Assembly: GCF_018860425.1 (NCBI RefSeq) | Contig: NZ_JAHKPI010000002.1 | Location: 82,158 to 146,157, forward strand | Source: Marinobacter sp. F3R08 | GTDB taxonomy: Bacteria > Pseudomonadota > Gammaproteobacteria > Pseudomonadales > Oleiphilaceae | Reading direction: 5' to 3' | Length of the DNA stretch: 64,000 bases | In this document: one piece after another, positions 1 through 64,000 of the stretch | Position numbering within the stretch: position 1 is the stretch's first letter | How the letters are laid out: the number at the start of each line of letters is the position of its first letter | Made by a program: the position numbers and the translations under genes | The notes under the pieces: model-generated | Seen by the model: only the letters and a program-made list of their open reading frames with translations | Told to the model about the DNA's origin: nothing | Database searches by the model: none

Positions 1-260
1 AGCCATCAACCGTCGCGTATGTGGCGAAGCTGATTCTCCACCGATACAAGCTCCTCGGAATCCTGAACGATGAGGGATATCCGGAAGAGGAGATGGGTGT
101 TATGAGCACCGCTAAAGCCGAAGGTGTCGCAGACGCGGCAAAAACTGCTGTGACAGTGACACCGGGGAAAGAGTGTCCCGATTGCGGGAACCACGCCATG
201 ATCAAAAAAGATGGCTGTGACTTCTGCACTTCTTGTGGCCACATCGGTTCTTGCGGTTAA
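1..260 (+). CDS. nrdJ: 3' end of adenosylcobalamin-dependent ribonucleotide reductase (partial)
   Basis: The reading frame is open from the window edge (codons from base 3), so only the last 85 or so residues are present. The C-terminus carries the pattern CPDCGNHAMIKKDGCDFCTSC followed by GSCG at the very end. This is the Cys-rich tail of class II (B12-dependent) ribonucleotide reductases, where the tail cysteines re-reduce the active site after dNTP formation. The internal GTG at 21 is not a credible start. The catalytic barrel lies outside the window. A class II enzyme would supply dNTPs with or without oxygen, useful for replication after transfer. The identification rests on the tail alone. 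Confidence 0.72.
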   Translation, partial: PSTVAYVAKLILHRYKLLGILNDEGYPEEEMGVMSTAKAEGVADAAKTAVTVTPGKECPDCGNHAMIKKDGCDFCTSCGHIGSCG

Positions 261-305
261 ATGCAATTCATCGGGGTGTGAAAGCACCCCACCTCTCTTT
301 GCCTT

Positions 306-334
306 AACCCCAGTTGACTTCGGTCGCTGGGGTT
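306..334 (+). terminator. terminator-like hairpin after nrdJ
   Basis: AACCCCAG and CTGGGGTT close over a GACTTCGGTC inner stem-loop, followed by GGGCCTTTAT. A smaller hairpin (GGGGTG/CACCCC, about 275-291) precedes it. The same hairpin design, including GCCTTAACCCC and GACTTCGGTCG, recurs at 19541-19571. Both copies sit at the end of a gene block just before a two-stem repeat element. Confidence 0.5.
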
Positions 335-381
335 GGGCCTTTATAGTCATCATCGGAATGGACATCTATTCCCATGATGAT

Positions 382-440
382 TTTTGTGCCTCAGGCACGA
401 AACGGGCAGCTGACCCGACCTTAATGGTGAGAACAGCACA
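382..440 (+). repeat. two-stem repeat element, copy 1
   Basis: Stem 1 is GTGCC-TCA-GGCAC (386-398). After a CGAAA linker, stem 2 is CGGG-CAGCTGA-CCCG (403-417). The tail GAACAGCACATCAAAA resembles the tails of the other copies. This is the first of seven copies (382, 7733, 11333, 16544, 19679, 23031, 26635). Stem bases change in pairs between copies while the AGCTG loop core is kept. It could be a 5'-end RNA structure or a DNA operator. Confidence 0.7.
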
Positions 441-464
441 TCAAAAGTCCTAATTAGGACACGT

Positions 465-526
465 AACCCTGGCGGGGCTTTCTCCGTTAGGGGATGGTTC
501 CGCCTCCACTGAGAAGGAATCATTTC
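465..526 (+). promoter_or_regulatory. leader switch L1 (divergent member)
   Basis: P1 hairpin arms are CCCTGGCGGGG and CTCCGTTAGGGG. A downstream TTCC can pair with the GGAA of the ribosome binding site. No convincing loop-tail pairing is visible here, so this is a weaker member of the leader family that precedes about twenty genes in the window. Confidence 0.5.
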
Positions 527-958
527 ATGCCAAAGACCCTAGTTGTTGAAACCAACGCAGGGAAGTTGCAGGTCCAAGCGCCAAGCTTCGTGGCCGTGCA
601 GATCACCCCGGAATTCATCAGTCGTTTGAAAGAGCTTCGCGATCTTCCTGATTACTACGACCTCACCGAGGTTCGTTGTGAAGTGGATCTGAAGACTGAA
701 ATGATTGATGGCGACACTCTGGTTCTCCCAGAGATGGTCGTTACATCCGGACAATTCTGGTTCACAGGAGAGTTGCGAAACACTGAGGATGAATGCGTTT
801 GTTCTCACAGCATCTCAACCATTGACTGGAACTACGTAGATCAGCGCCTCAATGCTCCAGACGACGATAACCTTATGGTTGTTGCCGGTACGGACGAGGA
901 TGTAGCTCACCTACGACAAACCTACCTGGATAAGCTGGCCAACGACGAAATAGTCTGA
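527..958 (+). CDS. hypothetical protein
   Basis: Not recognised. The 143-residue acidic, soluble protein has no signal peptide or membrane segment. The upstream in-frame ATG at 494 lies inside the leader hairpin. The ATG at 527 follows GAAGGA with good spacing and is preferred. It is the first gene of the block after two-stem element copy 1 and has its own structured leader. The C-terminal half is rich in Asp and Glu. No catalytic motif is visible. Confidence 0.7.
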   Translation: MPKTLVVETNAGKLQVQAPSFVAVQITPEFISRLKELRDLPDYYDLTEVRCEVDLKTEMIDGDTLVLPEMVVTSGQFWFTGELRNTEDECVCSHSISTIDWNYVDQRLNAPDDDNLMVVAGTDEDVAHLRQTYLDKLANDEIV

Positions 959-972
959 CACCAGATATCTGC

Positions 973-1043
973 AAACCCCAGCGGGGAGTCATCTCTCCGT
1001 AGGGGAGGTGTCTCTCCTCCATGACTGATGAAGGAGCAATGCA
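973..1043 (+). promoter_or_regulatory. leader switch L2
   Basis: P1 is CCCC-AGC-GGGGAG with CTCTCC-GTA-GGGG. Loop CATCTC pairs with GAGGTG just 3' of P1, giving a pseudoknot. A following CTCC can instead pair with the GGAG of the ribosome binding site at about 1030. Confidence 0.65.
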
Positions 1044-1607
1044 ATGGGATACTTTTCCTGGAAAACCGCAGACACCAACGAATCCATTGGCAATATCGAT
1101 TCTGCCAGACCGGCACCAACGGTCTATATGCTGTCTCCCAATGGGAATCCCCCGTATGCGGAGCCTGCTTATGAGGGCTATGGACGATTTGCCAATAAGG
1201 ACGCCCATGAGTATTTGCTGGAAATGAATGCCGAAGATCTCGGTATAGATTTCTACAGCTTGTCTTGCGAAGAGCGCCGGCTGGCGGGCATAGCTCTGGA
1301 AGTAGGGAATGTGTACGTGCATGCCGACACTGGTGAGCGCTGGCACATTTTCCATGATTACCGGCACGTCCTCGATGCCAAATACTTCAAAGGTAATTTT
1401 GCTGAAGTGATACCAGAACTTGGGGACACCCCAAATAACCTCATTGAGCGCGGTGTTTTGTTGCCGCGTGCAATACGAGAGGAACTTGGGCTTAGATTTC
1501 CCCTCAAGTTTTCTTTCAGCCGGGGTGCAGTGTATGAAGATGTACCTGCATCTGAAGAATGCCCATACCAAGGGTTCTTCTTTCCGGGGGAGGGTGAGGA
1601 TGAGTGA
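1044..1607 (+). CDS. conserved hypothetical protein (GYFSW..TADTNESI start)
   Basis: A 187-residue soluble protein beginning MGYFSWKTADTNESI. I associate this opening with conserved proteins of unknown function on phages and conjugative elements, but I cannot name the family. AAGGAG lies 8 bases upstream of the ATG. The end overlaps the next start by 8 bases (ATGAGTGA), so the two are probably translationally coupled. No membrane segment or catalytic signature is apparent. Confidence 0.7.
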   Translation: MGYFSWKTADTNESIGNIDSARPAPTVYMLSPNGNPPYAEPAYEGYGRFANKDAHEYLLEMNAEDLGIDFYSLSCEERRLAGIALEVGNVYVHADTGERWHIFHDYRHVLDAKYFKGNFAEVIPELGDTPNNLIERGVLLPRAIREELGLRFPLKFSFSRGAVYEDVPASEECPYQGFFFPGEGEDE

Positions 1608-1884
1608 GCTTCGGCTTGCAAATCAGTCCTTCATGGTACGCTACCCAGTAGAGCAATACCGGGACAGCGACATGAAAGAAATCAAAATCCGCTTTCATGA
1701 GCGGGAAACTATGCCTGACATGCTGGAGAAACGCGCCAAGGAACTCGACATCACTATTGAGCAATTGGTAAAGCGTTTTATCTGCACAGGTATGCAAGAT
1801 TACGAAACGGAAGATGGCCCAGCCTTGCCGGGGGAGTCACTTGATGACTTCTTTGTGCAAAACAGAGTCCTGAAGCCGAAGTAG
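1600..1884 (+). CDS. small protein with a ribbon-helix-helix-like pattern
   Basis: A 94-residue protein. The longer in-frame extension back to 1420 lies inside the previous gene and is rejected. The ATG at 1600 overlaps that gene's stop. Residues about 26-63 (KEIKIRFHERETMPDMLE..AKELDITIEQLVKRFI) fit the beta-strand, helix, turn, helix layout of RHH/CopG-type DNA-binding proteins. The next gene is PemK-like, so this could be the antitoxin of a pair. That role is inferred from order and pattern only. Confidence 0.6.
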   Translation: MSELRLANQSFMVRYPVEQYRDSDMKEIKIRFHERETMPDMLEKRAKELDITIEQLVKRFICTGMQDYETEDGPALPGESLDDFFVQNRVLKPK

Positions 1885-1926
1885 TAAAAAATCCAATCAA
1901 TCCCCCTGAAAGGGCTGGAGGTCACT

Positions 1927-2301
1927 ATGAGCGACCTTAAAGCCCTTCTTGGGGCTTTTCTGTATGCATGGCTGCCTGAGGCTGAAAATCCTCATCGGCC
2001 TGGCCCGAAATTCCGTCCCACACTTGTTGTGGATGTTGATCCGGACGCCAGACAAATCTGTTTGGCGTATGGCACCAGCCAAAAAACGGATCGCAACGGT
2101 CGAGGAGAAATCACCTTTGCTAGCGACGAAATTGACGGTCTTACCAAAGACACTAAGTTCTGCCTGGGAACCACATACTGGATTCCGGTTAGCGCTGAGT
2201 ATCTTTGCAAAAATGAATCCGCCAACAAACTCTCAGTTATCGGCCAAATCCCGAGTCGTCGCACTCAGGAATTGCACATGCGGCTGCAAGAGATTGGCTA
2301 A
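1927..2301 (+). CDS. PemK/MazF-like protein
   Basis: A 124-residue protein. The segment PGPKFRPTLVVDVDPD, then ICLAYGTSQKTDR, resembles the RP.LVV...AYGTSQ core of PemK/MazF-type endoribonuclease toxins and relatives. The ATG at 1927 follows GGAGGTCACT. It lies 42 bases after the RHH-like gene, an order usual for type II toxin-antitoxin modules. Some proteins of this fold on mobile elements are not toxins, and the catalytic residues cannot be confirmed by eye. Confidence 0.55.
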   Translation: MSDLKALLGAFLYAWLPEAENPHRPGPKFRPTLVVDVDPDARQICLAYGTSQKTDRNGRGEITFASDEIDGLTKDTKFCLGTTYWIPVSAEYLCKNESANKLSVIGQIPSRRTQELHMRLQEIG

Positions 2302-2352
2302 ACACCTTCACGGGGAAGTCCTCTTCCTCGTGTAGCTTTGCTCTGAAACCAC

Positions 2353-2420
2353 AAACCCTAAGGGGCGAGTCCTCGCCACTTAAGGCTGGGCTTGCTCCAT
2401 TCACTAAATGGAGAGATCCC
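2353..2420 (+). promoter_or_regulatory. leader switch L3
   Basis: P1 is CCTAAGGGG with CCACTTAAGG. Loop GCGAGTCC pairs with the tail GGGCTTGC (8 bp with G-U pairs). The adjoining CTCCATT pairs perfectly with AATGGAG, which holds the ribosome binding site. Confidence 0.7.
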
Positions 2421-2987
2421 ATGACGAACAACATTGAACGTACTAAGGCGGCAATGCTGAGCATTTCCCAGTCTCTGGGCTTGCCCGAGCACTATCCCGA
2501 GGATATGACGCAGGATCTCCAATCCTTGTCTGATTCGACGGAAGGTAAATGGCTCTGGTTGCTACGAACGTCCGGTACCGTTCTGGTTCCGCTTCAAGTT
2601 GGCGTACACCCGACGTATGTGAACTATTGGCTGCATTCGAATCATGGCCAAAAAGTCGTTTGCTTCGTGGTTGATTCCCGAAAGGGGATGGTCACGCAGA
2701 CAACTTATTCCGAGGCGGAAAAACTGATTGGGCAGCCCCCAAGGAACCTTCACTCATCTATGTCTAGCGAAGAACTTGTGGATGCAGTGCATTCCGTTTT
2801 GACGCAGGGGTGTGAACGGAGACTTTGGGGGATGTTCGAATCACCTGAATCTATTGATGCGTATGGCACCTGGCAGAAATGGCAGGCGTACTTCGACTCG
2901 AAGGAAAACGAAGTAATGGCGAAATTCATGGCCAAAGCTGTGAGGTTCGCTCAATCAAAACAAACCCTGATTGGACACGTCTCATAG
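2421..2987 (+). CDS. hypothetical protein
   Basis: Not recognised. A 188-residue soluble protein. The start MTNNIERTKAAML follows AATGGAGAGATCCC. The middle (VLVPLQVGVHPTYVNYWLHSN) is beta-rich and the C-terminal 60 residues are helical. It belongs to the run of single-gene units that each have a structured leader. No motif gives a function. Confidence 0.7.
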   Translation: MTNNIERTKAAMLSISQSLGLPEHYPEDMTQDLQSLSDSTEGKWLWLLRTSGTVLVPLQVGVHPTYVNYWLHSNHGQKVVCFVVDSRKGMVTQTTYSEAEKLIGQPPRNLHSSMSSEELVDAVHSVLTQGCERRLWGMFESPESIDAYGTWQKWQAYFDSKENEVMAKFMAKAVRFAQSKQTLIGHVS

Positions 2988-3008
2988 GCTGCCCAGTTCA
3001 AAAGCATT

Positions 3009-3083
3009 AACCCCACGGGGGATCGAGTTATCCCCGTCCTGGGGGTGGCTCGTTCCTCCTCAAAACAGTAGAGGAAATGAGCA
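3009..3083 (+). promoter_or_regulatory. leader switch L4
   Basis: P1 is CCCCACGGGGGAT with ATCCCCGTCCTGGGG. Loop CGAGTTA pairs with TGGCTCG (7 bp). In the alternative state TTCCTC pairs with GAGGAA at the ribosome binding site, extended by GCTC/GAGC. The two pairings share TGGCTCG and cannot coexist. Confidence 0.72.
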
Positions 3084-4238
3084 ATGCAAAATCAAATTGT
3101 ACAGAGCAACGACAGTGACCTGAAAGACATGATGGAAGAGCGCCTGGACATCTCCGCTTCTCCCATCATGAACTACCATGACGGCATCGTTAAAAAGATC
3201 TCCGCTACGAAATACCTGTATGGGTATCTGGCAGACGATCAGGATGCTGAAAATCCGCTGGAAGAGTGGGATGGAGTAGGTCGCGTTTACACAGCACATC
3301 GCTTTGGCCAAACCCATGGCGAAATGCAGGAAGCGCTGGCGCTCGATAGCGACTGGGAGCCAGATTATGAGTTGTCTCATGACTTCCCGGACGTGCTGAA
3401 GACCCATTGGGTCAAAGCAGCTGCCGAGGACAGCGATTTCCAGCAGTGGTGTCACGAGAACGGACGGCCTCCTGAAGATTCGGAGAAACTCCCCTCGTAC
3501 TACCTGAACAAAGCCCGCCGATTTTGGCGGGATACAGGTGGTTCAGATAATTATCTGTATAACGCAGATGATGTCTGGGACTTCGAAGCCGTGATGGGAA
3601 CTGCTGAAAAAGCTGCTTATAAAGAGCTTCTTGAGGCCGGCAAAATCGGCGATCCCGATCGTGCTGTCCTTGATTGCTACGAGCATTCAGGTGTTGCCTG
3701 GTCGCTTTCTGGCGGAGGGATGCAATGCCGCTGGGATACGGCCAATGGAGCTGGCGTCTGGGTTCCAGATGAAAGTGCCCGTGAAGAGATTCATCGACGT
3801 GGTGATGAGGTGTACGCCTTTGGCCAAGTTGTTGAGGTTTCTGGCCTGATTGGTGGGAACCGCAAACCATTCTTTTTCAAGCTCGATGAAGAGTATGGAG
3901 GAGTGGAGTCACTGCGGTTTGAGACCTGGTATGAAGCCTATGAGGCTCTACAGAGTCACATCGCACACAACAAATTGCGCCTGCCCAGGAAGAAGGCTGA
4001 GAGGGCTGCGTTGCAAGTTCGAGGCAGGGAAAGGGCAGTAAAAGAAATCGCCCAGAACTGTGTTGAGCTCTACAACGACTACCTCAATGGACGGGTATTC
4101 GGTATTGTCGTCGCCACCTTCGAGGTGAACGATGAAGGCGAGCCGGAACTTCAGGACGATGACGCCGTATGGGGCTTCTATGGCGACGATGACGCCTATG
4201 ACAGCCTAAAGCAAGAAATCGAAGCTCGGGACGACTGA
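3084..4238 (+). CDS. hypothetical protein, 384 aa
   Basis: Not recognised. Acidic soluble protein (start MQNQIVQSNDSDLKDM) with many aromatic residues. It has no signal peptide, membrane segment or nucleotide-binding loop. The start follows GAGGAAATGAGCA. It ends in DDDDAYDSLKQEIEARDD just before a strong terminator, so it closes the first transcription block. A Trp/Tyr-rich middle (YYLNKARRFWRDTGGSDNYLY) suggests a folded domain of unknown type. Confidence 0.7.
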   Translation: MQNQIVQSNDSDLKDMMEERLDISASPIMNYHDGIVKKISATKYLYGYLADDQDAENPLEEWDGVGRVYTAHRFGQTHGEMQEALALDSDWEPDYELSHDFPDVLKTHWVKAAAEDSDFQQWCHENGRPPEDSEKLPSYYLNKARRFWRDTGGSDNYLYNADDVWDFEAVMGTAEKAAYKELLEAGKIGDPDRAVLDCYEHSGVAWSLSGGGMQCRWDTANGAGVWVPDESAREEIHRRGDEVYAFGQVVEVSGLIGGNRKPFFFKLDEEYGGVESLRFETWYEAYEALQSHIAHNKLRLPRKKAERAALQVRGRERAVKEIAQNCVELYNDYLNGRVFGIVVATFEVNDEGEPELQDDDAVWGFYGDDDAYDSLKQEIEARDD

Positions 4239-4247
4239 GCCAACTAA

Positions 4248-4282
4248 GCCGCCTTGCAGGAAAACCTGCGGGCGGCTTTTTT
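4248..4282 (+). terminator. rho-independent terminator
   Basis: GCCGCC-TTGCAGG, loop AAAA, CCTGCGG-GCGGC, then TTTTTT. Ten bases after the 384-aa gene. Confidence 0.9.
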
Positions 4283-4370
4283 ATGGCTCTCACAAATCAG
4301 TCTATAAATTGATTGCCAAACACAGGTGCTTGCTAGCTGCAGAAGTTGATGCGCTTTCCCAGCAGGTTTA

Positions 4371-4613
4371 GTGAGGTATTTTGAAGTTCGTGAAATGGTA
4401 AGCCTAATTCAAATCCAGATTGGAGACCGGTCGGGTTGCAAACCCACTTTTGCATGCGACTATTCCAGTACCAAAATATATGAGCATCAAGATGCTCCCG
4501 ATAATCACATAATGTTGGGAGTTATGGGTGCGCCGATTATGGTGGCAGTTTCAATTGGTTTTCACTTTATTAACACTTGGCTCAAATCACACCGACGAGA
4601 CAGTAAAAAATAG
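4371..4613 (+). CDS. possible small membrane protein
   Basis: An 80-codon frame from GTG 4371 (or ATG 4395, 72 aa). One hydrophobic stretch, IMLGVMGAPIMVAVSIGF, near residues 47-64, is followed by a basic tail KSHRRDSKK, as in a single-span membrane protein with a cytoplasmic end. There is no clear ribosome binding site and no structured leader. Base composition is more AT-rich than the neighbours. The gene may not be real. Confidence 0.35.
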   Translation: MRYFEVREMVSLIQIQIGDRSGCKPTFACDYSSTKIYEHQDAPDNHIMLGVMGAPIMVAVSIGFHFINTWLKSHRRDSKK

Positions 4614-4656
4614 CATTGGTATTCGAGCATACCGGGAAAATTAAAAGGTCTGAGCT

Positions 4657-5268
4657 TTGAACATTTATCAGATGTATGTTGAACACTGGAGACAACCTGG
4701 GTTCTGGGTGCGCAGAACGACCTGGGGCAACACGATTGCAAAAATTATCTCCGTAGGTGAATTGTCAGGTAGAGCCCCTTATTACGGAAATCCAGAGGTT
4801 ATTGCCATCGTCTACGACATAAACACAGGCGAAGTTAAAGACGAGCATTTCATAATCGATACAGCTGGCACATACAAAACGTGGCGCTGGGTTCAGCCCC
4901 CGGAATGGAGTGGTGAAACTGATTTTGATCCCAGCAACGGGCGCGTTCTGCTTTACATCCCATTTGGAGAAAACAAAAGAGCCTCCTCCATGGGGGCAAG
5001 GTGGTCGGAATTGCTTCAGGCCTGGTGGATACCTGAAGCTGACGAAAAACTATTGGCGAAAGCAGCCGAGCGCGGGTATCTATCTCTACCTGAGGCCAGA
5101 ATCCACTTCGATGTTGGATTTGAAAACAAAAACGTAGCGAAAGAGGCTGGGGGAATTTTCCACTCAGACACGAAAACATGGTCATTTGGAGAAAGTGATA
5201 CCAAGGCCATCGAGAAGATGAAGGCGAAAGGATTCATCGAGAGAGATTCGCAAAACAACTCTGAATAA
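4657..5268 (+). CDS. DUF5710-like protein with two repeats
   Basis: A 203-residue protein from TTG 4657 (alternative ATG 4672). Residues about 98-140 (YIPFGENKRASSMGARWSEL, then QAWWIPEADEKLL) match the short DUF5710 pattern V/IPF..K..AK.LGARWD...K.WYVP. A second, weaker copy follows (VGFENKNVAKEAGGIF, then KTWSFGES). This domain often sits in mobilome primases, antirestriction proteins and TraC-like proteins, where it is thought to bind other partners. The N-terminal third is unassigned. There is no structured leader here. Confidence 0.6.
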   Translation: MNIYQMYVEHWRQPGFWVRRTTWGNTIAKIISVGELSGRAPYYGNPEVIAIVYDINTGEVKDEHFIIDTAGTYKTWRWVQPPEWSGETDFDPSNGRVLLYIPFGENKRASSMGARWSELLQAWWIPEADEKLLAKAAERGYLSLPEARIHFDVGFENKNVAKEAGGIFHSDTKTWSFGESDTKAIEKMKAKGFIERDSQNNSE

Positions 5269-5306
5269 CATTGGGATTCGGAACAAGTTCATAAAGGTGA
5301 ATCATT

Positions 5307-5417
5307 ATGGGCACCAAAGCATGCGACCGTAACGGCTGCGACACCCTCGGCCTCAAGATCAGTAGCAGTGAATGTATATTGATCAGCTTCAATTTGCTTT
5401 CAGATATAACACCGTAG
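5307..5417 (+). CDS. possible 36-aa peptide
   Basis: ATG 5307 follows AAAGGTG with good spacing. The peptide begins MGTKACDRNGCDTLGLK, with two cysteines, and ends LSDITP. It is too short for homology by eye. Support is only the ribosome binding site and placement between two real genes. Confidence 0.3.
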   Translation: MGTKACDRNGCDTLGLKISSSECILISFNLLSDITP

Positions 5418-5450
5418 GCTCAGACCTAAGTTCTCAAGGAGGAGTCACTT

Positions 5451-6128
5451 ATGACTTTGGAGGCACTGCTAGTGTGGGGCGGTTTGACCATTGCTATCCT
5501 GGACTCTACAGGCTATGGCAATGAGATCAACGAGCTTATTGATAGGATCGTTACCATCACAGCGACAGCCATTAAAAAACGGAAGTCTCCATTACGAGCT
5601 TGGATGAATGCTTACGACTCTTGGTTAACGATACAAGCAATCATGGTGGCCCATGAACAAGGGGTAATGAAGCTGCCGGCCTCATTAGCAGCGCAACCCG
5701 CAATCAAACGCCGGCTAACCTCGAATAAGTCGCTCCGTAGAAGCGGTCACGGGAACATCGTTGTTCGTAAACAGCTCGATCGAATCCTTGTTTCAATATT
5801 GGTGTTATCACAGATGGCCATGACTCTTGGGCTGGGCGTAGCGATCTGCTCGCCATTATGGTTCGCTCTGGAAGCCTTGGACATGGAAAGGGTCAATGCG
5901 TTTATCGTGTCCGGTATCTTTACCATCGCCTTCTGCTGCACTTTCTTCAGTATGCTTTCTAATATAGTGGCTTCCATTTTAGAACCTTTGCTCGCGGTCC
6001 TGTTCGCACTTTTTATCGTTACGCTATCGATTCCACTCAGCATATTCCGAGCTTTCCCGACTGGCTATTTGAGTGCATTCGGCATGTTATTTGCCGGGCT
6101 GGGTACCTTCCAGTACCTGACTGGTTGA
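5451..6128 (+). CDS. integral membrane protein
   Basis: A 225-residue protein after a strong AAGGAGGAG site. Residues 1-110 are mostly soluble and basic. The C-terminal half has about four membrane segments (ILVSILVLSQMAMTLGLGVA, FIVSGIFTIAFCCTFFSML, LEPLLAVLFALFIVTLSIPL, YLSAFGMLFAGLGTFQYL). No family is recognised. It stands alone between ordinary spacers without a structured leader. Membrane topology is seen; function is unknown. Confidence 0.65.
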   Translation: MTLEALLVWGGLTIAILDSTGYGNEINELIDRIVTITATAIKKRKSPLRAWMNAYDSWLTIQAIMVAHEQGVMKLPASLAAQPAIKRRLTSNKSLRRSGHGNIVVRKQLDRILVSILVLSQMAMTLGLGVAICSPLWFALEALDMERVNAFIVSGIFTIAFCCTFFSMLSNIVASILEPLLAVLFALFIVTLSIPLSIFRAFPTGYLSAFGMLFAGLGTFQYLTG

Positions 6129-6273
6129 GCTGGTGGAGAATGAGTATCCAGTGCTTAACAGTCTCGAACCCTCGTAGCCATCTCTGTCAAAAAAATAGCA
6201 TTCACTTAGCTATAAGGTCTGAACTGCCCCAGTACACTTGCCCTCAATGTGTTTTTGCTGGAGAAGTTGAGTC

Positions 6274-6474
6274 ATGGGTGTTTCAGAGACTGAGTATATC
6301 GAAGGTGCGGTGACCTTCCAGGAAGGGTATGCCGCAGGTGTGAAGGGCGCTGATGCCGGGGATAATCCATATCCGGAGGGATTTTGGCTGGCGGAGAGTT
6401 GGATGCTGGGTTGGCAAGAAGGCGATTTGGAGCGAAAAGCTCGTGATGAGCCTATCATGACCTTCCCAGCTTAA
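6274..6474 (+). CDS. RMF-like small protein
   Basis: A 66-residue protein after GGAGAAGTTGAGTC. It carries the pattern GYAAGVKGADAGDNPYPEG, then WMLGWQEG. This is the G..A...G.....NPY..G....W..GW signature of ribosome modulation factor and many small phage and plasmid proteins. True RMF dimerises 70S ribosomes in stationary phase. Whether this relative does so is unknown. In an element full of translation-level leaders, a ribosome-associated protein would be relevant, but that link is inference. Confidence 0.6.
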   Translation: MGVSETEYIEGAVTFQEGYAAGVKGADAGDNPYPEGFWLAESWMLGWQEGDLERKARDEPIMTFPA

Positions 6475-6684
6475 AAGTGGCTAAAACGTCAAAAAAAACG
6501 CAGCCACCTCTGGATAACGCGCCTTAGAATTCGGTAAATTGAACTCAATTAAGGACATCGCTCCCTGCGCGAACAGCTATTCAGTCTTCGGACTGGAGAT
6601 GCTTTGCAGGAGCATGATAGAGCTAGCCTTGCTCTTAAAATAGATGGCAATCCAGCAGCACTCGCTGAACTGGATCTATCACAC
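6475..6684 (+). other. intergenic region with an A-tract motif
   Basis: Holds AAAAAAAACGCAGCC at 6491-6505, followed by TAGAAT (6525), a possible -10 box. A near-identical A-tract/CGC motif occurs at 11258 and 19612. An inverted pair TCAGTCTTCGGACTGGA lies near 6581-6597. No gene is seen. Confidence 0.35.
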
Positions 6685-6746
6685 AAACCCGAGAGGTTCT
6701 CTAACCTCAGGGTTATTGGGCCTCTCCTCCGTTGATGAGGTTCAAT
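6685..6746 (+). promoter_or_regulatory. leader switch L5
   Basis: P1 is CCCGAGAGGTT with AACCTCAGGG. GGTTC of the loop can pair with GGGCC in the tail (partly G-U), and CCTC pairs with GAGG of the ribosome binding site. Pseudoknot support is weaker than in L6 or L11. Confidence 0.55.
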
Positions 6747-7031
6747 ATGATTTCCAATTTTGTTGGTATTCTGATTTTCGTCGGTGTTCCCGCGATTTTT
6801 TTTGCACTCTTTCTGGCTGTTATGGTCAGGATCTATAAGTTTGCAAAAGGCTTCGGAAACAAGCTTGGCACTGCCAAGCCAGTGTCAAACACGATGAGAA
6901 CATCTGTTGCTGCAAAGTCAGCTTCAGGTGCTACAGAACTTCCAACCCGCACTGTTGCGGGACAATGGTTTTGCTCTCCTGATGTTTCACATCTTGAGAA
7001 GCCTGCCTTCCTTAGGAAGCAGGTCGCGTAA
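6747..7031 (+). CDS. single-span membrane protein
   Basis: A 94-residue protein. The start at 6747 (MISNFVGILIF) is preferred over 6732/6735, which sit on the ribosome binding site TGAGG. Residues 3-30 form one membrane segment (FVGILIFVGVPAIFFALFLA). A basic patch and a Ser/Ala-rich tail follow, expected in the cytoplasm. No family is recognised. Confidence 0.6.
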   Translation: MISNFVGILIFVGVPAIFFALFLAVMVRIYKFAKGFGNKLGTAKPVSNTMRTSVAAKSASGATELPTRTVAGQWFCSPDVSHLEKPAFLRKQVA

Positions 7032-7046
7032 ACCAATTCTTTTTTA

Positions 7047-7114
7047 AAACCCTGACGGGGGTATCTACTCCCGCAGGGGGTAGGTGCCTCCTCTTTCCTA
7101 ATGAGGTACTTACC
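7047..7114 (+). promoter_or_regulatory. leader switch L6
   Basis: P1 is CCCTGACGGGG with CCCGCAGGGGG. Loop GGTATCTA pairs over 8 bp with tail TAGGTGCC. The same tail, as AGGTGCCTC, pairs with GAGGTACTT, which contains the ribosome binding site. Loop and ribosome-site segments look alike (GGTATCTA, GGTACTTA) because both complement the tail. Confidence 0.78.
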
Positions 7115-7264
7115 ATGAAAAAGATCATCATTGTTGCTATTGCTGCTTTTACCATTCAGATGACGTTCGCATTCAATGACGCTGCCGATAACGCAGCTGA
7201 GACTGCAGCTGAAACTGCTTGTGAAAAGCGCTACGAAAACAACATCGAGGTGATGTGCAAGTAA
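7115..7264 (+). CDS. small exported protein, 49 aa
   Basis: Starts MKKIIIVAIAAFTIQMTFA, a short signal peptide (basic start, hydrophobic core, probable cut after TFA). A 30-residue acidic mature part follows, with repeated AAETAAETAC and two cysteines (AETACEKRYE, EVMCK) that could form a disulfide. It has a full leader switch and ribosome binding site GAGG, which supports it as real despite its size. Function unknown. Confidence 0.65.
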   Translation: MKKIIIVAIAAFTIQMTFAFNDAADNAAETAAETACEKRYENNIEVMCK

Positions 7265-7496
7265 TTGCCCACCTTTGATTGATGAGACACAGCCTTTCCT
7301 GGTGTGTCTCCCCGAGGTTCCTGTTACTGAAGTTTCGCATGCGAAATTTTGAGGGATCTCCGGGAGGCACACCGGGAGAGGCGCAAAATTGGCTGATTAG
7401 CCCATTTTGTGTATGCGTGCAATCGGCGTGAAATGGCCGTTTGCGTCTCTCTCGGGTGTGCTCCTTTTCTAAATGAGAGCCACCGGAGGAAACACC
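7265..7496 (+). promoter_or_regulatory. long structured leader with 25-nt arms
   Basis: The arm 7363-7387 (GGAGGCACACCGGG...GCGCAAA) and the arm 7440-7464 (TTTGCG...GGTGTGCTCC) are almost fully complementary over 25 nt, enclosing a 52-nt loop. Upstream lie GAGACACA/TGTGTCTC (about 7283-7310) and the perfect palindrome TTTCGCATGCGAAA (7333-7346). This is much larger than the other leaders but lies in the same place before a start codon. Confidence 0.6.
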
Positions 7497-7679
7497 ATGG
7501 GTACCATGCACACATACGATCACGAGAAAGCCTGCCTGTTTCTTGATAGCGGAAAGGTTGTCCGGGTTCGGGATAAATCTAGCCGTCAAGCAGATGAACT
7601 CCTGGAGCCGCTGACTGAGAAAGCTCGTAAAGCGGGCCTGATTGGTGAGAAGGACGTAGTGGTAACTTTCTCTGCGTGA
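7497..7679 (+). CDS. hypothetical protein, 60 aa
   Basis: The ATG at 7497 follows CCGGAGGAAACACC. The in-frame ATG at 7473 would place the start before the ribosome site and is rejected. Sequence MGTMHTYDHEKACLFLDSGK..., ending EKDVVVTFSA, is a compact soluble protein of unknown function. It is followed directly by a strong terminator. Confidence 0.6.
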   Translation: MGTMHTYDHEKACLFLDSGKVVRVRDKSSRQADELLEPLTEKARKAGLIGEKDVVVTFSA

Positions 7680-7686
7680 TCATCGA

Positions 7687-7716
7687 GGGGCCTCATTAGC
7701 GTGAGGCCCCTTTTTT
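7687..7716 (+). terminator. rho-independent terminator
   Basis: GGGGCCTCA, loop TTAGCG, TGAGGCCCC, then TTTTTT. Only 16 bases separate it from two-stem element copy 2. Confidence 0.92.
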
Positions 7717-7732
7717 ATTGCCCGAGTGCTTT

Positions 7733-7817
7733 TCGGTTTGGGTACCAAACTCAAAAGTATTCACTCCCCAGCGGAGCGATCAGGCAGCTGACCTGGATCT
7801 TTGATCAAGCACAGCAA
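7733..7817 (+). repeat. two-stem repeat element, copy 2 (long form)
   Basis: Upstream stem GGTTTG-GGTAC-CAAACT, then CTCC-CCAGC-GGAG, then CAGG-CAGCTGA-CCTG (7781-7795) and the tail TTGATCAAGCACAGCAA. Shares the long form with the copies at 11333 and 19679. Confidence 0.75.
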
Positions 7818-7822
7818 ATCTT

Positions 7823-7890
7823 AACCCCCCAAACGGGAGCATCATCTCCCTACAGGGGGTGGTGTCTCCCCCGACTTCAGGAGACATTTC
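7823..7890 (+). promoter_or_regulatory. leader switch L8
   Basis: P1 is CCCCC..GGGAG with CTCCC..GGGGG. Loop GAGCATCA can pair with TGGTGTCTC (one bulge). TGTCTCC pairs perfectly with GGAGACA at the ribosome binding site of cobS. The two pairings overlap. Confidence 0.72.
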
Positions 7891-8868
7891 ATGTCCAACC
7901 AAAACGTTCGTCAAACCGAAGCTACACCTGTAGTTGATCTGTTTGGCATCGAAGCTCCCAAAAAGGTCACTGCGGAAAAGTTTGCAGATGATCAAAACCT
8001 ACACATTCCCAAGCGCGATGAGCACTACGTTTTCCGTAAGGAATTCGTTCGGGAAGTTTTGGCTTACATCCAAAAGCCGCATAACGATGCCATGTTGGCC
8101 TTCGGTCACACCGGCACAGGTAAGAGCTCCGGCTTTAACCAACTTCTGGCACGGTTGAACTATCCCACGGAGGAAGTCACCTGCATGGAAGATATGCGGT
8201 TTACTGACCTACTTGGTCAGTTTGTGTTGAAAGCTAAAAGCCCTGGCGAGGTGCCTCAGATGACGTGGGTCGATGGTCCACTGACTCGTGCTGCTCGCTA
8301 TGGCCATGCATTGATCATTAACGAGTGGGATCTGATGGAGCCGGGTGAACTGGCCGGCCTCAATGATCTGCTCGATGGTCGCCCACTGATGATTGCTCAA
8401 AATGGTGGTGAAGTGATCGATCCGCATCCTGATTTCCGACTGTTTGCTACTGGCAACAGCGCGGGCTCCGGCGATGAGATGGGTCATTACCAGGCAGTGA
8501 AGACACAAAACCTCGCTGCCATGGATCGCTACCGCGTGATCGAAGTGGATTATCCTGAGCCTGAAGTTGAAATGAACATTTTGGCTCGGGTTGCCCCGAA
8601 GCTTAATCCAGAGCTTCGCGATGGCATGGTTAAGGTCGCCAATGAAATCCGGACGCTGTTTAAGGGTGAAAACCCCGAGGCACAAATCGGCATCACAATG
8701 TCCACACGGGTCCTCCGTCGTTGGGCGATGCTGACACTGGATTTCAAAGGAGCTAAAAACGCATCAGGTTATGCCTTGGATATCGCTCTGCTTCGCAGGG
8801 CGGATAAAGAGGAAAGGGAGGCCGTCAGTCGCATCTGTAAGGATGTTTTTGGTGATCTCTGGTCCTGA
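7891..8868 (+). CDS. cobS: CobS-like MoxR-type AAA+ ATPase
   Basis: A 325-residue AAA+ ATPase. Walker A is GHTGTGKSS (about residue 71), Walker B region ALIINEWDLM (about 140) and sensor-like LFATGNSAGS (about 188). The name comes from the cobaltochelatase subunit. The relatives on SXT/R391 and IncA/C elements are not tied to cobalamin synthesis. Here it stands with a DUF3150 protein and a CobT-like VWA protein, the usual MoxR-VWA pairing in which the ATPase remodels a target bound by the VWA partner. The target is unknown. ATG 7891 follows AGGAGACATTTC. Confidence 0.85.
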   Translation: MSNQNVRQTEATPVVDLFGIEAPKKVTAEKFADDQNLHIPKRDEHYVFRKEFVREVLAYIQKPHNDAMLAFGHTGTGKSSGFNQLLARLNYPTEEVTCMEDMRFTDLLGQFVLKAKSPGEVPQMTWVDGPLTRAARYGHALIINEWDLMEPGELAGLNDLLDGRPLMIAQNGGEVIDPHPDFRLFATGNSAGSGDEMGHYQAVKTQNLAAMDRYRVIEVDYPEPEVEMNILARVAPKLNPELRDGMVKVANEIRTLFKGENPEAQIGITMSTRVLRRWAMLTLDFKGAKNASGYALDIALLRRADKEEREAVSRICKDVFGDLWS

Positions 8869-8965
8869 TCAGTAGCGTTGTCACATAGCCAAAATGGTTG
8901 GGTCCGAGAGTGCAAAGTTGCGCTTCCGGACTCAGTGATAGCCTTAAGTTAAACCCCAACTAACT

Positions 8966-9035
8966 AACCCGACAGGGGTCTTAACCCCTGCTGGGGTTGA
9001 GCCTCTTCGGGAACCAACATTCCTTAGGAGGAACA
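8966..9035 (+). promoter_or_regulatory. leader switch L9
   Basis: P1 is CAGGGGT with ACCCCTG, closed by CCC/GGG. Loop CTTAA pairs with TTGAG in the tail. TTCCT pairs with AGGAA around the AGGAGGAA ribosome binding site of bet. Confidence 0.65.
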
Positions 9036-10043
9036 ATGACTCAAGTTGCAGAACAAACTGCCAATACCGTTGCTACACAAGAGAAGGGCAAGTCCCTTAT
9101 CGCGAAGATGGCTGGAAAGTTTGGCGTTGACGCTGAAAAGTTCATGGTCACTCTCAAAAGCACGGCATTTAAGCAGCGCGATGGCTCTGCGCCCACCAAC
9201 GAACAGATGATGGCGCTGATGGTCGTTGCTGACCAGTACGGCCTAAATCCCTTTACGAAGGAAATCTACGCATTTCCTGACAAACACAACGGTATCGTGC
9301 CTGTTGTAGGGGTTGATGGTTGGAGCCGGATTATCAATCAACATCCTCAATTTGACGGTGTTGAGTTCCGGTACAGCGACAACATGGTTCAGATGCAGGG
9401 TGCGTATAGCTCCGCCCCAGAGTGGATTGAAGCGGTCATGTACCGCAAAGATCGAACTCGCCCCATAGTCGTCCGTGAATATTTGGATGAGTGCTACAAG
9501 GCCGCCAGTAACCGCAGTGGCCCATGGCAGTCTCATCCGAAGCGCTTTCTGCGTCACAAAGCGTTTATTCAGGGTGGTCGAATCGGCTTTGGTTTTGTCG
9601 GGATCTATGATCAAGACGAAGCGGAGAACATAGTCGGTAACACTATCGATAACGACACCGGGCAGGTTGTCCAGATGAAAACGCAGCGCCGTGTTGTTGA
9701 GATGGATGATGAAAAGTACAAACGATTCATCGAAACCCTCATTCAGCGTGGTAAAGCGGAAGGTTGCTGGCCCTCCATTAACCAACTCCTGGAAGAACGA
9801 TTCCAGCACAATCCGGCGCGTTTGCAAGAAGCGAAACAACGGATCTCAGACGCCGAGTTTGAAGCTTTGAATGCAGCCGATTTCAAGGAAGAAAAGAAGA
9901 AGCCGGCAAAGGGCGCTACGAAGGGGCAGGAAGCGCATGCTGACAAACCTGAAGAGCCGCCTGTAGATGAAGATCCTGAAGCTCAGTTCAACGCAGAATC
10001 ATCTGCTGACGCTGGCCCGCAGGGATCACTTGATATGGGCTAA
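9036..10043 (+). CDS. bet: Bet-type single-strand annealing protein (RecT superfamily)
   Basis: A 335-residue protein. The start at 9036 follows TTAGGAGGAAC, and the frame upstream to 8997 is leader. The core (MMALMVVADQYGLNPFTKEI, PVVGVDGWSRIINQ, then RKDRTRPI and GPWQSHPKRFLRHKAFIQ) matches lambda Bet-like proteins, which coat single-stranded ends and anneal complementary strands. The last 70 residues are acidic and Lys/Ala/Glu-rich. With the exonuclease gene next downstream and ssb nearby it forms a Red-like recombination set, as on SXT and IncA/C elements, where such genes produce hybrid elements. Confidence 0.9.
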   Translation: MTQVAEQTANTVATQEKGKSLIAKMAGKFGVDAEKFMVTLKSTAFKQRDGSAPTNEQMMALMVVADQYGLNPFTKEIYAFPDKHNGIVPVVGVDGWSRIINQHPQFDGVEFRYSDNMVQMQGAYSSAPEWIEAVMYRKDRTRPIVVREYLDECYKAASNRSGPWQSHPKRFLRHKAFIQGGRIGFGFVGIYDQDEAENIVGNTIDNDTGQVVQMKTQRRVVEMDDEKYKRFIETLIQRGKAEGCWPSINQLLEERFQHNPARLQEAKQRISDAEFEALNAADFKEEKKKPAKGATKGQEAHADKPEEPPVDEDPEAQFNAESSADAGPQGSLDMG

Positions 10044-10086
10044 GCCCACCACGAGATGCCGCCGTATGGCGGCTCTCATCTCTCCG

Positions 10087-10188
10087 AATCCCGAGGGGCT
10101 TGCGTCCCTTTGGGGAAGCCGTTTCTCCAAACCAAGGTTCAGTTGATCCCTTTTGGGGTTGGCTGAGTCTCCTTAACTGGAGGTTCCT
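10087..10188 (+). promoter_or_regulatory. leader switch L10 (tandem form)
   Basis: P1 is CCCGAGGGG with CCCTTTGGGG. Loop GGCTT pairs with AAGCC directly 3' of it. A second short motif (TCCCTTTTGGGG) follows. CTCC pairs with GGAG before the exo start. Confidence 0.62.
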
Positions 10189-11208
10189 ATGAAAATAGTC
10201 GCGTTCGATCAAAGAACCGATGAATGGTTGTTATGGCGAAAACAAGGTGTCACAGCCTCTGAAGCCGCGATCATTATGGAAGACTCACCCTATATGACGC
10301 CTTGGCGTCTTTGGGCGGAAAAAGTCGGGCTGGCGGAACCAGATGACTTGTCGAAAAACCCCTTTGTTCAATACGGCATTGAGCATGAGGATGTTGCTAG
10401 ACAGGCATTTGAAGATCGCTATCCAGGCGAAGTGGCATTGCCAATATGCGCTGAATCAGACGAAGAGTCGGTTTTGCGTGCTTCCTTTGACGGCGTGATC
10501 AGTCAGAGGAGGCCGGTGGAACTGAAGTGCCCTGCAACAAAGACGTTCGATGATATCCTCATGAACGGAACCGATTCCGCAGCTTACAAGCTGTATTGGC
10601 ATCAGGTTCAGCACCAGATGTACGTGTCTGGCGCTTCTGAGGGGTTCCTGGTGTTCTACCACGACGAACGAGATCTCCAGATCTTTCAGATTGGCCGCGA
10701 TGAAATTTACATTGAGCGGCTGGTCAAGAAAGCGAAAGAGTTCTTTGAACGCGTTAGAAGTCGCAAGCCACCTGAGAAAGATCCAGAGCGTGACATTCTT
10801 ATCCCAACCGGCGACGCCGCCGAAAAGTGGGTGGAAGCGTCCGAAACGGTGAAGTTCTACGATGCAGACATCAAGGAGTACCAGAAGAAGATCGAAGCAG
10901 CCAAAGCCAAGCGAAAAGAGGCTGAGGACACTTTGAAAAATCTTTTGGGTGACTTCCATACAGCGGAGTACAACGGCGTTCGCGTCAATCGTCACTTCCG
11001 CGAGGGAAGAATTAACCTCCAAGCATTTCTGAACGATAACCATCCGGATGCCGATATCTCGAAGCTTGAATCCTATAAGGAAAAAGGCTCAGAGGTTTTC
11101 CGGATTACTGTAACGGACAATACATTGCCTGCGTGGAGCTGTGATGAATCAGCCTGGGAAGAGGTTGAGGAATTCAAGGAAAATCACGAGCAAAGTATGT
11201 TCTGGTAA
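10189..11208 (+). CDS. exo: YqaJ/lambda-type 5'-3' exonuclease
   Basis: A 339-residue PD-(D/E)XK exonuclease. Visible motifs are RTDEWLLWRKQGVTASEAA (N-terminal family signature), the acidic GIEHED near residue 64, SFDG near 98 and the metal site VELKCP near 110, then YWHQVQHQMYVSG. It degrades one strand of DNA ends so that Bet can load. Residues 215-260 form a Lys/Glu-rich coiled region and the tail is family-specific. It follows bet with its own leader rather than by overlap. Confidence 0.9.
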   Translation: MKIVAFDQRTDEWLLWRKQGVTASEAAIIMEDSPYMTPWRLWAEKVGLAEPDDLSKNPFVQYGIEHEDVARQAFEDRYPGEVALPICAESDEESVLRASFDGVISQRRPVELKCPATKTFDDILMNGTDSAAYKLYWHQVQHQMYVSGASEGFLVFYHDERDLQIFQIGRDEIYIERLVKKAKEFFERVRSRKPPEKDPERDILIPTGDAAEKWVEASETVKFYDADIKEYQKKIEAAKAKRKEAEDTLKNLLGDFHTAEYNGVRVNRHFREGRINLQAFLNDNHPDADISKLESYKEKGSEVFRITVTDNTLPAWSCDESAWEEVEEFKENHEQSMFW

Positions 11209-11213
11209 TACTA

Positions 11214-11235
11214 AGCGGGGGGATTTCCCCCCGCT
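11214..11235 (+). terminator. GC-rich hairpin after exo
   Basis: Perfect stem AGCGGGGGG/CCCCCCGCT with loop ATTT. It lacks a T-run directly after, but TATTTTCCCC follows a few bases on. Confidence 0.55.
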
Positions 11236-11332
11236 GAGTATTTTCCCCAATTCAGGCAAAAAAAACGCCGCCTCCTGCAATTAATTGGCGCGTGATTCAC
11301 TCATTCTATTAAAGAGTCCTTTTCGGTTTGCA
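11236..11332 (+). promoter_or_regulatory. possible promoter with A-tract motif
   Basis: AAAAAAAACGCCGCC at 11258-11272, then TTGGCG (11285) and TATTAA (11307) spaced 16 bp, before two-stem element copy 3. The A-tract/CGC motif is shared with 6491 and 19612. Confidence 0.4.
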
Positions 11333-11410
11333 GTGACAAACCAAAGAGGATTCCCTCCCTAGCGGAGCGATCAGGCAGCTGGCCTGGCCCTACGGCAAGA
11401 ACAGCAATTC
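11333..11410 (+). repeat. two-stem repeat element, copy 3 (long form)
   Basis: Stems GGTTTG/CAAACC, CTCC/GGAG and CAGG-CAGCTGG-CCTG (11372-11386), then the tail CAAGAACAGCAATTCAAAAA. Confidence 0.75.
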
Positions 11411-11417
11411 AAAAACT

Positions 11418-11477
11418 AACCCATTGGGGGCACTAACCCCCGATGGGGATTGGTGCCTCCTCTTTGAGGAGCACGCA
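11418..11477 (+). promoter_or_regulatory. leader switch L11 (best example)
   Basis: P1 is CCCATTGGGGG with CCCCCGATGGG. Loop GGCACTAA pairs over 8 bp with tail TTGGTGCC. The alternative is TGCCTCCT with AGGAGCA, which buries the ribosome binding site. TGCC is shared, so only one state can form. Confidence 0.82.
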
Positions 11478-12470
11478 ATGAAAACTGAGATTAAGAACCT
11501 CGACAAGCTGGTATTGGTTAACCTGGATATCGATATCTGGAGCGGCCAAGCGAAGCTACAAGCATCCGATCTGAAGCGAATTTCCGTTGAAGATCTTCCC
11601 CCCGAAAGCCTAGCCAGTCTCGGTTCCAAGCGTTTGTGTAATAAAGAGCACCTGAAAGTGTTCTCAAAGCTCAAAACTCGGGCCAATCGCGCTGTCACTG
11701 ATCATGGTCGTCCTTTTTTGGGTGGCTATGCCTATCCAAGTGACCGCAGTCAGGAACTCGAAGGTCAGTTGATCCTAATTGAGCAAGAGTACCTGGAGGC
11801 AAAGCGCCAATTCCTGAATCGCTATGATCAGGCAGTTGAAGACTGGATTAACGAGAACCCGGATTACGCGGAAGCGATCCGTGCTGGGGCTTTGACCCGA
11901 GCAGAAGTGGCTGAAAGGCTTAACTTTGGTTTTCAAATCATCAATGTTCAGCCGACTGACTCTCCGGAAGCTCAAGTGCGACTGAAGAAGTCGGTTCAGG
12001 GCGTGGGTGATGCACTGGTCGATGAGATTGCCCATCGAGCCAATGAGTTCTTCGAGAAGTATCTTGTTGGTGCAGAGCAGGTGTCTACACAGACTCGGCG
12101 CACGCTGAAAAACATGCGGGACAAGGTGTCCGGCATGGCGTTCTTGAACGGCAATTTGCTCCCTATGGAGCAGCTGCTGAATGAGATGCTGCGGGGATAC
12201 GCAGAGCATCAGGGGAAAAAGCACGTAACCGGTGAAGACTTCAATAGGATTCTCGCCGCTACGCTGATCCTCAGTGATCGAAATAAACTCGAACGCTATA
12301 CATCGGGTGATCTCAGCCTGGAAAACCTGCTGAGCTCGATGTCTGGTAACAAGAAAGAAGAGGAAGAGCCGGAGCAGCAGGAGGAATCCTCTGCATCCAG
12401 CGAATCTGTTGAAGCCCCAGCGACCACCGCGAATGATGGTGATTCTGAGGAAGAAGACTACTTCTTCTAA
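11478..12470 (+). CDS. DUF3150 protein
   Basis: A 330-residue protein, start MKTEIKNLDKLVLVNLDIDIWSG after TGAGGAGCACGCA. The opening VNLDIDIWSGQAKL and the helical body with an acidic Glu/Ser-rich tail (EEEPEQQEESS) are typical of DUF3150, which I know as the companion of cobS- and cobT-like genes on conjugative elements. It lies directly upstream of the CobT-like gene. A scaffold or substrate adaptor between the ATPase and the VWA protein is plausible but unproven. Confidence 0.72.
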   Translation: MKTEIKNLDKLVLVNLDIDIWSGQAKLQASDLKRISVEDLPPESLASLGSKRLCNKEHLKVFSKLKTRANRAVTDHGRPFLGGYAYPSDRSQELEGQLILIEQEYLEAKRQFLNRYDQAVEDWINENPDYAEAIRAGALTRAEVAERLNFGFQIINVQPTDSPEAQVRLKKSVQGVGDALVDEIAHRANEFFEKYLVGAEQVSTQTRRTLKNMRDKVSGMAFLNGNLLPMEQLLNEMLRGYAEHQGKKHVTGEDFNRILAATLILSDRNKLERYTSGDLSLENLLSSMSGNKKEEEEPEQQEESSASSESVEAPATTANDGDSEEEDYFF

Positions 12471-12472
12471 AC

Positions 12473-12535
12473 AACCCTAAAAGGGGTCTCGTGCCCCTTC
12501 TGGGGGCGCGTGACTCCTCCACTCGGAGAAATGTC
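12473..12535 (+). promoter_or_regulatory. leader switch L12
   Basis: P1 is AAGGGG/CCCCTT closed by CCC/GGG. Loop GTCTCGTGC pairs with GCGCGTGAC (8 of 9). The same tail, CGCGTGAC, also pairs with GTCATGCG over the start codon (7 of 8) and CTCC with GGAG. Start codon and ribosome site are both covered. Confidence 0.75.
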
Positions 12536-14521
12536 ATGCGTAAAGCCGGATCAGATCCGATCAGCCGCACTATCCCGATCGTTGCAGCCGCTTATGCCAG
12601 AAAATTTGGTATCAAGATTGGTATCGGTGGGGATGATGCATTCACGGACGGCACACATATTCAGCTGCCTTCCATTCCTGAAGACTACCCCTACAAGGAT
12701 GCCTTGTGGGGATTTTTGGCACACGAAGCTTCACACGTCCGTTTCACGGATTTCAGTGTGGATGCTCCAAATGACTACCATCACTCGTTGATGAATAGTT
12801 TGGAAGATGGACGCATTGAGCTGGACTTCATCCGAGAATATCCGGGTGCAAGAGAAACGCTTGACGAAGCGATCCGTTTATTCGTGCACCAAGACAAAAT
12901 GCAGAAGCCTGACGGCTCTGAACATCCCGCAGAAACCCTGTCTGCCTACGTGCTTTATTGGGTTCGAAATCAGTGGCGTGGTCAATCCATCCTGGATGGA
13001 CAGTACGCTGCTGCCACCAACGCCATGCAGGCCACATTCCCAGCGGATGTGGTTAGCAAATTAGACAACATTCTTGCTGAAGCACCCATGCTTAGGAGTA
13101 CCGGCGATGTGAAACGCATGGTCGATCGAATTCTCAAGCTCTTTGAGGATGAGACTCCCGAGCAGAAGCCCGAAGAGCAGAACTCTGAACAGGACAAAAA
13201 GCCTGAGAAGGGGGATGCAAGCTCTGACGGTGAACCGGGTGAAAGCAAAGATGAATCCGGCAACGGCGATTCTGGAGATGGTCAGAACGGCTCCAAATCC
13301 GATTCCACTGGTCCAAATGGGGACCAGAAGGGAGAGGAAAACGGGGATCAGAATGGCCAAGACGGGTCGTCAGGCGGCGATTCCAAATCTGAGAATGATC
13401 AGTCCGGCTCCTCCGGTGGGGCTGATCAGAATGGTGAGGGAGAGCAGTCTGGCGATTCTAAGTCCTCTGGTAGCTCTGGCGACCAGAATGGCCAGCAAGA
13501 AGCTGGACAAGGACAAGGTTCCCAAGATGGCCAGAAATCAAATGGTCAGGGGAATCCCTCCAACCAACCGGGAAAATCGGGCGGACCTGGAGGCTCCGGA
13601 GCTGGAGATCAGAAGGCGCAAAATGTAGCCCTGGTTCAAGAAGGATCAGGAAAGCATGCGGCGACTGATGTCTTCGCTGAGATTAAAGAAGATCTTCAAA
13701 CCGTTGCTAAGGGTAACCCCCAGAAGCATGTAATGTTGCCACCGGATGCGGTGCCTGTTGGCTCCTTGGAGCCAGCTGAGGCGAACGAACTCGAAACTCG
13801 GGCTCGTCGCACAACGGTCGCATTGAGAAAGCAGCTAATGGCTCTTGTTGAATCAAGCGGCAAGGTTCAGAAGCGATATCTGGACTCAGGGCAAAAGGTG
13901 GCAAGCAATCGGTTGTCTGGTGTGCCTGCGGGGGACTATCGGGTCTTCCGCAAGGAAAAGCGCAAGACGAAAGTGAATACCGCCGTTCATATTCTGCTCG
14001 ATGCGTCGGGAAGTATGAATCGGATGGCAGGAGCTTCGCCGTCGGAGGGTACCCGTATCCAAATTGCCAATGAAGCATCACTGGCTATTGCGCAAGCCCT
14101 GGAAGCAATTCCTCGGGTTTCTGTCGCAGTCACGGCATTCAAGGGAACCCCTCAACAGAGGGTCCATGAAATGCTTAAACACAATGAAACGGCTCGCGCA
14201 TGCGCAGGTCGATTTGCGGTCGGAGCAGGTGGTGGCACACCGTTGGCCCCAGCTCTTTGGCACGCAGCCCGTGATCTTTGCAGCCGCAGAGAGGAGCGGA
14301 AAATCGTGATGGTAATAACGGACGGCTTGCCGTCTTTGCCGGATCAAACACGGCACGTTATTTCTCTCATGCAGCGCAGTGGCTATGAGGTGATTGGCAT
14401 TGGCATCGGCAGTAACGCTGAAGTCGTTAGTCAATACATCTCAGATCACTGCGTCATTAGAAATGTCAGCGATCTCAAGCACCAGTTATTCGATATTTTT
14501 CGGAAGAAACTGGCAGCTTGA
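12536..14521 (+). CDS. cobT: CobT-like VWA-domain protein with HExxH motif
   Basis: A 661-residue protein. The start at 12536 is in frame with, and better placed than, the upstream TTG/GTG codons. Domain order: N-terminal region with a zincin-like AHEASH motif (about residues 61-66); helical part; low-complexity Ser/Gly/Asp/Gln/Asn linker about 202-361; C-terminal VWA domain from about 482 with the MIDAS motif DASGSM and later GGGTPLAP and TDGLPS. VWA proteins of this type are remodelled by MoxR/CobS ATPases. The HExxH motif suggests a bound metal or peptidase-like fold. The unusually long linker may vary by slippage. Its leader pairs across the start codon. Confidence 0.82.
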   Translation: MRKAGSDPISRTIPIVAAAYARKFGIKIGIGGDDAFTDGTHIQLPSIPEDYPYKDALWGFLAHEASHVRFTDFSVDAPNDYHHSLMNSLEDGRIELDFIREYPGARETLDEAIRLFVHQDKMQKPDGSEHPAETLSAYVLYWVRNQWRGQSILDGQYAAATNAMQATFPADVVSKLDNILAEAPMLRSTGDVKRMVDRILKLFEDETPEQKPEEQNSEQDKKPEKGDASSDGEPGESKDESGNGDSGDGQNGSKSDSTGPNGDQKGEENGDQNGQDGSSGGDSKSENDQSGSSGGADQNGEGEQSGDSKSSGSSGDQNGQQEAGQGQGSQDGQKSNGQGNPSNQPGKSGGPGGSGAGDQKAQNVALVQEGSGKHAATDVFAEIKEDLQTVAKGNPQKHVMLPPDAVPVGSLEPAEANELETRARRTTVALRKQLMALVESSGKVQKRYLDSGQKVASNRLSGVPAGDYRVFRKEKRKTKVNTAVHILLDASGSMNRMAGASPSEGTRIQIANEASLAIAQALEAIPRVSVAVTAFKGTPQQRVHEMLKHNETARACAGRFAVGAGGGTPLAPALWHAARDLCSRREERKIVMVITDGLPSLPDQTRHVISLMQRSGYEVIGIGIGSNAEVVSQYISDHCVIRNVSDLKHQLFDIFRKKLAA

Positions 14522-14531
14522 TCCTGGCTTT

Positions 14532-14594
14532 AACCCTGTGGGGGTGTATTCCCCCGCAGGGGGAGTGCGCCCTCTCTACTTGTGGAGGTCCGTT
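14532..14594 (+). promoter_or_regulatory. leader switch L13
   Basis: P1 is CCCTGTGGGGG with CCCCCGCAGGG. Loop GGTGTATTC pairs over 9 bp (with G-U) to tail GAGTGCGCC. The alternative GTGCGCCC pairs perfectly with GGGCGCAC, which begins at the G of the start codon and covers codons 2-3. Confidence 0.78.
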
Positions 14595-14963
14595 ATGGGC
14601 GCACAAACCCGCGTTGTTGAAAACAATGCACAACTATCCTTCGGGATGGATTATTGGCTGGAGATCAAACGACCTCCTTGCTGGACTGATGCAAATATCG
14701 AGAGGCTTCGTTCTAAGCTGCTCGTGACCACTGTCAGGGAAATCGCCGACCGGCGAACTTCCAAGAGAGTGGTCACTCAAGCCTGGGACTGGATTCTTTC
14801 CGATGACGTGCATCCGTTCTCTTTTCGTGTTTGCTGCGATTCTGAAGATTTGGACCCGCTGAAAATGCGAGAGGCCCTTGTTTCGCTATACCGGACGCTT
14901 TCGCGTCGGGAGCTGGCGGTCAAGGTTGACCTTGAGGCATTGCAAAAGGTCGCAAACGCTTAA
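14595..14963 (+). CDS. hypothetical protein, 122 aa
   Basis: Not recognised. Soluble protein starting MGAQTRVVENNAQLSFGMDYW after GTGGAGGTCCGTT. A basic middle (RRTSKRVVTQAW) and a Leu-rich C-terminal helix (LKMREALVSLYRTLSRREL) are visible. Codons 2-3 take part in the leader pairing, so the coding start is constrained by the RNA. Confidence 0.65.
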   Translation: MGAQTRVVENNAQLSFGMDYWLEIKRPPCWTDANIERLRSKLLVTTVREIADRRTSKRVVTQAWDWILSDDVHPFSFRVCCDSEDLDPLKMREALVSLYRTLSRRELAVKVDLEALQKVANA

Positions 14964-14969
14964 AGTCAC

Positions 14970-15153
14970 AACCCATTGGGGGCCGAATCTCCCCGATGGG
15001 GTTCGGCTTCCTAGTTCGGAAATACTCTGCTCGAAGGGATTAAAACCCTCATGGAGCGCAGTAATTCACACTCACTTGCACTTAAACCAAATCAAGCAGG
15101 GCGATAATGGACGCAAGTTTTGATCGCTCATACACATTTAAGGGAGATACGTT
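14970..15153 (+). promoter_or_regulatory. leader L14 and ssb upstream region
   Basis: P1 is CCCATTGGGG with CCCCGATGGGG. Loop GCCGAA pairs perfectly with tail TTCGGC. No coding start follows directly. About 100 bases with hairpin ACTCTGCTC/GGAGCGCAGT and inner GGGATTAAAACCC lie between it and the ssb ribosome site. It may be a leader whose gene was lost, or act on ssb at a distance. Confidence 0.6.
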
Positions 15154-15693
15154 ATGTCTCGCGGCGTTAACAAAGTCATTCTGATCGGTAATCTCGGTCA
15201 GGAACCCGATACACGCTACACCCCGAGTGGCAGCGCAGTCGTCAATCTCAACCTGGCTACTGATGAAAGCTACAAGGATCGTCAAACTGGTCAGATGGTT
15301 CCCAAAACCGAATGGCACAGAGTGGTGATCTTCGGGAAAGTGGCTGAAGTTGCCGGCCAATATCTTCACAAAGGTTCGAAGGTATACATTGAAGGCAAGC
15401 TGCAGACACGTAAATGGCAGAACAAAGAAGGTCAGGATGTCTACACAACGGAAGTTGTGGTCGATATCAACGGACAGATGCAGATGCTGGACAGTCGTAG
15501 TGATGGCCAGAGCAATGCTGGTAATGCACAGCAAAGCGGCGGTCGGAATGATGGCTACAGCAATCAGCCTCCTCAGCAACGGCAGAGTGCAGCTCCTCAG
15601 AACGCGGGAGCGCATGCAGCTGGAGCCGGGCAGCCAGACTGGGATGATGATATCCCCTTCGCCGCATACATGAAGGGCGTTGTCTGGATTTAA
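15154..15693 (+). CDS. ssb: single-stranded DNA-binding protein
   Basis: A 179-residue SSB. The OB fold occupies residues 1-110 (start [19 protein letters not shown], then [14 protein letters not shown]). A Gln/Ser/Gly-rich linker follows and then DWDDDIPF. That acidic tip normally ends the protein and docks partner proteins. Here ten more residues ([10 protein letters not shown]) follow, so the tip is internal. Element-borne SSB coats transferred single strands and works with Bet and Exo. GGGAGATACGTT precedes the ATG. There is no canonical switch directly before it. Confidence 0.92.
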
Positions 15694-15730
15694 CCTTCAA
15701 GGTGTGGGGTAACCCGCGCTGCTTCTCACT

Positions 15731-15792
15731 AACCCACCGGGGTATCTTGTCCCGCTGGGGCATAGGTACCTCGACTGATTTCAGAGGTACTT
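15731..15792 (+). promoter_or_regulatory. leader switch L15
   Basis: P1 is CCCACCGGGG with CCCGCTGGGG. Loop GGTATCT pairs with AGGTACC. The overlapping GTACCTC pairs perfectly with GAGGTAC, which holds the ribosome binding site. Confidence 0.78.
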
Positions 15793-15993
15793 ATGAAAAA
15801 TCTCAGCAACGTGTTAGTCGCAATTGGTTTGCTGCTCATATTTTCCGTTTTGGGAATCGATATTGATCAGCAGGGAGCCGCTGCGACAGCGCTCGGTTTT
15901 CTTGCAGTAGGCTACCTGGTTGCCGCTGCAGGCATCGCAATCTCGATGGCCCATGACTCTACCAGCCCTCTATCTGAGATGGAGGTGTTCTGA
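15793..15993 (+). CDS. two-span membrane protein, 66 aa
   Basis: Starts MKNLSNVLVAIGLLLIFSVLG. Two hydrophobic segments (LVAIGLLLIFSVLGI and ALGFLAVGYLVAAAGIAISM) are separated by a short polar turn, with a polar acidic tail. Its stop overlaps the next start (TGATG), so the two are translationally coupled. Function unknown. Confidence 0.62.
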   Translation: MKNLSNVLVAIGLLLIFSVLGIDIDQQGAAATALGFLAVGYLVAAAGIAISMAHDSTSPLSEMEVF

Positions 15994-16271
15994 TGGATCT
16001 GGTCACTCAAACAATCGGGATTCGCTGTCGTGCAGCGATTCTCAAGGTCGAACGCGACTCAGATCGAATACGGTCTAAGTTCCGGCGATACGAGATGACT
16101 GAGGCTGATAAGCGCACCACCCTTGAGGTTCGCGCCTATCGTCTTGGCCAGCAATTTCGGAGTTACAGCCATGATCCATTCATTGAGTGGAATCACCCGA
16201 TGGCGAAGGATCTCTCAAAAAGCTTCCGCATGGGAGCAGGGCAGATTCAATCGCAATCGTCAGCAGCATAG
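15993..16271 (+). CDS. hypothetical protein, 92 aa
   Basis: A basic soluble protein coupled to the previous gene by a TGATG overlap. It contains RAYRLGQQFRSYSHDPF, then MAKDLSKSFRMGAGQ. The spacing of aromatic and Gly residues weakly recalls the RMF-like small proteins (compare 6274-6474), but the NPY..G..W core is absent. No firm family. Confidence 0.55.
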   Translation: MDLVTQTIGIRCRAAILKVERDSDRIRSKFRRYEMTEADKRTTLEVRAYRLGQQFRSYSHDPFIEWNHPMAKDLSKSFRMGAGQIQSQSSAA

Positions 16272-16281
16272 GAGATTCGAT

Positions 16282-16479
16282 ATGTATCGTTATAGCGAAA
16301 TCGTCATCTCCTGTGACGGCCTTGGTGAGTTGGTGCTCTTTCGGACAGCATCGAATACTCGGGCACAGTCTTTTCGCCGGCAAATGTCGGCAAGGACAGT
16401 GTTTGGGGCGAAGCCGACCATTAGAGACATCATTTCCAGTCAGCGAAAGGAAACTGGCGTTCTGCAGAAAGCAATCTGA
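16282..16479 (+). CDS. hypothetical protein, 65 aa
   Basis: ATG 16282 follows AGGAGATTCGAT. The longer frame upstream lies in the preceding gene. Sequence MYRYSEIVISCDGLGELVLF, then a basic Arg/Ser-rich C-terminal half. Not recognised. It ends at a terminator-like hairpin, closing the ssb block. Confidence 0.5.
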   Translation: MYRYSEIVISCDGLGELVLFRTASNTRAQSFRRQMSARTVFGAKPTIRDIISSQRKETGVLQKAI

Positions 16480-16507
16480 GAGCTGGCCTTCGGGCCGCTC
16501 TCTTTCT
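16478..16507 (+). terminator. rho-independent terminator
   Basis: GAGAGC-T-GGCC, loop TTCG, GGCC-GCTCTC, then TTTCT. It precedes two-stem element copy 4 by about 40 bases. Confidence 0.7.
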
Positions 16508-16543
16508 CAAGTCCATTTTAGAAGTGGGTTTCAGAAAGAGAGA

Positions 16544-16607
16544 TTTTGTGCCCCTGGCACGAAACGGGTAGCTGACCCGACCTACTACTGGTAAGTCCAG
16601 CAATTCA
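16544..16607 (+). repeat. two-stem repeat element, copy 4
   Basis: GTGCC-CCT-GGCAC, CGAAA linker, CGGG-TAGCTGA-CCCG (16565-16579), tail AAGTCCAGCAATTCAAAAA. Confidence 0.75.
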
Positions 16608-16609
16608 AA

Positions 16610-16671
16610 AACCCATCAGGGGTGACTTCCCCTGGTGGGGAAGTTGCCTCCCGAAGAACACGGAGCGCAAC
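16610..16671 (+). promoter_or_regulatory. leader switch L16
   Basis: P1 is CCCATCAGGGG with CCCCTGGTGGGG. Loop GTGACTTC pairs over 8 bp with GAAGTTGC. The overlapping TTGCCTCC pairs with GGAGCGCAA, covering the ribosome binding site up to the start codon. Confidence 0.8.
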
Positions 16672-17151
16672 ATGAATAACTCTCAATTCGAGACAAAGCT
16701 CACCATACGTTGGTGGGCAAACGATGAGTCCAATGATCAGATCAATGAGTCGGACAAAGGTTCGCTCTTTGACTATTCAATGGACGTGATCAGCTCAATG
16801 GTTTCTAGCGGTTTGACTGAAGGAGATCTTGGTATCACGGTGATTGGCGATGAACATTGCGCCTATCTCGGCTACTGGGAATTCAAGGAACAAACTAACG
16901 AAGCCAAAACATATTCACTGCCGTTCGGCGTGAATCTCCAAATATCCAGCGATGGTGCTGGCCAAATGTCCTCTGAGCTGGCTAAGCAGTTCAGCCTTGA
17001 GGATGGCCTTATCGATGAGAAGGGCGAGGCCACTGCTGACGCGCTGGAAGCTCTGCTTCTTGCCATGGGTTGTGCTGGTGTCGACTTGGATGATCCCAAG
17101 ATTGTCTCAGCGCTCACATCTGCTGTTGACCAAATTGGCCAAAACATGTGA
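16672..17151 (+). CDS. hypothetical protein, 159 aa
   Basis: Not recognised. An acidic soluble protein starting MNNSQFETKLTIRWWANDES. The C-terminal part is helical (EATADALEALLLAMGCAG). The ribosome binding site GGAG is 11 bases before the ATG inside the leader clamp. The next gene follows after 12 bases, so they probably share a transcript. Confidence 0.65.
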   Translation: MNNSQFETKLTIRWWANDESNDQINESDKGSLFDYSMDVISSMVSSGLTEGDLGITVIGDEHCAYLGYWEFKEQTNEAKTYSLPFGVNLQISSDGAGQMSSELAKQFSLEDGLIDEKGEATADALEALLLAMGCAGVDLDDPKIVSALTSAVDQIGQNM

Positions 17152-17163
17152 GGAAATAGCGAC

Positions 17164-17406
17164 ATGGACAATGAAGCTGCAATAACCCCTCAGCGCCTCA
17201 AAATTGAGGATGCTGGCGGGGTCTGGGGATATGCCTGGTGCATGTTCCGGGCCTGGCGCGGGAAGTATCACATGGACATTGAGCGCCGTGTGATTGTCCG
17301 CAAGGACTTTGAAAACTGGCGTGACTGCTTTGATGCGGAAAGCCGGTTTCTCAAAAGCCACTGGGGATACGACTCAGTAGAGTTTGTCTCCATTTGCCAA
17401 GCCTAA
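17164..17406 (+). CDS. hypothetical protein, 80 aa
   Basis: ATG 17164 after GAGGAAATAGCGAC. A Trp- and Arg-rich small protein (GVWGYAWCMFRAWRGKYHMD). It has no leader of its own and is presumably cotranscribed with the 159-aa gene. No family recognised. Confidence 0.6.
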   Translation: MDNEAAITPQRLKIEDAGGVWGYAWCMFRAWRGKYHMDIERRVIVRKDFENWRDCFDAESRFLKSHWGYDSVEFVSICQA

Positions 17407-17412
17407 AACACT

Positions 17413-17474
17413 AACCCAACGCGGGTGCGATGCACCCGCTGGGTGTGTCGTGCCTGCCTGTTCAGGAGGCACCT
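17413..17474 (+). promoter_or_regulatory. leader switch L17
   Basis: Hairpin GCGGGTGC/GCACCCGC within CCC/GGG. Loop GTGCGATGCA can pair over 10 bp (with G-U) to TGTGTCGTGC. The alternative GTGCCTGCCTG/CAGGAGGCAC is nearly perfect and buries the ribosome site. Confidence 0.75.
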
Positions 17475-18500
17475 ATGCTCAACAATCAAATCGCGCTCTT
17501 CGATCTCACGGACTTCGAAGAGGAGGTCATCGAGAAACCGGATCTGGATTCTTATGACATCGTGATTGTCGCGATGAGCGGCGGGAAGGATTCTCTGGCG
17601 AGTTTGTTGGATCTCATCGAGGCGGGCGTTCCGCTCTCCAAAATTGAGATGTGGCACCACTCGGTCGATGGCCGGGGGGAGGACGCCAACCCGCTTTTCG
17701 ACTGGCCAGTGACCGAAAGTTACTGTGAAAAACTCGCAGAAGCGCTCGGAATCCCGCTGTACTTCAGCTGGAAGCAAGGTGGACTAGAGGGGGAGATGCT
17801 TCGTGAGAACTCTCTTACTCGCCCAACCAGCTTTCAAACACCTGATGGTACTTTTGAGGCCGGTGGTGAGAGTGGAAAACCGTCGACAAGGCGGAAGTTT
17901 CCTCAGCTCGCCGCGTCTCTGAATACAAGATGGTGTTCAGCGGTTTTCCGAACGCATTAAATTGTCAAAAAAAGCCAAACCCGTTTCGCCCATAAGCGAA
18001 CGCTGTTTGTAACCGGGGAACGTGCCGAGGAAAGTGCGGCCCGCTCGAAGTATAAAACCTTCGAACCCCACCGTGCAGACCGGCGTCACGGCCGATCCAA
18101 ACGGCATGTGGATGCATACCGCCCGGTCCATTCGTGGTCTGAGCAGGAAGTGTGGGACATCATCAAACGGCATGGGATTAACCCCCATCCGGCCTACAAG
18201 TTGGGCTGGGGTCGCTTGAGCTGTATGACCTGCATTTTTGGATCTGCAGCCCAATGGGCAAGCGTTAAAGCCATCGATCCAGATCGGTTTGAGCGCATTG
18301 CTGCCTACGAGGAAGAGTTCGGGGTAACCATTCATAGAACTGAATCGGTTCGCCAGCGCGTTGAAAAGGCCAAACCTTACGACACGCTTGATCCATTGCT
18401 CATCGAGCAGGCTCTCAGCACGGAGTACCTGGAACCCATCATTGTGGAGAACTGGGAACTGCCAGCGGGAGCCTTTGGTGAAAGCAACGGCCCGACTTAA
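17475..18500 (+). pseudogene. PAPS-reductase-like gene broken by two frameshifts
   Basis: The N-terminal part (17475-17960) has the PP-loop MSGGKDSLAS near residue 35 and continues to TRWCSAV. The C-terminal part (in frame by about 17997, to 18500) carries LFVTGERAEESAARSKYKTF, WSEQEVWDIIKRHGINPHP and the cysteine motif GRLSCMTCIF. Both are in the same reading frame, but about 50 bases between them (17941-17996) read correctly only in another frame. A +1 change near the TTTT run at 17943 and a -1 change near 17995 would explain this. The family activates sulfate-type substrates or moves sulfur (PAPS reductase, DndC relatives). As written it makes a truncated protein. Sequencing error is possible. 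A second family member is intact at 24082. Confidence 0.75.
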
Positions 18501-18563
18501 CCCCTCTGCCGGGTGCCATTCGGCACCTGGTCATCCCCCCAACATTTACTGGAGCTATTCGGT
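18499..18563 (+). promoter_or_regulatory. leader L18 (variant)
   Basis: Strong hairpin CCGGGTGCC-ATTC-GGCACCTGG directly after the broken gene. Tail TCATCCCCCC precedes the GGAG ribosome site. It lacks the second CCCC..GGGG arm of the standard form. Confidence 0.5.
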
Positions 18564-18770
18564 ATGTGCCAACAGCGCAAAGAGGATCTTTTCGAGTGTC
18601 CCGAGCTACTGCCAGATGAGATGAAATCGCTCATTGAGCATTACAGCATCGAGATCGAAGAAAGAGATCCCAACGAGGTTTGCCGGGAATTCCTGGCGGC
18701 TGCCAACGAGCATGGATACACCTTTGACTGGGGACTGGATGGGCAACCGTTCGGGCTTCAGGAAAAGTAA
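18564..18770 (+). CDS. hypothetical protein, 68 aa
   Basis: Starts MCQQRKEDLFECPELLPDEM after ACTGGAGCTATTCGGT. The earlier ATG at 18513 is inside the leader hairpin. The pattern LFE.PELLP.E...I....., then GYTFDWGLDGQPFGL, resembles small conserved proteins of unknown function on integrative elements. Soluble and acidic. Confidence 0.62.
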   Translation: MCQQRKEDLFECPELLPDEMKSLIEHYSIEIEERDPNEVCREFLAAANEHGYTFDWGLDGQPFGLQEK

Positions 18771-18839
18771 ATCTACTGCTTACCAACCCACCAGATCTGC
18801 GATGCTCCGGCATTCGTGTCTGCCAACTACAGGTGAACT

Positions 18840-18932
18840 ATGAATTTTGATTTGCAGGCTATTGGGGCCTTCGTGCAATTCGCACCGCTTGCCATCGGTT
18901 TACTGCTGATGATCCCAAAGCGAAATCCGTAA
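18840..18932 (+). CDS. 30-aa membrane peptide
   Basis: ATG 18840 after AGGTGAACT. The peptide starts MNFDLQAIGAFVQFAPLAIG and ends in KRNP, with one hydrophobic span and a positively charged end. It is a plausible small membrane protein. Support is the ribosome site and clean topology only. Confidence 0.4.
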   Translation: MNFDLQAIGAFVQFAPLAIGLLLMIPKRNP

Positions 18933-18937
18933 CGATC

Positions 18938-19044
18938 ATAACCCACCCAAGAGCGTCCATACGGGACGTTCGTTCTGATTACACAAACCTCGCGTTCAAT
19001 CTAGCCCCTGGGCTGGGTAGTTCGCCCTACAAAAGGAAAATACT
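18938..19044 (+). promoter_or_regulatory. leader L19 (variant)
   Basis: CATAACCC followed by hairpin GAGCGTCC-ATAC-GGGACGTTC, then AACCTCGCG and AGCCCCTGGGCTGGG before the AAAAGGAAAA ribosome site. It shares the AACCC opening but not the standard pairing plan. Confidence 0.45.
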
Positions 19045-19539
19045 ATGTCTATCATCACGTTCAACATGCGCGACCTGAAACCTTTGGCTGAAGAGCTGGA
19101 GAAAGCTGCGGAATACGCTCCAACAATGGATCTTCTGTTCGACCCGGAGAACCATATTGATGGGGTGATTCTTGATGCCCAAGGCCGCACTGAAGAACAG
19201 GTGAATACGGCTGGCGGATTCTTCTGGCCATCTGATAAGAACATTCGTAAAGGGGCTATCGGTCCCTGCCTTCAGTTGGTGGGTGATCAGGGCGTTTACC
19301 TGATCACCAATGCCAAGTTCGAAGATAAGTCATCACCGGTCTCGCGAGGCACGGTGGCGTATGCCAAAGGCTGCGACCCCAAAAAGGATGATGATTTCTA
19401 CGAGAATAAGAGGGCCCTTTTCGGAGGCGACGATGGGAGTGTCACGATTCCGTATCAGTGGTACCTCATGGCCAAGGAGAAGGGTAAGCGAGTGTTCAAG
19501 GTCAAGTTGACAGAAACCAGCGTGAGCATTGTGGTATAG
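19045..19539 (+). CDS. DUF3085-like protein
   Basis: A 164-residue protein. N-terminal LAEELEKAAEYAPTMDLLFD and central CLQLVGDQGVYLITNAK match the layout of DUF3085 proteins (helix, then LWLVGDQGVYLMSN), which are small proteins of unknown function found on conjugative elements. Start MSIITFNMRD after AAAAGGAAAATACT. It ends before a hairpin of the nrdJ-terminator type. Confidence 0.62.
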   Translation: MSIITFNMRDLKPLAEELEKAAEYAPTMDLLFDPENHIDGVILDAQGRTEEQVNTAGGFFWPSDKNIRKGAIGPCLQLVGDQGVYLITNAKFEDKSSPVSRGTVAYAKGCDPKKDDDFYENKRALFGGDDGSVTIPYQWYLMAKEKGKRVFKVKLTETSVSIVV

Positions 19540-19545
19540 CCTTAA

Positions 19546-19571
19546 CCCCGGACGACTTCGGTCGTCTGGGG
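19546..19571 (+). terminator. hairpin repeated from the nrdJ end
   Basis: CCCC-GG-ACGAC, loop TTCG, GTCGT-CT-GGGG. No T-run follows. It shares GCCTTAACCCC and GACTTCGGTCG with the hairpin at 306-334. Confidence 0.45.
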
Positions 19572-19678
19572 AACTTCCACCAGTTCCAAGGGTGAATGCG
19601 TGGTTTTAAGCAAAAAAATCGCTGCAACCTTGGTACATCAGTGGCCGACTGCTTTTAGTATGTATGTTACGAGTCTCT

Positions 19679-19770
19679 TCCGGTTTGTGGTGACAAACCC
19701 GAACGGATTCACTCCCCAGCGGAGCGATCAGGCAGCTGACCTGGATCTTTGATCAAGCACAGCAATTCAC
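19679..19770 (+). repeat. two-stem repeat element, copy 5 (long form)
   Basis: GGTTTG/CAAACC, CTCC-CCAGC-GGAG, CAGG-CAGCTGA-CCTG (19729-19743), tail TTTGATCAAGCACAGCAA identical to copy 2. An A-tract motif AAAAAAATCGCTGC (19612) and a possible TATGTA box (19659) lie upstream. Confidence 0.75.
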
Positions 19771-19774
19771 CACT

Positions 19775-19850
19775 GCCCCGAGGGCTTCTAGCCCTCGACA
19801 GGGCAGATGTCTCCTTCGAGGTGGTTAAAACAACCTGGAGAAGGAGATAT
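19775..19850 (+). promoter_or_regulatory. leader switch L21
   Basis: P1 is GCCC-CGAGGGC with GCCCTCG-ACAGGGC. CTCC of the tail can pair with the GGAG or AGGAGA before the start. Loop-tail pairing is weak. Confidence 0.55.
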
Positions 19851-20192
19851 ATGGAAAATAAGTCAAATCACACATCAATTAGCACAATCAATGAGGTCTG
19901 CGGCGTACTTGCCTTAATCAAAGGCGCTGAGCTGTGGCTTCTTGCAAACGCCTTTGGCGTTCCACTTCTAATGATCGGATTCGCAATGGTCTACTTTGCA
20001 GTCCGTTCCAAATCGTCCGATGAGCCATTTCGCTCATTCCCTACTGTATTCAGCGTCTGCGCGTCCGTATTCGTCGGTGCTTTTCAGACTGAGTATACGG
20101 TCGAGTTAGCGATCGTATCTGGCTATATCGGATTCATTTCGTTCGCCATCAAGTTGTACTTGGAGGCGGAGAATGCACATAATAAAGAGTGA
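19851..20192 (+). CDS. membrane protein, 113 aa
   Basis: The ATG at 19851 follows GAGAAGGAGATAT, a very strong ribosome site. The in-frame extension to 19749 runs through the leader and is rejected. Three hydrophobic segments (LWLLANAFGVPLLMIGFAMV, FSVCASVFVGAF, ELAIVSGYIGFISFAIKLYL). Short polar ends. No family recognised. Confidence 0.6.
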   Translation: MENKSNHTSISTINEVCGVLALIKGAELWLLANAFGVPLLMIGFAMVYFAVRSKSSDEPFRSFPTVFSVCASVFVGAFQTEYTVELAIVSGYIGFISFAIKLYLEAENAHNKE

Positions 20193-20218
20193 GCAATTTT
20201 ATGTTTATGGAGATCACG

Positions 20219-20317
20219 ATGCATTGGGTTCACGTTACTGGCCTGGTCGTGCTGATCGTCGGAACAGGGCTAACCGTTTATTACCTGGATATCAGGAAGA
20301 ACAAGCCTAAGCACTAA
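20219..20317 (+). CDS. 32-aa membrane peptide
   Basis: ATG 20219 with TGGAGATCACG before it (alternative ATG 20201). MHWVHVTGLVVLIVGTGLT then YYLDIRKNKPKH gives one membrane span and a basic cytoplasmic tail. It lies just after the 113-aa membrane protein and could be its partner. Too short to classify. Confidence 0.4.
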   Translation: MHWVHVTGLVVLIVGTGLTVYYLDIRKNKPKH

Positions 20318-20359
20318 CTCTTTTAATGTGACTTAGAGATAACTCTATTTCACGTTTCC

Positions 20360-20496
20360 TACCCAGCAGGGGGTTCTATTCCCCTTCTGGGGATAGTTTC
20401 CCCTGTTAAACCTCTGGTCGGGGTATCCCTAAGCCTCCCTGCCAGGGGAGTTTTGGGATACCTCGACTGGAATCCCAAACTAACAGGAGAAACACT
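20360..20496 (+). promoter_or_regulatory. leader switch L22 (tandem form)
   Basis: First hairpin CCCAGCAGGGGG with CCCCTTCTGGGG, and loop CTATT pairing with GATAG. A second hairpin has GGTATCCC/GGGATACC enclosing CCCTGCCAGGG. ATCCC and the AGGAG site follow before the primase start. Confidence 0.6.
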
Positions 20497-21948
20497 ATGT
20501 CTGGATTTTATCCCACCAAAGAAGTCCGAGAAAAAGCCCGAGGAAACTGGGTTGCCATCTTGGCAGCCATGATCCCTGAGATCGAGCCGGCGCTACAAAA
20601 GCAGGGTCGTGGCCATGTGACATGCCCGATGCCCGGTCACGTAAGTAAGGGAAAGAAGTTTCGGGTCTTTAAGGACGTGAACGAAACAGGCGGTGCAATC
20701 TGCACATGCAACAGCTGGAACGAGGGCTTCAACGTCCTCATGGACTACCACGGTTGGGACTTCGAAGAAACGAAGGAGCACATTGGTAGATTCCTCCAGA
20801 TGGAGAAGGTTGTCCCCCGAGCTGAAAGGGAACAAAAGCACAACCAGCATGCTGCTCAAACTGCACCTGAAGAGACGGAGCCAGCTCCGACTCAAAGCGC
20901 CGTTGAATACGGTCACGCCATTGAGCAAGAAGCAATGGCAATCTTCGCCGACGAGGACCTAAGTAGCTTGGCTCAAGAGTCTCAACCGGAAACGGTTAAT
21001 GAGGCAACGGAGTTGAGTAAATCAGGCCCGGAGTTGGCACAGGTCAGCACAGCAGTGGCACCAGAGCCGCAATCTCAGCAACAGCCGGTAGAAGAGCAGC
21101 AATCTCCTCCGGTAACGATCGCTGATATCTACAAGGCTAAGCCATGGCTCGCGGCAACAGCTGAGGAGTTGGCGGAGCAGAGGAAGCGCGATGAACTCTA
21201 TCAGGCACACTTGGTAGAGCGAATCGAGAAACTCTGGGACCACGCGCTTACGCTAGATTCACCGGGCGCGGAGCCTGCAAGGGCGTACATGAGGAATCGT
21301 CAAGTCTCGATACGAGGCTTGAACCTGACTCACTCCCTGCGGTTTGTTCCGAAACTGGTGTACCGCGATGAAGACGGCAATAACCTGGGTGATCATCCGG
21401 CAATTATTGCGGCCATCAGGGATAAGGACGGAAAGCTGGTAACTCTGCATCGTACTTATCTCACTAAAAACGGCAAAAAAGCCCGAGTACCATCTGCTAA
21501 GAAAATGATGCCTGTTCCCAACGAGAAAGACGTAGTTGGAGGAGCGATTCGCCTCGGTGAACCTCAGGATGGTGTTGTTGGAGTAGCAGAAGGCTTGGAG
21601 ACCGCTTTGTCGGTTTACCGAGCAACCGGCCAAATGGTCTGGTCGCTGGTTTCGTGCTCAATCCTTCAGGGGTTTGAGCCTCCAGCCGGTACAAAGGTTG
21701 TTGTTCACTGGGCAGATAAGGATCGCAGTGCAGCTGGCGAACTCGCTGATGCTGTTCTGCGGGAGCGGCTGGAACCACGGGGCATCAAAGTGGTGACCAT
21801 GCTTCCGGCTGTTCCGATTCCGATTCGAGCCAAAGGTGTTGATTGGAACGACGTGCTGATTAGCCAAGGTCTTTTCGGGTTTCCCCGCAAAGAGTACCTA
21901 ATGAACCTGTGCAGAAAACCACAGGGAGGTCACCGGCATGTCAGCTGA
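20497..21948 (+). CDS. toprim-domain primase-like protein
   Basis: A 483-residue protein. N-terminal zinc-finger-like part: TCPMPGH at about residue 43 and CTCNSWN at about 68. A Gln/Glu/Pro-rich linker (110-205) follows, then a helical domain and a toprim domain. The toprim shows VAEGLETALS (about 362, conserved Glu) and HWADKDRSAAG (about 404, DxD-like acidic pair), ending GVDWNDVLI. This layout matches mobilome primases of the Toprim_3/P4-alpha-like class without a helicase part. It would lay primers on incoming or replicating element DNA. AGGAGAAACACT precedes the ATG. Confidence 0.72.
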   Translation: MSGFYPTKEVREKARGNWVAILAAMIPEIEPALQKQGRGHVTCPMPGHVSKGKKFRVFKDVNETGGAICTCNSWNEGFNVLMDYHGWDFEETKEHIGRFLQMEKVVPRAEREQKHNQHAAQTAPEETEPAPTQSAVEYGHAIEQEAMAIFADEDLSSLAQESQPETVNEATELSKSGPELAQVSTAVAPEPQSQQQPVEEQQSPPVTIADIYKAKPWLAATAEELAEQRKRDELYQAHLVERIEKLWDHALTLDSPGAEPARAYMRNRQVSIRGLNLTHSLRFVPKLVYRDEDGNNLGDHPAIIAAIRDKDGKLVTLHRTYLTKNGKKARVPSAKKMMPVPNEKDVVGGAIRLGEPQDGVVGVAEGLETALSVYRATGQMVWSLVSCSILQGFEPPAGTKVVVHWADKDRSAAGELADAVLRERLEPRGIKVVTMLPAVPIPIRAKGVDWNDVLISQGLFGFPRKEYLMNLCRKPQGGHRHVS

Positions 21949-22250
21949 TCAACCTACAGTGAAACGTTCGCAGCACTTGGTTGACTACAATGCGCTTAGC
22001 ACGGAGCCGGGTGGTCCCGGCCCCCTTTGCCCCGCCTCCGGGGTGGCAGGGGTCCGAGGCCACGTACCGTAAACGCATTCGGGACGCGCTTCTGCAGAAA
22101 CGTGACCGGTACCAACAATTGCTAGCGTTGATACATAGGGAAACATCAGGTGTCGCCTGTAAAAAGGCGGCATTTGTTGGTCCCTACGCTGATGCAGCGA
22201 AAGAGGTCTATGAAGCTCTCAAAGCTGAATCAATCAACGCCGCCGCATGA
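21938..22250 (+). pseudogene. small gene with a probable frameshift
   Basis: ATG 21938 follows GGGAGGTCACCGGC and overlaps the end of the primase gene. The frame gives MSADQPTVKRSQHLVDYNAL and soon stops (44 aa). After the C-run at about 22018-22029 the adjoining frame continues naturally (APFAPPPGWQGSEATYRKR) to YEALKAESINAAA, ending at 22250. A one-base change in the C/G-rich tract would join them into about 103 aa. The alternative start at 21990 has no ribosome site. Sequencing error, decay or slippage could each explain it. Confidence 0.5.
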
Positions 22251-22259
22251 GGAGGTATT

Positions 22260-22412
22260 ATGTCGAATCGAGCGCAAAGAGCAGAACAGAGAGGGTCCGG
22301 GACTTCGGTCCACTGGCCCGATCTGGTTTTACCGCCGATTAATTTGTACAGCGTTCCTTTATTGGACAGCGCTGGGCAACATCGGCCAGAAAAGTCCCAG
22401 GGTCATTCATGA
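22260..22412 (+). CDS. hypothetical protein, 50 aa
   Basis: ATG 22260 follows TGAGGAGGTATT, a near-perfect ribosome site. The core WPDLVLPPINLYSVP resembles a motif I associate with short conserved proteins on mobile elements. The 3' end (from 22395) is also the stem of the terminator, so coding and termination overlap. Function unknown. Confidence 0.5.
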   Translation: MSNRAQRAEQRGSGTSVHWPDLVLPPINLYSVPLLDSAGQHRPEKSQGHS

Positions 22413-22429
22413 CCTTGGGATTTTTTTTT
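22395..22429 (+). terminator. rho-independent terminator overlapping a gene end
   Basis: TCCCAGGGTCAT, loop TC, ATGACCTTGGGA, then nine T. The stem contains the last codons and stop of the 50-aa gene. Confidence 0.93.
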
Positions 22430-22536
22430 GTACCGAGAAAAAAGAGCTTTCGTCACTTAAACAGCAGCCACTTTCTAAAAAGGTTTTTTCAGAGTCGTAA
22501 GATAGGCAGTATCAAATTCGACTGCAGGAAATCGCA

Positions 22537-23022
22537 ATGCCGCCATTCCAGTTTAACCTCGCCTCGATCAAGGATTTAATCGAACGAAGGTACCAGCAGA
22601 AAAGCGCCACACCCAGATACAGTGCAGTTGCCCTTGAAGGCTTCATTACTCCACGCTGGAAAGCCAAGAAGCAAATGGCCGTAGAATGCATCGACTTCAA
22701 CCAAAGTGGTGCTGGCCTTAAGGTCTCCGTTCCAATCTGGGAAAAAGGCGATGAGGTTTGTCTATACGTTCGAGCATCGGATAAAACAGAGCTGAAACTC
22801 CACGGAATGCCTGCGACAGTGCGATATCGCATTAAATGGGAAGGCCAATACAGAATTGGGCTAGAGTTTCATCCCCAGAAAGCACTGTTTCGCGAGCAGG
22901 ATGTGAAGTTGCAGGCCTGCGCTGTCGAGACATACCTGGCGGAGTTGAGCGGGAAAGATCCCGCCACAATTCTTGACGGTATCACGCTGGATAAAGCGAT
23001 CAGTGCAAACGACACTGTTTGA
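22537..23022 (+). CDS. PilZ-like protein
   Basis: A 161-residue protein. A central beta-rich part with ECIDFNQSGAGLKVSVPI and later YRIGLEFH matches the D/N-x-S-x-x-G motif and closing GLEF strand of PilZ domains, which bind cyclic di-GMP. The upstream RxxxR arginines that contact the ligand are not clear, so ligand binding is uncertain. It lies between a terminator and two-stem element copy 6, so it needs its own promoter. AGGAAATCGCA precedes the ATG. Confidence 0.58.
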   Translation: MPPFQFNLASIKDLIERRYQQKSATPRYSAVALEGFITPRWKAKKQMAVECIDFNQSGAGLKVSVPIWEKGDEVCLYVRASDKTELKLHGMPATVRYRIKWEGQYRIGLEFHPQKALFREQDVKLQACAVETYLAELSGKDPATILDGITLDKAISANDTV

Positions 23023-23030
23023 TATAAATT

Positions 23031-23090
23031 TTGTGCCACTGGCACGAAACGGGGAGCTGCCCCCGGCCTTTGAGCAAATACAGCAAATCA
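23031..23090 (+). repeat. two-stem repeat element, copy 6
   Basis: GTGCC-ACT-GGCAC, CGAAA linker, CGGGG-AGCT-GCCCCCG (23050-23065) where the lower stem has changed to G-C pairs on both sides, tail AAATACAGCAAATCAAA. It starts 9 bases after the PilZ-like gene. Confidence 0.72.
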
Positions 23091-23153
23091 AACCCTATCG
23101 GGGCTCTTTTGCCCCGTTGGGGCGAGGAGCTCCTCTAATCAAGGAGACCTTCC
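23091..23153 (+). promoter_or_regulatory. leader switch L23
   Basis: P1 is CCCTATCGGGG with CCCCGTTGGGG. Loop GCTCTTT pairs with GAGGAGC. CTCCT pairs with AGGAG of the ribosome site. Confidence 0.7.
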
Positions 23154-23564
23154 ATGTCATCAATGATGCTATTCGTAGACCTGAAATCGTCTAACGAACT
23201 CACCAAGAACGTCCGGGAAAAGCTCGAAACCGCCCTGCGGACAGTTGTCCTGACTCGGAGCTATTTGCTTCCGATCTGGGATCTGAAAGTAGACCCGATT
23301 CCGGAATCCTCGTTCTATGACTTCCAAGCACAGATTTACTACGTCTCGGATGAACCCGAGATCGATGGTGTTGAATCTTACCTGGATGTCAGACTCTTGT
23401 TCGATCTGCTTCTGAAAGGCCCGGCCAATCCAAAAGGCGTAATCACTGATTACTACCTTGGGGCGGCCTGCGACGCCCCCGACCCCTGCAAAGGCTTCCA
23501 GCGGGGTGACGCACCTTTTGAACCTGCGATCGAGCAACCTATGCCCACGCTGGCGGACCTGTAG
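23154..23564 (+). CDS. hypothetical protein, 136 aa
   Basis: Not recognised. Starts MSSMMLFVDLKSSNELTKNV after AAGGAGACCTTCC. Soluble, acidic, with a Pro-rich end (DAPFEPAIEQPMPTLADL) and GAACDAPDPCKGF. The first of two genes in the unit behind element copy 6. Confidence 0.65.
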   Translation: MSSMMLFVDLKSSNELTKNVREKLETALRTVVLTRSYLLPIWDLKVDPIPESSFYDFQAQIYYVSDEPEIDGVESYLDVRLLFDLLLKGPANPKGVITDYYLGAACDAPDPCKGFQRGDAPFEPAIEQPMPTLADL

Positions 23565-23589
23565 TTGAGAAACCAACGTGGAGAAACCA

Positions 23590-23976
23590 ATGATGAACCA
23601 TCCTGACGATGTTCGGCACAACAATCCCTACAACCTAACCGGGACGCTGAATGGCCTTCGGTTCTATCTGAAGGCTACAGGCCATACGGACGGGTTAAAC
23701 CTGCTGGAGAAAGCGGTACTCAAAACCAGCGAGGATACTGATTTTTCTCGCCAGTTTGTGATGACGTTTAAGTACGGCAGCACTTTGGCCATACGAGATC
23801 TGTTCAGCCACTTTGGAGACTATTGGGAGAAGCCTCGGTCTTCCTTCCCTTTCTACCCACACGTCGATGCAGTTAATGCAATCGATACTGCTTTTCACAA
23901 GGTAAAGCTTGGCTTGGACCTTGAAGCAGAAGCGGCTGAGTATAACGGCCTTCATAACCATAATCGTGACCGCTAG
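23590..23976 (+). CDS. hypothetical protein, 128 aa
   Basis: Starts MMNHPDDVRHNNPYNLTGTL after GTGGAGAAACCA. The GTG at 23578 is possible but is part of the ribosome site. Soluble, with aromatic-rich SHFGDYWEKPRSSFPFYPH. No family recognised. Cotranscribed with the gene before it (25-base gap). Confidence 0.62.
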   Translation: MMNHPDDVRHNNPYNLTGTLNGLRFYLKATGHTDGLNLLEKAVLKTSEDTDFSRQFVMTFKYGSTLAIRDLFSHFGDYWEKPRSSFPFYPHVDAVNAIDTAFHKVKLGLDLEAEAAEYNGLHNHNRDR

Positions 23977-24017
23977 CCGGCGAAGTCACACATCAACCTG
24001 AGAGTCCCAACTCTCAC

Positions 24018-24081
24018 AACCCATGAGGGTGCGCTAACCCTCAGTGGGTTGGCGTGCTCTCCTGAGCTACAGGAGAACGTC
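24018..24081 (+). promoter_or_regulatory. leader switch L24
   Basis: P1 is CCCATGAGGGT with ACCCTCAGTGGG. Loop CGCTAA pairs with TTGGCG (one G-U). TCTCCTG pairs perfectly with CAGGAGA at the ribosome site, extended by GCGT/ACGT. Confidence 0.8.
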
Positions 24082-25941
24082 ATGACCGTTCAAATTCATA
24101 ACTCAAGATATGAACGTATCCAGCAGAAGGCCGAGCCGGTGATCAATCACCTAATCGACCTTCTTAGAAGGGGATATGCACTTTCAACTGCCTCATCTTT
24201 CGGGAAAGACAGCTCCGTGGTTCTGGTTCTGTTCTTTGAGGCGTTGAAGCGAGCGAAGGCACAAGGCATCTCGCTGCCCCGGTGCTATATCTCTCATTCA
24301 AATACCGGTATCGAAAATCCAGCGATGGATAGCTATACCGGTGAAATGTTGTCGTTTGTTGATCGGTTCATTGAGCAGCACAATCTTGACGTGGAGGTTG
24401 TGCTGGCGGAACCCAGCCTTTCGGCTTCATTCATGTATGCGACAGTCGGACGTGGCAAGTTGCCGCGATTTGTCGACTCTAAAGCTCGTGAGTGTTCGGT
24501 TGATTGGAAAGTAAAACCCCAGCAAAGGGCACTTAAGCGCATTCGTAAGCAAGCCGGCGAAGGTCGAGATCTGGTTGTCCTGGTGGGCACCCGGAATGCG
24601 GAATCAGCTGTGCGAAACGAGCGAATGGAAAATGCGGGTCACTCAGCAACCTCTCTGGTACCGGAGGAGGGCCAAACGGCACTCTACTCCAATGCGTGCA
24701 TTGCGGATTGGGAAATGACGGATATCTGGGAACTTCTGATGGCTTGCGACAGCGAACGTAACGGTGTTTACGCCACCTACGTCCCGAACTTCGAGCACAC
24801 CCTGGCGCTGTATAAAGCATCAAATGAAGGTACCTGTGCTGTGATAGTTGGAGACGGTGGCAATAAGGCAGCTTGTGGCTCGCGCCATGGCTGCGGAATT
24901 TGCACCGTCGCGGGGAAAAAGGACCGCAGTATGAGTGCAATGATTGAGTCCGAGCCGGAAACCTTCGGGTATTTGGACGGTATCAATCGACTAAGGAACT
25001 TCATCGTTAGAACACAGCACGATTTCGATCGTCGCGAGTGGTTTCAGCGTCGGATTTCTGATGTTGGCTACGTTGCTCTCAGTCCAGACAATTACTCATC
25101 CCGAATGCGGCGTGATCTGCTTCGTTACATGCTCACTCTCGATGTTCGAGAGCAGGAGCGGGCGGAGGAGCACAGCGCTGCTTTGCATCGAGGCGACATA
25201 CCAGATACACCGGTAAATCGGCGTCTCGCGCACCCCCAATTCGAATGGATTACACCGAAGATGTTGCTGGCGATCGATTTCGCCTGGGGCATTTACGGTC
25301 AATTCAGTCATGCCTTTCCAGCTCTCAGGGAGTGGTATGAAGTAGTCCATCTGGGTCGTCGCTATGAGATCCCGGAGGTTGGGGAGGATGAGTACCTGCG
25401 CATTCCTGTGCCGGAAAAACGGTACTTCTACATCGGCGCTTACGAGCACCCGTGGAAGATCGATGGTCTTCGTAACGCCTATGGCGAAGCGAAAAACCCG
25501 GCTCGCCGTCCCGATCGACCGCCGTTTGGCGCGTATCGAGATCCGGAAACCGGAGAAACCCGAAGGGTGGCCTATTTCGAGGAAAGAGATGAGCTGAGCA
25601 TCGATGGTGCAGAGGCGAACCTGTTTTTACTCGAATTCGAAGACATCTACTTCGAAACACTGGCACTGGAGAACTACGACGGCGTGCGATATCTGCTGGA
25701 TCGAGGCCTGGTCAAAGTAGGGAAGGGGCAGATTGCTACCTACGATCAGATCGCCCGGCGTGCACAGCACTGGATACGTCTGGGGCAGGACTTGAATGTG
25801 ATGGACATTCAGGACTATGCCCGAGATCACTCCATCTCCAAAGCTGAGCATTTCCAATTGATGGAAGAGCATCAGCGTCAAATCGCAGCCAATGTAGACG
25901 ACCAGTTCAATCTGGATCTGTTTGCAGAGGCTGCGGCATAA
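24082..25941 (+). CDS. DndC-like sulfurtransferase / PAPS-reductase-family protein
   Basis: A 619-residue protein. PP-loop SSFGKDSSV near residue 38, and the DndC-type cysteine motif CGSRHGCGICTVAGKKDRSM near 264. A long C-terminal part (330-619) has no family I can name. DndC provides sulfur for DNA phosphorothioation together with DndA, B, D and E. None of those is in the window, so this is an orphan. A related gene at 17475 is broken. Comparable orphan genes occur on IncA/C-type elements. A role in DNA or RNA sulfur modification is inferred only. The in-frame ATG upstream (24049) is inside the leader. Confidence 0.75.
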   Translation: MTVQIHNSRYERIQQKAEPVINHLIDLLRRGYALSTASSFGKDSSVVLVLFFEALKRAKAQGISLPRCYISHSNTGIENPAMDSYTGEMLSFVDRFIEQHNLDVEVVLAEPSLSASFMYATVGRGKLPRFVDSKARECSVDWKVKPQQRALKRIRKQAGEGRDLVVLVGTRNAESAVRNERMENAGHSATSLVPEEGQTALYSNACIADWEMTDIWELLMACDSERNGVYATYVPNFEHTLALYKASNEGTCAVIVGDGGNKAACGSRHGCGICTVAGKKDRSMSAMIESEPETFGYLDGINRLRNFIVRTQHDFDRREWFQRRISDVGYVALSPDNYSSRMRRDLLRYMLTLDVREQERAEEHSAALHRGDIPDTPVNRRLAHPQFEWITPKMLLAIDFAWGIYGQFSHAFPALREWYEVVHLGRRYEIPEVGEDEYLRIPVPEKRYFYIGAYEHPWKIDGLRNAYGEAKNPARRPDRPPFGAYRDPETGETRRVAYFEERDELSIDGAEANLFLLEFEDIYFETLALENYDGVRYLLDRGLVKVGKGQIATYDQIARRAQHWIRLGQDLNVMDIQDYARDHSISKAEHFQLMEEHQRQIAANVDDQFNLDLFAEAAA

Positions 25942-25965
25942 AAGCGGGAATTTCTTCACGCTTCA

Positions 25966-26023
25966 ACCCAACCGCGTTCGGAGCCTCCTGGCTCCTGCGC
26001 GGGACCAACCAGAGGAAATGATG
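25966..26023 (+). promoter_or_regulatory. leader L28 (variant)
   Basis: Hairpin CGCG-TTC-GGAGCC with GGCTCC-TG-CGCG, loop TCCT, after AACCCAACC. CC and AGAGG follow. Simplified form of the family. Confidence 0.5.
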
Positions 26024-26401
26024 ATGGAAAAACTCTCAAAACTCTCAATCGCAGTCGCCTTGAGCGCCGGATTGATTCATGGCTGCACGGATTCAACGGT
26101 GGCCTTTGAGCAATTGGAGCTAATGCCTGGCAATAGTCAGTCAGTGTCATTGAAAGGCACTGAATCAGAGGCTGTGATGACCCTGCGTTCACGGGCTAAC
26201 GAATACGTGTTTGCTGGAGAAATTGCTAAGCATTCTGCAACTGAGTTGCGCTTTGAGGGCAGGCTTCAAAACAGTGACCAAGCTGTGGAGCAGGTTTTCA
26301 AACTGTATCCGTACTATCCCGGAAACATCTGGGTCTGCGATGGATGCGGCTCCTGGGTTGAGATCAGCCCTGTGTTGATGGTGGAAGCCTCATCACAATA
26401 A
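26024..26401 (+). CDS. small lipoprotein, 125 aa
   Basis: Start MEKLSKLSIAVALSAGLIHG, then Cys: a lipoprotein signal peptide with lipobox LIHGC (the His at -2 is unusual). Three ATG codons stand in a row (26018, 26021, 26024). The last has the best spacing to AGAGGA. The mature part is beta-rich (LELMPGNSQSVSLKG) with a late Cys pair WVCDGCGSW that may bind metal or form a disulfide. Probably membrane-anchored on the periplasmic side. Confidence 0.62.
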   Translation: MEKLSKLSIAVALSAGLIHGCTDSTVAFEQLELMPGNSQSVSLKGTESEAVMTLRSRANEYVFAGEIAKHSATELRFEGRLQNSDQAVEQVFKLYPYYPGNIWVCDGCGSWVEISPVLMVEASSQ

Positions 26402-26412
26402 ACAGCCAGTGA

Positions 26413-26442
26413 CCGGTTATGGGCCTTCGGGCCTATAACCGG
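26413..26442 (+). terminator. hairpin after the lipoprotein gene
   Basis: CCGGTTAT-GGGCC, loop TTC, GGGCC-TATAACCGG. Strong stem without a T-run. Confidence 0.5.
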
Positions 26443-26634
26443 CATCTACTAGAAACGGAAGAAGAAGTTGGTATAGCAGGATCGTCTGGGGCCCTAGTGG
26501 GTCTCAGGCGAGCTGCATGATCACTTTTTTCGCAGCCACTCTGCACCCGGTAAAAGCGTTATGCACTATCCTGGGTAGCATAAGGAGAGTTTGTTTTCGC
26601 CGCCGCGTTCTCTGAGCGTTCCGGCAAAAACGAA
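26443..26634 (+). other. intergenic region before element copy 7
   Basis: No gene seen. It holds a hairpin CTGGGGCCC/GGGTCTCAG (about 26488-26509) and CGCCGCCGCG. A promoter is expected here because a terminator-like hairpin lies upstream and element copy 7 downstream, but no clear -35/-10 pair is visible. Confidence 0.35.
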
Positions 26635-26690
26635 TTTTGTGCCCCTGGCACGAATCAGGTAGCTGACCTGGCGTAACTGCAAGCACAGCA
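26635..26690 (+). repeat. two-stem repeat element, copy 7
   Basis: GTGCC-CCT-GGCAC, CGAAT linker, CAGG-TAGCTGA-CCTG (26656-26670), tail GCAAGCACAGCA. It combines stem 1 of the short form with stem 2 bases of the long form. Confidence 0.75.
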
Positions 26691-26698
26691 TCCCACCT

Positions 26699-26757
26699 AA
26701 ACCCATACGGGGCCTTCCCTGTATGGGGTGGCTCCGTGCTTAGTCCGGAGACATATC
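26699..26757 (+). promoter_or_regulatory. leader switch L25
   Basis: P1 is CCCATACGGGG with CCCTGTATGGGG. GGGGCC can pair with GGCTCC. CTCCG pairs with CGGAG of the ribosome site. Confidence 0.65.
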
Positions 26758-27045
26758 ATGTCTAAGAACATCACCGCCTGGAATCTGAGTAGTAATCAGG
26801 AACTCGGTTTCGTTGGGGATTCCCCGCTCATTTGTCCCGAATGGGCCGTGGTCTATAGCCACGCCCAAGAGACAAACCAGCTCAGCAAAGCACTCCGGAT
26901 CATTCAAGATCATCCGGAGCAGCTTGTCGAAAAGCTGTGTGAGCACTTCCCCCTTGTGTACGGCCAACTGTCTGTTGGTTGTGGCGATTGGGCAGCACTT
27001 CGTGAGCAGCCTGAAGAGTCAGCCCTCACACCATTGCCGCATTGA
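26758..27045 (+). CDS. hypothetical protein, 95 aa
   Basis: Starts MSKNITAWNLSSNQELGFVG after CCGGAGACATATC. Soluble protein with a helical middle (LSKALRIIQDHPEQLVEKLC). Not recognised. First gene of the last leader-controlled block. Confidence 0.6.
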   Translation: MSKNITAWNLSSNQELGFVGDSPLICPEWAVVYSHAQETNQLSKALRIIQDHPEQLVEKLCEHFPLVYGQLSVGCGDWAALREQPEESALTPLPH

Positions 27046-27131
27046 TCTGCTGATTGGTCTTGCAGCTTAAGCAACATACTGCCGCACGAGCCTCCGGGTT
27101 GGTGTAGCGGAACAAACAAGGAGAAGATGCT

Positions 27132-27785
27132 ATGGGCTATTCCCATCACTTCACGAAAAACCGTGCCCCTTCCACCAGCGAGTGGAGGATCATTAAGAAC
27201 ATCGCGGTGTATCTCATAGAGAATACTCCTATGCGAAGTAACTCTGCCGGAGGGTATTGTGTAAACGATCCTCTCCGAGGAGCAATCGCAACCTATGTAG
27301 AACGTGAAAAAACCTCGATCAATGAGTTCACGGACACGGTGATCAATATCAACCATAAAGAACCCAATGTCGTTCAAACAATGGGTGGCCACCCGGCCAT
27401 CATCTTTGACGGCAAGGGAGATTTGGGATCAGAACCGTTCGTTTTAACTTGTCTATCCCCCGAGGCAGATCGTGAAGTCGCTCCTGGGATGAGAACATGT
27501 AAGACGAATCGGATGCCTTACGACCTGCTCGTATGCGCAATGCTAATTCTGGTCAATCATTCCATCCCGGATCTGCTTGTGATCAACAGTGAAGGGGGAA
27601 TAGAGGATTGGGAGCCGGCGCTGCGTTTAGCGCGGACGTTCGATATGAACGCCAGGCTTCCCGATACCATCGATTTCGATGCCAGCTGTGATCCAGAGCC
27701 AATGTCTCTCGTTGAGCTCTGGCAGGAAATCCCACCTAAGAGTCAGTTTGTTGGAGTCGACACCGGCCCCGGACTGTACTTCTAA
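27132..27785 (+). CDS. conserved hypothetical protein, 217 aa
   Basis: Starts MGYSHHFTKNRAPSTSEWRI after AAGGAGAAGATGCT. The MGYSHH.T..R opening resembles conserved proteins of phages and mobile elements with unknown function. Soluble, mixed alpha/beta, with EPFVLTCLSP and YDLLVCAMLILVNHSIPDLL. The upstream gap has a loose hairpin (CGAGCCTCCGGGTTGG) but not the standard leader. Confidence 0.62.
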   Translation: MGYSHHFTKNRAPSTSEWRIIKNIAVYLIENTPMRSNSAGGYCVNDPLRGAIATYVEREKTSINEFTDTVININHKEPNVVQTMGGHPAIIFDGKGDLGSEPFVLTCLSPEADREVAPGMRTCKTNRMPYDLLVCAMLILVNHSIPDLLVINSEGGIEDWEPALRLARTFDMNARLPDTIDFDASCDPEPMSLVELWQEIPPKSQFVGVDTGPGLYF

Positions 27786-27795
27786 ACCTTTCTCA

Positions 27796-27873
27796 ATACC
27801 CGTACTGGGGTTCTCGCATTTCCCCAGTCGGGGGGAGTGTGTGAGCCCCTTCAGCCTATGAAGGAGTTACACA
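27796..27873 (+). promoter_or_regulatory. leader switch L26
   Basis: P1 is CCCGTACTGGGG with CCCCAGTCGGGG. Loop GGTTCTCGCA pairs with TGTGTGAGCC (9 of 10 with G-U). In the other state CCTTCA/TGAAGG plus GTGT/ACAC close over the ribosome site of the methylase gene. The tail is shared. Confidence 0.78.
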
Positions 27874-29292
27874 ATGACTGCAGTAATCATTACCAAAGTT
27901 GGTACCAACAAGAACGCCCCGAGGATTTGGTTGGAAGGCCGGAAACTCGAACGTGAAGGTTTCCGAGTTGGCGAAACCTACAGCGTGGATGCTTCAAACA
28001 GTGATCGACTGACTCTCATCAAAGTCACTGGTGGTAAACGCAGCGTTTCTATGAAGAAGCGGAACGGCGGTTCTCTGCCTCTGATCGACCTTAACGCGCA
28101 AAAACTGGCGAAATGGTTTGATGAGGATGAAAAGCTTCGTGTGACGATCCGAAAAGGTCGAATCGTCATTCGTAAGCACTATCTCAAAGCAGCAGCACAG
28201 GAACGGCTTGAGCGAATCCGCAAAAAAGTTGCAGAGAAGCGCAAGCTGGCGGTCCATAGCATTTTCCATGGTGGAGGGGTTCTGGACCGGGCAATCCACT
28301 CTGGGTTGGCACGAGCTGGCGTGGGCACATTTGTCCAGGTAGCCGTTGAAAAAGAGCGTAAGTACCTCGACCTGTCGCTGGAACGCAATTCGCATCTATT
28401 CGAAGAAGAATCGGTGCTGATAGAGGCCCCCGTTCAGGATATTTGTCTTGATCGTGCCATTGAGGCAGATATCTGTGTGATGGGCATCCCGTGTACCGGG
28501 GCGTCCACTGCGGGTCGAGCTAAGATGCGCGACACCAAAGGGGAAAAACGGACGTATTTGCCAGAGGAACATGACTCTGCTGGTGCGCTGTTCTTTCAGT
28601 CCTTACGGTGGATTGAGCAAACCAATCCTGCGTTGGTAATCCTGGAGAACGTGAAGCCATACCAGTCCACGGCCAGCATGGCTGTGATCCGGTCGGTACT
28701 CACATCTCTCGGGTATGTAGTGCAGGAAAAAATCATGAATGGATGTACGTTTGGTGCATTGGAAAATCGCGACCGTCTTTGTGTGGTTGCGGTGACTGAA
28801 GGACTGGAGGACTTTATCGACCTTGATAATGTGGTTCCGCTTCGGACCAAGCCCGCAAAGCTCAGTGATGTGCTGGAAGATATCCCGCTTGATGACGAAC
28901 GCTGGAAGCCCTATGACTACCTGCGTGAGAAGGAAAAGCGAGATATTAAAGCTGGCAAAGGCTTTAGACGGCAGTTGTTCACTGGTGAGGAGGGGCATAT
29001 CGCAACTGTTACCCGTGAATACAACAAGGCCAGAAGCACTGATCCATTCATCCAACATCCCACTGATCCATTGCTATCACGCTTGCTAACAGTGCAAGAG
29101 CACCTGCGCGTCAAAGGTATTCCCGAAGACCTCGTTGAGGTTGAGTGGATGGCCACCACAACCCTGCACGAAGTGCTGGGCCAAAGTGTCGTCTTCCCAG
29201 TCTTTGAGGCCACGGGCTTTGCTATTGGCGAGGGGCTGCAAAAGGCGGCTATGGCAGAACAGGAAACTGCGGCTTTTCCGAAGGCCGCATAA
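27874..29292 (+). CDS. dcm: DNA (cytosine-5-)-methyltransferase with an extra N-terminal domain
   Basis: A 472-residue protein. The methylase part starts near residue 128 (FHGGGVLDRAIH in the AdoMet site). Catalytic PCTG stands near 206 and ENV near 257 (VILENVKPYQ). The late VLGQSVVFPVFEATG resembles the C-terminal GNSVP-type motif. The first 110 residues are not part of the usual fold. They include RIWLEGRKLEREGFRVGETY and KLRVTIRKGRIVIR, two similar beta-rich AbrB/SymE-like stretches that may bind DNA. There is no restriction gene partner nearby, so it likely protects the element on entry or acts as an orphan methylase. Confidence 0.82.
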   Translation: MTAVIITKVGTNKNAPRIWLEGRKLEREGFRVGETYSVDASNSDRLTLIKVTGGKRSVSMKKRNGGSLPLIDLNAQKLAKWFDEDEKLRVTIRKGRIVIRKHYLKAAAQERLERIRKKVAEKRKLAVHSIFHGGGVLDRAIHSGLARAGVGTFVQVAVEKERKYLDLSLERNSHLFEEESVLIEAPVQDICLDRAIEADICVMGIPCTGASTAGRAKMRDTKGEKRTYLPEEHDSAGALFFQSLRWIEQTNPALVILENVKPYQSTASMAVIRSVLTSLGYVVQEKIMNGCTFGALENRDRLCVVAVTEGLEDFIDLDNVVPLRTKPAKLSDVLEDIPLDDERWKPYDYLREKEKRDIKAGKGFRRQLFTGEEGHIATVTREYNKARSTDPFIQHPTDPLLSRLLTVQEHLRVKGIPEDLVEVEWMATTTLHEVLGQSVVFPVFEATGFAIGEGLQKAAMAEQETAAFPKAA

Positions 29293-29350
29293 ACCAAACT
29301 CAAACAAAGCGTATGGTCGAACTGGGATCAGTCAGATCTGCGCAAATCAT

Positions 29351-29409
29351 CAACTCGGGAGTTGAGTCGGGCCCTGGGCCCGGCTGCTTCCCCAGACTGG
29401 AGAAACATC
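29351..29409 (+). promoter_or_regulatory. leader L27 (variant)
   Basis: Two stacked hairpins: CAACTC-GG-GAGTTG and CGGGCCC-T-GGGCCCG, then TTCCCC and a TGGAG ribosome site. Differs from the standard plan. Confidence 0.5.
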
Positions 29410-29685
29410 ATGGACTTCGAAACCTTTCGTAGCAGTGCGCAACATCTTACACGCGAGGAATCGCTCATATTTGTTCGGACCCACGGGCTGGAATCTGCCT
29501 TCCCGGAGATCCGCAAAAATTCGCCAACCGAATTACTGATCTATCCTGGGGCCTTGGTCATTACCAAGACTCACGAACGGTTCAGTGTCACGCTTGGGCT
29601 CAGAACCTTGAGCTCATACTCACTTCGAAAGCTGGAGAAGATGATTTTCTTCTACGGCGTAGAAGAGCGGAGGCTGGCGGCATGA
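29410..29685 (+). CDS. hypothetical protein, 91 aa
   Basis: Starts MDFETFRSSAQHLTREESLI after CTGGAGAAACATC. Small soluble protein ending LEKMIFFYGVEERRLAA. It overlaps the next gene by ATGA, so the two are coupled. Not recognised. Confidence 0.6.
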   Translation: MDFETFRSSAQHLTREESLIFVRTHGLESAFPEIRKNSPTELLIYPGALVITKTHERFSVTLGLRTLSSYSLRKLEKMIFFYGVEERRLAA

Positions 29686-29930
29686 GTGACGTGGTACCTG
29701 CATGTGGAGGTACAGAGCCTATCTCGGTGATTAATGGAAGACGCTGGCAGTACATCTTTGAGCCGTCTACCGGAAAACATGGTTATCTCGATGTAGATAA
29801 CGATTTGATCACCTGGCACCGGTCGTTCCATCCATCCCATGCTCCTGAATTTGAGGGGTGCGTGGAGCCCTCTATCGAGGAACGGATACAGCAATGGCGG
29901 GAACAGGACGATATAGGCCTGTACTGGTAA
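29682..29930 (+). CDS. hypothetical protein, 82 aa
   Basis: Starts at an ATGA overlap with the previous gene. Sequence MSDVVPACGGTEPISVINGR, then Trp- and His-rich DLITWHRSFHPSHAPEF. Soluble. Not recognised. Expression depends on coupling, since no separate ribosome site stands out. Confidence 0.55.
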   Translation: MSDVVPACGGTEPISVINGRRWQYIFEPSTGKHGYLDVDNDLITWHRSFHPSHAPEFEGCVEPSIEERIQQWREQDDIGLYW

Positions 29931-29987
29931 CCCCAAGGTCTGCAGTGCTCTCAGGAGCGCTGTAGATCATCAACAAAGGAGAACATA

Positions 29988-30431
29988 ATGGCAAAAGCAC
30001 TCTTTGTAGCCAACACGGTTCTGAGACTGCCGGCGCGAGATGCCGGAGTTGTATCCTCGATTGTGCGTGTGCACTCTTCGCGGATCGGCTCTGTGAGCTC
30101 TCGTAAAGGCGGAAAATTAGAAAGGCGGGAGCCAGTTCGTATCGTTAACGAGGAAACTGGCGCTCATACACTCCGTTTTGCCATAGGCAGCGGCAGTATG
30201 GACATCCGCTCACCGACTGCGATTGCAGCCGATTATGATGCGTTCGATGCACTGGGTATCTCACCTGGAGCAGAGGCTCAGATCGGCGTGTATCGGGCCG
30301 GATACATCTCGGTTCTCGAATATTACCTGAAGCATCCAGATTGGGGCTTGCGACTGGCAACCCACATGGGGGCTGGCGGCCTGGTATTCGGAATCATCGG
30401 TGCGGCTCTCGGTATAGCATCTGTACTGTGA
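29988..30431 (+). CDS. hypothetical protein with C-terminal membrane segment
   Basis: A 147-residue protein after AAAGGAGAACATA. The soluble N-terminal 120 residues include a basic patch (SSRKGGKLERREPVRI). The end GAGGLVFGIIGAALGIASVL is a Gly-rich hydrophobic tail that could anchor the protein. A hairpin CTGCAGTGCTC/GAGCGCTGTAG precedes the gene. Not recognised. Confidence 0.6.
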   Translation: MAKALFVANTVLRLPARDAGVVSSIVRVHSSRIGSVSSRKGGKLERREPVRIVNEETGAHTLRFAIGSGSMDIRSPTAIAADYDAFDALGISPGAEAQIGVYRAGYISVLEYYLKHPDWGLRLATHMGAGGLVFGIIGAALGIASVL

Positions 30432-30454
30432 GACCAAGCCCTACTTAATCATTA

Positions 30455-30488
30455 AACCCAACTCCGGATTTCCGGGGTTGGGTTTTTT
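30455..30488 (+). terminator. rho-independent terminator
   Basis: AACCCAACTCCGG, loop ATTT, CCGGGGTTGGGTT, then TTTT. Marks the end of the leader-rich accessory module. Confidence 0.92.
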
Positions 30489-30554
30489 CGTGGGGGTTGT
30501 CGAAAGGATTTGCATCCCGCGCTGTAGATCGTGCGCTCGACGCCCAAATCAGGC

Positions 30555-30914
30555 TTAGGATGCCCAACTCTGAACAGCGCTCTTTCCGTACTTAGCACGC
30601 CATTCGTTCAACGTTTTGTGGTTTCCGCCACGGGTTTTGACTATTTCTCCGGTATGAGGGTTTTTATATGTCTTCATTGGGCGCTTGGGATTAGTGCCAG
30701 AGGATTTATCCGCGTTATTGATCGATGGGTCGATACTACACAGAACCTTGAACATATCCTTTGGGCTTTTATCGTATTCAGACATTAAATCTCGAATTGA
30801 ATTTTCGAGTTCAAGCTCAGATTTTAACTCAACGTCATTTTCAAGAGCATTTAGCTCTTCTGTCAGTTGGTTAATTAGGTTCTTTTTCTGGTAATACTCA
30901 TTAATCTTGGACAT
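30555..30914 (-). CDS. MvaT-type H-NS family protein
   Basis: A 119-residue protein (the second of two adjacent Met codons chosen). The N-terminal half is a charged coiled coil for dimerisation (NEYYQKKNLINQLTEELNAL). The C-terminal half RPMKTYKNPHTGEIVKTRGG then NHKTLNEW is the MvaT/MvaU-type DNA-binding domain with its RGGN AT-pincer. Such proteins silence AT-rich foreign DNA. On a conjugative element it probably reduces the cost of carriage (stealth function). It is the first minus-strand gene and marks the junction to the mosaic region. Confidence 0.83.
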   Translation of the reverse strand: MSKINEYYQKKNLINQLTEELNALENDVELKSELELENSIRDLMSEYDKSPKDMFKVLCSIDPSINNADKSSGTNPKRPMKTYKNPHTGEIVKTRGGNHKTLNEWRAKYGKSAVQSWAS

Positions 30915-31175
30915 CATTGATCCTTACTTAATATTAATTAAACGTTAAGATATTCGGAGTCCATTCAGAACAGAATATATTAATGAATATAGTGAGCGCA
31001 CGCAAAGCAAGGAGGAAGTGATAAGACTGGTATTTCATTTAGTCTATGATATCAAGCGGCCAGATAAATACTCATAAGGTGGGTTGCGAAAGTTCGGTTT
31101 GAGGTATCATCCTTGTCAAATTTCACACGTTGCGTTTGAGTCGCGAGATTTGTCGCAGCCCTCGTTGGAGAATAT
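30915..31175 (+). promoter_or_regulatory. AT-rich divergent region with TTGCGTTT motif
   Basis: Between the H-NS gene and the 244-aa gene. AT-rich stretch TAATATTAATTAAACG near 30937 (possible H-NS-family autoregulation) and TTGCGTTT at 31130-31137, 39 bases before the next start. The motif recurs at 31939 (+) and, on the minus strand, at 50482, 56471 and 63079. The -10 at the usual 15-bp spacing is poor here. Confidence 0.45.
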
Positions 31176-31910
31176 ATGAACATTGTTAATGTTAAAGCCA
31201 TTCGAGCTGGAGAGAGAAGTGCCAAAGTGCTCTGGTACGTGGGAAAGGAGAAGAATGGAGCCATCGAGGTGACCATGCCTTTCGATGCAACAAATGTTGA
31301 AGCTTTGGCGGAGCTGGCGGTACTGCGCGAATTGATTCTTCATAGCAACCTCTTCAACCCAGTCCCAAGATCGGGTCACGGGTTCCGGGCTGTTGTAACA
31401 AAGGGCGCGATCAAGAAGGCCATGAAAGGCAAGAGCAAAATTACGTCTATGATCAAATACAGCCGCTTCCTAAATGGGCGTCTGCAAGGTATCGACCTCG
31501 AAGTGAACCCGAAACAGACAATGCTCCCGGATGCTGAGACCCCAGTCACTAGAACGATTGAACTGAACCTCGAACCACACGAAACGATTGAGACGCCCGT
31601 GCTGGGGCAGGTTCAGATAACCGATCATGCTTATGAGCGATGGCTAGAGCGAGTTGAGGAGCGCAGTAAGGATCGGCCTTTTGATTCATTGGTCCGCAGA
31701 CTCATATCCCCTGATCTGTCTCCCGTAGCGATTCCAGAGAAGGTGCAGGACCAAAAGATGCGCAAATACGGGGAAGACGGGGTACTGGATCTATACCGAC
31801 ATCCGACTGAGCCGATCCACTTCGGCTTTATTCGCAATGCTGATGCCTATGTCCTGGTCACTGTGTTCGTGAGGACTGACACGCTTCTGACAGCAAAAAA
31901 AGGCGAGTAG
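31176..31910 (+). CDS. hypothetical protein, 244 aa
   Basis: Not recognised. Start MNIVNVKAIRAGERSAKVLW after TTGGAGAATAT. N-terminal 80 residues are alpha/beta. A central linker follows, and the C-terminal domain starts VQITDHAYERWLERVEERSK, a pattern of His and aromatic residues seen in several small nuclease-like or regulatory families, but no clear assignment is possible. It is the first plus-strand gene of the mosaic region. Confidence 0.62.
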   Translation: MNIVNVKAIRAGERSAKVLWYVGKEKNGAIEVTMPFDATNVEALAELAVLRELILHSNLFNPVPRSGHGFRAVVTKGAIKKAMKGKSKITSMIKYSRFLNGRLQGIDLEVNPKQTMLPDAETPVTRTIELNLEPHETIETPVLGQVQITDHAYERWLERVEERSKDRPFDSLVRRLISPDLSPVAIPEKVQDQKMRKYGEDGVLDLYRHPTEPIHFGFIRNADAYVLVTVFVRTDTLLTAKKGE

Positions 31911-31938
31911 TCGGTAATTTTTAACAGCCTCTCGGAAG

Positions 31939-31965
31939 TTGCGTTTTGTCGGGTGCAAGTAAGCT
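31939..31965 (+). promoter_or_regulatory. promoter motif before the DsbA-like gene
   Basis: TTGCGTTTTGTCGGG at 31939, with TAAGCT (31960-31965) 15 bp after TTGCGT. Same layout as the sites at 50482, 56471 and 63079 on the minus strand. Confidence 0.5.
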
Positions 31966-31999
31966 ATCCCCAGTGACGCAAACCACCATAGAGGTAACA

Positions 32000-32875
32000 A
32001 TGTCGAATCCAAGTAAAGCAACTTCTCCGAGCAGTCCGAACAAGGTGTTGATGGCGGTCATCGTTGCAGGGGTCTTCGCCGCGATCGTGTTGTCCATTGT
32101 CTCGTTCAACACGGCAAAACAGAATCAGGGCGAAATGAAAGCTGTAACAGCGGCCCTGGAGAAGCAAACTGAAATGATGGCCCAGATGCAGGGCACAGCA
32201 TCCTCACAAGAACTGGTGGACACTATCCGCTCTGAAATGGAAGAGGCACGGCGTGAAGAAATGCTTCGTCCGTTTAAGGCAATTGCAGGTTCATTTGCTA
32301 ATGCGAAAGAAGAGCTTCAGAACGTAGAGCCTGGATCTGAAATCTACGGTTCAGAAAGCGCTGAGGTAAGTATTGTTGAATTCTCTGATTTTGATTGCCC
32401 CTACTGTAAACGGTTCCACGAAACGCCCAAGGATGTGGTTGATCAGTCTGGTGGCCGCGTGAACTGGGTTTGGAAGCACTTTCCTGTGCATGCATCGGCA
32501 CGTCCTCTTCACGAAGCAACAGAATGCGTAGCTCGGCAAAATAACAAACTTTTCTGGATCGCTACACAGCTGATTTTTGATGAAGGTGGAAGCAGAGGTA
32601 TCAAGCCGGCTGATCTTGGAGGCATGCTTCCGCTCGACCAGCAAGCCTACCAAGAATGTCTTAACGGGCGTGAAGCAAAATTGGCTGTACAGGAAGACTA
32701 CAACTTTGGCCAAGAGGCTGGAGTGACAGGTACACCGGCCACCTATGTAATTCACAACAGGACAAATCAGGTCCTTCAGTTGAAAGGTGCGGTCCCGGCG
32801 AACCGTGTAATGGATGCTGTCCAGCAGTTGGTTGATGCGGCGAATGCTCAGAATCGTGCGCAGAGCGAGGGATAG
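32000..32875 (+). CDS. membrane-anchored DsbA-family thiol oxidoreductase
   Basis: A 291-residue protein. One N-terminal membrane segment (VLMAVIVAGVFAAIVLSIV), then a coiled coil (residues 40-95), then a thioredoxin-fold domain with FSDFDCPYCKRFH (active site CPYC near residue 132) and cis-Pro loop GVTGTPATYV. It would form or reshuffle disulfides in the periplasm, most likely for secreted conjugation proteins. SXT and IncA/C elements carry Dsb-type proteins for this purpose. ATG 32000 follows GAGGTAACA. Confidence 0.8.
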   Translation: MSNPSKATSPSSPNKVLMAVIVAGVFAAIVLSIVSFNTAKQNQGEMKAVTAALEKQTEMMAQMQGTASSQELVDTIRSEMEEARREEMLRPFKAIAGSFANAKEELQNVEPGSEIYGSESAEVSIVEFSDFDCPYCKRFHETPKDVVDQSGGRVNWVWKHFPVHASARPLHEATECVARQNNKLFWIATQLIFDEGGSRGIKPADLGGMLPLDQQAYQECLNGREAKLAVQEDYNFGQEAGVTGTPATYVIHNRTNQVLQLKGAVPANRVMDAVQQLVDAANAQNRAQSEG

Positions 32876-32914
32876 TTGTTCTGGAGGGCTATCCATCATT
32901 GTGTCGACACGGGA

Positions 32915-33172
32915 ATGGGAAAGATGAAAAGTCGTTTTATGACAGAATTAGTGGAAACCTATACTGGGCCATGGCCAAAAGCCATCGTTAGTCTGATGAT
33001 GGTAGCCATTTTGGGGCCGTTAATCGGAGCGCTCATTTCAGGCGAACCACTTGAAGCACGACATTTTGCGGGTAGCTCATTGGTTGCGGTCGCTGCATTC
33101 GCGTTTGGATGCTGGGCTAAGAGACGATACCCGCGCACAGATAACTCTTTACAGAACCCGGATCAGAGTTGA
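32915..33172 (+). CDS. two-span membrane protein, 85 aa
   Basis: Starts MGKMKSRFMTELVETYTGPW (ATG 32915; 32924 also possible). Two hydrophobic segments (AIVSLMMVAILGPLIGALI and FAGSSLVAVAAFAFGCW) and a basic polar tail. The stop overlaps the next start (TGATG). Not recognised. Confidence 0.55.
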   Translation: MGKMKSRFMTELVETYTGPWPKAIVSLMMVAILGPLIGALISGEPLEARHFAGSSLVAVAAFAFGCWAKRRYPRTDNSLQNPDQS

Positions 33173-33285
33173 TGAATGACGAACCTCATATTGAGATCGA
33201 TTACATCTGCCCGGCCTGTGGCAGCAATGACAACCCAAGAGACTTCTACGATCAATGTCCCGCTTGTGGGCATGAACCAGAATAG
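33172..33285 (+). CDS. zinc-ribbon peptide, 37 aa
   Basis: Coupled by TGATG to the previous gene. MNDEPHIEIDYICPACGSND then QCPACGHEPE: two CPxCG knuckles 18 residues apart, a minimal zinc ribbon. Acidic. Such peptides are usually adaptors of larger complexes. Function unknown. Confidence 0.55.
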   Translation: MNDEPHIEIDYICPACGSNDNPRDFYDQCPACGHEPE

Positions 33286-33342
33286 TCGCTGTGAGGTTGC
33301 AATAGAGTCAGCAGATAATACTTCGCGGAAAGTTTGAAGTGT

Positions 33343-33630
33343 ATGGATATCACATTCTTCATAGTGATTGGGCTGATAAAAGCGGTTACAACACTGCTCT
33401 TACTTGGAACCCCTTGGGTCGCCTGGCGTAAGGGGTTCCCTGGGAGGGCGGTGGCTTTGAGTGTCATCGCATTGGGGTATTCCACTCTGGTTTGGTGGCC
33501 CCATCAGGATGAACCGTCCCAGATCATGTCGCATATTGAGAGCCAGATGCTGTGGTTCGCCGTGATCGTTGTGATTCTGGCTCCTCTTGCCTACCTCTTC
33601 CATAAGCTCGAAAAGAGCGACATCCAATAA
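33343..33630 (+). CDS. membrane protein, 95 aa
   Basis: ATG 33343 preferred over TTG 33334. Three hydrophobic segments (FFIVIGLIKAVTTLLLLGTP, AVALSVIALGYSTLVWW, MLWFAVIVVILAPLAYLF). A short basic end HKLEKSDIQ. No family recognised and only a weak ribosome site (GCGGAAAG). Confidence 0.5.
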   Translation: MDITFFIVIGLIKAVTTLLLLGTPWVAWRKGFPGRAVALSVIALGYSTLVWWPHQDEPSQIMSHIESQMLWFAVIVVILAPLAYLFHKLEKSDIQ

Positions 33631-33745
33631 CATTGTATTGATTCTGAGTCGGGGAGTTCGGCCCAATACAAAGGGTTAAGGCCTAGTTGAGCAATTTAGC
33701 CACAATTAGAGTAAACGCCTTGCCTTTATACTGGACCTTTAAAGT

Positions 33746-34363
33746 TCAAATAGTGAGTATTTGGCGGGGATTTTCTTGCCAGAGACCTTGGAGGAGGCCT
33801 CTGGCCGGCTCGATAAATTCCTGCTGAGCAAGCGCGTGGGATGCGCTGAATATACCGGACCCGCGAAGCTCTCCGTACTTTGAATCGATAACGCAGAAGC
33901 GCGGAATTGGTGTGTGCCACAGCTCGGCGGCAATAGATTGTAGTTCGGTTGCCAGGATGTGGGTAATGGGCAGATCATCCGTATCCAGACAAAACTGCTC
34001 TGCTTCGAGCACAATCCGGCGACCCAGTTTGTGAGCCTCTACCCCAACGATGCAGCGGGTAGGGAGGAGGTTGCTCTTTTCTGGAGGGCCAAGCGCCTCA
34101 CTGGCTATGGCATTTCTGGCAGACTTGTCGTCAAGATTCTCGATGTAGTCCTTCAAAAGCCGGAATTTCCCGGTAGAAAACCTGGATAGCAGTGAGTCAT
34201 GGTCAAGATCGGCGACTGGGTAGGAGGAGGGGATTGATACGTCGAAATCCCGGACAAGAACCGAGAAACAAACCTCGATCGCGAGCTCTACAAAAGCTTG
34301 ATCAATCTTCGTCGTTTCCTCAAATTGACGGTTGAAGATCTCGGCAAGATCCACTGAATCCAT
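33746..34363 (-). CDS. hypothetical protein, 205 aa
   Basis: The start at 34363 follows AGGAGCAGGC on the minus strand. The frame upstream to 34441 lacks a ribosome site. Soluble, mixed helical protein (MDSVDLAEIFNRQFEETTKI), with FCVIDSKYGELRGSGIF late. Not recognised. It faces the same way as the KAP ATPase gene, and together they make the only minus-strand pair in 31-40 kb, so they may be one acquired module. Confidence 0.6.
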   Translation of the reverse strand: MDSVDLAEIFNRQFEETTKIDQAFVELAIEVCFSVLVRDFDVSIPSSYPVADLDHDSLLSRFSTGKFRLLKDYIENLDDKSARNAIASEALGPPEKSNLLPTRCIVGVEAHKLGRRIVLEAEQFCLDTDDLPITHILATELQSIAAELWHTPIPRFCVIDSKYGELRGSGIFSASHALAQQEFIEPARGLLQGLWQENPRQILTI

Positions 34364-34511
34364 GCCTGCTCCTATGGGGTTCGGTTCGCGTTGAGGCGAG
34401 CCGTTGATACTATTCGTGAAGTCTAAGGGTATGCTATTCACATCGAAAATCCCAATACCGAAAGATACTGAGACAGCATGCCATCAAGGCGGCGGCAAAG
34501 GAGGGGAGTGG

Positions 34512-34676
34512 ATGCTAAATATTGCCACTTACTCCGCTTTGATTTGTTGCGTGGCAATAAAGTTGGTAACCCTCGTGGCGGACGTTAGCGCTGGAAAAGA
34601 GGAATCCCAGGCACGCCAGAAAGAAGTTGAATGCACCGGGAATGATTGGAGTGCAATTCAGGACGCTATTACATGA
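34512..34676 (+). CDS. possible small exported or membrane peptide, 54 aa
   Basis: ATG 34512 after AGGAGGGGAGTGG. Hydrophobic first 30 residues (MLNIATYSALICCVAIKLVT), then a polar acidic part with one Cys. It lies between two minus-strand genes. Could be real or chance. Weak support. Confidence 0.35.
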   Translation: MLNIATYSALICCVAIKLVTLVADVSAGKEESQARQKEVECTGNDWSAIQDAIT

Positions 34677-34773
34677 CGACTCGTAGCGATGATGAGGTCG
34701 AGTTCGGCCCCGGTCAGCAGCAGGGCAGTGCGCAATTATTGCAAGTATTCTGATATTCAACTTTGCTACTGTT

Positions 34774-36378
34774 TTATGAAACCATAGTTATTTCTTCAAA
34801 ATACAGAATCAATGGGTTTCGTTTCCCGTTGATTCCGGCTTCATAAACCTGTCTTTCTAACACGTATATATAGCGCTCTTTGGGACTGGAATGATTGAGA
34901 TTTGAATGATTTTTTTCGAATTTAACTCTAAAACGCTGTGGTGAGTATGAAAGAATCCTTAAAAACTCATTCAACACACTGACAATTGAGGTTGTTGTGC
35001 GACCACCATTGTCTGAACTGTTCAGTTCGATGCTAAGGTTAATGTCCGATCGTGTATGCTCTGATACAGAGGAAAACCTATCCATTAAGTCGTGCAATCT
35101 AGTTGGACTTTTGTGAGATTTCTGATCCGGGGCTTTATGTAAAAAGCGAAACAGAGATTTCTTGCGCTGCCATAAAACAATTAGAAATAGTGCAGGAATA
35201 GTATGGGTCATCTCACCTCGATGTGATCTGGCCAAAAGAAGGGTGCTGAATGCTGACAATACCCGTTTCTGAGATCTTAGATCTAATGAAAAATAATCTG
35301 AAATAATCGTGAAATACTCATAAATGTTCGTCGCTTTACAATCTGCATTCTCAAATGAATACACGAAGGCATTATTTAATATCTCGGTGTCCGATAACCC
35401 ATACTCATCAATTAACGATTCTGCGAGGGATTTGGAGTCAGGAACATGAAGGCCAATTTCTCTGTTGAAAATTCTGTTGAAATATATTTCAGCGTTAAAG
35501 CGTTCGCCATAAAGCCCACTAAGTGCGTGTTGTAGTTGCGCCCCATCGGTAGCGAAAATAAAGTATACGCCATCAACTGAGAATAGATGTTTAATGCATT
35601 CTATAAGTTCAATTGTGAAGTCAGGTCTGCACCGATCCAGCTCGTCAATAAGTATATAAATAGGTGCCTTTTTTGATGAAAGTGCTGTTTTTGTCGTTAG
35701 TATCTCCACAACGCGAGCAAGCGTTTTTCGGAAAGATTCAATAGCAGCTCGCCGCGAGTTTTCCTCGTCAAACAGTGCGGATGAAGTGCTGGCCATAGCG
35801 CCTTCGATACTGGCAGAAATGCTCTCTTTGATGAGTACCTGGTTATCGTCAGAGATGGCTGAATGTGGATCTGTCACGCCAGAAGTCTCTGAATCAGAAG
35901 TAAAATTTGCCATTATTGGCATTCCGAGAACCAGAGTGCTAATTCCTGCCGTTAACAATTTTGGGGCTGCAGCCTTTCCGGCTGTTTTAAGCACTTTAAG
36001 GGCGTTTTGGTATAATTCATGCGTAATAAGTTTGTTCGTATTAGTATCGCTGCCATGCTCGCTTATATAATTGCTTAGTTCGCGAGCGATCTGAGATATA
36101 AAAGAGAGTAGGGGGTCTTTTGCGTAATCATTAGCCCAAGCATTATATCTAAGCACAAAGTGTTCTTGTTCCAGATCCTTTGAAAATCGATCCAGGAAGA
36201 ATGTCTTACCGTAACCCGATTCAGCATCAAGGTTTAGCACAAAAGATCTATTTCCATCTTCTGATTTAAAGCCTCGTTCGTACTGTTCGGCAAGAAATGA
36301 CTTTAATAACTGAGCCTGTTCAAAGCGCTTAAGCTTGTCATCATCCCAATATTTAGGCCTGGCGATATCGGCAGTCAT
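34774..36378 (-). CDS. KAP-family P-loop NTPase
   Basis: A 534-residue protein. The start at MTADIARPKYW (36378) follows AAGGGATTTCT. Walker A ESGYGKTFFLD near residue 57, Walker B YILIDELDRCRPDF near 249, and IFATDGAQL next. An insert between Walker A and B includes the hydrophobic LTAGISTLVLGMPIMANF (about 150), as in KAP NTPases where membrane segments are inserted into the P-loop domain. The coding sequence is much more AT-rich than its surroundings, indicating recent transfer. KAP NTPases are found in phage-defence contexts. A defence role here is inference. Confidence 0.8.
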   Translation of the reverse strand: MTADIARPKYWDDDKLKRFEQAQLLKSFLAEQYERGFKSEDGNRSFVLNLDAESGYGKTFFLDRFSKDLEQEHFVLRYNAWANDYAKDPLLSFISQIARELSNYISEHGSDTNTNKLITHELYQNALKVLKTAGKAAAPKLLTAGISTLVLGMPIMANFTSDSETSGVTDPHSAISDDNQVLIKESISASIEGAMASTSSALFDEENSRRAAIESFRKTLARVVEILTTKTALSSKKAPIYILIDELDRCRPDFTIELIECIKHLFSVDGVYFIFATDGAQLQHALSGLYGERFNAEIYFNRIFNREIGLHVPDSKSLAESLIDEYGLSDTEILNNAFVYSFENADCKATNIYEYFTIISDYFSLDLRSQKRVLSAFSTLLLARSHRGEMTHTIPALFLIVLWQRKKSLFRFLHKAPDQKSHKSPTRLHDLMDRFSSVSEHTRSDINLSIELNSSDNGGRTTTSIVSVLNEFLRILSYSPQRFRVKFEKNHSNLNHSSPKERYIYVLERQVYEAGINGKRNPLILYFEEITMVS

Positions 36379-36830
36379 AGAAATCCCTTTCAATTAAAAA
36401 ATTGAATTCGTATTACAAGAGCTCTGAGTTTAGCACTTATCGTGGATAGTTCAGATTCAGGACGCTATGGGAGGGACTGGCAATCTTTAAGTGCTTTGTA
36501 CGGAAGGTAAATACCTTTCGGTCAGGAACCAGTTTCTTAGTGCTGTGAATTCAATGCCTGGTGTCGGAAAAGTCAGCAGTTGGTGTTTTTGCCGAGAAAT
36601 CAGGGCCCAGGCCCGCGCCCTGCGTGCAAAATTTTTTCATAGTCGTATACTTGGGAGTATATGACTTTAAGGCACATAGTTTTGGTTCGGGGCGGTTACG
36701 CCCTTCTAAAATTAAAAACGGAGTTTGGTCGAAAACTGAGAGGAAAATTCGCCGGAGACGGCTTGCAGTGACATCAGTATAGACCAACTGCTGCAGCCAG
36801 TGTCAAAAAGATGAACAGGAGGAAACGATC
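36379..36830 (+). other. intergenic region with an operator-like dyad
   Basis: No credible gene. The striking feature is AGTCGTATACT, spacer TGGG, AGTATATGACT at 36641-36666: an 11-bp inverted repeat with one mismatch, preceded by AAAATTTTTT. GGGGCGGTTACGCCC-type symmetry follows at about 36691. The region lies between divergent genes (KAP ATPase and the membrane P-loop gene), so it should hold their promoters. Confidence 0.45.
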
Positions 36831-37562
36831 ATGAATAAAACCTTTCTGGCTGGAGCCGTTTTCCTGGGGCTCGCTGTCTTTTGTTTGCTGGGCGCGTTTG
36901 GCGTTGGCGATGATACCTTGGCATTTGCGTTGACTGAGCTCGGCGTTCCAGAAGAATATTCCGATAATGGCAGTCGTATGCTCTCGGGGCTGCTGCTGGC
37001 GATTGCGATCATCCTGCAGGTTTTGGGATGGTCCGCCGCATTCGATGGTCGGGTCGTATCTCATGCAGAGGTACAAAATGCGAAATATACGGCTCGAAAA
37101 ACCTCAGATTCCTGTGGGGACCGTGGATTCCCTGAGCAAACAAAGAATCTTGCTGTCATGAACCAGCTTTTTACAGAGCGTGCTCAAACCTGCAAGCCAC
37201 CGTTGTTTGTGATCTATGGCGCATCTGGTTCGGGTAAGTCGCTTTTCGCCCGAGCGCTGGCGAAGGACGGACATGACGTGATGTACCTAGACCTTCTGGT
37301 GGGTCGAGCTCATGACGATACTAGCCGCCCTCACCTGTCTGATTGCATTCTTGGAAAAGCCTCTGCACTCGTTGTGGATGAGGCTGGCTTAGCCAATCAA
37401 GATACGATCGTTTCGACGGTCCGCCAGTTGCTTGAAGATGGAATAACCGTGGTCCTACTGGTGCAGATGCGTATAGATTTGCCCCCGGAGCTGACCGCCA
37501 AAGCGGCAATGGCCAGAATGGACAGGCTGGAGCTTAAACCGGATCGTGGAACTCCAGGGTAA
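36831..37562 (+). CDS. membrane-tethered P-loop ATPase
   Basis: A 243-residue protein after AGGAGGAAACGATC. Two N-terminal membrane segments (FLAGAVFLGLAVFCLLGAFG and MLSGLLLAIAIILQVLGW), then a small NTPase with Walker A YGASGSGKSLFAR (near residue 130) and Walker B ASALVVDEAG (near 183). The ATPase part is short for AAA+ or TraG-type proteins and ends LELKPDRGTPG. No family is assigned. It may move or sense something at the inner membrane. It precedes a basic peptide and a tyrosine recombinase. Confidence 0.65.
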   Translation: MNKTFLAGAVFLGLAVFCLLGAFGVGDDTLAFALTELGVPEEYSDNGSRMLSGLLLAIAIILQVLGWSAAFDGRVVSHAEVQNAKYTARKTSDSCGDRGFPEQTKNLAVMNQLFTERAQTCKPPLFVIYGASGSGKSLFARALAKDGHDVMYLDLLVGRAHDDTSRPHLSDCILGKASALVVDEAGLANQDTIVSTVRQLLEDGITVVLLVQMRIDLPPELTAKAAMARMDRLELKPDRGTPG

Positions 37563-37581
37563 CACTGTAATAGGACAGTCC

Positions 37582-37710
37582 ATGCCTATCAGAATGCTTT
37601 ATTCCGGCAAGCGCAAAGCTAAATGTCAGAGGGAATACACGCTAAGCCATTCGCAAAACCGGGCCGCCCGGCGCGAACGGTTTCTTTTCAAAAAGCGTAA
37701 AGGGTTATAG
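37582..37710 (+). CDS. small highly basic protein, 42 aa
   Basis: ATG 37582 after AGGACAGTCC. MPIRMLYSGKRKAKCQREYT, then NRAARRERFLFKKRKGL: about one third Lys/Arg. It ends 4 bases before the recombinase start, which fits translational coupling. Size and charge suit a nucleic-acid-binding peptide or directionality factor, but there is no recognisable fold. Confidence 0.45.
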   Translation: MPIRMLYSGKRKAKCQREYTLSHSQNRAARRERFLFKKRKGL

Positions 37711-37714
37711 ACCG

Positions 37715-38992
37715 GTGAATGATCAGAATGCCGTGGTGAATCTTCACCCACTGTTCGACACAGCCAAGCGACTGATTGAGTCGCAATTAGCGCTCGACGA
37801 CTACCCTTCCCTCAGACAGTATCTTGAGTCACGACCAGTCCCAGCATTTAGTGATTGGCAGATAACGGCTCGTTATCTCATTGAGTATGCGTCCAGCTCG
37901 GGCACCTTCAGCCGGTTTCGGGGCGAGATCCAACGTTTCCTTTTGTACCTCTGGAACATTTCCGAGCGATCGCTGGCGGAATGTACGTCTGACGATATCA
38001 ATAGCTACATGCAGTTTCTCAAAGACCCGGACCCCAGTTGGATCGGAGGAGAACCCATTCACAGCTTTAAGTCAGATGGCTCCGGCGTCCGTGTTTCCAG
38101 AGAAAACTGGCGACCGTTTGTGTCGGAAGCGTTTGTGTTGAGAGGAGAGTACGCAATTCGCCAGGAAACGCTCAATGCTGCAAGGCGGACGCTTCACGTC
38201 TTTTTCAGGACATTGGTAACCCGCAATTATCTGGATCGCAGCCCGATGGTATCCGCCCGCAAAGCGGACCAGAAAACCAGCCGGAAGAACTTTGAAGACG
38301 ATAATGGCGAAGACACGGCCCCACGGCTCACTGACTATCAATGGGGGTACCTCAAGGAATCATTGCTGGCGGCCTGCGAAGAGGACGACAAGTACGAGCG
38401 CCATCTCTTTGTTGTGATGACAATGAAGACACTCTACCTTCGCGTGTCAGAGTTAGCACCGCAGCGAAATGAATTGACCGGGGAAACCTATGCACCAACG
38501 ATGAGTGCCTTTCGGCCCAAGGTGATTGATGGCCAGCGTTATTGGCATTTAAAAATCCTGGGCAAGGGCTCCAAGGAACGGTATATCCCTCTACCCTCAG
38601 GCTATCTATATTTTGTAAAGCGCTTTCGTCGCTGGAGGGCTCTCCCGCCATTACCAGAAAAAGGTGAGCAGATCCCGATGATTCCCCGTCAAAATGGCAC
38701 TGGCCAAGTCGGAAAGCGAACGCTTGAGAGGATCGTCAAAGAGGCCTTTTTGCTCGCTGCTAAACGAATGGAAGCTGAGGGTCTTGAGGATGATGCGAAG
38801 GAAATGACGCAAATCGCTGACCATACGCACTACCTTCGTCACACGGGAGCCGGCATGGATATCGATGCCGGTCGCCCGATACGCCATGTATCGGAAGACC
38901 TTGGGCACGACTCGGTAGCGTTTACTGAGTCGATATACATCCACGCCGATGCATCAGACAGGTATCGGAGCGGACTCACACGAAAGGTATGA
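37715..38992 (+). CDS. tyrosine recombinase (integrase family)
   Basis: A 425-residue protein from GTG 37715 (AAAGGG upstream). N-terminal SAM-like core-binding domain (about 55-200), then the catalytic domain with LRVSEL (Arg, near 242), GKGSKERYIPLP (Lys, near 287), HYLRHTGAG (His..Arg, near 372), LGHDS (His, near 395) and ESIYIH (Tyr, near 405). All catalytic residues are present. Because it sits in the interior of the element among hotspot genes, it more likely belongs to an inserted unit than being the element's own integrase. The conjugation backbone ends are not in view, so that remains open. Confidence 0.85.
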   Translation: MNDQNAVVNLHPLFDTAKRLIESQLALDDYPSLRQYLESRPVPAFSDWQITARYLIEYASSSGTFSRFRGEIQRFLLYLWNISERSLAECTSDDINSYMQFLKDPDPSWIGGEPIHSFKSDGSGVRVSRENWRPFVSEAFVLRGEYAIRQETLNAARRTLHVFFRTLVTRNYLDRSPMVSARKADQKTSRKNFEDDNGEDTAPRLTDYQWGYLKESLLAACEEDDKYERHLFVVMTMKTLYLRVSELAPQRNELTGETYAPTMSAFRPKVIDGQRYWHLKILGKGSKERYIPLPSGYLYFVKRFRRWRALPPLPEKGEQIPMIPRQNGTGQVGKRTLERIVKEAFLLAAKRMEAEGLEDDAKEMTQIADHTHYLRHTGAGMDIDAGRPIRHVSEDLGHDSVAFTESIYIHADASDRYRSGLTRKV

Positions 38993-39260
38993 ACATGAAT
39001 CTAGGGGATTTAAGGCTAACGAATAGCCATGGACGTGAGTGAAGTGGTTAAGTGCAGAACCATTCCGTACCAGATATGCGTGGAGCCCTCTGGCATGAAT
39101 CCTGAGTTCAGCTAGCTGACGAAGAAGACTGAGAACATTGCGAGAGTAATACCTCAAAATTCACTTCTACCCTGCCCTATTCTTTGATTCCTTGGCTCAC
39201 AATTTGTGCAATCGAAACGTTTAATTGCTGATTGAACAATAGAGAGGAGCCTAACAAGCC
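38993..39260 (+). other. intergenic region after the recombinase
   Basis: About 270 bases without a supported gene. A 28-codon frame (MDVSEVVKCR...) near 39029 lacks a ribosome site. A possible attachment site would be expected near the recombinase, but no repeated core can be identified within the window. Confidence 0.3.
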
Positions 39261-39353
39261 ATGCAAGACGCGCAACAAGGATTCATGGGCAACGTCGACA
39301 TCGACATGCGTACCCAAATGGCCGGTCAGAACCGAAAGGAGCTGCTGGAATGA
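39261..39353 (+). CDS. 30-aa leader-like peptide before the hydrolase
   Basis: ATG 39261 with GAGGAG upstream (spacing 11). MQDAQQGFMGNVDIDMRTQM, ending NRKELLE. It overlaps the hydrolase start by ATGA, a clear coupling signal, so it may be a real short gene that loads ribosomes for the next. Confidence 0.42.
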   Translation: MQDAQQGFMGNVDIDMRTQMAGQNRKELLE

Positions 39354-40198
39354 TCGGGGCGATCGTTGGCGATATTGTTGGCTCGCGCTTCGAGGGTTCC
39401 CTTTTCCAGCAAGAGCCGATAGAGCTTAAGAATCCAGTGTGTGATTTCACCGATGACACTGTGCTCACCATGGCCGTTGCTGAAAGCCTGGTGCGTGGTC
39501 ATGAGCCATCCGATTCGTATCGCCGTTGGTGGGCAAAATACCCGAATCGTGGGTATGGAGCCTGTTTCAGCCAGTGGGCCCGAAATCCAGAGGCTCGGGC
39601 CAACGAATCAACGAGCAATGGCGGAGCGATGCGGGTCAGTCCCATCGCTATTATGTGCACAGGTCAAGATCAGGTCATTAAGATCTGTCGTGAATACACA
39701 AAGCCCACTCACAATACCGCCGAGGCGCTCAATGGAGCCGAAGCGATCGCAGTCCTGACCTGGTTCTCTATGGTAAAACCGGACCTATCCTTTTTGCGCA
39801 CTGTAGCAACCACTGACTATTACCGGCTTGATCAGAGCATCAAGGACTATGAGGCCGATCAGAAGTTCGAGCTTCGTTGCAATGACACGGTTCCGAAGGC
39901 TATTGCCGCCGTCTTGGAAGCAAAGTGTTTCGAGGACGCGATGATCAATGCTGTGAAGATTGGAGGTGATGTTGACACTATCGCCTGTATGGCTGGCGGA
40001 ATGGCTGAGAATATCTGGGGAATTCCGCCGTCCCTGGGTGACTGGGCGTGGGATAAGTTGCCTATGGAAATGCGAGGCCTCATGGAAGATCTATACAGAG
40101 TATCTGGGCGAAAGATCGTGTTTGACGGTATCGAGAAAGAGCAAACGCTCGCGAAGCCTTCTTTGTTAGAGCGCTTCAAATCTGCCATTGCAGGTTGA
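39350..40198 (+). CDS. ADP-ribosylglycohydrolase (DraG family)
   Basis: A 282-residue protein. MIGAIVGDIVGSRFEGS at the start, metal site FTDDTVLTMAV near residue 33, and closing metal site GGDVDTIACMAGGMAE near 204 are the DraG/ADP-ribosylglycohydrolase signature (two-Mg site that removes ADP-ribose from proteins or nucleic acids). It begins at an ATGA overlap with a 30-aa frame. On mobile elements it might reverse host or toxin ADP-ribosylation; there is no ADP-ribosyltransferase gene next to it. A 50-base fossil of the same coding sequence lies 20 bases after its stop. Confidence 0.86.
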   Translation: MIGAIVGDIVGSRFEGSLFQQEPIELKNPVCDFTDDTVLTMAVAESLVRGHEPSDSYRRWWAKYPNRGYGACFSQWARNPEARANESTSNGGAMRVSPIAIMCTGQDQVIKICREYTKPTHNTAEALNGAEAIAVLTWFSMVKPDLSFLRTVATTDYYRLDQSIKDYEADQKFELRCNDTVPKAIAAVLEAKCFEDAMINAVKIGGDVDTIACMAGGMAENIWGIPPSLGDWAWDKLPMEMRGLMEDLYRVSGRKIVFDGIEKEQTLAKPSLLERFKSAIAG

Positions 40199-40218
40199 TC
40201 GACGGTTATCTCGATCAA

Positions 40219-40268
40219 CCTACTCACAATACTGTCGAGGCGCTCAATGGTGCTGAAGCGATTGCCGT
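40219..40268 (+). pseudogene. fossil fragment of a second ADP-ribosylglycohydrolase gene
   Basis: Fifty bases align without gaps to 39704-39753 inside the hydrolase gene. I count seven mismatches, and six of them fall at third codon positions; the seventh changes Ala to Val in T-(V/A)-E-A-L-N-G-A-E-A. That pattern means it was once a coding copy under selection, now cut to a fragment. Confidence 0.7.
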
Positions 40269-40292
40269 TTCTCGTTGCCCCGGTGTTTGAGA

Positions 40293-40327
40293 CAAAAAAA
40301 ACCCGCATCAGACTGACGCGGGTTTTT
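40293..40327. terminator. bidirectional terminator
   Basis: AAAAAAAACCCGC-ATCA, loop GA, CTGA-CGCGGGTTTTT. A-run on one side and T-run on the other. Serves the hydrolase (+) and the 134-aa gene (-). Confidence 0.88.
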
Positions 40328-40342
40328 CAGGCAAGTGATATC

Positions 40343-40747
40343 TTAAATCGCTTTGCCGTCATTCAGGCGGAGAAGGCCCTTCACAACGCGATAGATGTAC
40401 CAGATGAGCGGAACCAGGAATACGAAGGCTCCAATGCCCATGGTTACGGTGGTCAGGATCATGCAGAGCACACCCCAAAGCAGCATCCACCAAAAGGTGC
40501 GAATCTGCCAGCTGTTGTGCGATTTGATTACCGGATCGGTGAGGGAGCCACTTTTAACGTGGTTCATTATCACACCAATGATACTGGTAATTCCGACGAA
40601 AATACTGACGGCTTGCAGGATGTAGACGATCAGAGAAAACTGCTTTTCCGACTGATTGATACCAGCTGGGGCTTGTGTTGTCTGAGTCTGGTTTTCTGCA
40701 ACAGTATTATTTTCCATGCTATGTGCTTCCTTCTTGGCTGTACTCAT
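40343..40747 (-). CDS. DUF4870-like membrane protein
   Basis: A 134-residue protein. The polar N-terminal 35 residues (Gln/Thr/Asn-rich) are followed by three hydrophobic segments (FSLIVYILQAVSIFVGITSI, IRTFWWMLLWGVLCMILTTV, IGAFVFLVPLIWYIYRVVKG). GITSIIGVIMNHVK and SHNSWQIRTFWW resemble chromosomal inner-membrane proteins of the DUF4870 type. A shorter start at MENNT (40717) is possible. Likely a passenger gene. Confidence 0.6.
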   Translation of the reverse strand: MSTAKKEAHSMENNTVAENQTQTTQAPAGINQSEKQFSLIVYILQAVSIFVGITSIIGVIMNHVKSGSLTDPVIKSHNSWQIRTFWWMLLWGVLCMILTTVTMGIGAFVFLVPLIWYIYRVVKGLLRLNDGKAI

Positions 40748-40945
40748 TTTGAGCTTGGGTTCTAGTCGATAATTAGACGACTACCCACATATTATCCTGA
40801 CACACGAAAATGCAACTGGATCAGTGGATGCGAAATAACTGCACTTACTTTGGGAAATCCGCTTGCGTTATCGAGAATCGGGCTAAGTTAGAATAAACAT
40901 GTGATTACGATCCTACATAACATTCCAATTCCGGAGGAAACAAGG

Positions 40946-41578
40946 ATGCCAAGGGCCCATATATTTCGATGGATGATCGCTCTTCAGCTAGCAGTGGGAG
41001 TATTGCTCTTCATCGCCAATATGGTTCTGTCAGATTCACAGTTCATCAATCTCTATGAAGTGACGGATTCGAGAGCCGTTTACTCAGCAATTTTTTTCGG
41101 GCCAATGATTTTGTTGATCATCTCGGCGTTCGTCGCACCTAAAATCGAATTGGCCAAGCGCGTTGCTTTCGGGTGTGGTTCGGTCGCGTTGGTGGCAATT
41201 TTTACAATGAACCAGCCCAAATTTGAAGCCTGGAGTGCGGCCTCGACCTTCAAAATGCAGGTCATGGATCAGCATCCTGGCCATTTCTTTCTGAGTGAAA
41301 TCGAAGAACGCTTTCATACCGGTGAGATTGATATGCTGGCGGCAGAGTTTGGTTGGCACATTCCGATGGGCTCTGAGAGAAAGCTCCGCCTGCGGATGCT
41401 AGGCTCAGCTCTCAACCCGCGAGCTGAATCCGTCCAACGCCTCAATCGATGGCTGAACTCTGGATTCGTCCCTCATGCGATGGGCAGCCGCTTGCTGGCA
41501 AACCTGGCTGATGATCCAGCTGCTTTCGAGAACGTCGATCTATCGAATGATACGGTAGCCCTGCTGCTCGGAGAATAA
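40946..41578 (+). CDS. membrane protein, 210 aa
   Basis: The ATG at 40946 follows CCGGAGGAAACAAGG. The frame upstream to 40901 has no ribosome site. Three hydrophobic segments (WMIALQLAVGVLLFIANMVL, YSAIFFGPMILLIISAFVA, VAFGCGSVALVAIFTMN) and a 120-residue soluble C-terminal part. No family recognised. Followed after 5 bases by the CxxCPF gene. Confidence 0.58.
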   Translation: MPRAHIFRWMIALQLAVGVLLFIANMVLSDSQFINLYEVTDSRAVYSAIFFGPMILLIISAFVAPKIELAKRVAFGCGSVALVAIFTMNQPKFEAWSAASTFKMQVMDQHPGHFFLSEIEERFHTGEIDMLAAEFGWHIPMGSERKLRLRMLGSALNPRAESVQRLNRWLNSGFVPHAMGSRLLANLADDPAAFENVDLSNDTVALLLGE

Positions 41579-41583
41579 TCGCG

Positions 41584-41964
41584 ATGAAGAACCAGTTTGC
41601 CGTGAAAAAGCCATGTGCCAACTGCCCTTTCCGGAACGATGACAATGCGATCCCGCTCCAGCCGGGTCGCCGTGAGGGCATCATGGAAGGACTGCTCTCC
41701 GGAGAACACGAAACGTTCCCATGCCACGCTACAGTGTATCGCTCCGATCGGCGTAACCACGATGAGAATGACAATTATCGTCCGGTCGACGTGTCAGTAT
41801 GTTCCGGTGCGGCAGCGGTGGCCCGCAAGTTTGGCCGTGAAATGACTATTGTTCAGCTGGCAACTCGCCTGGGATTCATCCCCTACGAGCATTATGATGA
41901 TGCTCTCCCCCTGACGTTGGAGCCAGAAGATCTGCCGATTGATCGTGAGAAGGCTCGTATTTGA
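41584..41964 (+). CDS. CxxCPF-motif protein (DUF6283-like)
   Basis: A 126-residue protein. KKPCANCPFRND near residue 9 and HETFPCHATV near 40 form a Cys/His set typical of small DUF6283-like proteins, probably a metal site. A later VSVCSGAAAVARK adds another Cys. Its start is 5 bases after the membrane protein, with GGAGAATAATCGCG before it. Function unknown. Confidence 0.58.
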   Translation: MKNQFAVKKPCANCPFRNDDNAIPLQPGRREGIMEGLLSGEHETFPCHATVYRSDRRNHDENDNYRPVDVSVCSGAAAVARKFGREMTIVQLATRLGFIPYEHYDDALPLTLEPEDLPIDREKARI

Positions 41965-42268
41965 GTCTTTTCAGAAGGGGCTTCGAGCCGTCCATCACGG
42001 CCAGAGCCCCCTCTTCAAGCTGGCAGCCCACCATGTATTGGCCTTTGGGAAACCAGTAAGTTTTCGAATGCAGGTCCGCCTGGAAAGCCACGAAGTCCAG
42101 CGCAACTTCCTTCCCGCCCTGTACCCGTCTTGCAGCTTTCCGGTCGACAATACCCAGCCACTTCACCAAGTCGGGCTCGCTGGCACCAGTTACAACACCG
42201 ACCAGATTGCCGTCTCGATAAGGCGGGTATGGCTTAAAAACACAGTTTACTCTCCGCTTCAGGATCAT
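41876..42268 (-). CDS. hypothetical protein, 130 aa
   Basis: Minus-strand frame MILKRRVNCVFKPYPPYRDG then NLVGVVTGASEPDLVKWLGI, with protein-like composition. It overlaps the end of the CxxCPF gene by 89 bases in convergent fashion and starts close to the umuD promoter. There is no clear ribosome site. The upstream part, free of overlap, looks genuine; the last 30 residues may not be. Confidence 0.42.
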   Translation of the reverse strand: MILKRRVNCVFKPYPPYRDGNLVGVVTGASEPDLVKWLGIVDRKAARRVQGGKEVALDFVAFQADLHSKTYWFPKGQYMVGCQLEEGALAVMDGSKPLLKRLKYEPSHDQSADLLAPTSGGEHHHNARRG

Positions 42269-42335
42269 CAGGCCGCTCTGTATTGGTGGAGCATTTCATG
42301 CGAAAGGTATCGAAAGTCTCGGAATGCCAAATTAT

Positions 42336-42353
42336 ACTGTATATAAACACAGT
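42336..42353 (+). promoter_or_regulatory. LexA (SOS) box of umuDC
   Basis: ACTGT-ATATAAAC-ACAGT fits the CTGT-N8-ACAG gammaproteobacterial LexA consensus exactly (CTGT 42337, ACAG 42349). It lies 20 bases before the umuD start, overlapping the expected promoter, so umuDC should be DNA-damage induced. Confidence 0.9.
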
Positions 42354-42372
42354 GCAAAGGAATCCGACTACC

Positions 42373-42804
42373 ATGCAAATCAAAGAAGTGTTCTCCCCAG
42401 CGATAGGCCGCAGAAGAGCTGGTATGCCGTTATTTGGGGATACCGTGCAAGCAGGGTTCCCCTCCCCGGCGCAGGATTACACTGAAAAGACCCTTTCGCT
42501 GGATGAGCTGTGTATCCGTACTCCAGCGGCGACGTTCTTCGTCCGGGCATCCGGAACCTCTATGGAAAAGGCCGGAATCCACGATGGGGATGTGCTGGTG
42601 GTCGATCGCAGCCTTCCTCATACCCATGGGAAAGTGGTCATAGCCACGGTGGACGGGGAATTCCTGTGTAAGCGACTGGACCTTAGCAACCGGGATAGGC
42701 CAGTGCTTCGGGCCGAAAGTAATGACTATCCGGATATCACGCTCAGAGACGAATCAGAGCTTGAGATTTTCGGCGTGGTAACAACCGTGGTGCATTCTGT
42801 CTGA
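42373..42804 (+). CDS. umuD: UmuD/RumA-like protein
   Basis: A 143-residue protein from ATG 42373. The longer frame runs through the LexA box. Self-cleavage site VQAG (Ala27-Gly28), catalytic Ser63 in GTSME and Lys100 in FLCKR, each shifted by 3 from E. coli UmuD (24/25, 60, 97). After cleavage stimulated by RecA, UmuD' joins UmuC as DNA polymerase V. It ends 2 bases before umuC. SXT/R391 elements carry the similar rumAB pair. Confidence 0.93.
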   Translation: MQIKEVFSPAIGRRRAGMPLFGDTVQAGFPSPAQDYTEKTLSLDELCIRTPAATFFVRASGTSMEKAGIHDGDVLVVDRSLPHTHGKVVIATVDGEFLCKRLDLSNRDRPVLRAESNDYPDITLRDESELEIFGVVTTVVHSV

Positions 42805-42806
42805 CC

Positions 42807-44087
42807 ATGAGGCAGGTTTTTGCTCTGTGCGATGTCAACGCGATGTACGCCGCGTGTGAAGCAGTCTTTAACCCTACGCTGATGGGTAAACCCGTCGTCG
42901 TGGCCAGTAATAATGACGGTTGTGCGGTTGCCCGAAATAAAGAGGCCAAAGCACTCGGGATCAAAATGGGGCAGCCTATCTTCGAGCTACGAGAGCATGT
43001 TGAGAAGAGCGGTCTGGTTGTCTGCTCGTCAAACTTTGCGCTCTACGGCGATATGAGCTTTAGATTTATGACAGCGCTGGCGGAGTGTGCGCCGAGGATC
43101 ATGCCTTATTCAATAGATGAAGCGTTCCTGGATCTGACCGGTATCGAATCGGTGGTGTCGTATGAGGACTTTGGGCATCAGGTGAAAGACCTGGTGAAAC
43201 AGTGGACCGGACTGCCGATTTGCGTAGGCATTGCGCCCAGCCCCACGCTATCGAAGCTGGCAAACCACGGTGCCAAGAAGTATCCAGCGACCCATGGAGT
43301 GGTCGACCTGACCGACCGGGACCGGCAGCGTCGACTGCTCAACCTCGTACCGGCAGGTGAAATTTGGGGGATTGGTTCAAAACTGAGTAAAAGGCTGGCG
43401 GCCATGGGGATCAATACTGGTCTCCAGCTGGCCGACGCGGACCCAAAGTGGATTCGGAAGCACTTCTCTGTTGTGGTGGAGCGCACGGTGCGGGAGCTGA
43501 ACGGCGTTCCATGCCACGAGGACATATTGGAAGTGGCTCCTGCCAAGAAGCAGATCCTGTGCTCGAAGTCGTTCGGTTCTCCTGTGACAGATCTCGATGC
43601 GATGCTTTCAGCTGTATCCCACCACGCCACGCGAGCCGCAGAGAAACTGCGCAAAGAAAAGCGCGAGTGCGGCTATCTGGCTACGTTTATGTCGACAAGC
43701 CGGTACCGCTCAGGTGATCACTATGCAAATCAGAAGGGTATTGCGCTGCCTTATCCTACCTCTGACACCCGAGAGATCTGTCGTCATGCCGTTAGCCTGG
43801 CGCAGGTGCTTTGGCGTGATGGGTACCGGTACAACAAAGCGGGAATCGTGCTGTCCGATTTTCGGGTACCTGGTACGTGCCAGTCTGATTTCTTCAGCAG
43901 AATCGAGGATGATGAGCGCGATCAGGAGCTGATGCGCACACTGGACAAGATCAACAGCATTGCAGGTAAGAACACCGTCCGGTTTGGTCGGCAGGTGCAT
44001 AAGGACACTAGCTGGCAAATGCGCCGGGCGAACCTCTCCCCCGCATACACGACAAGGTGGTCTGATCTTCCTATAGCAAAGTGCTGA
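42807..44087 (+). CDS. umuC: UmuC/RumB-like Y-family DNA polymerase
   Basis: A 426-residue Y-family polymerase. Catalytic acids DVNAMYAACE near the start and YSIDEAFLDL near residue 100. The helix-hairpin-helix-like PAGEIWGIGSKLSKRL follows, then the little finger domain, and the C-terminal UmuC part. Full length, no breaks. Translesion synthesis during SOS; on elements it helps survive damage after single-strand entry and raises mutation rate. Confidence 0.95.
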   Translation: MRQVFALCDVNAMYAACEAVFNPTLMGKPVVVASNNDGCAVARNKEAKALGIKMGQPIFELREHVEKSGLVVCSSNFALYGDMSFRFMTALAECAPRIMPYSIDEAFLDLTGIESVVSYEDFGHQVKDLVKQWTGLPICVGIAPSPTLSKLANHGAKKYPATHGVVDLTDRDRQRRLLNLVPAGEIWGIGSKLSKRLAAMGINTGLQLADADPKWIRKHFSVVVERTVRELNGVPCHEDILEVAPAKKQILCSKSFGSPVTDLDAMLSAVSHHATRAAEKLRKEKRECGYLATFMSTSRYRSGDHYANQKGIALPYPTSDTREICRHAVSLAQVLWRDGYRYNKAGIVLSDFRVPGTCQSDFFSRIEDDERDQELMRTLDKINSIAGKNTVRFGRQVHKDTSWQMRRANLSPAYTTRWSDLPIAKC

Positions 44088-44226
44088 TTGCATCGCGTCG
44101 AGATCAGAGAGGTTAAACTGTCGAGTCCCCGACCCCATTGTTGCTTTTCACGGGCAACGCCTGTTGTACCGACCACACCATTTATTCCGGATCTGCGTTC
44201 GTAGCCATACTTGGTTACACCACCTG

Positions 44227-44290
44227 CAAGTATGCCGTTATTCGGGGAGACCGTGGAAGCACGGCTCCCCACCCAGGTCCATTTACCTGC
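44227..44290 (+). pseudogene. fossil fragment of a second umuD
   Basis: From ATG 44232, 39 bases match umuD at 42424-42462 with five mismatches (MPLFG.TV.A..P). The match fades after that. The fragment lies 144 bases after umuC. The intact pair replaced or duplicated an older one, leaving this stub. Confidence 0.7.
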
Positions 44291-44307
44291 TGCGTATTGT
44301 TAGCGTA

Positions 44308-44655
44308 TTAATGGAAGGCATTCCAATCATCATCGTCATTTCCGCTGCCAGCGTATGCGACGGTGATGTTATCCTCAATAATTGTAACAGCACCATCAAT
44401 GCGGTACGGGGAGCGGGTGACGTGACCGCCTCTACATGTGACTTGGAAGGATATCTCGAAGTCATCGCCAAAATAGATGAAGAGAGCTTCATACTGGCGG
44501 TAGCCATCGCCCAGGCTGCGCCAGCCATCTTCTTCTAAGCTAAATTCCGAACCTTGTATGACTTGCTCTTCTTTTTGTCCGCCTTCTTCCTCAACTTTGA
44601 TGTCTTCCTCAACTTCCTCAACTTCGATGGTGAGTGAACCGGCTACATTTATCAT
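44308..44655 (-). CDS. acidic hypothetical protein, 115 aa
   Basis: Start MINVAGSLTIEVEEVEEDIK after GGAGCAGTACGA on the minus strand. Very acidic N-terminal half (VEEVEEDIKVEEEGGQKEEQ), then a beta-rich half (YEALFIYFGDDFEISFQV) and an Asp-rich end GNDDDDWNAFH. DNA-mimic-like charge, but no family can be named. The opposite frame is rejected as its shadow. Confidence 0.5.
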   Translation of the reverse strand: MINVAGSLTIEVEEVEEDIKVEEEGGQKEEQVIQGSEFSLEEDGWRSLGDGYRQYEALFIYFGDDFEISFQVTCRGGHVTRSPYRIDGAVTIIEDNITVAYAGSGNDDDDWNAFH

Positions 44656-44722
44656 TCGTACTGCTCCATTGTTGAATTTCTTTTTACGCCAAAGCCCGCC
44701 TCAACTGCCGTAGGCTACTGGT

Positions 44723-44752
44723 ACCGTTTGTGCGGCTTTTTGCACAAACGGT
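44723..44752. repeat. perfect 11-bp inverted repeat
   Basis: ACCGTTTGTGC, spacer GGCTTTTT, GCACAAACGGT. It sits in the gap between the acidic gene (-) and the 45-kb genes (+). Possibly an insertion remnant, operator or terminator; no transposase gene is nearby. Confidence 0.55.
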
Positions 44753-44969
44753 GACGGTCAGTTTGCAGGCGCTTGTTGTATTGTAGGCTTGACCTATTTG
44801 TCGTTCATTCGTTTTTTTCTTCCGGCGTCCCATTTCCGCTTCCTCTCCCTCTCCATATAGAAATCTCCTGTCTGCGTCTGAAGCACCAGCATGATCTGAA
44901 GGCATTGAATTGCAATACGATCCAACACCTGCCAATGTAGCCGCATTAACCTGATGTCACCTGAGAACT

Positions 44970-45488
44970 TTGGTATGGGCAGTACAACGTGATGATTCGC
45001 ATAAAAAAGTCAGCATGGGCGCAGTGGCGCTTGCTTCATTGGTAGCCGGCATGTCAGCGCAGGTACTCGCCGAACCAGACGCGGGTCATGTGATGCACAC
45101 AAGTACGAGGGACGAAGGGTTTCGTGGTGTCGAAATGACTCTTGAAGTCGTGGACGCGCTGTCAGAGAACCAAAAATCCAACATGATGCAAAGCTATCGC
45201 CAGCAATACAAAGCTGGCGGCTTCAACCTCAACCACCTGCCGCAGATAAGCTATCAAACCGCTGTGATTGAGCGAGGTAACGCGATCACAGTTGGCACCA
45301 GCGTATTCACCACGCGCTCGAAAACTCAGTCCGGAACAGTCAAAGATTACGCGTTGATGCTTTACGGGATCGATGGAGCAACCTACAACAAAGTGTTTTG
45401 TGCGGGCGTGACAAACGTCTTTAATGACCCTGCATGTTTAAGCAAGGCACAGAAAGTCTTCGGTTCTTTGACGCCATCGATGAACTGA
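44970..45488 (+). CDS. exported hypothetical protein
   Basis: A 172-codon frame from TTG 44970, with an internal ATG at 45015. VSMGAVALASLVAGMSAQVL then AEPD is a signal peptide core with an Ala-x-Ala cut site. The natural basic start MIRIKK lies in another frame at 44990, joined at a run of six A (44999-45004), so a one-base change there may have disturbed the start. The mature part has two cysteines (VFCAGVTN, DPACLSKA). Periplasmic or secreted. Not recognised. Confidence 0.55.
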   Translation: MVWAVQRDDSHKKVSMGAVALASLVAGMSAQVLAEPDAGHVMHTSTRDEGFRGVEMTLEVVDALSENQKSNMMQSYRQQYKAGGFNLNHLPQISYQTAVIERGNAITVGTSVFTTRSKTQSGTVKDYALMLYGIDGATYNKVFCAGVTNVFNDPACLSKAQKVFGSLTPSMN

Positions 45489-45501
45489 GGAACCAGTAAG
45501 A

Positions 45502-45954
45502 ATGCCGATAACGCCCCTCCATTTCGGAGTCCTCGCACCCGTAAACCATTTCTTTCCTGGGAAGGTCAGCGTGGTTTCATTCACGCTCATCAACCTTTGG
45601 ATGGATGGTAACGCCATTCTCTACTATGGATTTGGGCTTGACCGACCTGAAGTGCACGGGCCGATGACCCACAGCATGCTGGCGGCTTTGGTGCTGGCCA
45701 GCATTTTGGCCTTGCTTGGGTTCCGCTCGCGCAAATGGGTCATTGGTGCTTACGTGGGGGGCGTTACTCATGTCCTTCTGGATATGTTAGTGCACGCAGA
45801 GATGCAGCCACTGTATCCGATCCACTGGAATCCTTTTTACGCGGGGCTCATGGAGCCCCTATCTCTGATCCTGCTGCCGCTTACGCTCTGGTTTGTCGTA
45901 CAAGTCGTTCACGATTCGTTTACCTGGGCGAAGAGTAAGCTTGCTGCGAGTTAG
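45502..45954 (+). CDS. membrane metal-dependent-hydrolase-like protein (DUF457/YdjM-like)
   Basis: A 150-residue protein. It begins MPITPLHFGVLAPVNHFFPG and has GPMTHSMLAALVLAS and GGVTHVLLDMLVHAEMQPLY, the spaced His/Asp pattern in membrane helices typical of DUF457/YdjM-type inner-membrane proteins. Three to four membrane spans. The biochemical role of the family is not settled. 13 bases after the exported protein. Confidence 0.6.
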   Translation: MPITPLHFGVLAPVNHFFPGKVSVVSFTLINLWMDGNAILYYGFGLDRPEVHGPMTHSMLAALVLASILALLGFRSRKWVIGAYVGGVTHVLLDMLVHAEMQPLYPIHWNPFYAGLMEPLSLILLPLTLWFVVQVVHDSFTWAKSKLAAS

Positions 45955-46018
45955 ATCAGAACTTCAAGCTGCTCAGCGCCCTATTGTGTGTATTAACGAG
46001 CCTTACTTCAGGTTGCTA

Positions 46019-47707
46019 TTAGAGTGTTGTTTCTCCGCGTGGGGCGGTCTTCAGTTTCTCCACCATCGAGCCAAGATCCTCAGAAGCATGCTCCATTCGA
46101 TCAGCGGCCTCCGACGTTTCTCTACCCTGCTCCGTGCAGCGAGCCGACTGGTCGGAGATTTTTTCTAAGCGTTCTGATATGTCGTTGCAAACACTGGACT
46201 GCTCTTCAGCTGCGGATGCGATTTGGTCACTCTGTTCAGAGATCAGCTTCATTGATCCAACGACTGAGTTCATGTCGTTAACAGCTTCGTTGTTGGTCTC
46301 AACAGCCTTGGAACTTTTGATCTGAGAAGACCGCATAAATTCGACAGTTGAATTAGTCTTGGACTTCAGATCCTCGATCATGTCGGAAATTTCTGTGGTG
46401 CTCGATTGAGTCTTCTGAGCAAGGCTGCGGACCTCTTCTGCGACGACGGCAAAACCACGACCTTGCTCTCCTGCCCGAGCGGCTTCGATGGCGGCATTCA
46501 GAGCGAGCAGGTTTGTTTGATCGGCGATACCGTTGATAGTCGTAATGATCGTGTCGATATTAGAGACGCCGGCTCCTAATGATTCCACCTGCTCGGCGGT
46601 GGCTTCAATTTCATCGGCGAGATCCTGAAGAACCTCAGCGCCCTGGGTAATGCTGGATTGGGCATGGTTGATAGAGTCGGTAGACTCGTTGGTGTAGCTT
46701 GCAGCGTTGGCCGCATTGGTGGCAATTTCTTCAGCTGCAGCAGTCATTTCGGTGACAGCGGTTGCCACCTGGGTTGTTTCATCGCTCTGCTCGGAAAGCA
46801 GGCCAACCATTTGCCCCATCCGATCATAGATTTCTTTACTCGTTGAGCCCTGAAGTTTGGCGTGGTCCTTCATGTCACCGATCAGTGTTTCCAGTTGTTC
46901 AATGAAAGTATTGATTTCGCCCGCCAGTGACCCGAGTTCGTGCCTGTCTTTTACTTCGACTCTGGCTGTGAGGTCGGCGTCGCCACCATTGAGGTTGCGC
47001 ACGGAGTCTTGAATAGCGGTTAAGGGCTTCATGACGGTGGCTCGGATGGCCAGAGCAATTGCAACCACGATCGCAAGAGTAATCGCCCCGAGTGCGACAA
47101 ACTTGATTCCAGCGTCGGCCAACTCTCTTTGGGCACTCTCATCCAGGCGGCTTACAACTTCCTCAGCTTCGTCAAAGTAGAACCCGGCACCGATCACGAG
47201 ATCCCAATCAGGCAGGTAAACGTTGTAAGACGTTTTCGGTTCGGCTTCAGATTGGCCTGGCTTTGGGAACCAGTAGGTGAAGTAGCCGTCGCCATTGACC
47301 GCTGTATCAACGATTTCACGTACAAGGTAGTTGCCCTTCTTATCCTGTAGGTGCCAGTAGTTATCTCCAAGGCCTTGATCGCTGCTTCCTAAAAGCATGC
47401 GATTTCCAGCGGTTGAATAGCCGTAGAGGTACCCGTTTTCGCCGTACTGGATAGATTTGAGCATCGGCAGGGCCTCTTCTAGCGGGGCACCGCGTTCATA
47501 TAGGGGTTTAATCGCACTGCTGGCGGCCTCCATCAGAAGCTTCAGTTCCGCTTTTTTGATGGCGGTGACTTCCTGGTGAGCGATGTCCAGCTGGGATTTG
47601 GTCATTTGCTTACTGGCGACGTTGAAGACGATGAACAAAACAACAGCCATCAGCATCACAGGGACAATCGCAATGATCATCAAGCGATTTCGGATCGAAA
47701 ATTTCAT
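46019..47707 (-). CDS. methyl-accepting chemotaxis protein with Cache sensor
   Basis: A 562-residue protein. The start [11 protein letters not shown] at 47707 follows AGGAGACCCTGTTT. Membrane segment ([19 protein letters not shown]), single Cache sensor ([18 protein letters not shown], then [20 protein letters not shown]), second membrane segment near 195, HAMP, then the signalling domain with the hairpin tip [20 protein letters not shown] and VRSLAQKTQ. There is no C-terminal CheR-docking pentapeptide. It senses a small ligand in the periplasm. A chemoreceptor is an unusual cargo for a conjugative element. Confidence 0.92.
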
Positions 47708-47859
47708 AAACAGGGTCTCCTGCGCTCGCCAGTGCAAGCGCTTTCAGTCGCGCCAAAGTTAGAATATGCGAGAGTTTATAGAGTCGGTGACGGCGAAAGC
47801 GCCGGGAAGGTGAGAAAAATGGACAGGAACCTGACTAAAGAGCGCTCATAACACCGACG

Positions 47860-48003
47860 CCAAAGGGCGGCAAAGGGACATGGAGGAATAGTGGAAGGCC
47901 TGATGAGAAACGCCAAATGGCGTCATGGAGCGTTGTCGGGGTCGTCGATGGATTGATAATCCTGGACTCGAATCAACTTCAAAGTTACCAACTTTATTTT
48001 TCG
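47860..48003. other. intergenic region before the tus locus
   Basis: No gene. Contains the first copy of AGTTACCAACTTT (47983-47995). The second copy is at 48049-48061, inside the small minus-strand gene. Confidence 0.4.
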
Positions 48004-48061
48004 TCACGTCGATGTTAAGGCGAAGATACGTGCCCTACAGCGACTTTTAGTTACCAACTTT
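47983..48061. repeat. 13-bp direct repeats AGTTACCAACTTT (possible Ter-like sites)
   Basis: Copies at 47983-47995 and 48049-48061, 66 bp apart in the same orientation. Read on the minus strand the second is AAGTTGGTAACTAAAAG, close to the E. coli Ter core GTTGTAACTAAAG apart from one extra G. They lie within 500 bp of a tus-family gene. Confidence 0.4.
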
Positions 48062-48159
48062 TTTACGACCCCACAGTAGCAGGCCATACCAATTACAACC
48101 AAGATCAATGTTGCCAGACGCACAGAGGAGCTTCCCTTCAATTGATTAGCCCTGATCAT
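48004..48159 (-). CDS. possible small membrane protein, 51 aa
   Basis: Minus-strand ATG at 48159. MIRANQLKGSSSVRLATLIL, then VVIGMACYCGVVKKLVTKSR: one membrane span and a basic end. A 17-base element identical to the one before tus lies 26 bases upstream of this start (28 bases for tus), which supports a real divergent gene. The longer frame to 48363 is pyrimidine-tract-derived and rejected. Confidence 0.42.
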   Translation of the reverse strand: MIRANQLKGSSSVRLATLILVVIGMACYCGVVKKLVTKSRCRARIFALTST

Positions 48160-48185
48160 ACCAGAGAAGGGCCTTTCATCAATAT

Positions 48186-48443
48186 ATAATATACCATCAT
48201 GCTCATACCTCCCCGAAGGGGAGGCCCGCCAACTCTCAGCATACCCGCACCTTTTCAAGGCCGCGCCAGCGTCTTTCTTACTTTTTCTTCTTCTCTCTCT
48301 CTTTTTCTTCCTCTTTCTTCCTGGGGCTCGATACGGAAAAAATCTCTCCCACTGCATTCTCAATAACGCGGAATCGCAGGAATAGTGGGGAGTTTCAGGC
48401 TGCTATGGGTGTGGCTCCGGTAAGGGCATGATGGTATATTATG
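48186..48443. repeat. 17-bp perfect inverted repeat at two divergent promoters
   Basis: ATAATATACCATCATGC at 48186-48202 and its exact complement GCATGATGGTATATTAT at 48427-48443. Each copy is at matching distance from a start codon (48159 minus, 48472 plus). TATATTAT could be the -10 region, so the element looks like a shared promoter/operator. Confidence 0.65.
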
Positions 48444-48455
48444 TTGTATCATCAC
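48441..48455 (+). promoter_or_regulatory. Ter-like sequence overlapping the tus promoter
   Basis: TATGTTGTATCATC resembles the E. coli Ter core TATGTTGTAACTA (10 of the first 11 positions). It also forms a dyad TGATGGTATA/TGTATCATCA with the upstream bases. In E. coli Tus represses its own gene from a Ter site in the same position. Confidence 0.5.
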
Positions 48456-48471
48456 AGACCGGAGACCGGAT

Positions 48472-49476
48472 ATGTCTCAGTACAACGCAGCGCAGCTGGC
48501 AGCCATCAACGACATCAACGAACGAATTGAGGCGCTCGAAGGTGTATGCGCTGACCTGAAGTCCGATCTGCGCCAGTGCGACATTTCCCAAGCGAAGGTT
48601 TCCTGTCTGCCCCGCCCGAAAAAAGGGCAAGAAACCGAACTGCCCGAACGTATCGAACCAGAACTGTTTACCGGGACAGAGGCGTTTGATCGGCTCCTGT
48701 TTGCTCTCACCGACTGGTATGGCGATGGTGAACACTCAACAAAGTTCGTCGCCAGAACACCGGGCGCAATCGTGGCTCAATGCGAAAACGAACTGGCCGC
48801 GATGATCCAGCGTCGAGTCGCACAAGCAAACACCCTGAAAGATCAGATCAAGGAGCGGATTCCCAAACTCGGCACCCGCAACGACCGCTTCGAACTGCTT
48901 CACGCACACCACCCGATGCTGGTAACCCTCCAACTGGTCCGGCAATTCACAGTGTTGCCTCCGGAACCGGTGCTTCAGAGCCTGAGCTTTACCTGGGGCG
49001 TGAAAACGCAGATCCTCAAAGTCAGTGTTGACGAAGCCGTTGAGCGGATAAAGCAGCGGCTCACTGAAAGCCCTCCAGATACGATGGATAAGGCTCAGTG
49101 GGAATGGAATGTCGCAAAGGAGATGAATCGAGTGAAGTCGCTACCGGCCCATACTGAACTACGCCAACGCCGGGAGCTGCTTGTCAGGCCCATGGTAAAC
49201 ATTCGCCGACACCTCTCCCCTGCTGAGCGGGATGCTCGTCGCCAGAAGTGGCAAAAAGAAAAGAAATTCGATCAACCCGTCACACTGCGAGAAGCACACA
49301 CGCCGCTGATACTTCTGAATCCAACGATACCCGTGAAGATCGGAACTCTTGGCGTCTATGATGCGAATGCTGCAAGCAAACGCGCTAAACGTGCAGGCCG
49401 AAAGACATCCGAGGAGCCGATTAGCCCTCTGGTACCGATCTATCCTGTAATTTCCGGTACCGGTCCTGGCAAATAA
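48472..49476 (+). CDS. tus: Tus-family DNA replication terminus-binding protein
   Basis: A 334-residue protein. Residues about 140-240 (RNDRFELLHAHHPMLVTLQL, then SFTWGVKTQILKVSVDEAVE and WEWNVAKEMNRVKSLPA) and the end (REAHTPLILLNPTIPVKIGT) follow the layout of E. coli Tus, including the arginine-rich DNA-binding strand region RRELLVRPMVNIRRH. Slightly longer than E. coli Tus (309). Tus bound to Ter stops the replicative helicase from one side. On a plasmid or element it would trap forks locally or terminate rolling replication. ATG follows CCGGAGACCGGAT. Confidence 0.78.
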   Translation: MSQYNAAQLAAINDINERIEALEGVCADLKSDLRQCDISQAKVSCLPRPKKGQETELPERIEPELFTGTEAFDRLLFALTDWYGDGEHSTKFVARTPGAIVAQCENELAAMIQRRVAQANTLKDQIKERIPKLGTRNDRFELLHAHHPMLVTLQLVRQFTVLPPEPVLQSLSFTWGVKTQILKVSVDEAVERIKQRLTESPPDTMDKAQWEWNVAKEMNRVKSLPAHTELRQRRELLVRPMVNIRRHLSPAERDARRQKWQKEKKFDQPVTLREAHTPLILLNPTIPVKIGTLGVYDANAASKRAKRAGRKTSEEPISPLVPIYPVISGTGPGK

Positions 49477-49572
49477 AAGATTTGGGGGCAGAAAGGGAGG
49501 GGATTCGAAGCTGTGACGTTGAAGGCGACCGGGGCGGCGTTGAGTCACCCCGGCGTTTCTTCGTATTACCGT

Positions 49573-50421
49573 TTAATCTTCAGCAACAAGGAACAGCAAA
49601 GCTTTGCCGTGATCGAAAACAATGGGTGGCACGGTTTGTTCATCCGACTCAACCTGGGGGACATAGAAGAACACGGTTTCCGGGAGATTCTTGCTGATTT
49701 CACCCGCAAATTCGATGTACTGATCCAGTTTCTCACTAGCGCACCAGGGTGCGAGCACGGGATAGGTGTATTCATCATCTGCAATAACTTGGTAACCCTG
49801 GATATTCGGAGCAATAAAGTCAGGGATCGTGCGAAGCTCCGATACGGTTTCTGGGTACAGCTTCATGTACATTCCGCACTCGGTTCCATCGACCGACACG
49901 CCTGTAATTAGAGTCTCCGTGAAAGTACCGTGCCAGAAAGATTCTGTTAGTTCGTTGTGAAATTCAGGCTCACCCTCAATTCCGAGAGTATCCATGGCCT
50001 GCAAAGTGGCATCTTTCACCGCGTCTCCGAGCCAAAGATGAGCGCTTTCGCGACTGTCCACGTCATCCGCAGGTATCCACGCGACCATCGTACTCCGCTC
50101 ACCGTGACTTTTTTTACTGTTGAGCAGGGCTCCAACCAACCCGAGTCCAAACGCGTCACCTAATGACATTCCCAGCGTAGCGCTGTTCACGAAGTAGGAA
50201 ACATCAATCGCCATGTCCAAGGTCGATCTCAGGCCGCTGGGTATCTGATCGCTCGGTACCGTTGAGTCGTCAAGATCGGTCATTGCAACACTGTGTGTCA
50301 GATTCCATGCGCGGCTGTGGTCGGGGTTCTCTTTTGTAATACCAGAAGATGCGCAGCCGCTGAGCAATCCAATGGCCAGAACTGGGGTGAAGGACGCCAT
50401 ACCAGGTTTCATAAATCGCAT
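49573..50421 (-). CDS. lipoprotein, 282 aa
   Basis: The start MRFMKPGMASFTPVLAIGLL at 50421 follows TTGGAGCAGAT. The longer frame to 50460 is rejected. Lipobox LLSGC followed by ASSG predicts outer-membrane sorting. The mature part has SATLGMSLGDAFGLGLVGAL, weakly hydrophobic and Gly-rich, and two late cysteines. Not recognised. It has the TTGCGTTT promoter motif upstream. Confidence 0.68.
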   Translation of the reverse strand: MRFMKPGMASFTPVLAIGLLSGCASSGITKENPDHSRAWNLTHSVAMTDLDDSTVPSDQIPSGLRSTLDMAIDVSYFVNSATLGMSLGDAFGLGLVGALLNSKKSHGERSTMVAWIPADDVDSRESAHLWLGDAVKDATLQAMDTLGIEGEPEFHNELTESFWHGTFTETLITGVSVDGTECGMYMKLYPETVSELRTIPDFIAPNIQGYQVIADDEYTYPVLAPWCASEKLDQYIEFAGEISKNLPETVFFYVPQVESDEQTVPPIVFDHGKALLFLVAED

Positions 50422-50455
50422 ATCTGCTCCAAGTTTCGTGAGGGCTAATATGTGG

Positions 50456-50482
50456 AGCATACTGCGTCATACAAAAACGCAA
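50456..50482 (-). promoter_or_regulatory. promoter motif before the 282-aa lipoprotein gene
   Basis: On the minus strand TTGCGTTTTTG from 50482, with TATGCT (50461-50456) exactly 15 bp after TTGCGT. Confidence 0.52.
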
Positions 50483-50591
50483 GCCTATGTTTTTATGTAA
50501 TGAATTGTGTATAAATGATTGCTGGATCGAGATGGAGGAGTCGCGGGAGGCATGTGCCGGGGCATTCTTCCTGCCCCGGCTGAGGGTCTAC

Positions 50592-51353
50592 TTACTTCGA
50601 ACCAATAAAAAACGAGGCCACCTGATTCCCTGTGCCGGCAAACTGAACTTCACCGAAATCAGGGTCGTAAGCCCCTATTCCAAAGTAATCGCCATTACGT
50701 TGCGAGTCAGCGCAATTGTTGGCGCTATAAGTGACTTCATAAACGTTGTAGCGTGGGTCTGGAATAGCAACATTGCCATTGAAAACACAACCAGTTTCGT
50801 CGCTTCCTGTGAGTATCCCGTCTGAAGTCATCGTCACAGACGACAGGGTGACACCAGGTACATCCATTGTGTACGTGCCTGACAGAGTGGCCAGTGTCAC
50901 ACCGAGATCACTGTACTGATCATCTCTCTCAAGGGTCGAAGTAGACTCGTATCCCGGTGCAGTGGCCGTAATTGTGGCGCTGCTGGAAGAAGCCGCTTCG
51001 CCAGAGATCGTGCCGCTTTGGGTCTGCCAGGAGAGACCGTCAAATACGTAGTCTGTGCCGATCCCTGTAATTGTCCCACCGGAACCGTATTCCAGAATGC
51101 CACTTGTGATGTCATCGAAGTCGACAAGAACCACGAAACGACCAGAAGGGCTTAGCAAGGTTGCCGCATCAACCGAGCTGCCATCGTCAAACGCTATGGT
51201 TGTCGCATACCCACCCGGTTTAAGCTCAATTGTCGGCTGGTCTGGAGTCTCTGATGAGAGTCCGCCTCCACCCCCACCACCACAGGCGGCCAAAACCAGC
51301 CCCATTAGCAATGGTGAAGAGATCCGAGCGCCCGCTTTTATTCTGTACAACAT
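50592..51353 (-). CDS. lipoprotein with poly-Gly start, 253 aa
   Basis: Signal SSPLLMGLVLAAC with a lipobox and then seven Gly. AAGGAGCAGTAA precedes the ATG. The mature part is beta-rich and Ser/Thr/Gly-rich (SGTISGEAASSSSATITATA) with three cysteines besides the lipidated one, typical of surface or periplasmic beta-sandwich lipoproteins. No family name. Same orientation as the other lipoprotein genes. Confidence 0.68.
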   Translation of the reverse strand: MLYRIKAGARISSPLLMGLVLAACGGGGGGGLSSETPDQPTIELKPGGYATTIAFDDGSSVDAATLLSPSGRFVVLVDFDDITSGILEYGSGGTITGIGTDYVFDGLSWQTQSGTISGEAASSSSATITATAPGYESTSTLERDDQYSDLGVTLATLSGTYTMDVPGVTLSSVTMTSDGILTGSDETGCVFNGNVAIPDPRYNVYEVTYSANNCADSQRNGDYFGIGAYDPDFGEVQFAGTGNQVASFFIGSK

Positions 51354-51638
51354 TTACTGCTCCTTATTATTGATTACCTTCTCACAAAGCAACCTGAATC
51401 CAGCTCAATGACACCCAAAAAGCATCGAAAGAACACCAAGCTACCTACTGCGTGACCTTTTGACATTATCAGGAATCTGTCCTAAAACAAGATACAAAAT
51501 AAGAACCTACGAGTTATGGACGCAATCAAACATATCCTGCATTCAGATTTAACAGAGTTTGACCGTTTGACGACCTTGCATCTCAAATTTTGGCGGTAAA
51601 GTAGGGCTACGAATGAATCCATTAGGCAAAAGGCACCA
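51354..51638. other. divergent intergenic region
   Basis: Between the poly-Gly lipoprotein (-) and the helicase gene (+). AT-rich towards the helicase; TTGACG (51570) is a possible -35. No further structure seen. Confidence 0.35.
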
Positions 51639-53705
51639 ATGACTGACGCGCCAAAGCTGATACTTCCGATCACCGATGCCCAGATAAATATGCTGGTCAA
51701 ATGGCGTAAGAACCCCGACCCCGACAATCTGATTGAAAGGATCGAAGATTGGGCTGCCCACGCTCCCATCGAGCAACTGATTAGCGCAATTCTCATTCAA
51801 CAGGTGCCCGCTCTTGTTAGCCAGAAACGACCAGTTGCAGCAAAGCTGGAACACATCCTGGCTCAGTTAGTGGTAGCCGTTAAAGGTGAAGCTGAAGAGC
51901 AGGCTTTTCGCGATTCGCTGCCTCAGCAACTGGATCTGGCGAAACTGTCGGACGGAGCGCGATCACTGGGAGTCAACGGCGTTGATGTTCTCCGGCAGAG
52001 TGAGATGGATGGCACAGCAGAGCCTTCCCCCTCAGGTGGCGGTATTGATCTGAGTTTTATGACTTCAAGGGACCAATTTCCCTCGACGGGGCCGGACTTC
52101 CTGGATGATCAGGGGAACTGGGACTTCGAATTTACAAACCGCCAGCATAACCGCCGCAATCCGTTCAAGCGTGATGTGCCTTTGCCCAGTGGCCAAGCTG
52201 TAAAAATGACAGATCCACAGGCCCGCTTCTTCAATAAGTTCCTCTCTGAGCCTGACGAATCAGCGAACTTGATGTCTTTCTTCGGTGGCGGTAAGACGTT
52301 TATGGCCAAAGAGATGTTGGGTGTCATTGAACAATACAAAGAGTTCAACCCTGTCGTTCTGGCACTGACAAAAACGCAGCTTCACGGACTCCTGAAACGT
52401 CTGGATGCGCCGGAGACAAAAGCTCGAACGTTTGGACAGTTGGCCGGGGAAATACTGGCAGCCCAAAACGTGCCGGTACACTGGCGACCTGGCAATCGAA
52501 GAGATCCCAACTATTTTCTGTCAGCCGATGAGACGGCTCGAAGGCTCCGGTTCAATGCTGTCAGTCGACTAGCTCCCGGCACAGTGGCCGATATCGCCAT
52601 GAAAGCGGTTCGACGATTTTGTCGATCCGGCCATGATCACATTAGCGAATGGCATTTGCCCACTATTCACGACCGCCTTAGCCCGATCGATCGAACAGCG
52701 CTGGTGAACTATGCGCAAGCGCTCTGGAATGAAACCGTAGAGCCCAATGACACAGACTCCCAACTACCTGTTCGGGCTTACCATCTCATCAAATATTGCG
52801 CTTTGCGAGGATATAACGCCCCGGAACGCTATACCCATTTCATCATTGATGAAGCCCATGATCTAACTACGCCTCTACAACAGATATTGGATAGAAGCCC
52901 CCAGTCTGTTCAAACAATGGGTGACCCCTACCAACGGTTGCGCGGATTCGTTCCTCGCCAGTCGGAACGGATTCGCCGTTCTGAAATAGGGCTCACAGTT
53001 CGTGCCAGCAACCAGGTAGAAGACCTGTTCAACACCCTGATCGACAAACATCCGGCGCAAACAAATGTCGCCCTTCAGGGTAGCCGGCACATGCGGACTC
53101 GGATCAGCTATTACGACGCAGATCGTTCGCGAGTTCCAAAACAGAAATGCACTATCCTTGTGTCGGATCTGTTCGAGATGACCGAGTGGTTCCACCGCCT
53201 GCGCGAATCAGGCGAATCATTCTCGCTACTGCCCGGCTCTGTCCACAACTTCTTCACATTCAATGCGTCCCTGGTCTCCTTGTATTTCCAAGGGATTCGG
53301 GCACAGTCGTCTCTTCTTTTCCGATACCCGACATGGGAAGCGTTGCGGGAGGACAAAGGCAGAAGCGGCTCCTTCAAACGCGTTGAGGCAATGCTCTCAG
53401 GAGGAGCCGACCGCCAGCACGATTTCTCAAAAGCCATGGATGTCGTCACTACACCCGATAAAGCAAAGATCATACTGGGGCTGGCGGAAGATGCCCGGAA
53501 CACTGAGTTTGATTGCGTAATGCTCGCACCGGACCTTTTGATTGAACCGGGAAAAATAAACAAAGCCGGGCTTCAAGCACACGTTCTATCAATGATCTAC
53601 GTTGGCGCTTCAAGGGCCCGCTACGAGCTAATACTGCCGGGTCATCTGGAGCATTGGCTTGAGGCACAAAAACAACTTTCAGCGTCCGGCGACGACTTCG
53701 ACTAA
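51639..53705 (+). CDS. UvrD-like superfamily 1 helicase
   Basis: A 688-residue protein. The N-terminal 170 residues are unassigned. Walker A FFGGGKTFMAKE near 214, Walker B FIIDEAHDLT near 401, motif III QTMGDPYQRLRGF near 427 and motif VI VGASRARYEL near 655 place it in the UvrD/Rep branch. Motif VI ends SRARYEL in place of the common SRAK. Helicases of this kind are found between the accessory and tra modules of SXT and IncA/C elements. Start MTDAPKLILPITDAQ after AAAAGGCACCA. Confidence 0.8.
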   Translation: MTDAPKLILPITDAQINMLVKWRKNPDPDNLIERIEDWAAHAPIEQLISAILIQQVPALVSQKRPVAAKLEHILAQLVVAVKGEAEEQAFRDSLPQQLDLAKLSDGARSLGVNGVDVLRQSEMDGTAEPSPSGGGIDLSFMTSRDQFPSTGPDFLDDQGNWDFEFTNRQHNRRNPFKRDVPLPSGQAVKMTDPQARFFNKFLSEPDESANLMSFFGGGKTFMAKEMLGVIEQYKEFNPVVLALTKTQLHGLLKRLDAPETKARTFGQLAGEILAAQNVPVHWRPGNRRDPNYFLSADETARRLRFNAVSRLAPGTVADIAMKAVRRFCRSGHDHISEWHLPTIHDRLSPIDRTALVNYAQALWNETVEPNDTDSQLPVRAYHLIKYCALRGYNAPERYTHFIIDEAHDLTTPLQQILDRSPQSVQTMGDPYQRLRGFVPRQSERIRRSEIGLTVRASNQVEDLFNTLIDKHPAQTNVALQGSRHMRTRISYYDADRSRVPKQKCTILVSDLFEMTEWFHRLRESGESFSLLPGSVHNFFTFNASLVSLYFQGIRAQSSLLFRYPTWEALREDKGRSGSFKRVEAMLSGGADRQHDFSKAMDVVTTPDKAKIILGLAEDARNTEFDCVMLAPDLLIEPGKINKAGLQAHVLSMIYVGASRARYELILPGHLEHWLEAQKQLSASGDDFD

Positions 53706-53746
53706 CACGACAGTGTGGATCGCCAGGATAAATTAGGAGCAATAGC

Positions 53747-54403
53747 TTGTACTCAGGACAGATCGTCTCGTATTCAACTGAAAAGCGTTACGGATTTCTC
53801 AAAGACAATACCGGCGAAAGTTACTTTTTCCATCAGAACGATGTGAAGTCCGAACATCGCAAGAATGTCGTCAAAGGGGCAACTGTACAGTTTGATGCTG
53901 TTCCGACGCCCAAAGGCATGGCAGCAAGGGATGTAGCGGTCGCAGAAAGCCACCCAGTCTTCGTGTCACTTCCAGGTGATGTCATTGTCAGCAAGTCCAA
54001 TTCATGCGGTCGTGACAATGAGCCGGTATTCACGCTCGGAAATGTTGTAGTCGAACATAAAGAGCCGGATACGGCGGTAGACATACTTAAGCAAAAGGCG
54101 CTCAGTGTGGGCTGCAATGCCGTTCTAAACCTTAAGCGGTCCCAACGAACTGGCACGGGATCAAACAGCAACTATAAGTACACGATTCACAGATTCTCGG
54201 CAGATCTGGCTTTGGTAAAGGAAAAACGCGTCACTGCGAACCCAGCTGAGGCTGAAAAAAATCAACAAGCACTAAACGACGAGATCGAAGCCATAAAGGA
54301 AAAGGGTGTCCCGCAGAACGAATTAATAACCGACCCGAACCACCTCCTATACTTTGTCATATTCGTAATAGTGTTAATCGTGGTGGGCGTAAGTCTTCGC
54401 TGA
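53747..54403 (+). CDS. cold-shock domain protein fused to a YbjQ-like domain and membrane tail
   Basis: A 218-residue protein from TTG 53747 (TTAGGAGCAATAGC upstream). Cold-shock domain 1-66 with RNP motifs EKRYGFLKD and ESYFFHQND. Then a YbjQ/DUF74-like beta domain (GNVVVEHKEPDTAVDILKQK, then ALSVGCNAVLNL). It ends with the membrane segment LLYFVIFVIVLIVVGVSL. Cold-shock domains bind single-stranded RNA or DNA and melt hairpins. Because this element carries about twenty structured leaders, it is a candidate trans factor for them. The membrane anchor is unusual. Confidence 0.7.
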   Translation: MYSGQIVSYSTEKRYGFLKDNTGESYFFHQNDVKSEHRKNVVKGATVQFDAVPTPKGMAARDVAVAESHPVFVSLPGDVIVSKSNSCGRDNEPVFTLGNVVVEHKEPDTAVDILKQKALSVGCNAVLNLKRSQRTGTGSNSNYKYTIHRFSADLALVKEKRVTANPAEAEKNQQALNDEIEAIKEKGVPQNELITDPNHLLYFVIFVIVLIVVGVSLR

Positions 54404-54465
54404 TAGAAAAACAGCGCTCCGTAACCGGGGCGCTGCTGATTATTTGACGCATATTTCGAGCGGGA

Positions 54466-55719
54466 TTATTCGTCTTGCTCCCCAACCCGCACCAGCCTGA
54501 TCTCCACCGTCACATCCTTGAGCTTTGCAGCCTCAGCATTTGGAACATGGAAGACATAGTGGCGGGTAACTGTCCGCTCATCCTGACGGCCACTATCCTT
54601 AGTGAATTCCATTGGGAATTCAGAGAAAGCCATGTGATCGTTGACTGGTCTCAATCCGTAATCGAATCCCCGGTCGCCCATAAAGCTCTCACGAATCCCA
54701 AGGGCTGGATAGAAGGCTTTTTGGGAACCCACGGACACCAAGACAGCCAACGGCGTATTATCCAAGACTTCATCAACCCAGACATCAAATGCCCCAAGCT
54801 GAAGATCACTCATCCGCTTTTGCTGGTTGGGCAGCCAGAATTCTCCAGCGCGAATACCCTCCAACTTCGTTTCCAGAACACTGAGCAGATGGACGATATT
54901 CCCGACATCTACCTTTGCCTTGAGCTCGAAGTCGACACTAACTTGAACACCATCACTGGCTCGATCTGAAGGCGTAACCGCAACCACATCAGCACGGGCT
55001 TCCAGCAGTTCACCATAGGGAATGATAATCTCAGTAATGTACTTATCCATGGCAACCAGTTTGCCAAGCTCCAGAAGCTCAGATCCGTATTGAGCTCGAT
55101 CCAACAGACTACTGTTCACTCCGGGCTTCAAAGCACTTGCTAAGGCAATTGTTCTGGCCTTTGCACTGGCAAGGATCTCTCGAACTCTCGTCTCAAGTGA
55201 ACGCGCCAGGCTCGTTCCCCGAACCTGATTCTGTAATCGAGACGCTGTATTTTCGATCTTCTGTTCCGCAAGCATTAGGCGATTCAATTTAGCCCGGTAT
55301 TCGGCGTCATTGCTCAGCGCATTGACACGTTCACGCAGAACCCGACTATCAATCGAAACATTGGCATCAAGGTGGAGGATCTGGACTTGCGTTTCAGGGT
55401 CGGTAACGACCCTCACATGCTCATCATCCATTGCAACCAACGCTGATTTGAGCAAAGTCAGCGTCTCCGAGAGCTTCCCGTTACGAAGCACCTGCTCAGT
55501 TTCAATATAAGCACCAGCCTCACTCAACGCTTTCTGCCTTAACTTGTCCCTGGCCGCTTCAGTGGCCGTGATCCTCGAATCCGCCTCACCCATTTGGAAA
55601 CTGACAGACATCCGCTGACTCCAGACATCCCCTGTAGTCGCAAATGAGAAGCCGACTACGGCAGCCATCGCTGCAACCAACCACAGCGTTAACACACTTC
55701 TGGAAGCCCTATGACGCAT
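54466..55719 (-). CDS. exported hypothetical protein, 417 aa
   Basis: MRHRASRSVLTLWLVAAMAA then VVGFSFATTGDVWSQ is a signal peptide or N-terminal anchor. The next 80 residues (ITATEAARDKLRQKALSEAG, AYIETEQVLRNG) resemble the LPP20/flagellar-assembly-type fold seen in envelope proteins. A long helical part and a beta-rich end follow. It starts 27 bases after the LPP20-like lipoprotein gene, so the two form an operon. Confidence 0.62.
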   Translation of the reverse strand: MRHRASRSVLTLWLVAAMAAVVGFSFATTGDVWSQRMSVSFQMGEADSRITATEAARDKLRQKALSEAGAYIETEQVLRNGKLSETLTLLKSALVAMDDEHVRVVTDPETQVQILHLDANVSIDSRVLRERVNALSNDAEYRAKLNRLMLAEQKIENTASRLQNQVRGTSLARSLETRVREILASAKARTIALASALKPGVNSSLLDRAQYGSELLELGKLVAMDKYITEIIIPYGELLEARADVVAVTPSDRASDGVQVSVDFELKAKVDVGNIVHLLSVLETKLEGIRAGEFWLPNQQKRMSDLQLGAFDVWVDEVLDNTPLAVLVSVGSQKAFYPALGIRESFMGDRGFDYGLRPVNDHMAFSEFPMEFTKDSGRQDERTVTRHYVFHVPNAEAAKLKDVTVEIRLVRVGEQDE

Positions 55720-55745
55720 TTCGACACCCCCGCCACAAAGAGCGC

Positions 55746-56411
55746 TTACGCGCCCTCTGTAGTCTCCACTGAATCAGCCAGGACACTGGTGGACTGCTTA
55801 CTGGCCTCAACACGCTCCCGAAGCTCCTTGAACGCCGCTTTCATGCGGTCGTAACCTTCCATATTGTTGCGTTCTTCGAGCATTCGCTCCATAGAGTCGA
55901 AACTGAGGCGCATCAGTACATACCCATCGTATTTCCCATTGGAGACATCAACCTCCTGCTCCACGATTTCCTGACCCGCAATCTCAACAGAATTCACAAA
56001 ACGCTCAACAGCACTCTGAAAGCGAAGGTTTGCGTCGTTTCCAGACGAATCTTCAATGAACTGCTGATCGAGCCCACTGATCTCCTGTTTCATCTGGGCC
56101 GCCAGCTCATACTCGGCCTGCAACCGAGCTTTTTTCATCACGACTGCAACATTGCTGGATTCGGCGACACCTACCCCATAGATGCCGGCAACATCAGGCT
56201 TCGGCGGTTCAATCACCCAGTCAGGAACATTTGAAAGACTCTCTTCAAGTTGCTCGTTCTTTAGCTCCATCAGCTCAGCCAGCATTTCTGCACGCTCAGC
56301 CTCAATCTCGGCCTGCTGTTCGGCCAGATCCAGCGCACTCTGGTTGGAGGCACAACCGCCCAACAGGCCGATTGACAGAGCCGATACGACAATAGCGACT
56401 TTCATATTCAT
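55746..56411 (-). CDS. LPP20-like lipoprotein, 221 aa
   Basis: The start MNMKVAIVVSALSIGLLGG at 56411 follows AAAGGAGCAGTCTT. Lipobox LLGGC, mature start ASNQSALDLAEQQ. A charged coiled coil (residues 30-60) leads to VPDWVIEPPKPDVAGIYGVG, the hallmark opening of LPP20 domains, and a helical end. Probably outer-membrane or periplasmic, working with the downstream exported protein. The TTGCGTTT motif lies 55 bases upstream. Confidence 0.75.
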   Translation of the reverse strand: MNMKVAIVVSALSIGLLGGCASNQSALDLAEQQAEIEAERAEMLAELMELKNEQLEESLSNVPDWVIEPPKPDVAGIYGVGVAESSNVAVVMKKARLQAEYELAAQMKQEISGLDQQFIEDSSGNDANLRFQSAVERFVNSVEIAGQEIVEQEVDVSNGKYDGYVLMRLSFDSMERMLEERNNMEGYDRMKAAFKELRERVEASKQSTSVLADSVETTEGA

Positions 56412-56444
56412 AAGACTGCTCCTTTTTCCCATTTAACTATTCCC

Positions 56445-56510
56445 ACTCTAATACGCCTTCCAGAAACGCAACCCCCAACTCTCTGCGTTTTTTAACCGCT
56501 TCTAGCGAGT
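56445..56510. promoter_or_regulatory. divergent promoter region: LPP20 gene and traF
   Basis: Minus strand: TTGCGTTT from 56471 with TAGAGT (56450-56445) 15 bp after TTGCGT. Plus strand: TCTGCGTTTTTT at 56482 facing traF, a weaker copy without a -10 at that spacing. The two copies form a loose inverted repeat (AAACGCA ... TGCGTTT). Confidence 0.5.
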
Positions 56511-56598
56511 AGTAGCTGTTTTTTCGCACCCACTCTCCGCTCGAATTCTTCACAGCTTTTTAAAATGGATCTCACATTGGACAAGTGTTTGTGTAGCT

Positions 56599-57621
56599 AT
56601 GAACAAAACTCTTATCAGCGTGCTGTTTCTGGTGGCCTCAGGGCTCGCTTCTGCATCCCAGCTCGACTACCCCGAGCGCAATGGCCAATTTATTGAGCGA
56701 GGTGAAGAAGGCTGGTTCTGGTATGAGCCCGTACCAGAGGAAGAAGAACCGGAAAAGAAACCCGAGGTGAAACCGCCCGAGCCGTCCGTGGAAACCCTGG
56801 CTAAACCAAAGAAGCCAGAGCCGACACCAGAGCCAGTAACCGCGCAACCACCTGCACCGCCTGCAGCGATGAGTGCTGAATGGTTTCGGAAGAACATCAA
56901 AAAATACAAAGACCAGGCCTGGGAGAACCCAACCCCAGAGAATGTAAGTGCATTCCTTTACGTCCAAAAGATGGCCATGAACCGGTCTGCGAATTTCGCG
57001 GATGTCTGGAAGCAAGTTGTGTCTACCGACCCCATGCTGGACGCCAACTCCACTGCTCCTACAACTACATCTGGAACGCTACGGCTCAAGGCTGAAGCCA
57101 ACAGCGCTCGCAAAGACCTTCTGACAAAAATGAAAGACAAGGTTGGCCTGATTTTCTTTTTCAACGGATCGCAATACTCCATGGAGCAGGCTCGCACTCT
57201 CGACGCGATACAGCAGCTCTACGGCATCGATGTATTAGCCGTCTCCACGGATGGTTCAACTCTCCCCGAAGACGCTCTGGCGAAGGTTGTAATGGATCAG
57301 GGACAGTCGCAGGTCATGGGCGTCAGGCAAGTTCCTGCCACCTTCGTTGCGTTCAATGACAACACGACCAAGCCCATCGGGGTCGGCATGTTTGCTCGCC
57401 CGTTAATGGAAAACCGAATTCTGCTCGTTGCACAAATGAATGGAGCGATCTCCGATGAAGAGTACATGGCCACCCAGAAGCAGTTGAAAAAAGAAGAAGA
57501 CCTCATTGGAGCCGTCGCACCTAATGCGTATGCCAGCGTTAAACCAGATCAGACGGATGAGGATGGGTTTATACCAGCCCCTGAATTACTGCGGATTATC
57601 AGACAGGAGACTAACAAGTGA
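56599..57621 (+). CDS. traF: TraF, conjugative pilus assembly protein
   Basis: A 340-residue protein. Signal peptide to ASA. GEEGWFWYEPVPEEEE matches the GWFWY start of mature TraF. A Pro/Glu/Lys-rich stretch (45-90) follows, then a thioredoxin-like domain with cis-Pro VRQVPATFV but FFFNGSQYS where a CxxC would stand, so it is not redox-active itself. It acts in the periplasm in F-type mating-pair formation with TraH. It overlaps traH by GTGA. Sits after a long promoter region. Confidence 0.92.
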   Translation: MNKTLISVLFLVASGLASASQLDYPERNGQFIERGEEGWFWYEPVPEEEEPEKKPEVKPPEPSVETLAKPKKPEPTPEPVTAQPPAPPAAMSAEWFRKNIKKYKDQAWENPTPENVSAFLYVQKMAMNRSANFADVWKQVVSTDPMLDANSTAPTTTSGTLRLKAEANSARKDLLTKMKDKVGLIFFFNGSQYSMEQARTLDAIQQLYGIDVLAVSTDGSTLPEDALAKVVMDQGQSQVMGVRQVPATFVAFNDNTTKPIGVGMFARPLMENRILLVAQMNGAISDEEYMATQKQLKKEEDLIGAVAPNAYASVKPDQTDEDGFIPAPELLRIIRQETNK

Positions 57622-59087
57622 ATAAGCGTATTTCGAAGCTGAACGTTTTAGCCGGAGCAACCCTTGCGGCCACTTCGATTCTGGTATCCGCACCGTCATC
57701 TGCAGGAATGCAAGATCAGATGGAAAGCATGTTTGGACAGATGGCCAACGCTACAGACCCGTCAGCGTTCAAAAGTAAGACACGCGGCGGTATGACGTTT
57801 GGCGGCGTATCTATCCGAACGCCTATTGTGGATCAGAACATAGCTACTTGGGTTCCTCCCAGTGCCAGCGGCGGCTGTGGAGGCATTGATATGTCAGGCG
57901 GGTCATTTTCCTTCATCGATGGGCAGGAGATCGTCAACACACTTCAGAAAGTGGCTGCAAACGCTGAAGGTTATGCGTTTCAACTAGCGTTGGATGCGGT
58001 CTATCCAGAAGGTGCTGCTTGGATTGAAACCTTTCAGAAAAAAATGCAGTCACTCAATGAGTACCTTGGCAACTCATGTCAGCTGGCTCAGGGCATCGTG
58101 AATGACACTGCAGGAGCGTTCGACCTGGCACAGAACTCTCAGAGTCGTACTGAGGCAACGATCGGCGGTGCAACTGAGGACTTTTTCCAGTCATGGAGTG
58201 ACAACTGGACTCCGCAAAATGCACAAACCAATCCTGAAACAGCTCAGTTCTACGAAGACAGTCGCGGCAACTTCGTCTATCGAGCCATGATTGAAGGTGG
58301 GGCTGTGAGCATCTTTCCGGATGGTGACAAAGACATGGCTGAGCATCTTATGAGCCTTCTGGGTGCCGTCATCGTCCCTCTCACGCCGCAGGATGGCACC
58401 TATGAAAGTTCCCCGGCCTTCGCAGGTAAGACCGGGGATAAAGTAAACATCTCCCAATACGTCTCCCCAACCTTCGACCTGGAAGCTTTTGTCTTTGGCA
58501 GGTCCGGACCGATCGCATCCTCAACAGGGAGCCCAGCACCGCTCCAGGTATTCCGATGCGGTACGAGTGCTGACGATGAAAAGTATTGCGATGAACCGAC
58601 TGTTCAGACCTCCGATTTTGAAGGCTTTGCGGAAAAGGTTCTCAAAGCGCTTGTAGGTAGCGCCTCATCACCGGGCATCATCAACAAAATGACTACCAAT
58701 CAAGGAACGTTCACGCTTGAAGAAAAGGGGATTTTCATCTCATTACCAGAGGCTCAAGGTACGTGGCTCCGAAATGTTGCCGTTAAAGCACCAGGAGCTG
58801 CTCAAGGATTCGCAAAGAAAGCGGCCTATGGCCTCGCTCTGGATATGGCCTTTCGAACTGCTCAGAAAGCGATTGATGCAACCATCGATGGTCTGAATTC
58901 GATCAAGGGAGCGCGGGTAAAAGAAGCCATTGAGAAACTTGAGACACGCCGGACGATTATTACAGATCAATACTGGGATCTTCGGGAAAACCACATTGGC
59001 AACCCCGAGAAATTGGCAAACACCTACGAAACCATCATGCGAAACACCACCGCCGAAGATGTACTGAAAGTTTCCGGAATGAAGTAA
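57618..59087 (+). CDS. traH: TraH, conjugation protein
   Basis: A 489-residue protein starting at GTG 57618 by overlap with the traF stop. Signal peptide (LAATSILVSAPSSA). The CGGIDMSGGSFSFI motif near residue 92 and the repeated amphipathic helices match TraH of F-type systems. Periplasmic and outer-membrane associated; needed for pilus extension or retraction and mating-pair formation. Length fits the family. Confidence 0.92.
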   Translation: MNKRISKLNVLAGATLAATSILVSAPSSAGMQDQMESMFGQMANATDPSAFKSKTRGGMTFGGVSIRTPIVDQNIATWVPPSASGGCGGIDMSGGSFSFIDGQEIVNTLQKVAANAEGYAFQLALDAVYPEGAAWIETFQKKMQSLNEYLGNSCQLAQGIVNDTAGAFDLAQNSQSRTEATIGGATEDFFQSWSDNWTPQNAQTNPETAQFYEDSRGNFVYRAMIEGGAVSIFPDGDKDMAEHLMSLLGAVIVPLTPQDGTYESSPAFAGKTGDKVNISQYVSPTFDLEAFVFGRSGPIASSTGSPAPLQVFRCGTSADDEKYCDEPTVQTSDFEGFAEKVLKALVGSASSPGIINKMTTNQGTFTLEEKGIFISLPEAQGTWLRNVAVKAPGAAQGFAKKAAYGLALDMAFRTAQKAIDATIDGLNSIKGARVKEAIEKLETRRTIITDQYWDLRENHIGNPEKLANTYETIMRNTTAEDVLKVSGMK

Positions 59088-59099
59088 CGGAGCATACCC

Positions 59100-62000
59100 A
59101 TGGATCTAACAATTTACCCTCTCGGCGATTCTGCATTCATTGAGCGAGTGCTCAATGCGGTTGCGATATATACAGGTCAGGACTCTTTCGCTGTGACCGT
59201 GGCCACTGCAGCCCTATTGGGTGTATTTGCAACGGCAATTCAGAGCATCATGAAAAATGGCAGAGAAATTGACATTGCCTCTATTTTCGTAGGTATCGGA
59301 GCCTACATCCTGCTTTTTGGCTCACTCACAGTGACCGTCAACATGGAAGATCGCACGACCGGTGCGTATCGAACTGTTGACCATGTACCAGCGGGTGTCG
59401 CTATTCCCACGTACCTGATTTCGAACATCGGGTTCAACATTTCGGAGGGTTTTGAAACCGTCTATTCCTCCGTCAGCACGACAAACCAGAACTCAATGAC
59501 AGCTGGGGGAACTTATGCCGACTCACTTCAGGCTTTAGTCGACCTGAGGGAAAGAGCCTATTCTGAAAAACTCTTTGATGAGGCCAATCAGAAGTTGGGT
59601 GGCCAATCCGATTTTCGGAAAAGTCTCTACAATTACATCAAAGAATGCACGATGCCGAAGTATGAGCTCGGATTTGCCCCACAGTCCGACCTCTCCATGC
59701 TTGCAATTAAAGACGCGATCCAATTCCAGAGCGAAATCTACTATACCGAGTATTATGGGCCAACCGGGCCCCAAGATCTTACATGCAACAGCGCCTGGAC
59801 AGAGCTTTCTGATACCTTTGATACGATTTTCACGGCAGATGGTGTCAAAGACACACTCAACAAGGCGCTGCGTGGCCAATCAAATCTAACCTGGGAAGAC
59901 AAACTGCAGAACTCCTCATCTGAGGTCCTGGCGGGCCTCGGCGGAGGCGGCCTCTCTGCACAGGATATGGCCCTGACCACATTGGTAGAACCCATCATGC
60001 TCGAAGCCGCACAAGGGCTTTATGACAGCTGGCAAGATGAGAATCTTGCGATTGCAATGACCAATGCAATCGAGAAGCGAAACATCGCGTGGGCAGCTCA
60101 ACGATCGTTCTTTCAAGAAACAATGTATCCAATGCTCACCTTCTTCGAAGGTATGAGCTTCGCCATTACCCCATTTATTGCTTTCCTGATGGTCATGGGT
60201 GCCTTTGGTATCAAGCTGGGCCTGAAATATTTCATGCTCGTGATCTGGATACAGCTATGGCTTCCGTTGCTGAGTATTGTGGATATGTTTATCACCGAAG
60301 GAGCATCGAATGAGCTTTTGATGGCGGGTAGCGCGTCCGGAGCGTCGGTGAACAGTATCTATTTCATGAATGCCGCTTACGATACTGCTAAAACGTGGAT
60401 TGGTACCGGTAGCTACATGGCAACGTCAGTGCCGATGATCGCTCTTTTCTTGGTTTCTGGATCGATGTATGGCGCGGCGAGTCTAGCCAACTCAATCTCC
60501 GCATCGACGGCAAAAGGTGCGGAGCAAGCTGCTGACTCGGTTCAGCCCGATGCCTTTAATATGGGCTCGTTGATGCAGATCAGTCCAGGCGGTTCAGCTA
60601 ACGCCCTGACCGGCACGACACGAACCGGCGCGGAGGGCATGGCAGGCTCATTCAACCTGTCAGGTGGAGCTGCTGCGAGCGTTCAGTCTGCACAACAGGA
60701 GCTGAGTGCAAGTAATAGCAGGTTCAACGAATCATTCGGCACGGCACTGACGAACTCATCCAGCAGTGGTGAGGCCTCGAAGCTACTGGAAACCTATGGT
60801 CAGAGCACCACGGGTGCATCAGGGACCGTCGCGACAGCCGTCTCAGAACAAGCTAAAAGTCTCGACAAACAGTTTAATCTCACGGATACCCAGGCTGACG
60901 CAATAAAAGGTGCGCTGGCGGCAGGAGCAAGCGGTGGCGTGTCCAGTCCAAAGGGACTGTTGGCCCAAGCTGGGATTAACGGACAGATGACCGCTGAGAA
61001 TTCGGATTCGACCACGCTCGCAGCCGCATTCGCTGAAGCATTCGGAAACGTCAGTGGCTCCAGGTTCTCGGAAACTGAACGGGCAGATTATTCGCAGCAA
61101 GTGAACTCTGGCTTCAGTGAAGCGGTAGAGAAGAACTACTCCGAAGGGGCGACCAGTGCCCAAACCAAGCAATTGACCAACGCCTCTGAGGAAGTTCAAT
61201 CCTCTCAAGAATCGTTGACTCAAGCTCAGACTTTACAGAGTGCTCTGGGCTCCAGCGGTAGTGTCGACAACCGCTACCTGGCAAGTCTGATGTCCGATGC
61301 TGATAAGAAGGCACTTTCGCAGGGCCTTGCAGCTGCCGGTGTGGACGCAAGCGGCTATCAAGAAACGCTTGCGAATTTGGATATGGAGCATTCAGACACC
61401 GTTGGAATGCTTATGGCTGCCTCTGCTTCAGGTAACGCAGATGCCATTGCAGCGGCTACCGCTGCCTCCGCCAGTGCATTGGGACTTCCAATGGGAGTCG
61501 GTGACATCAGCGCACCCTCCGGGAACGCGGCAGGTGGCGTTGATGCGGCCATCGCCGGTGCTCAACTTGACGCGGTTAAGAGTGGGATGACATTTTCCGG
61601 TGGCATCAGCCCTGAAGACTTCTTTAAAGGAGCCAGAAACGAGGTTGATGCCCAATCGGGCGCATGGATGGCGGCAATGGCCTCCGACCAGGGTCAGCTT
61701 GCTCTTGACGGCATGCAGGAGCGCGCCAATCACCTCTCTGAGCTCCCGACAGCCTTGGATATGTTTGGGGCCGACGTGCGAGCAGGCACTAATGCGATGG
61801 CCGCTGGTGATAGCGCTGTTGAGGCTGCCTCTAGCTGGTGGGATGGAGTAAAGGGAACATTTGGAGACCAAATAGACAATGTTTCCAACCGTTGGGATGC
61901 GTCAGAAGGCTTAGGAGAATTTTTCACGTCCATGTCCAATAACTATGGTTCTGACGCAGGAGCCATCATGCAGGGTGTCGGGGATGCTTTTTCCGGAGGG

Positions 62001-62381
62001 CTGGAAGCAGGGATCGAGACCTTTAACGCGAGTCGGGGCGAGATGGTAAGTGCTATTGCACAAGAAGCCATGTCTACGGCTGGCCTGAACAGCCTTCAAG
62101 CAAACCTTCTGGCGGAGTCCCAAGTTGCTATGTTCGGCCAGCATTTTGCTGGGGATTCCTTCGATACAGCGCGTCAAAATTTGATCGACGCCTATACCCC
62201 GGAAATCGGCGCTCAAAACGCTAACAATATGGCCGACCTTTTGGTCAACGGCGGCGGGAATGTCGGGTTCTCAGGAGCCAGTGTCAACACCGTCACCGCG
62301 TTCAACGAGGCTGGCGGTATCAGCATGGAGGAATTGATGGATAATATTGAATATGCAATGGATCAACGCGAAGGCAGGTAA
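59100..62381 (+). CDS. traG: TraG, mating-pair stabilisation and entry-exclusion protein
   Basis: A 1093-residue protein 12 bases after traH. The N-terminal half holds about five membrane segments (VTVATAALLGVFATAI, IFVGIGAYILLFGSLTV, FAITPFIAFLMVMGAFGI, YFMLVIWIQLWLPLLSIV, MIALFLVSGSMYGAASL). The C-terminal 600 residues are Ser/Ala/Gly/Gln-rich and helical, facing the periplasm. In SXT and R391 this part recognises the recipient's exclusion protein. Length is near the SXT protein. A terminator follows. Confidence 0.93.
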   Translation: MDLTIYPLGDSAFIERVLNAVAIYTGQDSFAVTVATAALLGVFATAIQSIMKNGREIDIASIFVGIGAYILLFGSLTVTVNMEDRTTGAYRTVDHVPAGVAIPTYLISNIGFNISEGFETVYSSVSTTNQNSMTAGGTYADSLQALVDLRERAYSEKLFDEANQKLGGQSDFRKSLYNYIKECTMPKYELGFAPQSDLSMLAIKDAIQFQSEIYYTEYYGPTGPQDLTCNSAWTELSDTFDTIFTADGVKDTLNKALRGQSNLTWEDKLQNSSSEVLAGLGGGGLSAQDMALTTLVEPIMLEAAQGLYDSWQDENLAIAMTNAIEKRNIAWAAQRSFFQETMYPMLTFFEGMSFAITPFIAFLMVMGAFGIKLGLKYFMLVIWIQLWLPLLSIVDMFITEGASNELLMAGSASGASVNSIYFMNAAYDTAKTWIGTGSYMATSVPMIALFLVSGSMYGAASLANSISASTAKGAEQAADSVQPDAFNMGSLMQISPGGSANALTGTTRTGAEGMAGSFNLSGGAAASVQSAQQELSASNSRFNESFGTALTNSSSSGEASKLLETYGQSTTGASGTVATAVSEQAKSLDKQFNLTDTQADAIKGALAAGASGGVSSPKGLLAQAGINGQMTAENSDSTTLAAAFAEAFGNVSGSRFSETERADYSQQVNSGFSEAVEKNYSEGATSAQTKQLTNASEEVQSSQESLTQAQTLQSALGSSGSVDNRYLASLMSDADKKALSQGLAAAGVDASGYQETLANLDMEHSDTVGMLMAASASGNADAIAAATAASASALGLPMGVGDISAPSGNAAGGVDAAIAGAQLDAVKSGMTFSGGISPEDFFKGARNEVDAQSGAWMAAMASDQGQLALDGMQERANHLSELPTALDMFGADVRAGTNAMAAGDSAVEAASSWWDGVKGTFGDQIDNVSNRWDASEGLGEFFTSMSNNYGSDAGAIMQGVGDAFSGGLEAGIETFNASRGEMVSAIAQEAMSTAGLNSLQANLLAESQVAMFGQHFAGDSFDTARQNLIDAYTPEIGAQNANNMADLLVNGGGNVGFSGASVNTVTAFNEAGGISMEELMDNIEYAMDQREGR

Positions 62382-62400
62382 ACGTGTCTAAGTGAACAAA

Positions 62401-62430
62401 AAAAGGGGCTAACCGGTTAGCCCCTTTTTT
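62401..62430 (+). terminator. rho-independent terminator of traFHG
   Basis: AAAAGGGGCTAAC, CGGTTAGCCCC, then TTTTTT. The A-run before it makes it work in both directions. Confidence 0.93.
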
Positions 62431-62463
62431 ATGCCATGATTATTTCAAGAAAAGCTTATCAAT

Positions 62464-62781
62464 TTATTCAGGAAGCCCGTCCACTCGAAGACCAGTTCCG
62501 TCAATTGAAGGCTCGAACCCTTTCTGAAAATAACATTTAAGCTCTGGCCGTGCGTGCGGGTTGTCGTCATCTACTGATCCGCTCGGGTTCGGTCGAGACT
62601 TCGCCAATCGGACCACCATCAAAACAAAAATGACCATCATTCCCACAATCGCAAACGCGCCCACTTTCGAGAAGTCGTTCTCTCCAAGCAGATTGCCAGC
62701 AATACCCACAACAACCATAACAACTGGAATCACAAGTAGAACAAGAGCAGTGTAACCTACGAATTTAAGAACCTTTTTCAT
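62464..62781 (-). CDS. small membrane protein after traG, 105 aa
   Basis: The start at 62781 follows GAGGAGTTTGAGTG and overlaps the end of the gene before it. Two membrane segments (LVLLVIPVVMVVVGIAG and VGAFAIVGMMVIFVLMVV) and a polar tail with one Cys. In SXT/R391 the exclusion gene eex lies next to traG. This protein or its operon partner could hold that role, though orientation and length (shorter than known Eex) do not prove it. Confidence 0.6.
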   Translation of the reverse strand: MKKVLKFVGYTALVLLVIPVVMVVVGIAGNLLGENDFSKVGAFAIVGMMVIFVLMVVRLAKSRPNPSGSVDDDNPHARPELKCYFQKGFEPSIDGTGLRVDGLPE

Positions 62782-63028
62782 CACTCAAACTCCTCTTCAA
62801 CTGTTTGCGAATCAATGGCATAGCCTCTGTAAACACCCAGTGTGCAGTACCCCCAACAAGAAGCACCGCTATCGTCAGGTACCCGGCAAGCCAACCAACG
62901 ATAAACCAGCCATTCCCACTGAAGAGGCTCAAAGAGCCCAGCTGACCAGCGACTGAAAACGCCAAGACCAACAACACGCTCAGGCCATACACCGTAATCG
63001 TTACGATTGTCATATTCACACTTTTCAT
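62765..63028 (-). CDS. small membrane protein, 87 aa
   Basis: The start MKSVNMTIVTITVYGLSVLL at 63028 is preferred (AGGA about 10 bases upstream). The frame further up to 63118 contains the promoter and is rejected. Two membrane segments (IVTITVYGLSVLLVLAFSVA and WFIVGWLAGYLTIAVLLVGG). Overlaps the 105-aa gene, so they form a pair. Exclusion function is possible from position only. Confidence 0.58.
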   Translation of the reverse strand: MKSVNMTIVTITVYGLSVLLVLAFSVAGQLGSLSLFSGNGWFIVGWLAGYLTIAVLLVGGTAHWVFTEAMPLIRKQLKRSLSDEKGS

Positions 63029-63052
63029 GCCGCTCATCCTATATCTACAACC

Positions 63053-63079
63053 AGTGTATCGCGACCTGAAAAAACGCAA
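63053..63079 (-). promoter_or_regulatory. promoter motif before the small membrane gene pair
   Basis: On the minus strand TTGCGTTTTTTC from 63079, with TACACT (63058-63053) 15 bp after TTGCGT. Fourth clear member of the set (31939, 50482, 56471, 63079). Confidence 0.53.
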
Positions 63080-63115
63080 CCCCTTCCCTGCCATACCCAC
63101 CAAAGATATCTGGAA

Positions 63116-63153
63116 CAAAAAAAACCGCCAAATTCACATGAATCAAGCGGTTT
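63116..63153 (-). terminator. terminator of the flhDC-like operon
   Basis: On the minus strand AAACCGC ... GCGGTTTTTTTT, closing over TTGATTCATGTGAATTTG, which itself is an imperfect hairpin. Lies 28 bases after the flhC-like stop. Confidence 0.78.
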
Positions 63154-63180
63154 CGTGACATTCAATGAGCTAATACTGGA

Positions 63181-63726
63181 TTATGGCTTCACACCACGAA
63201 CTCGCCATTCGCAATATGGGCATCTAAGACTGGCTTCCTGCTCATACACCACATAATAGTGCGAAAAACAGCTTTTACACTTGCGCATCTCAGCCGAGTT
63301 GCTGTCTTCATGCGAACGGAGAGCTACCGCCAGGGCATGAGTTGAAGCCATATCCAAAGGTGTCATTTGCTTTGCGCGAGGTTCAGCCGCTTCGATTGCG
63401 CCAAGTTCCTTCTTATAGATCTTGAAGGCCTCAATTACGGCATCGATATCAACCCGGCTTCTCGCTTTAGAATGGATACTGCAATAGATCGCCATAACGA
63501 GTGACGCATGGAGATGGTCAGCACCCTTGGCAGTGAGACTTTTAACCTGTCTCACAGGGCCTCGCATCTCTGGAGGCTGCAAACCTCCCTGCATCTTAAT
63601 TTCATGGCGAAGCGTGCGCCGCTGCGAACTGCCGATATTGGCGCAGTCCTCAACAACAGTATTGGGAAAACCCATCAGTAACATACGCCTTGCCGAGAGG
63701 CGTAATAGAGCATGACGTGCATTCAT
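63181..63726 (-). CDS. FlhC-like activator subunit (SetC/AcaC type)
   Basis: A 181-residue protein. The helical N-terminal half (start MNARHALLRLSARRML) and the C-terminal zinc site CKSCFSHYYVVYEQEASLRC then PYCEW (two CxxC pairs) match FlhC and the element-borne SetC/AcaC. With the FlhD-like partner it forms the heteromer that switches on conjugation genes of SXT/R391 and IncA/C. The gene is convergent to traG, as expected. It begins 13 bases after the partner gene. Confidence 0.84.
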   Translation of the reverse strand: MNARHALLRLSARRMLLMGFPNTVVEDCANIGSSQRRTLRHEIKMQGGLQPPEMRGPVRQVKSLTAKGADHLHASLVMAIYCSIHSKARSRVDIDAVIEAFKIYKKELGAIEAAEPRAKQMTPLDMASTHALAVALRSHEDSNSAEMRKCKSCFSHYYVVYEQEASLRCPYCEWRVRGVKP

Positions 63727-63739
63727 GTGCGAGCGCTCC

Positions 63740-64000
63740 CTATGCCACGTTTCCTGTCTCTTGGTCAGAGATGTCTGCAGAGTACATCCGGGCCACCTGG
63801 AAAAAACGACTCTGTAGTGTGTTGTCCGACTTCAATGCGCGTCGAAGGGTGTCAGAGTTGCGCGACATATCGAACATGAACTTGTCCGCCAGCGGTTGAA
63901 CCTTCAAATAAAAGTCCGGGCCTGACTCAGCAATCAGTTCGACAACATCTGGTGGGAGGTTGTACTTGATCACTGCTTTCGCAGGATCTTCGGCGCACAC
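63740..64000 (-). CDS. FlhD-like activator subunit (SetD/AcaD type), partial
   Basis: The frame is open to the window edge, so the N-terminus is missing or starts at GTG 64000. NLPPDVVELIAESGPDFYLK then ADKFMFDMSRN parallels the FlhD segment MVKLAE..LVCHFRFD. The rest is helical. Next to the FlhC-like gene this is best read as SetD/AcaD. If the GTG were the start the protein would be shorter than FlhD, so truncation by the window is more likely. Confidence 0.72.
   Translation of the reverse strand: MCAEDPAKAVIKYNLPPDVVELIAESGPDFYLKVQPLADKFMFDMSRNSDTLRRALKSDNTLQSRFFQVARMYSADISDQETGNVA

Follow-up and report, generated by a model that had tools for sequence, protein, structure and literature searches.

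The window analysed here is a stretch of 64,000 nucleotides from Marinobacter sp. F3R08, in which each of at least 14 genes of one mobile DNA element is preceded by its own short RNA leader. From 5′ to 3′, the leaders carry the segments CCC-x-GGGG-A-CCCC-y-GGGG-B-CYCC-linker-GGAG..C..ATG, from which three helices can be drawn. P1 pairs CCC-x-GGGG with CCCC-y-GGG, whereas P2 pairs GGGG-A-CCCC with GGGG-B-CYCC and leaves y as a loop of 3 to 5 nucleotides. P3, the B:C clamp, pairs B-CYCC with the Shine-Dalgarno region and often includes the ATG.

Leaders were located with a search model (R1), which drew 7 of its 32 training rows from the window, and with a detector that demands only a P1 hairpin, a Shine-Dalgarno sequence, an ATG and an open reading frame (ORF) of at least 40 codons. 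The detector was run on positions 1-32000 of the window, bases above 32000 being left out, and reported 26 places on the forward strand and 1 on the reverse strand. Merging reduced these to 25, a few of them chance hairpins. Below are the leaders of the window, with A:B and B:C denoting duplex energies.

465..529 (+), looser leader: P1 467-492, P2 471-504, ATG 527; R1 E 2.4e-5; A:B -5.7, best duplexes share no B bases
974..1046 (+), leader: P1 976-1005, P2 983-1017, ATG 1044; R1 E 3.5e-4; predicted fold
2355..2423 (+), leader: P1 2357-2385, P2 2362-2398, ATG 2421, clamp to ATG; A:B -9.6, B:C -14.6; R1 E 0.18
3009..3086 (+), leader: P1 3011-3044, P2 3017-3059, ATG 3084; R1 match, both helices, predicted fold
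7048..7117 (+), leader: P1 7050-7078, P2 7054-7093, ATG 7115; R1 E 1.2e-10; compensatory changes when compared with the orthologue in Marinobacter salicampi
7824..7893 (+), leader of CobS-like AAA gene: P1 7826-7859, P2 7835-7870, ATG 7891; R1, predicted fold, orthologue comparison
8966..9038 (+), leader of RecT/Bet gene: ATG 9036; R1 E 5.1e-4; predicted fold
10087..10191 (+), aberrant leader of YqaJ/Exo gene: P1-like cassette, then second hairpin, ATG 10189; R1 E 0.13; predicted fold
11418..11480 (+), leader of DUF3150 gene: P1 11420-11447, P2 11426-11460, ATG 11478, clamp to ATG; R1 E 4.4e-14
12473..12538 (+), leader of CobT/VWA gene: P1 12475-12505, P2 12482-12518, ATG 12536, clamp to ATG; R1, both helices, orthologue comparison
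14532..14597 (+), leader: P1 14534-14561, P2 14538-14576, ATG 14595; R1 E 3.3e-15
15731..15795 (+), leader: P1 15733-15759, P2 15738-15773, ATG 15793, clamp to ATG; R1, both helices, predicted fold
16610..16674 (+), leader: P1 16612-16639, P2 16616-16654, ATG 16672; R1 E 2.3e-12
17413..17477 (+), leader: P1 17415-17443, P2 17421-17457, ATG 17475, clamp to ATG; R1, both helices, predicted fold
23091..23156 (+), leader: P1 23093-23122, P2 23100-23133, ATG 23154; R1 E 5.2e-12; both helices
24018..24084 (+), leader of PAPS-reductase-like gene: P1 24020-24048, P2 24025-24061, ATG 24082, clamp to ATG; R1, both helices, predicted fold
26700..26760 (+), leader with weak A:B: ATG 26758; R1 E 2.1e-6; A:B -4.6
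27797..27876 (+), leader of C5-cytosine methyltransferase gene: P1 27799-27832, P2 27807-27849, ATG 27874; A:B -23.0, B:C -16.3; R1 E 0.085

Fourteen of the 17 leaders named in the original prediction match R1 at E ≤ 0.01, the exceptions being those at 2353 (0.18), 10087 (0.13) and 27796 (0.085). The leader at 8966 folds as P1 plus the clamp, its P1 having been wrongly placed by the detector, and the leader at 10087 has a second hairpin without a clean clamp.

Pairing of A with B and of B with C

The original prediction held that the leaders form one family in which A complements B and B complements C, and the family proves to be far wider than it described. For the 25 merged places in the window, own A:B duplexes have an energy of -8.61 kcal/mol compared with -5.16 kcal/mol between leaders, and the corresponding B:C values are -11.97 and -8.46 kcal/mol; none of 2,000 permutations reaches the own value in either case. 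Pairing A with C as a control gave no signal in the window (1,571 of 2,000 permutations were equally good), and reversed A with B gave a weak one (14 of 2,000), as did the reversed-A control in the first set, where a weak residual persists (z -2.5 to -2.9). Among 155 non-redundant leaders, own versus swapped segments yield z values of -16.2 for A:B and -17.6 for B:C (A:C control, -0.8). A further 88 held-out leaders give -11.8 and -7.7 (0 of 5,000 permutations; controls, 1.6 and 1.3). Leaders more than 70% alike were collapsed in both sets, and a usable hairpin was found in 117 of 120 held-out matches, with P1 wrongly chosen in some.

Orthologous families examined without a pairing filter (173 leaders, 35 families) favour own A:B in 26 of 33 untied cases (p 1.8e-5) and own B:C in 22 of 30 (p 5.4e-4), which upholds the claim that pairing is kept by compensatory change while sequence differs. 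With a filter (A:B ≤ -4, B:C ≤ -6) that favours own pairs by construction, the counts are 23 of 28 and 21 of 26. Leaders of the CobS, DUF3150 and CobT genes diverge in sequence between loci and have a similar P2 fold. Compensatory change in orthologues, together with occurrence in different gene modules, indicates that the leaders are not recent copies of one sequence that have drifted at random.

Column-wise covariation in P1 (MAFFT alignment A3) is modest: its score is reached by 6 of 500 shuffles, and shifting the register by one column gives about as good a score. Varying lengths of A, B and C are perhaps the cause of this weakness; the tests relied on instead are those of own versus swapped duplexes. 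Comparison of sequences establishes both the A:B and the B:C pairings and their conservation.

The two helices had also been predicted to exclude each other by sharing bases of B, and this is borne out. Both helices with at least three common B bases occur in 14 of the 17 noted leaders, the exceptions being those at 8966, 10087 and 26699, the last with a weak A:B. The non-redundant set has both in 90 of 155, of which 88 share B bases, with a clamp reaching the ATG in 45. With orthologous copies left uncollapsed, 16 loci have both helices in 166 of 255 leaders, common B bases in 164 and a clamp to the ATG in 87.

A probable nested alternative hairpin and the proposed switch

The original prediction drew A:B as an H-type pseudoknot that leaves P1 intact and opens the ribosome site, with the B:C clamp closing it; the scheme resembles that of ColIb-P9 repZ. 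The spacer between P1 and B has a median of 1 nucleotide and must span a P1 of median 11 base pairs, which is too short for pseudoknot geometry. Moreover, among 146 leaders having both helices (a set of 159, or 146 without identical ones, selected for A:B ≤ -6, B:C ≤ -8 and 3 common bases), A:B runs on across CCCC:GGGG to give a single nested hairpin in 138, and in nearly all of the 146 the best A:B duplex enters the innermost P1 bases, A having been cut to permit that. P2 is likewise continuous in 99 of the 155 unfiltered leaders, compared with a mean of 28.6 for swapped B (maximum 36, 20 shuffles), the other 56 including chance hairpins, and in 60 of 117 held-out leaders compared with 11.3. 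The P2 apex loop measures 3 to 5 nucleotides in 95 of 101 leaders (the 146 collapsed at 75%). A register offset of at most 1 is found in 4 of 12 window leaders (0.30 when swapped), in 28 of 70 (0.23) and in 22 of 40 held-out leaders (0.35); for the exact register, the held-out values are 0.07 and 0.11.

The short spacer and the continuous P2 thus disfavour a pseudoknot on an intact P1. Its two pairings are real, and repZ of plasmid pCol1B9 is a known case of translation activated by a pseudoknot, as the available part of the source describes (PMC9977716), but the pairing statistics, the covariation and the register offsets fit both forms alike. We judge the pseudoknot reading to be probably wrong and distinctly improbable as the open state, with nested P2 the form that A:B would take; a pseudoknot may serve as a transient nucleation step. 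The B:C clamp is retained as the predicted closed state, and nested P2 replaces the pseudoknot as the open one.

Because A:B runs on over the constant CCCC and GGGG as nested P2, P1 and P2 should be mutually exclusive, as should P2 and P3. P1 together with P3 is the likely ground state, with the ribosome site closed, and P2 the likely open state, with the Shine-Dalgarno sequence exposed. The 5′ CCC-x strand would be the sole segment besides C that lies outside P2, so that capture of this strand or unwinding of P1 should switch the leader open. On this model, which we favour with reasonable but incomplete confidence, each leader would be a translational on/off switch in its own right, its segments following the logic of an ermC-type attenuator, with no leader peptide identified among upstream ORFs of at least 60 codons. 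The leader helices would then control translation.

Mean energies predicted for the isolated RNA (n = 146) are -18.4 kcal/mol for P1, -25.1 for P2 and -34.6 for P1 plus P3, an order partly built in by the filter, as are the counts of leaders in which P1 plus P3 lies below P2 (144) and P2 below P1 (140). P2 is predicted to lie roughly 10 kcal/mol above P1 plus P3 (median 9.6), so the open state would need a trigger or co-transcriptional trapping. On another reading, with no ligand or factor, the RNA would pass through P1, P2 and then P1 plus P3 during transcription, leaving the site open on young transcripts only. The fall in predicted energy along this path in nearly all of the 146 agrees with such a kinetic window, but part of it comes from pairs added as the RNA lengthens and part from the filter, and we think this account unlikely.

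The nested switch might be triggered by a ribosome terminating on the upstream gene, where leaders are closely spaced, or else by a factor that the element encodes and that recognizes the constant C/G cassette. In one family, an AGCUG...CAGC element stands ahead of many operon-first leaders, including the following in the window.

7781..7815 (+), upstream element AGCTG...CAGC of operon-first leader
11372..11405 (+), upstream element AGCTG...CAGC; weak DUF3085 RNA resemblance, E 0.17
16565..16601 (+), upstream element AGCTG...CAGC; weak DUF3085 RNA resemblance, E 6.2
23051..23084 (+), upstream element AGCTG...CAGC

Translational coupling alone, with a ribosome terminating on the upstream gene covering the CCC strand and turning on the next gene, would account for the stop codon found within 13 nucleotides of P1 in 59 of 110 first-set leaders without an upstream element (upstream ORFs of at least 60 codons). 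It would also suit the TAA (48) or TAG (24) immediately 5′ of P1 in 72 of 159 first-set leaders, not always the stop of a called ORF, although A before CC is frequent without a stop too (AAA 26, CAA 12, of 159). By the same ORF definition, only 12 of the 111 distinct held-out leaders entered have a stop within 13 nucleotides, and 46 of 111 lie more than 60 nucleotides from any called upstream ORF. A terminating ribosome suits one leader family and not the other, and so cannot be the general trigger; coupling as the sole mechanism is a doubtful proposition. A still poorer candidate, which we consider very improbable, is transcription attenuation with P2 as an intrinsic terminator and P1 as antiterminator. 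A U-rich tract follows P2 in 4 of 6 leaders at each of two loci (L040 and L115), but none of the 14 window leaders and 10 of the 146 first-set leaders have at least 6 T in the 8 nucleotides directly after P2. In general, then, P2 does not serve as a terminator, and the conserved B:C clamp would be left unexplained.

Distribution and relation to known RNAs

Within its own 4.23 Mb genome, 17 of 18 model matches fall in one stretch of a single contig (C26), the remaining one (E 0.78) lying elsewhere. Six other plasmids examined carry 5 to 33 matches each. The search of conjugative elements suggested in the original prediction found 27 to 33 on each of the IncA/C and related plasmids. Genomes of the host's class have a match in 52 of 369 cases at E 0.01 and in 35 of 369 at E 1e-4. 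A single-protein scan of genome contigs found no loci, an alignment scan found 7, and a viral contig scan gave 3 short loci, which were left out of counts. From the held-out leaders, 89 of 111 downstream proteins were submitted to Pfam.

No family of Rfam 15 (4,227 families) reaches its gathering threshold over leaders in the window or in four plasmid loci (L028-L031), and across 20 short loci the sole match at gathering score was a group II intron. The radC RNA (Rfam RF01754; PMC2864571, in the part available) occurs in the same kind of element, but is a separate 149-nucleotide RNA, found in 1 of 321 genomes at E 1e-4 compared with 35 of 369 for the leader model. It has no match at gathering score in the window or the four plasmid loci, and its best E in the own genome is 0.69. 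In one genome (G262), three of four radC RNAs adjoin a model-detected leader: two lie 15 and 25 nucleotides upstream of theirs, and the third, at locus L101, extends into the 5′ end of its leader. After the fourth, a CCC..GGGG..CCCC..GGG cassette can be recognized by eye. The DUF3085 RNA (RF02959), with the consensus AGCUGG...CCAGC ending CAACCCacCGGG, resembles the upstream element together with the 5′ strand of P1, but lacks the P1 3′ strand, P2 and P3. Its best score is 24.3 bits against a cut-off of 40.6; it stayed below cut-off everywhere searched (E no better than 0.12 across six genomes or records; 0 of 321 genomes, in a search without any positive to calibrate on).

We regard the leader as a new RNA family whose predicted logic is of a known kind. 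A literature search revealed no description of these leaders among the matches listed, and one may exist elsewhere. IncA/C plasmids and related plasmids rank among the major carriers of drug resistance, and their recombination and DNA modification genes would stand under an RNA control layer. Such a layer is not found in the available part of a regulatory review of IncA/C-type elements (PMC4542580). More speculatively, and with doubt outweighing belief, conjugative elements with two or more distinct gene modules might have a post-transcriptional regulon of their own. Dozens of genes would each possess a strand-exchange switch with a differing A/B/C code on a common C/G cassette, and one element-encoded factor would read that cassette and open recombination, anti-restriction and methylation genes jointly, probably at transfer. 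One replicon with dozens of putatively bistable RNAs of common logic and different sequences would also be a natural experiment in RNA design, and the leader offers a frame for two RNAs that had been orphans, radC and perhaps DUF3085, as attachments upstream of it.

In ermC- and cat-type attenuators, segments pair 1:2 and 3:4 in the ground state, with the Shine-Dalgarno sequence in 3:4, and the alternative 2:3 frees it. The predicted states and energies of the leaders have this same ground state and alternative. Unlike ermC and cat, the leaders have no identified drug-stalled leader peptide (among upstream ORFs of at least 60 codons), share a constant CCC/GGGG/CCCC/GGGG cassette, and are repeated on conjugative elements, where many genes have a copy of their own. 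The repZ leader of pCol1B9 (ColIb-P9), in the part of its description available (PMC9977716), is similarly a plasmid 5′ RNA structure needed for translation at a downstream ribosome site, and uses a pseudoknot and an antisense RNA to control one replication gene, whereas the leaders described here probably form a nested hairpin and precede many genes.

Pairing between leader segments

The original prediction held that a loop segment (A) of the leader hairpin P1 pairs with a segment just 3′ of it (B), and that B also pairs with the Shine-Dalgarno region (C). Leaders of a first set were collected from the window and related loci (16 loci) with a detector that looks for P1, a Shine-Dalgarno sequence, an ATG and an open reading frame (ORF) and is blind to A:B and B:C pairing. 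It found 257 places on the plus strand versus 28 on the minus strand, a bias to which gene orientation adds. Both pairings are present within leaders. When each leader's own pairing was compared with pairing between leaders, the window gave z scores of −7.6 for A:B and −6.4 for B:C, and 155 non-redundant leaders of the first set gave −16.2 and −17.6, with controls at −0.8 (A:C) and −2.9 (reversed A). The result was repeated in 88 held-out leaders drawn from 20 stretches in 19 genomes (A:B −11.8, B:C −7.7; controls 1.6 and 1.3). These were found by R2, a search model that contains no base pairs other than those of P1, although it also scores conserved flank letters.

Within families of orthologous genes, taken with no pairing filter, own A:B pairs were better than swapped ones in 26 of the 33 families without a tie (p = 1.8e-5), and own B:C pairs in 22 of 30 (p = 5.4e-4). 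This preference is compensatory change and meets the concern that the leaders are recent copies of one sequence undergoing random drift.

Predicted states of the leader

Predicted folding suggests that A:B forms the outer section of P2, a longer hairpin (GGGG-A-CCCC:GGGG-B-CYCC). Its loop y measures 3–5 nt in 95 of the 101 leaders compared. Unfiltered, P2 is continuous in 99 of the 155 non-redundant leaders (28.6 on average when B is swapped), in 16 of 25 window leaders (4.7) and in 60 of 117 held-out leaders (11.3). The C and G runs paired in P1 take other partners in P2, which gives the constant CCC/GGGG/CCCC/GGGG the look of a strand-exchange cassette. A:B had originally been read as an H-type pseudoknot on an intact P1, which now seems improbable. 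P1 has 11 bp and the spacer from P1 to B has a median of 1 nt, and a 1-nt spacer is insufficient to cross an intact helix of that length; moreover, A:B runs on as the nested P2 in 138 of the 146 leaders that have both helices. The P2 hairpin is the more probable form of A:B, and the pseudoknot the less likely one.

Mean predicted energies (n = 146) are −18.4 kcal/mol for P1, −25.1 for P2 and −34.6 for P1 together with P3, the B:C clamp. Because the last is lowest, the full leader would be expected to rest closed, with its Shine-Dalgarno sequence within P3; the predicted clamp includes the ATG in 87 of 166 leaders. Formation of P2 would open the ribosome site. For eight full leaders picked for folding, z scores against shuffles range from −3.2 to −6.3; one of the eight (27094–27159 of locus L042, outside the window) has P2 as its minimum-energy fold.

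Upstream elements and the candidate trigger

An AGCUG...CAGC element lies within 110 nt upstream of 46 of 67 first-set leaders that are far (>60 nt) from the upstream ORF, versus 3 of 92 near leaders (background 3.5%); with similar leaders collapsed, the counts are 21 of 36 and 2 of 48. The element is absent from the held-out family (0 of 46 far leaders).

Upstream elements (GGNAGCTGNCC...CAGCA) before operon-first leaders of the window
7781–7815
11372–11405
16565–16601
23051–23084

Further copies were seen by eye near 398–440, 19720–19765 and 26655–26690. On IncA/C-type plasmids the element reads GCGATAGCTGGTCGCCAAAAACAAACAGC and, like many other copies, resembles by eye a small H-type pseudoknot whose loop is rich in A. 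A similar block of ~100 nt precedes three operon-first leaders (about 7720–7820, 11310–11410 and 19675–19770) and contains a CGGTTTG...CAAACC inverted repeat followed by AGCGGAGCGATCAGGCAGCTG; other operon-first leaders have, by eye, a GTGCC...GGCAC palindrome in its place. Block and palindrome are a possible shared promoter or operator. At four loci outside the window (L115, L040, L116 and L105), P2 is separated from the Shine-Dalgarno sequence by a long T-run, which could be a terminator or an S1-binding stretch.

In one genome (G262), radC RNAs (Rfam RF01754) occupy the place of the AGCUG...CAGC element, directly 5′ of the leader cassette or overlapping its start (three by model, one by eye), and look like a 5′ attachment to the leader.

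radC RNAs of G262
Locus L101, 8078–8226
Locus L101, 9586–9738
Locus L101, 11331–11476
Locus L102, 4634–4783

Since P2 leaves the 5′ CCC strand free, this strand would be the natural trigger site. A ribosome that terminates immediately 5′ of the leader could capture it in the first set, where 59 of the 110 leaders lacking the upstream element lie ≤13 nt from the upstream stop. However, only 12 of 111 held-out leaders lie within 13 nt, and such a trigger is therefore not general. A factor acting on the C/G cassette may serve instead, or there may be a kinetic window in place of a trigger factor.

Distribution and relation to known RNAs

Within its 4.23-Mb genome, the window carries a recombination and maintenance module at ~0.5–29 kb.

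Products encoded in the module
CobS-like AAA, RecT/Bet, YqaJ exonuclease, DUF3150, CobT/VWA
SSB, Toprim, PAPS reductase, C5 methyltransferase

Among seven loci from genome contigs, the nearest CobS relative is that of Marinobacter salicampi (88% identity). The order of the CobS, Bet, exonuclease, DUF3150 and VWA core is kept on plasmids of Shewanella, Citrobacter, Aeromonas and Escherichia (typed IncC, IncA, rep_cluster_71 and IncC in PLSDB), from which we infer that the module is probably part of an integrated conjugative element. In 17475–18500, the gene downstream of the leader at 17413 stops at 17960, and two overlapping ORFs (18022–18219 and 18108–18500) come after it; this may be a split or interrupted gene. 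Outside the window, a leader-like match at L029 16859–16926 (search model R1, E = 5e-4) lies immediately 5′ of the bet leader, where the related plasmid L031 has ssb, and is perhaps a relic of gene loss.

In this Marinobacter genome, 17 of 18 model matches at E 1 fall in 82620–108917 of the contig containing the window; the other (E = 0.78) lies elsewhere.

Leader-model matches in whole-record scans (E 0.05; counts include a few reverse-strand echoes of P1)
IncA/C plasmid, 27
pAsa4c, 32
Vibrio penaeicida plasmid, 33
Comamonas plasmid, 13
Methylomonas plasmid, 12
Pseudomonas aeruginosa plasmid, 5
Providencia rettgeri genome, 22

Matches occur in 52 of 369 genomes of the class at E 0.01 (35 at E 1e-4) and in 21 of 398 genomes of the phylum at E 0.001, four of them outside the class. 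Isolated near-threshold matches may be due to chance, but clustered ones are hard to explain so. The 89 proteins encoded downstream of held-out leaders that were compared with Pfam include matches to RadC (10), DUF3577 (6), DUF6094 (5), DUF3275 (4) and RecT (2). Thus, the leader is also used by a second, different module, which we take to be typical of SPI-7/ICEclc-like elements.

Neither in the window nor in four plasmid loci did any Rfam family reach its gathering score on the leaders; at one G262 locus, a radC match overlaps the 5′ end of one leader. Among the matches listed, the literature searched does not describe the leaders. A review on how SXT/R391 and IncA/C elements are regulated uses, in its excerpted text, none of the terms 'riboswitch', 'untranslated' and 'secondary structure', and where it mentions leaders it deals with setR (PMC4542580). 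Excerpts of a 2026 paper, which notes that DUF3085 is often encoded beside RadC on plasmids, lack 'Rfam' and 'RNA motif' (PMC12826799).

The RNA family, its C/G cassette and its use before many genes appear to be new. The switching logic predicted for the leader is that of ermC attenuators.
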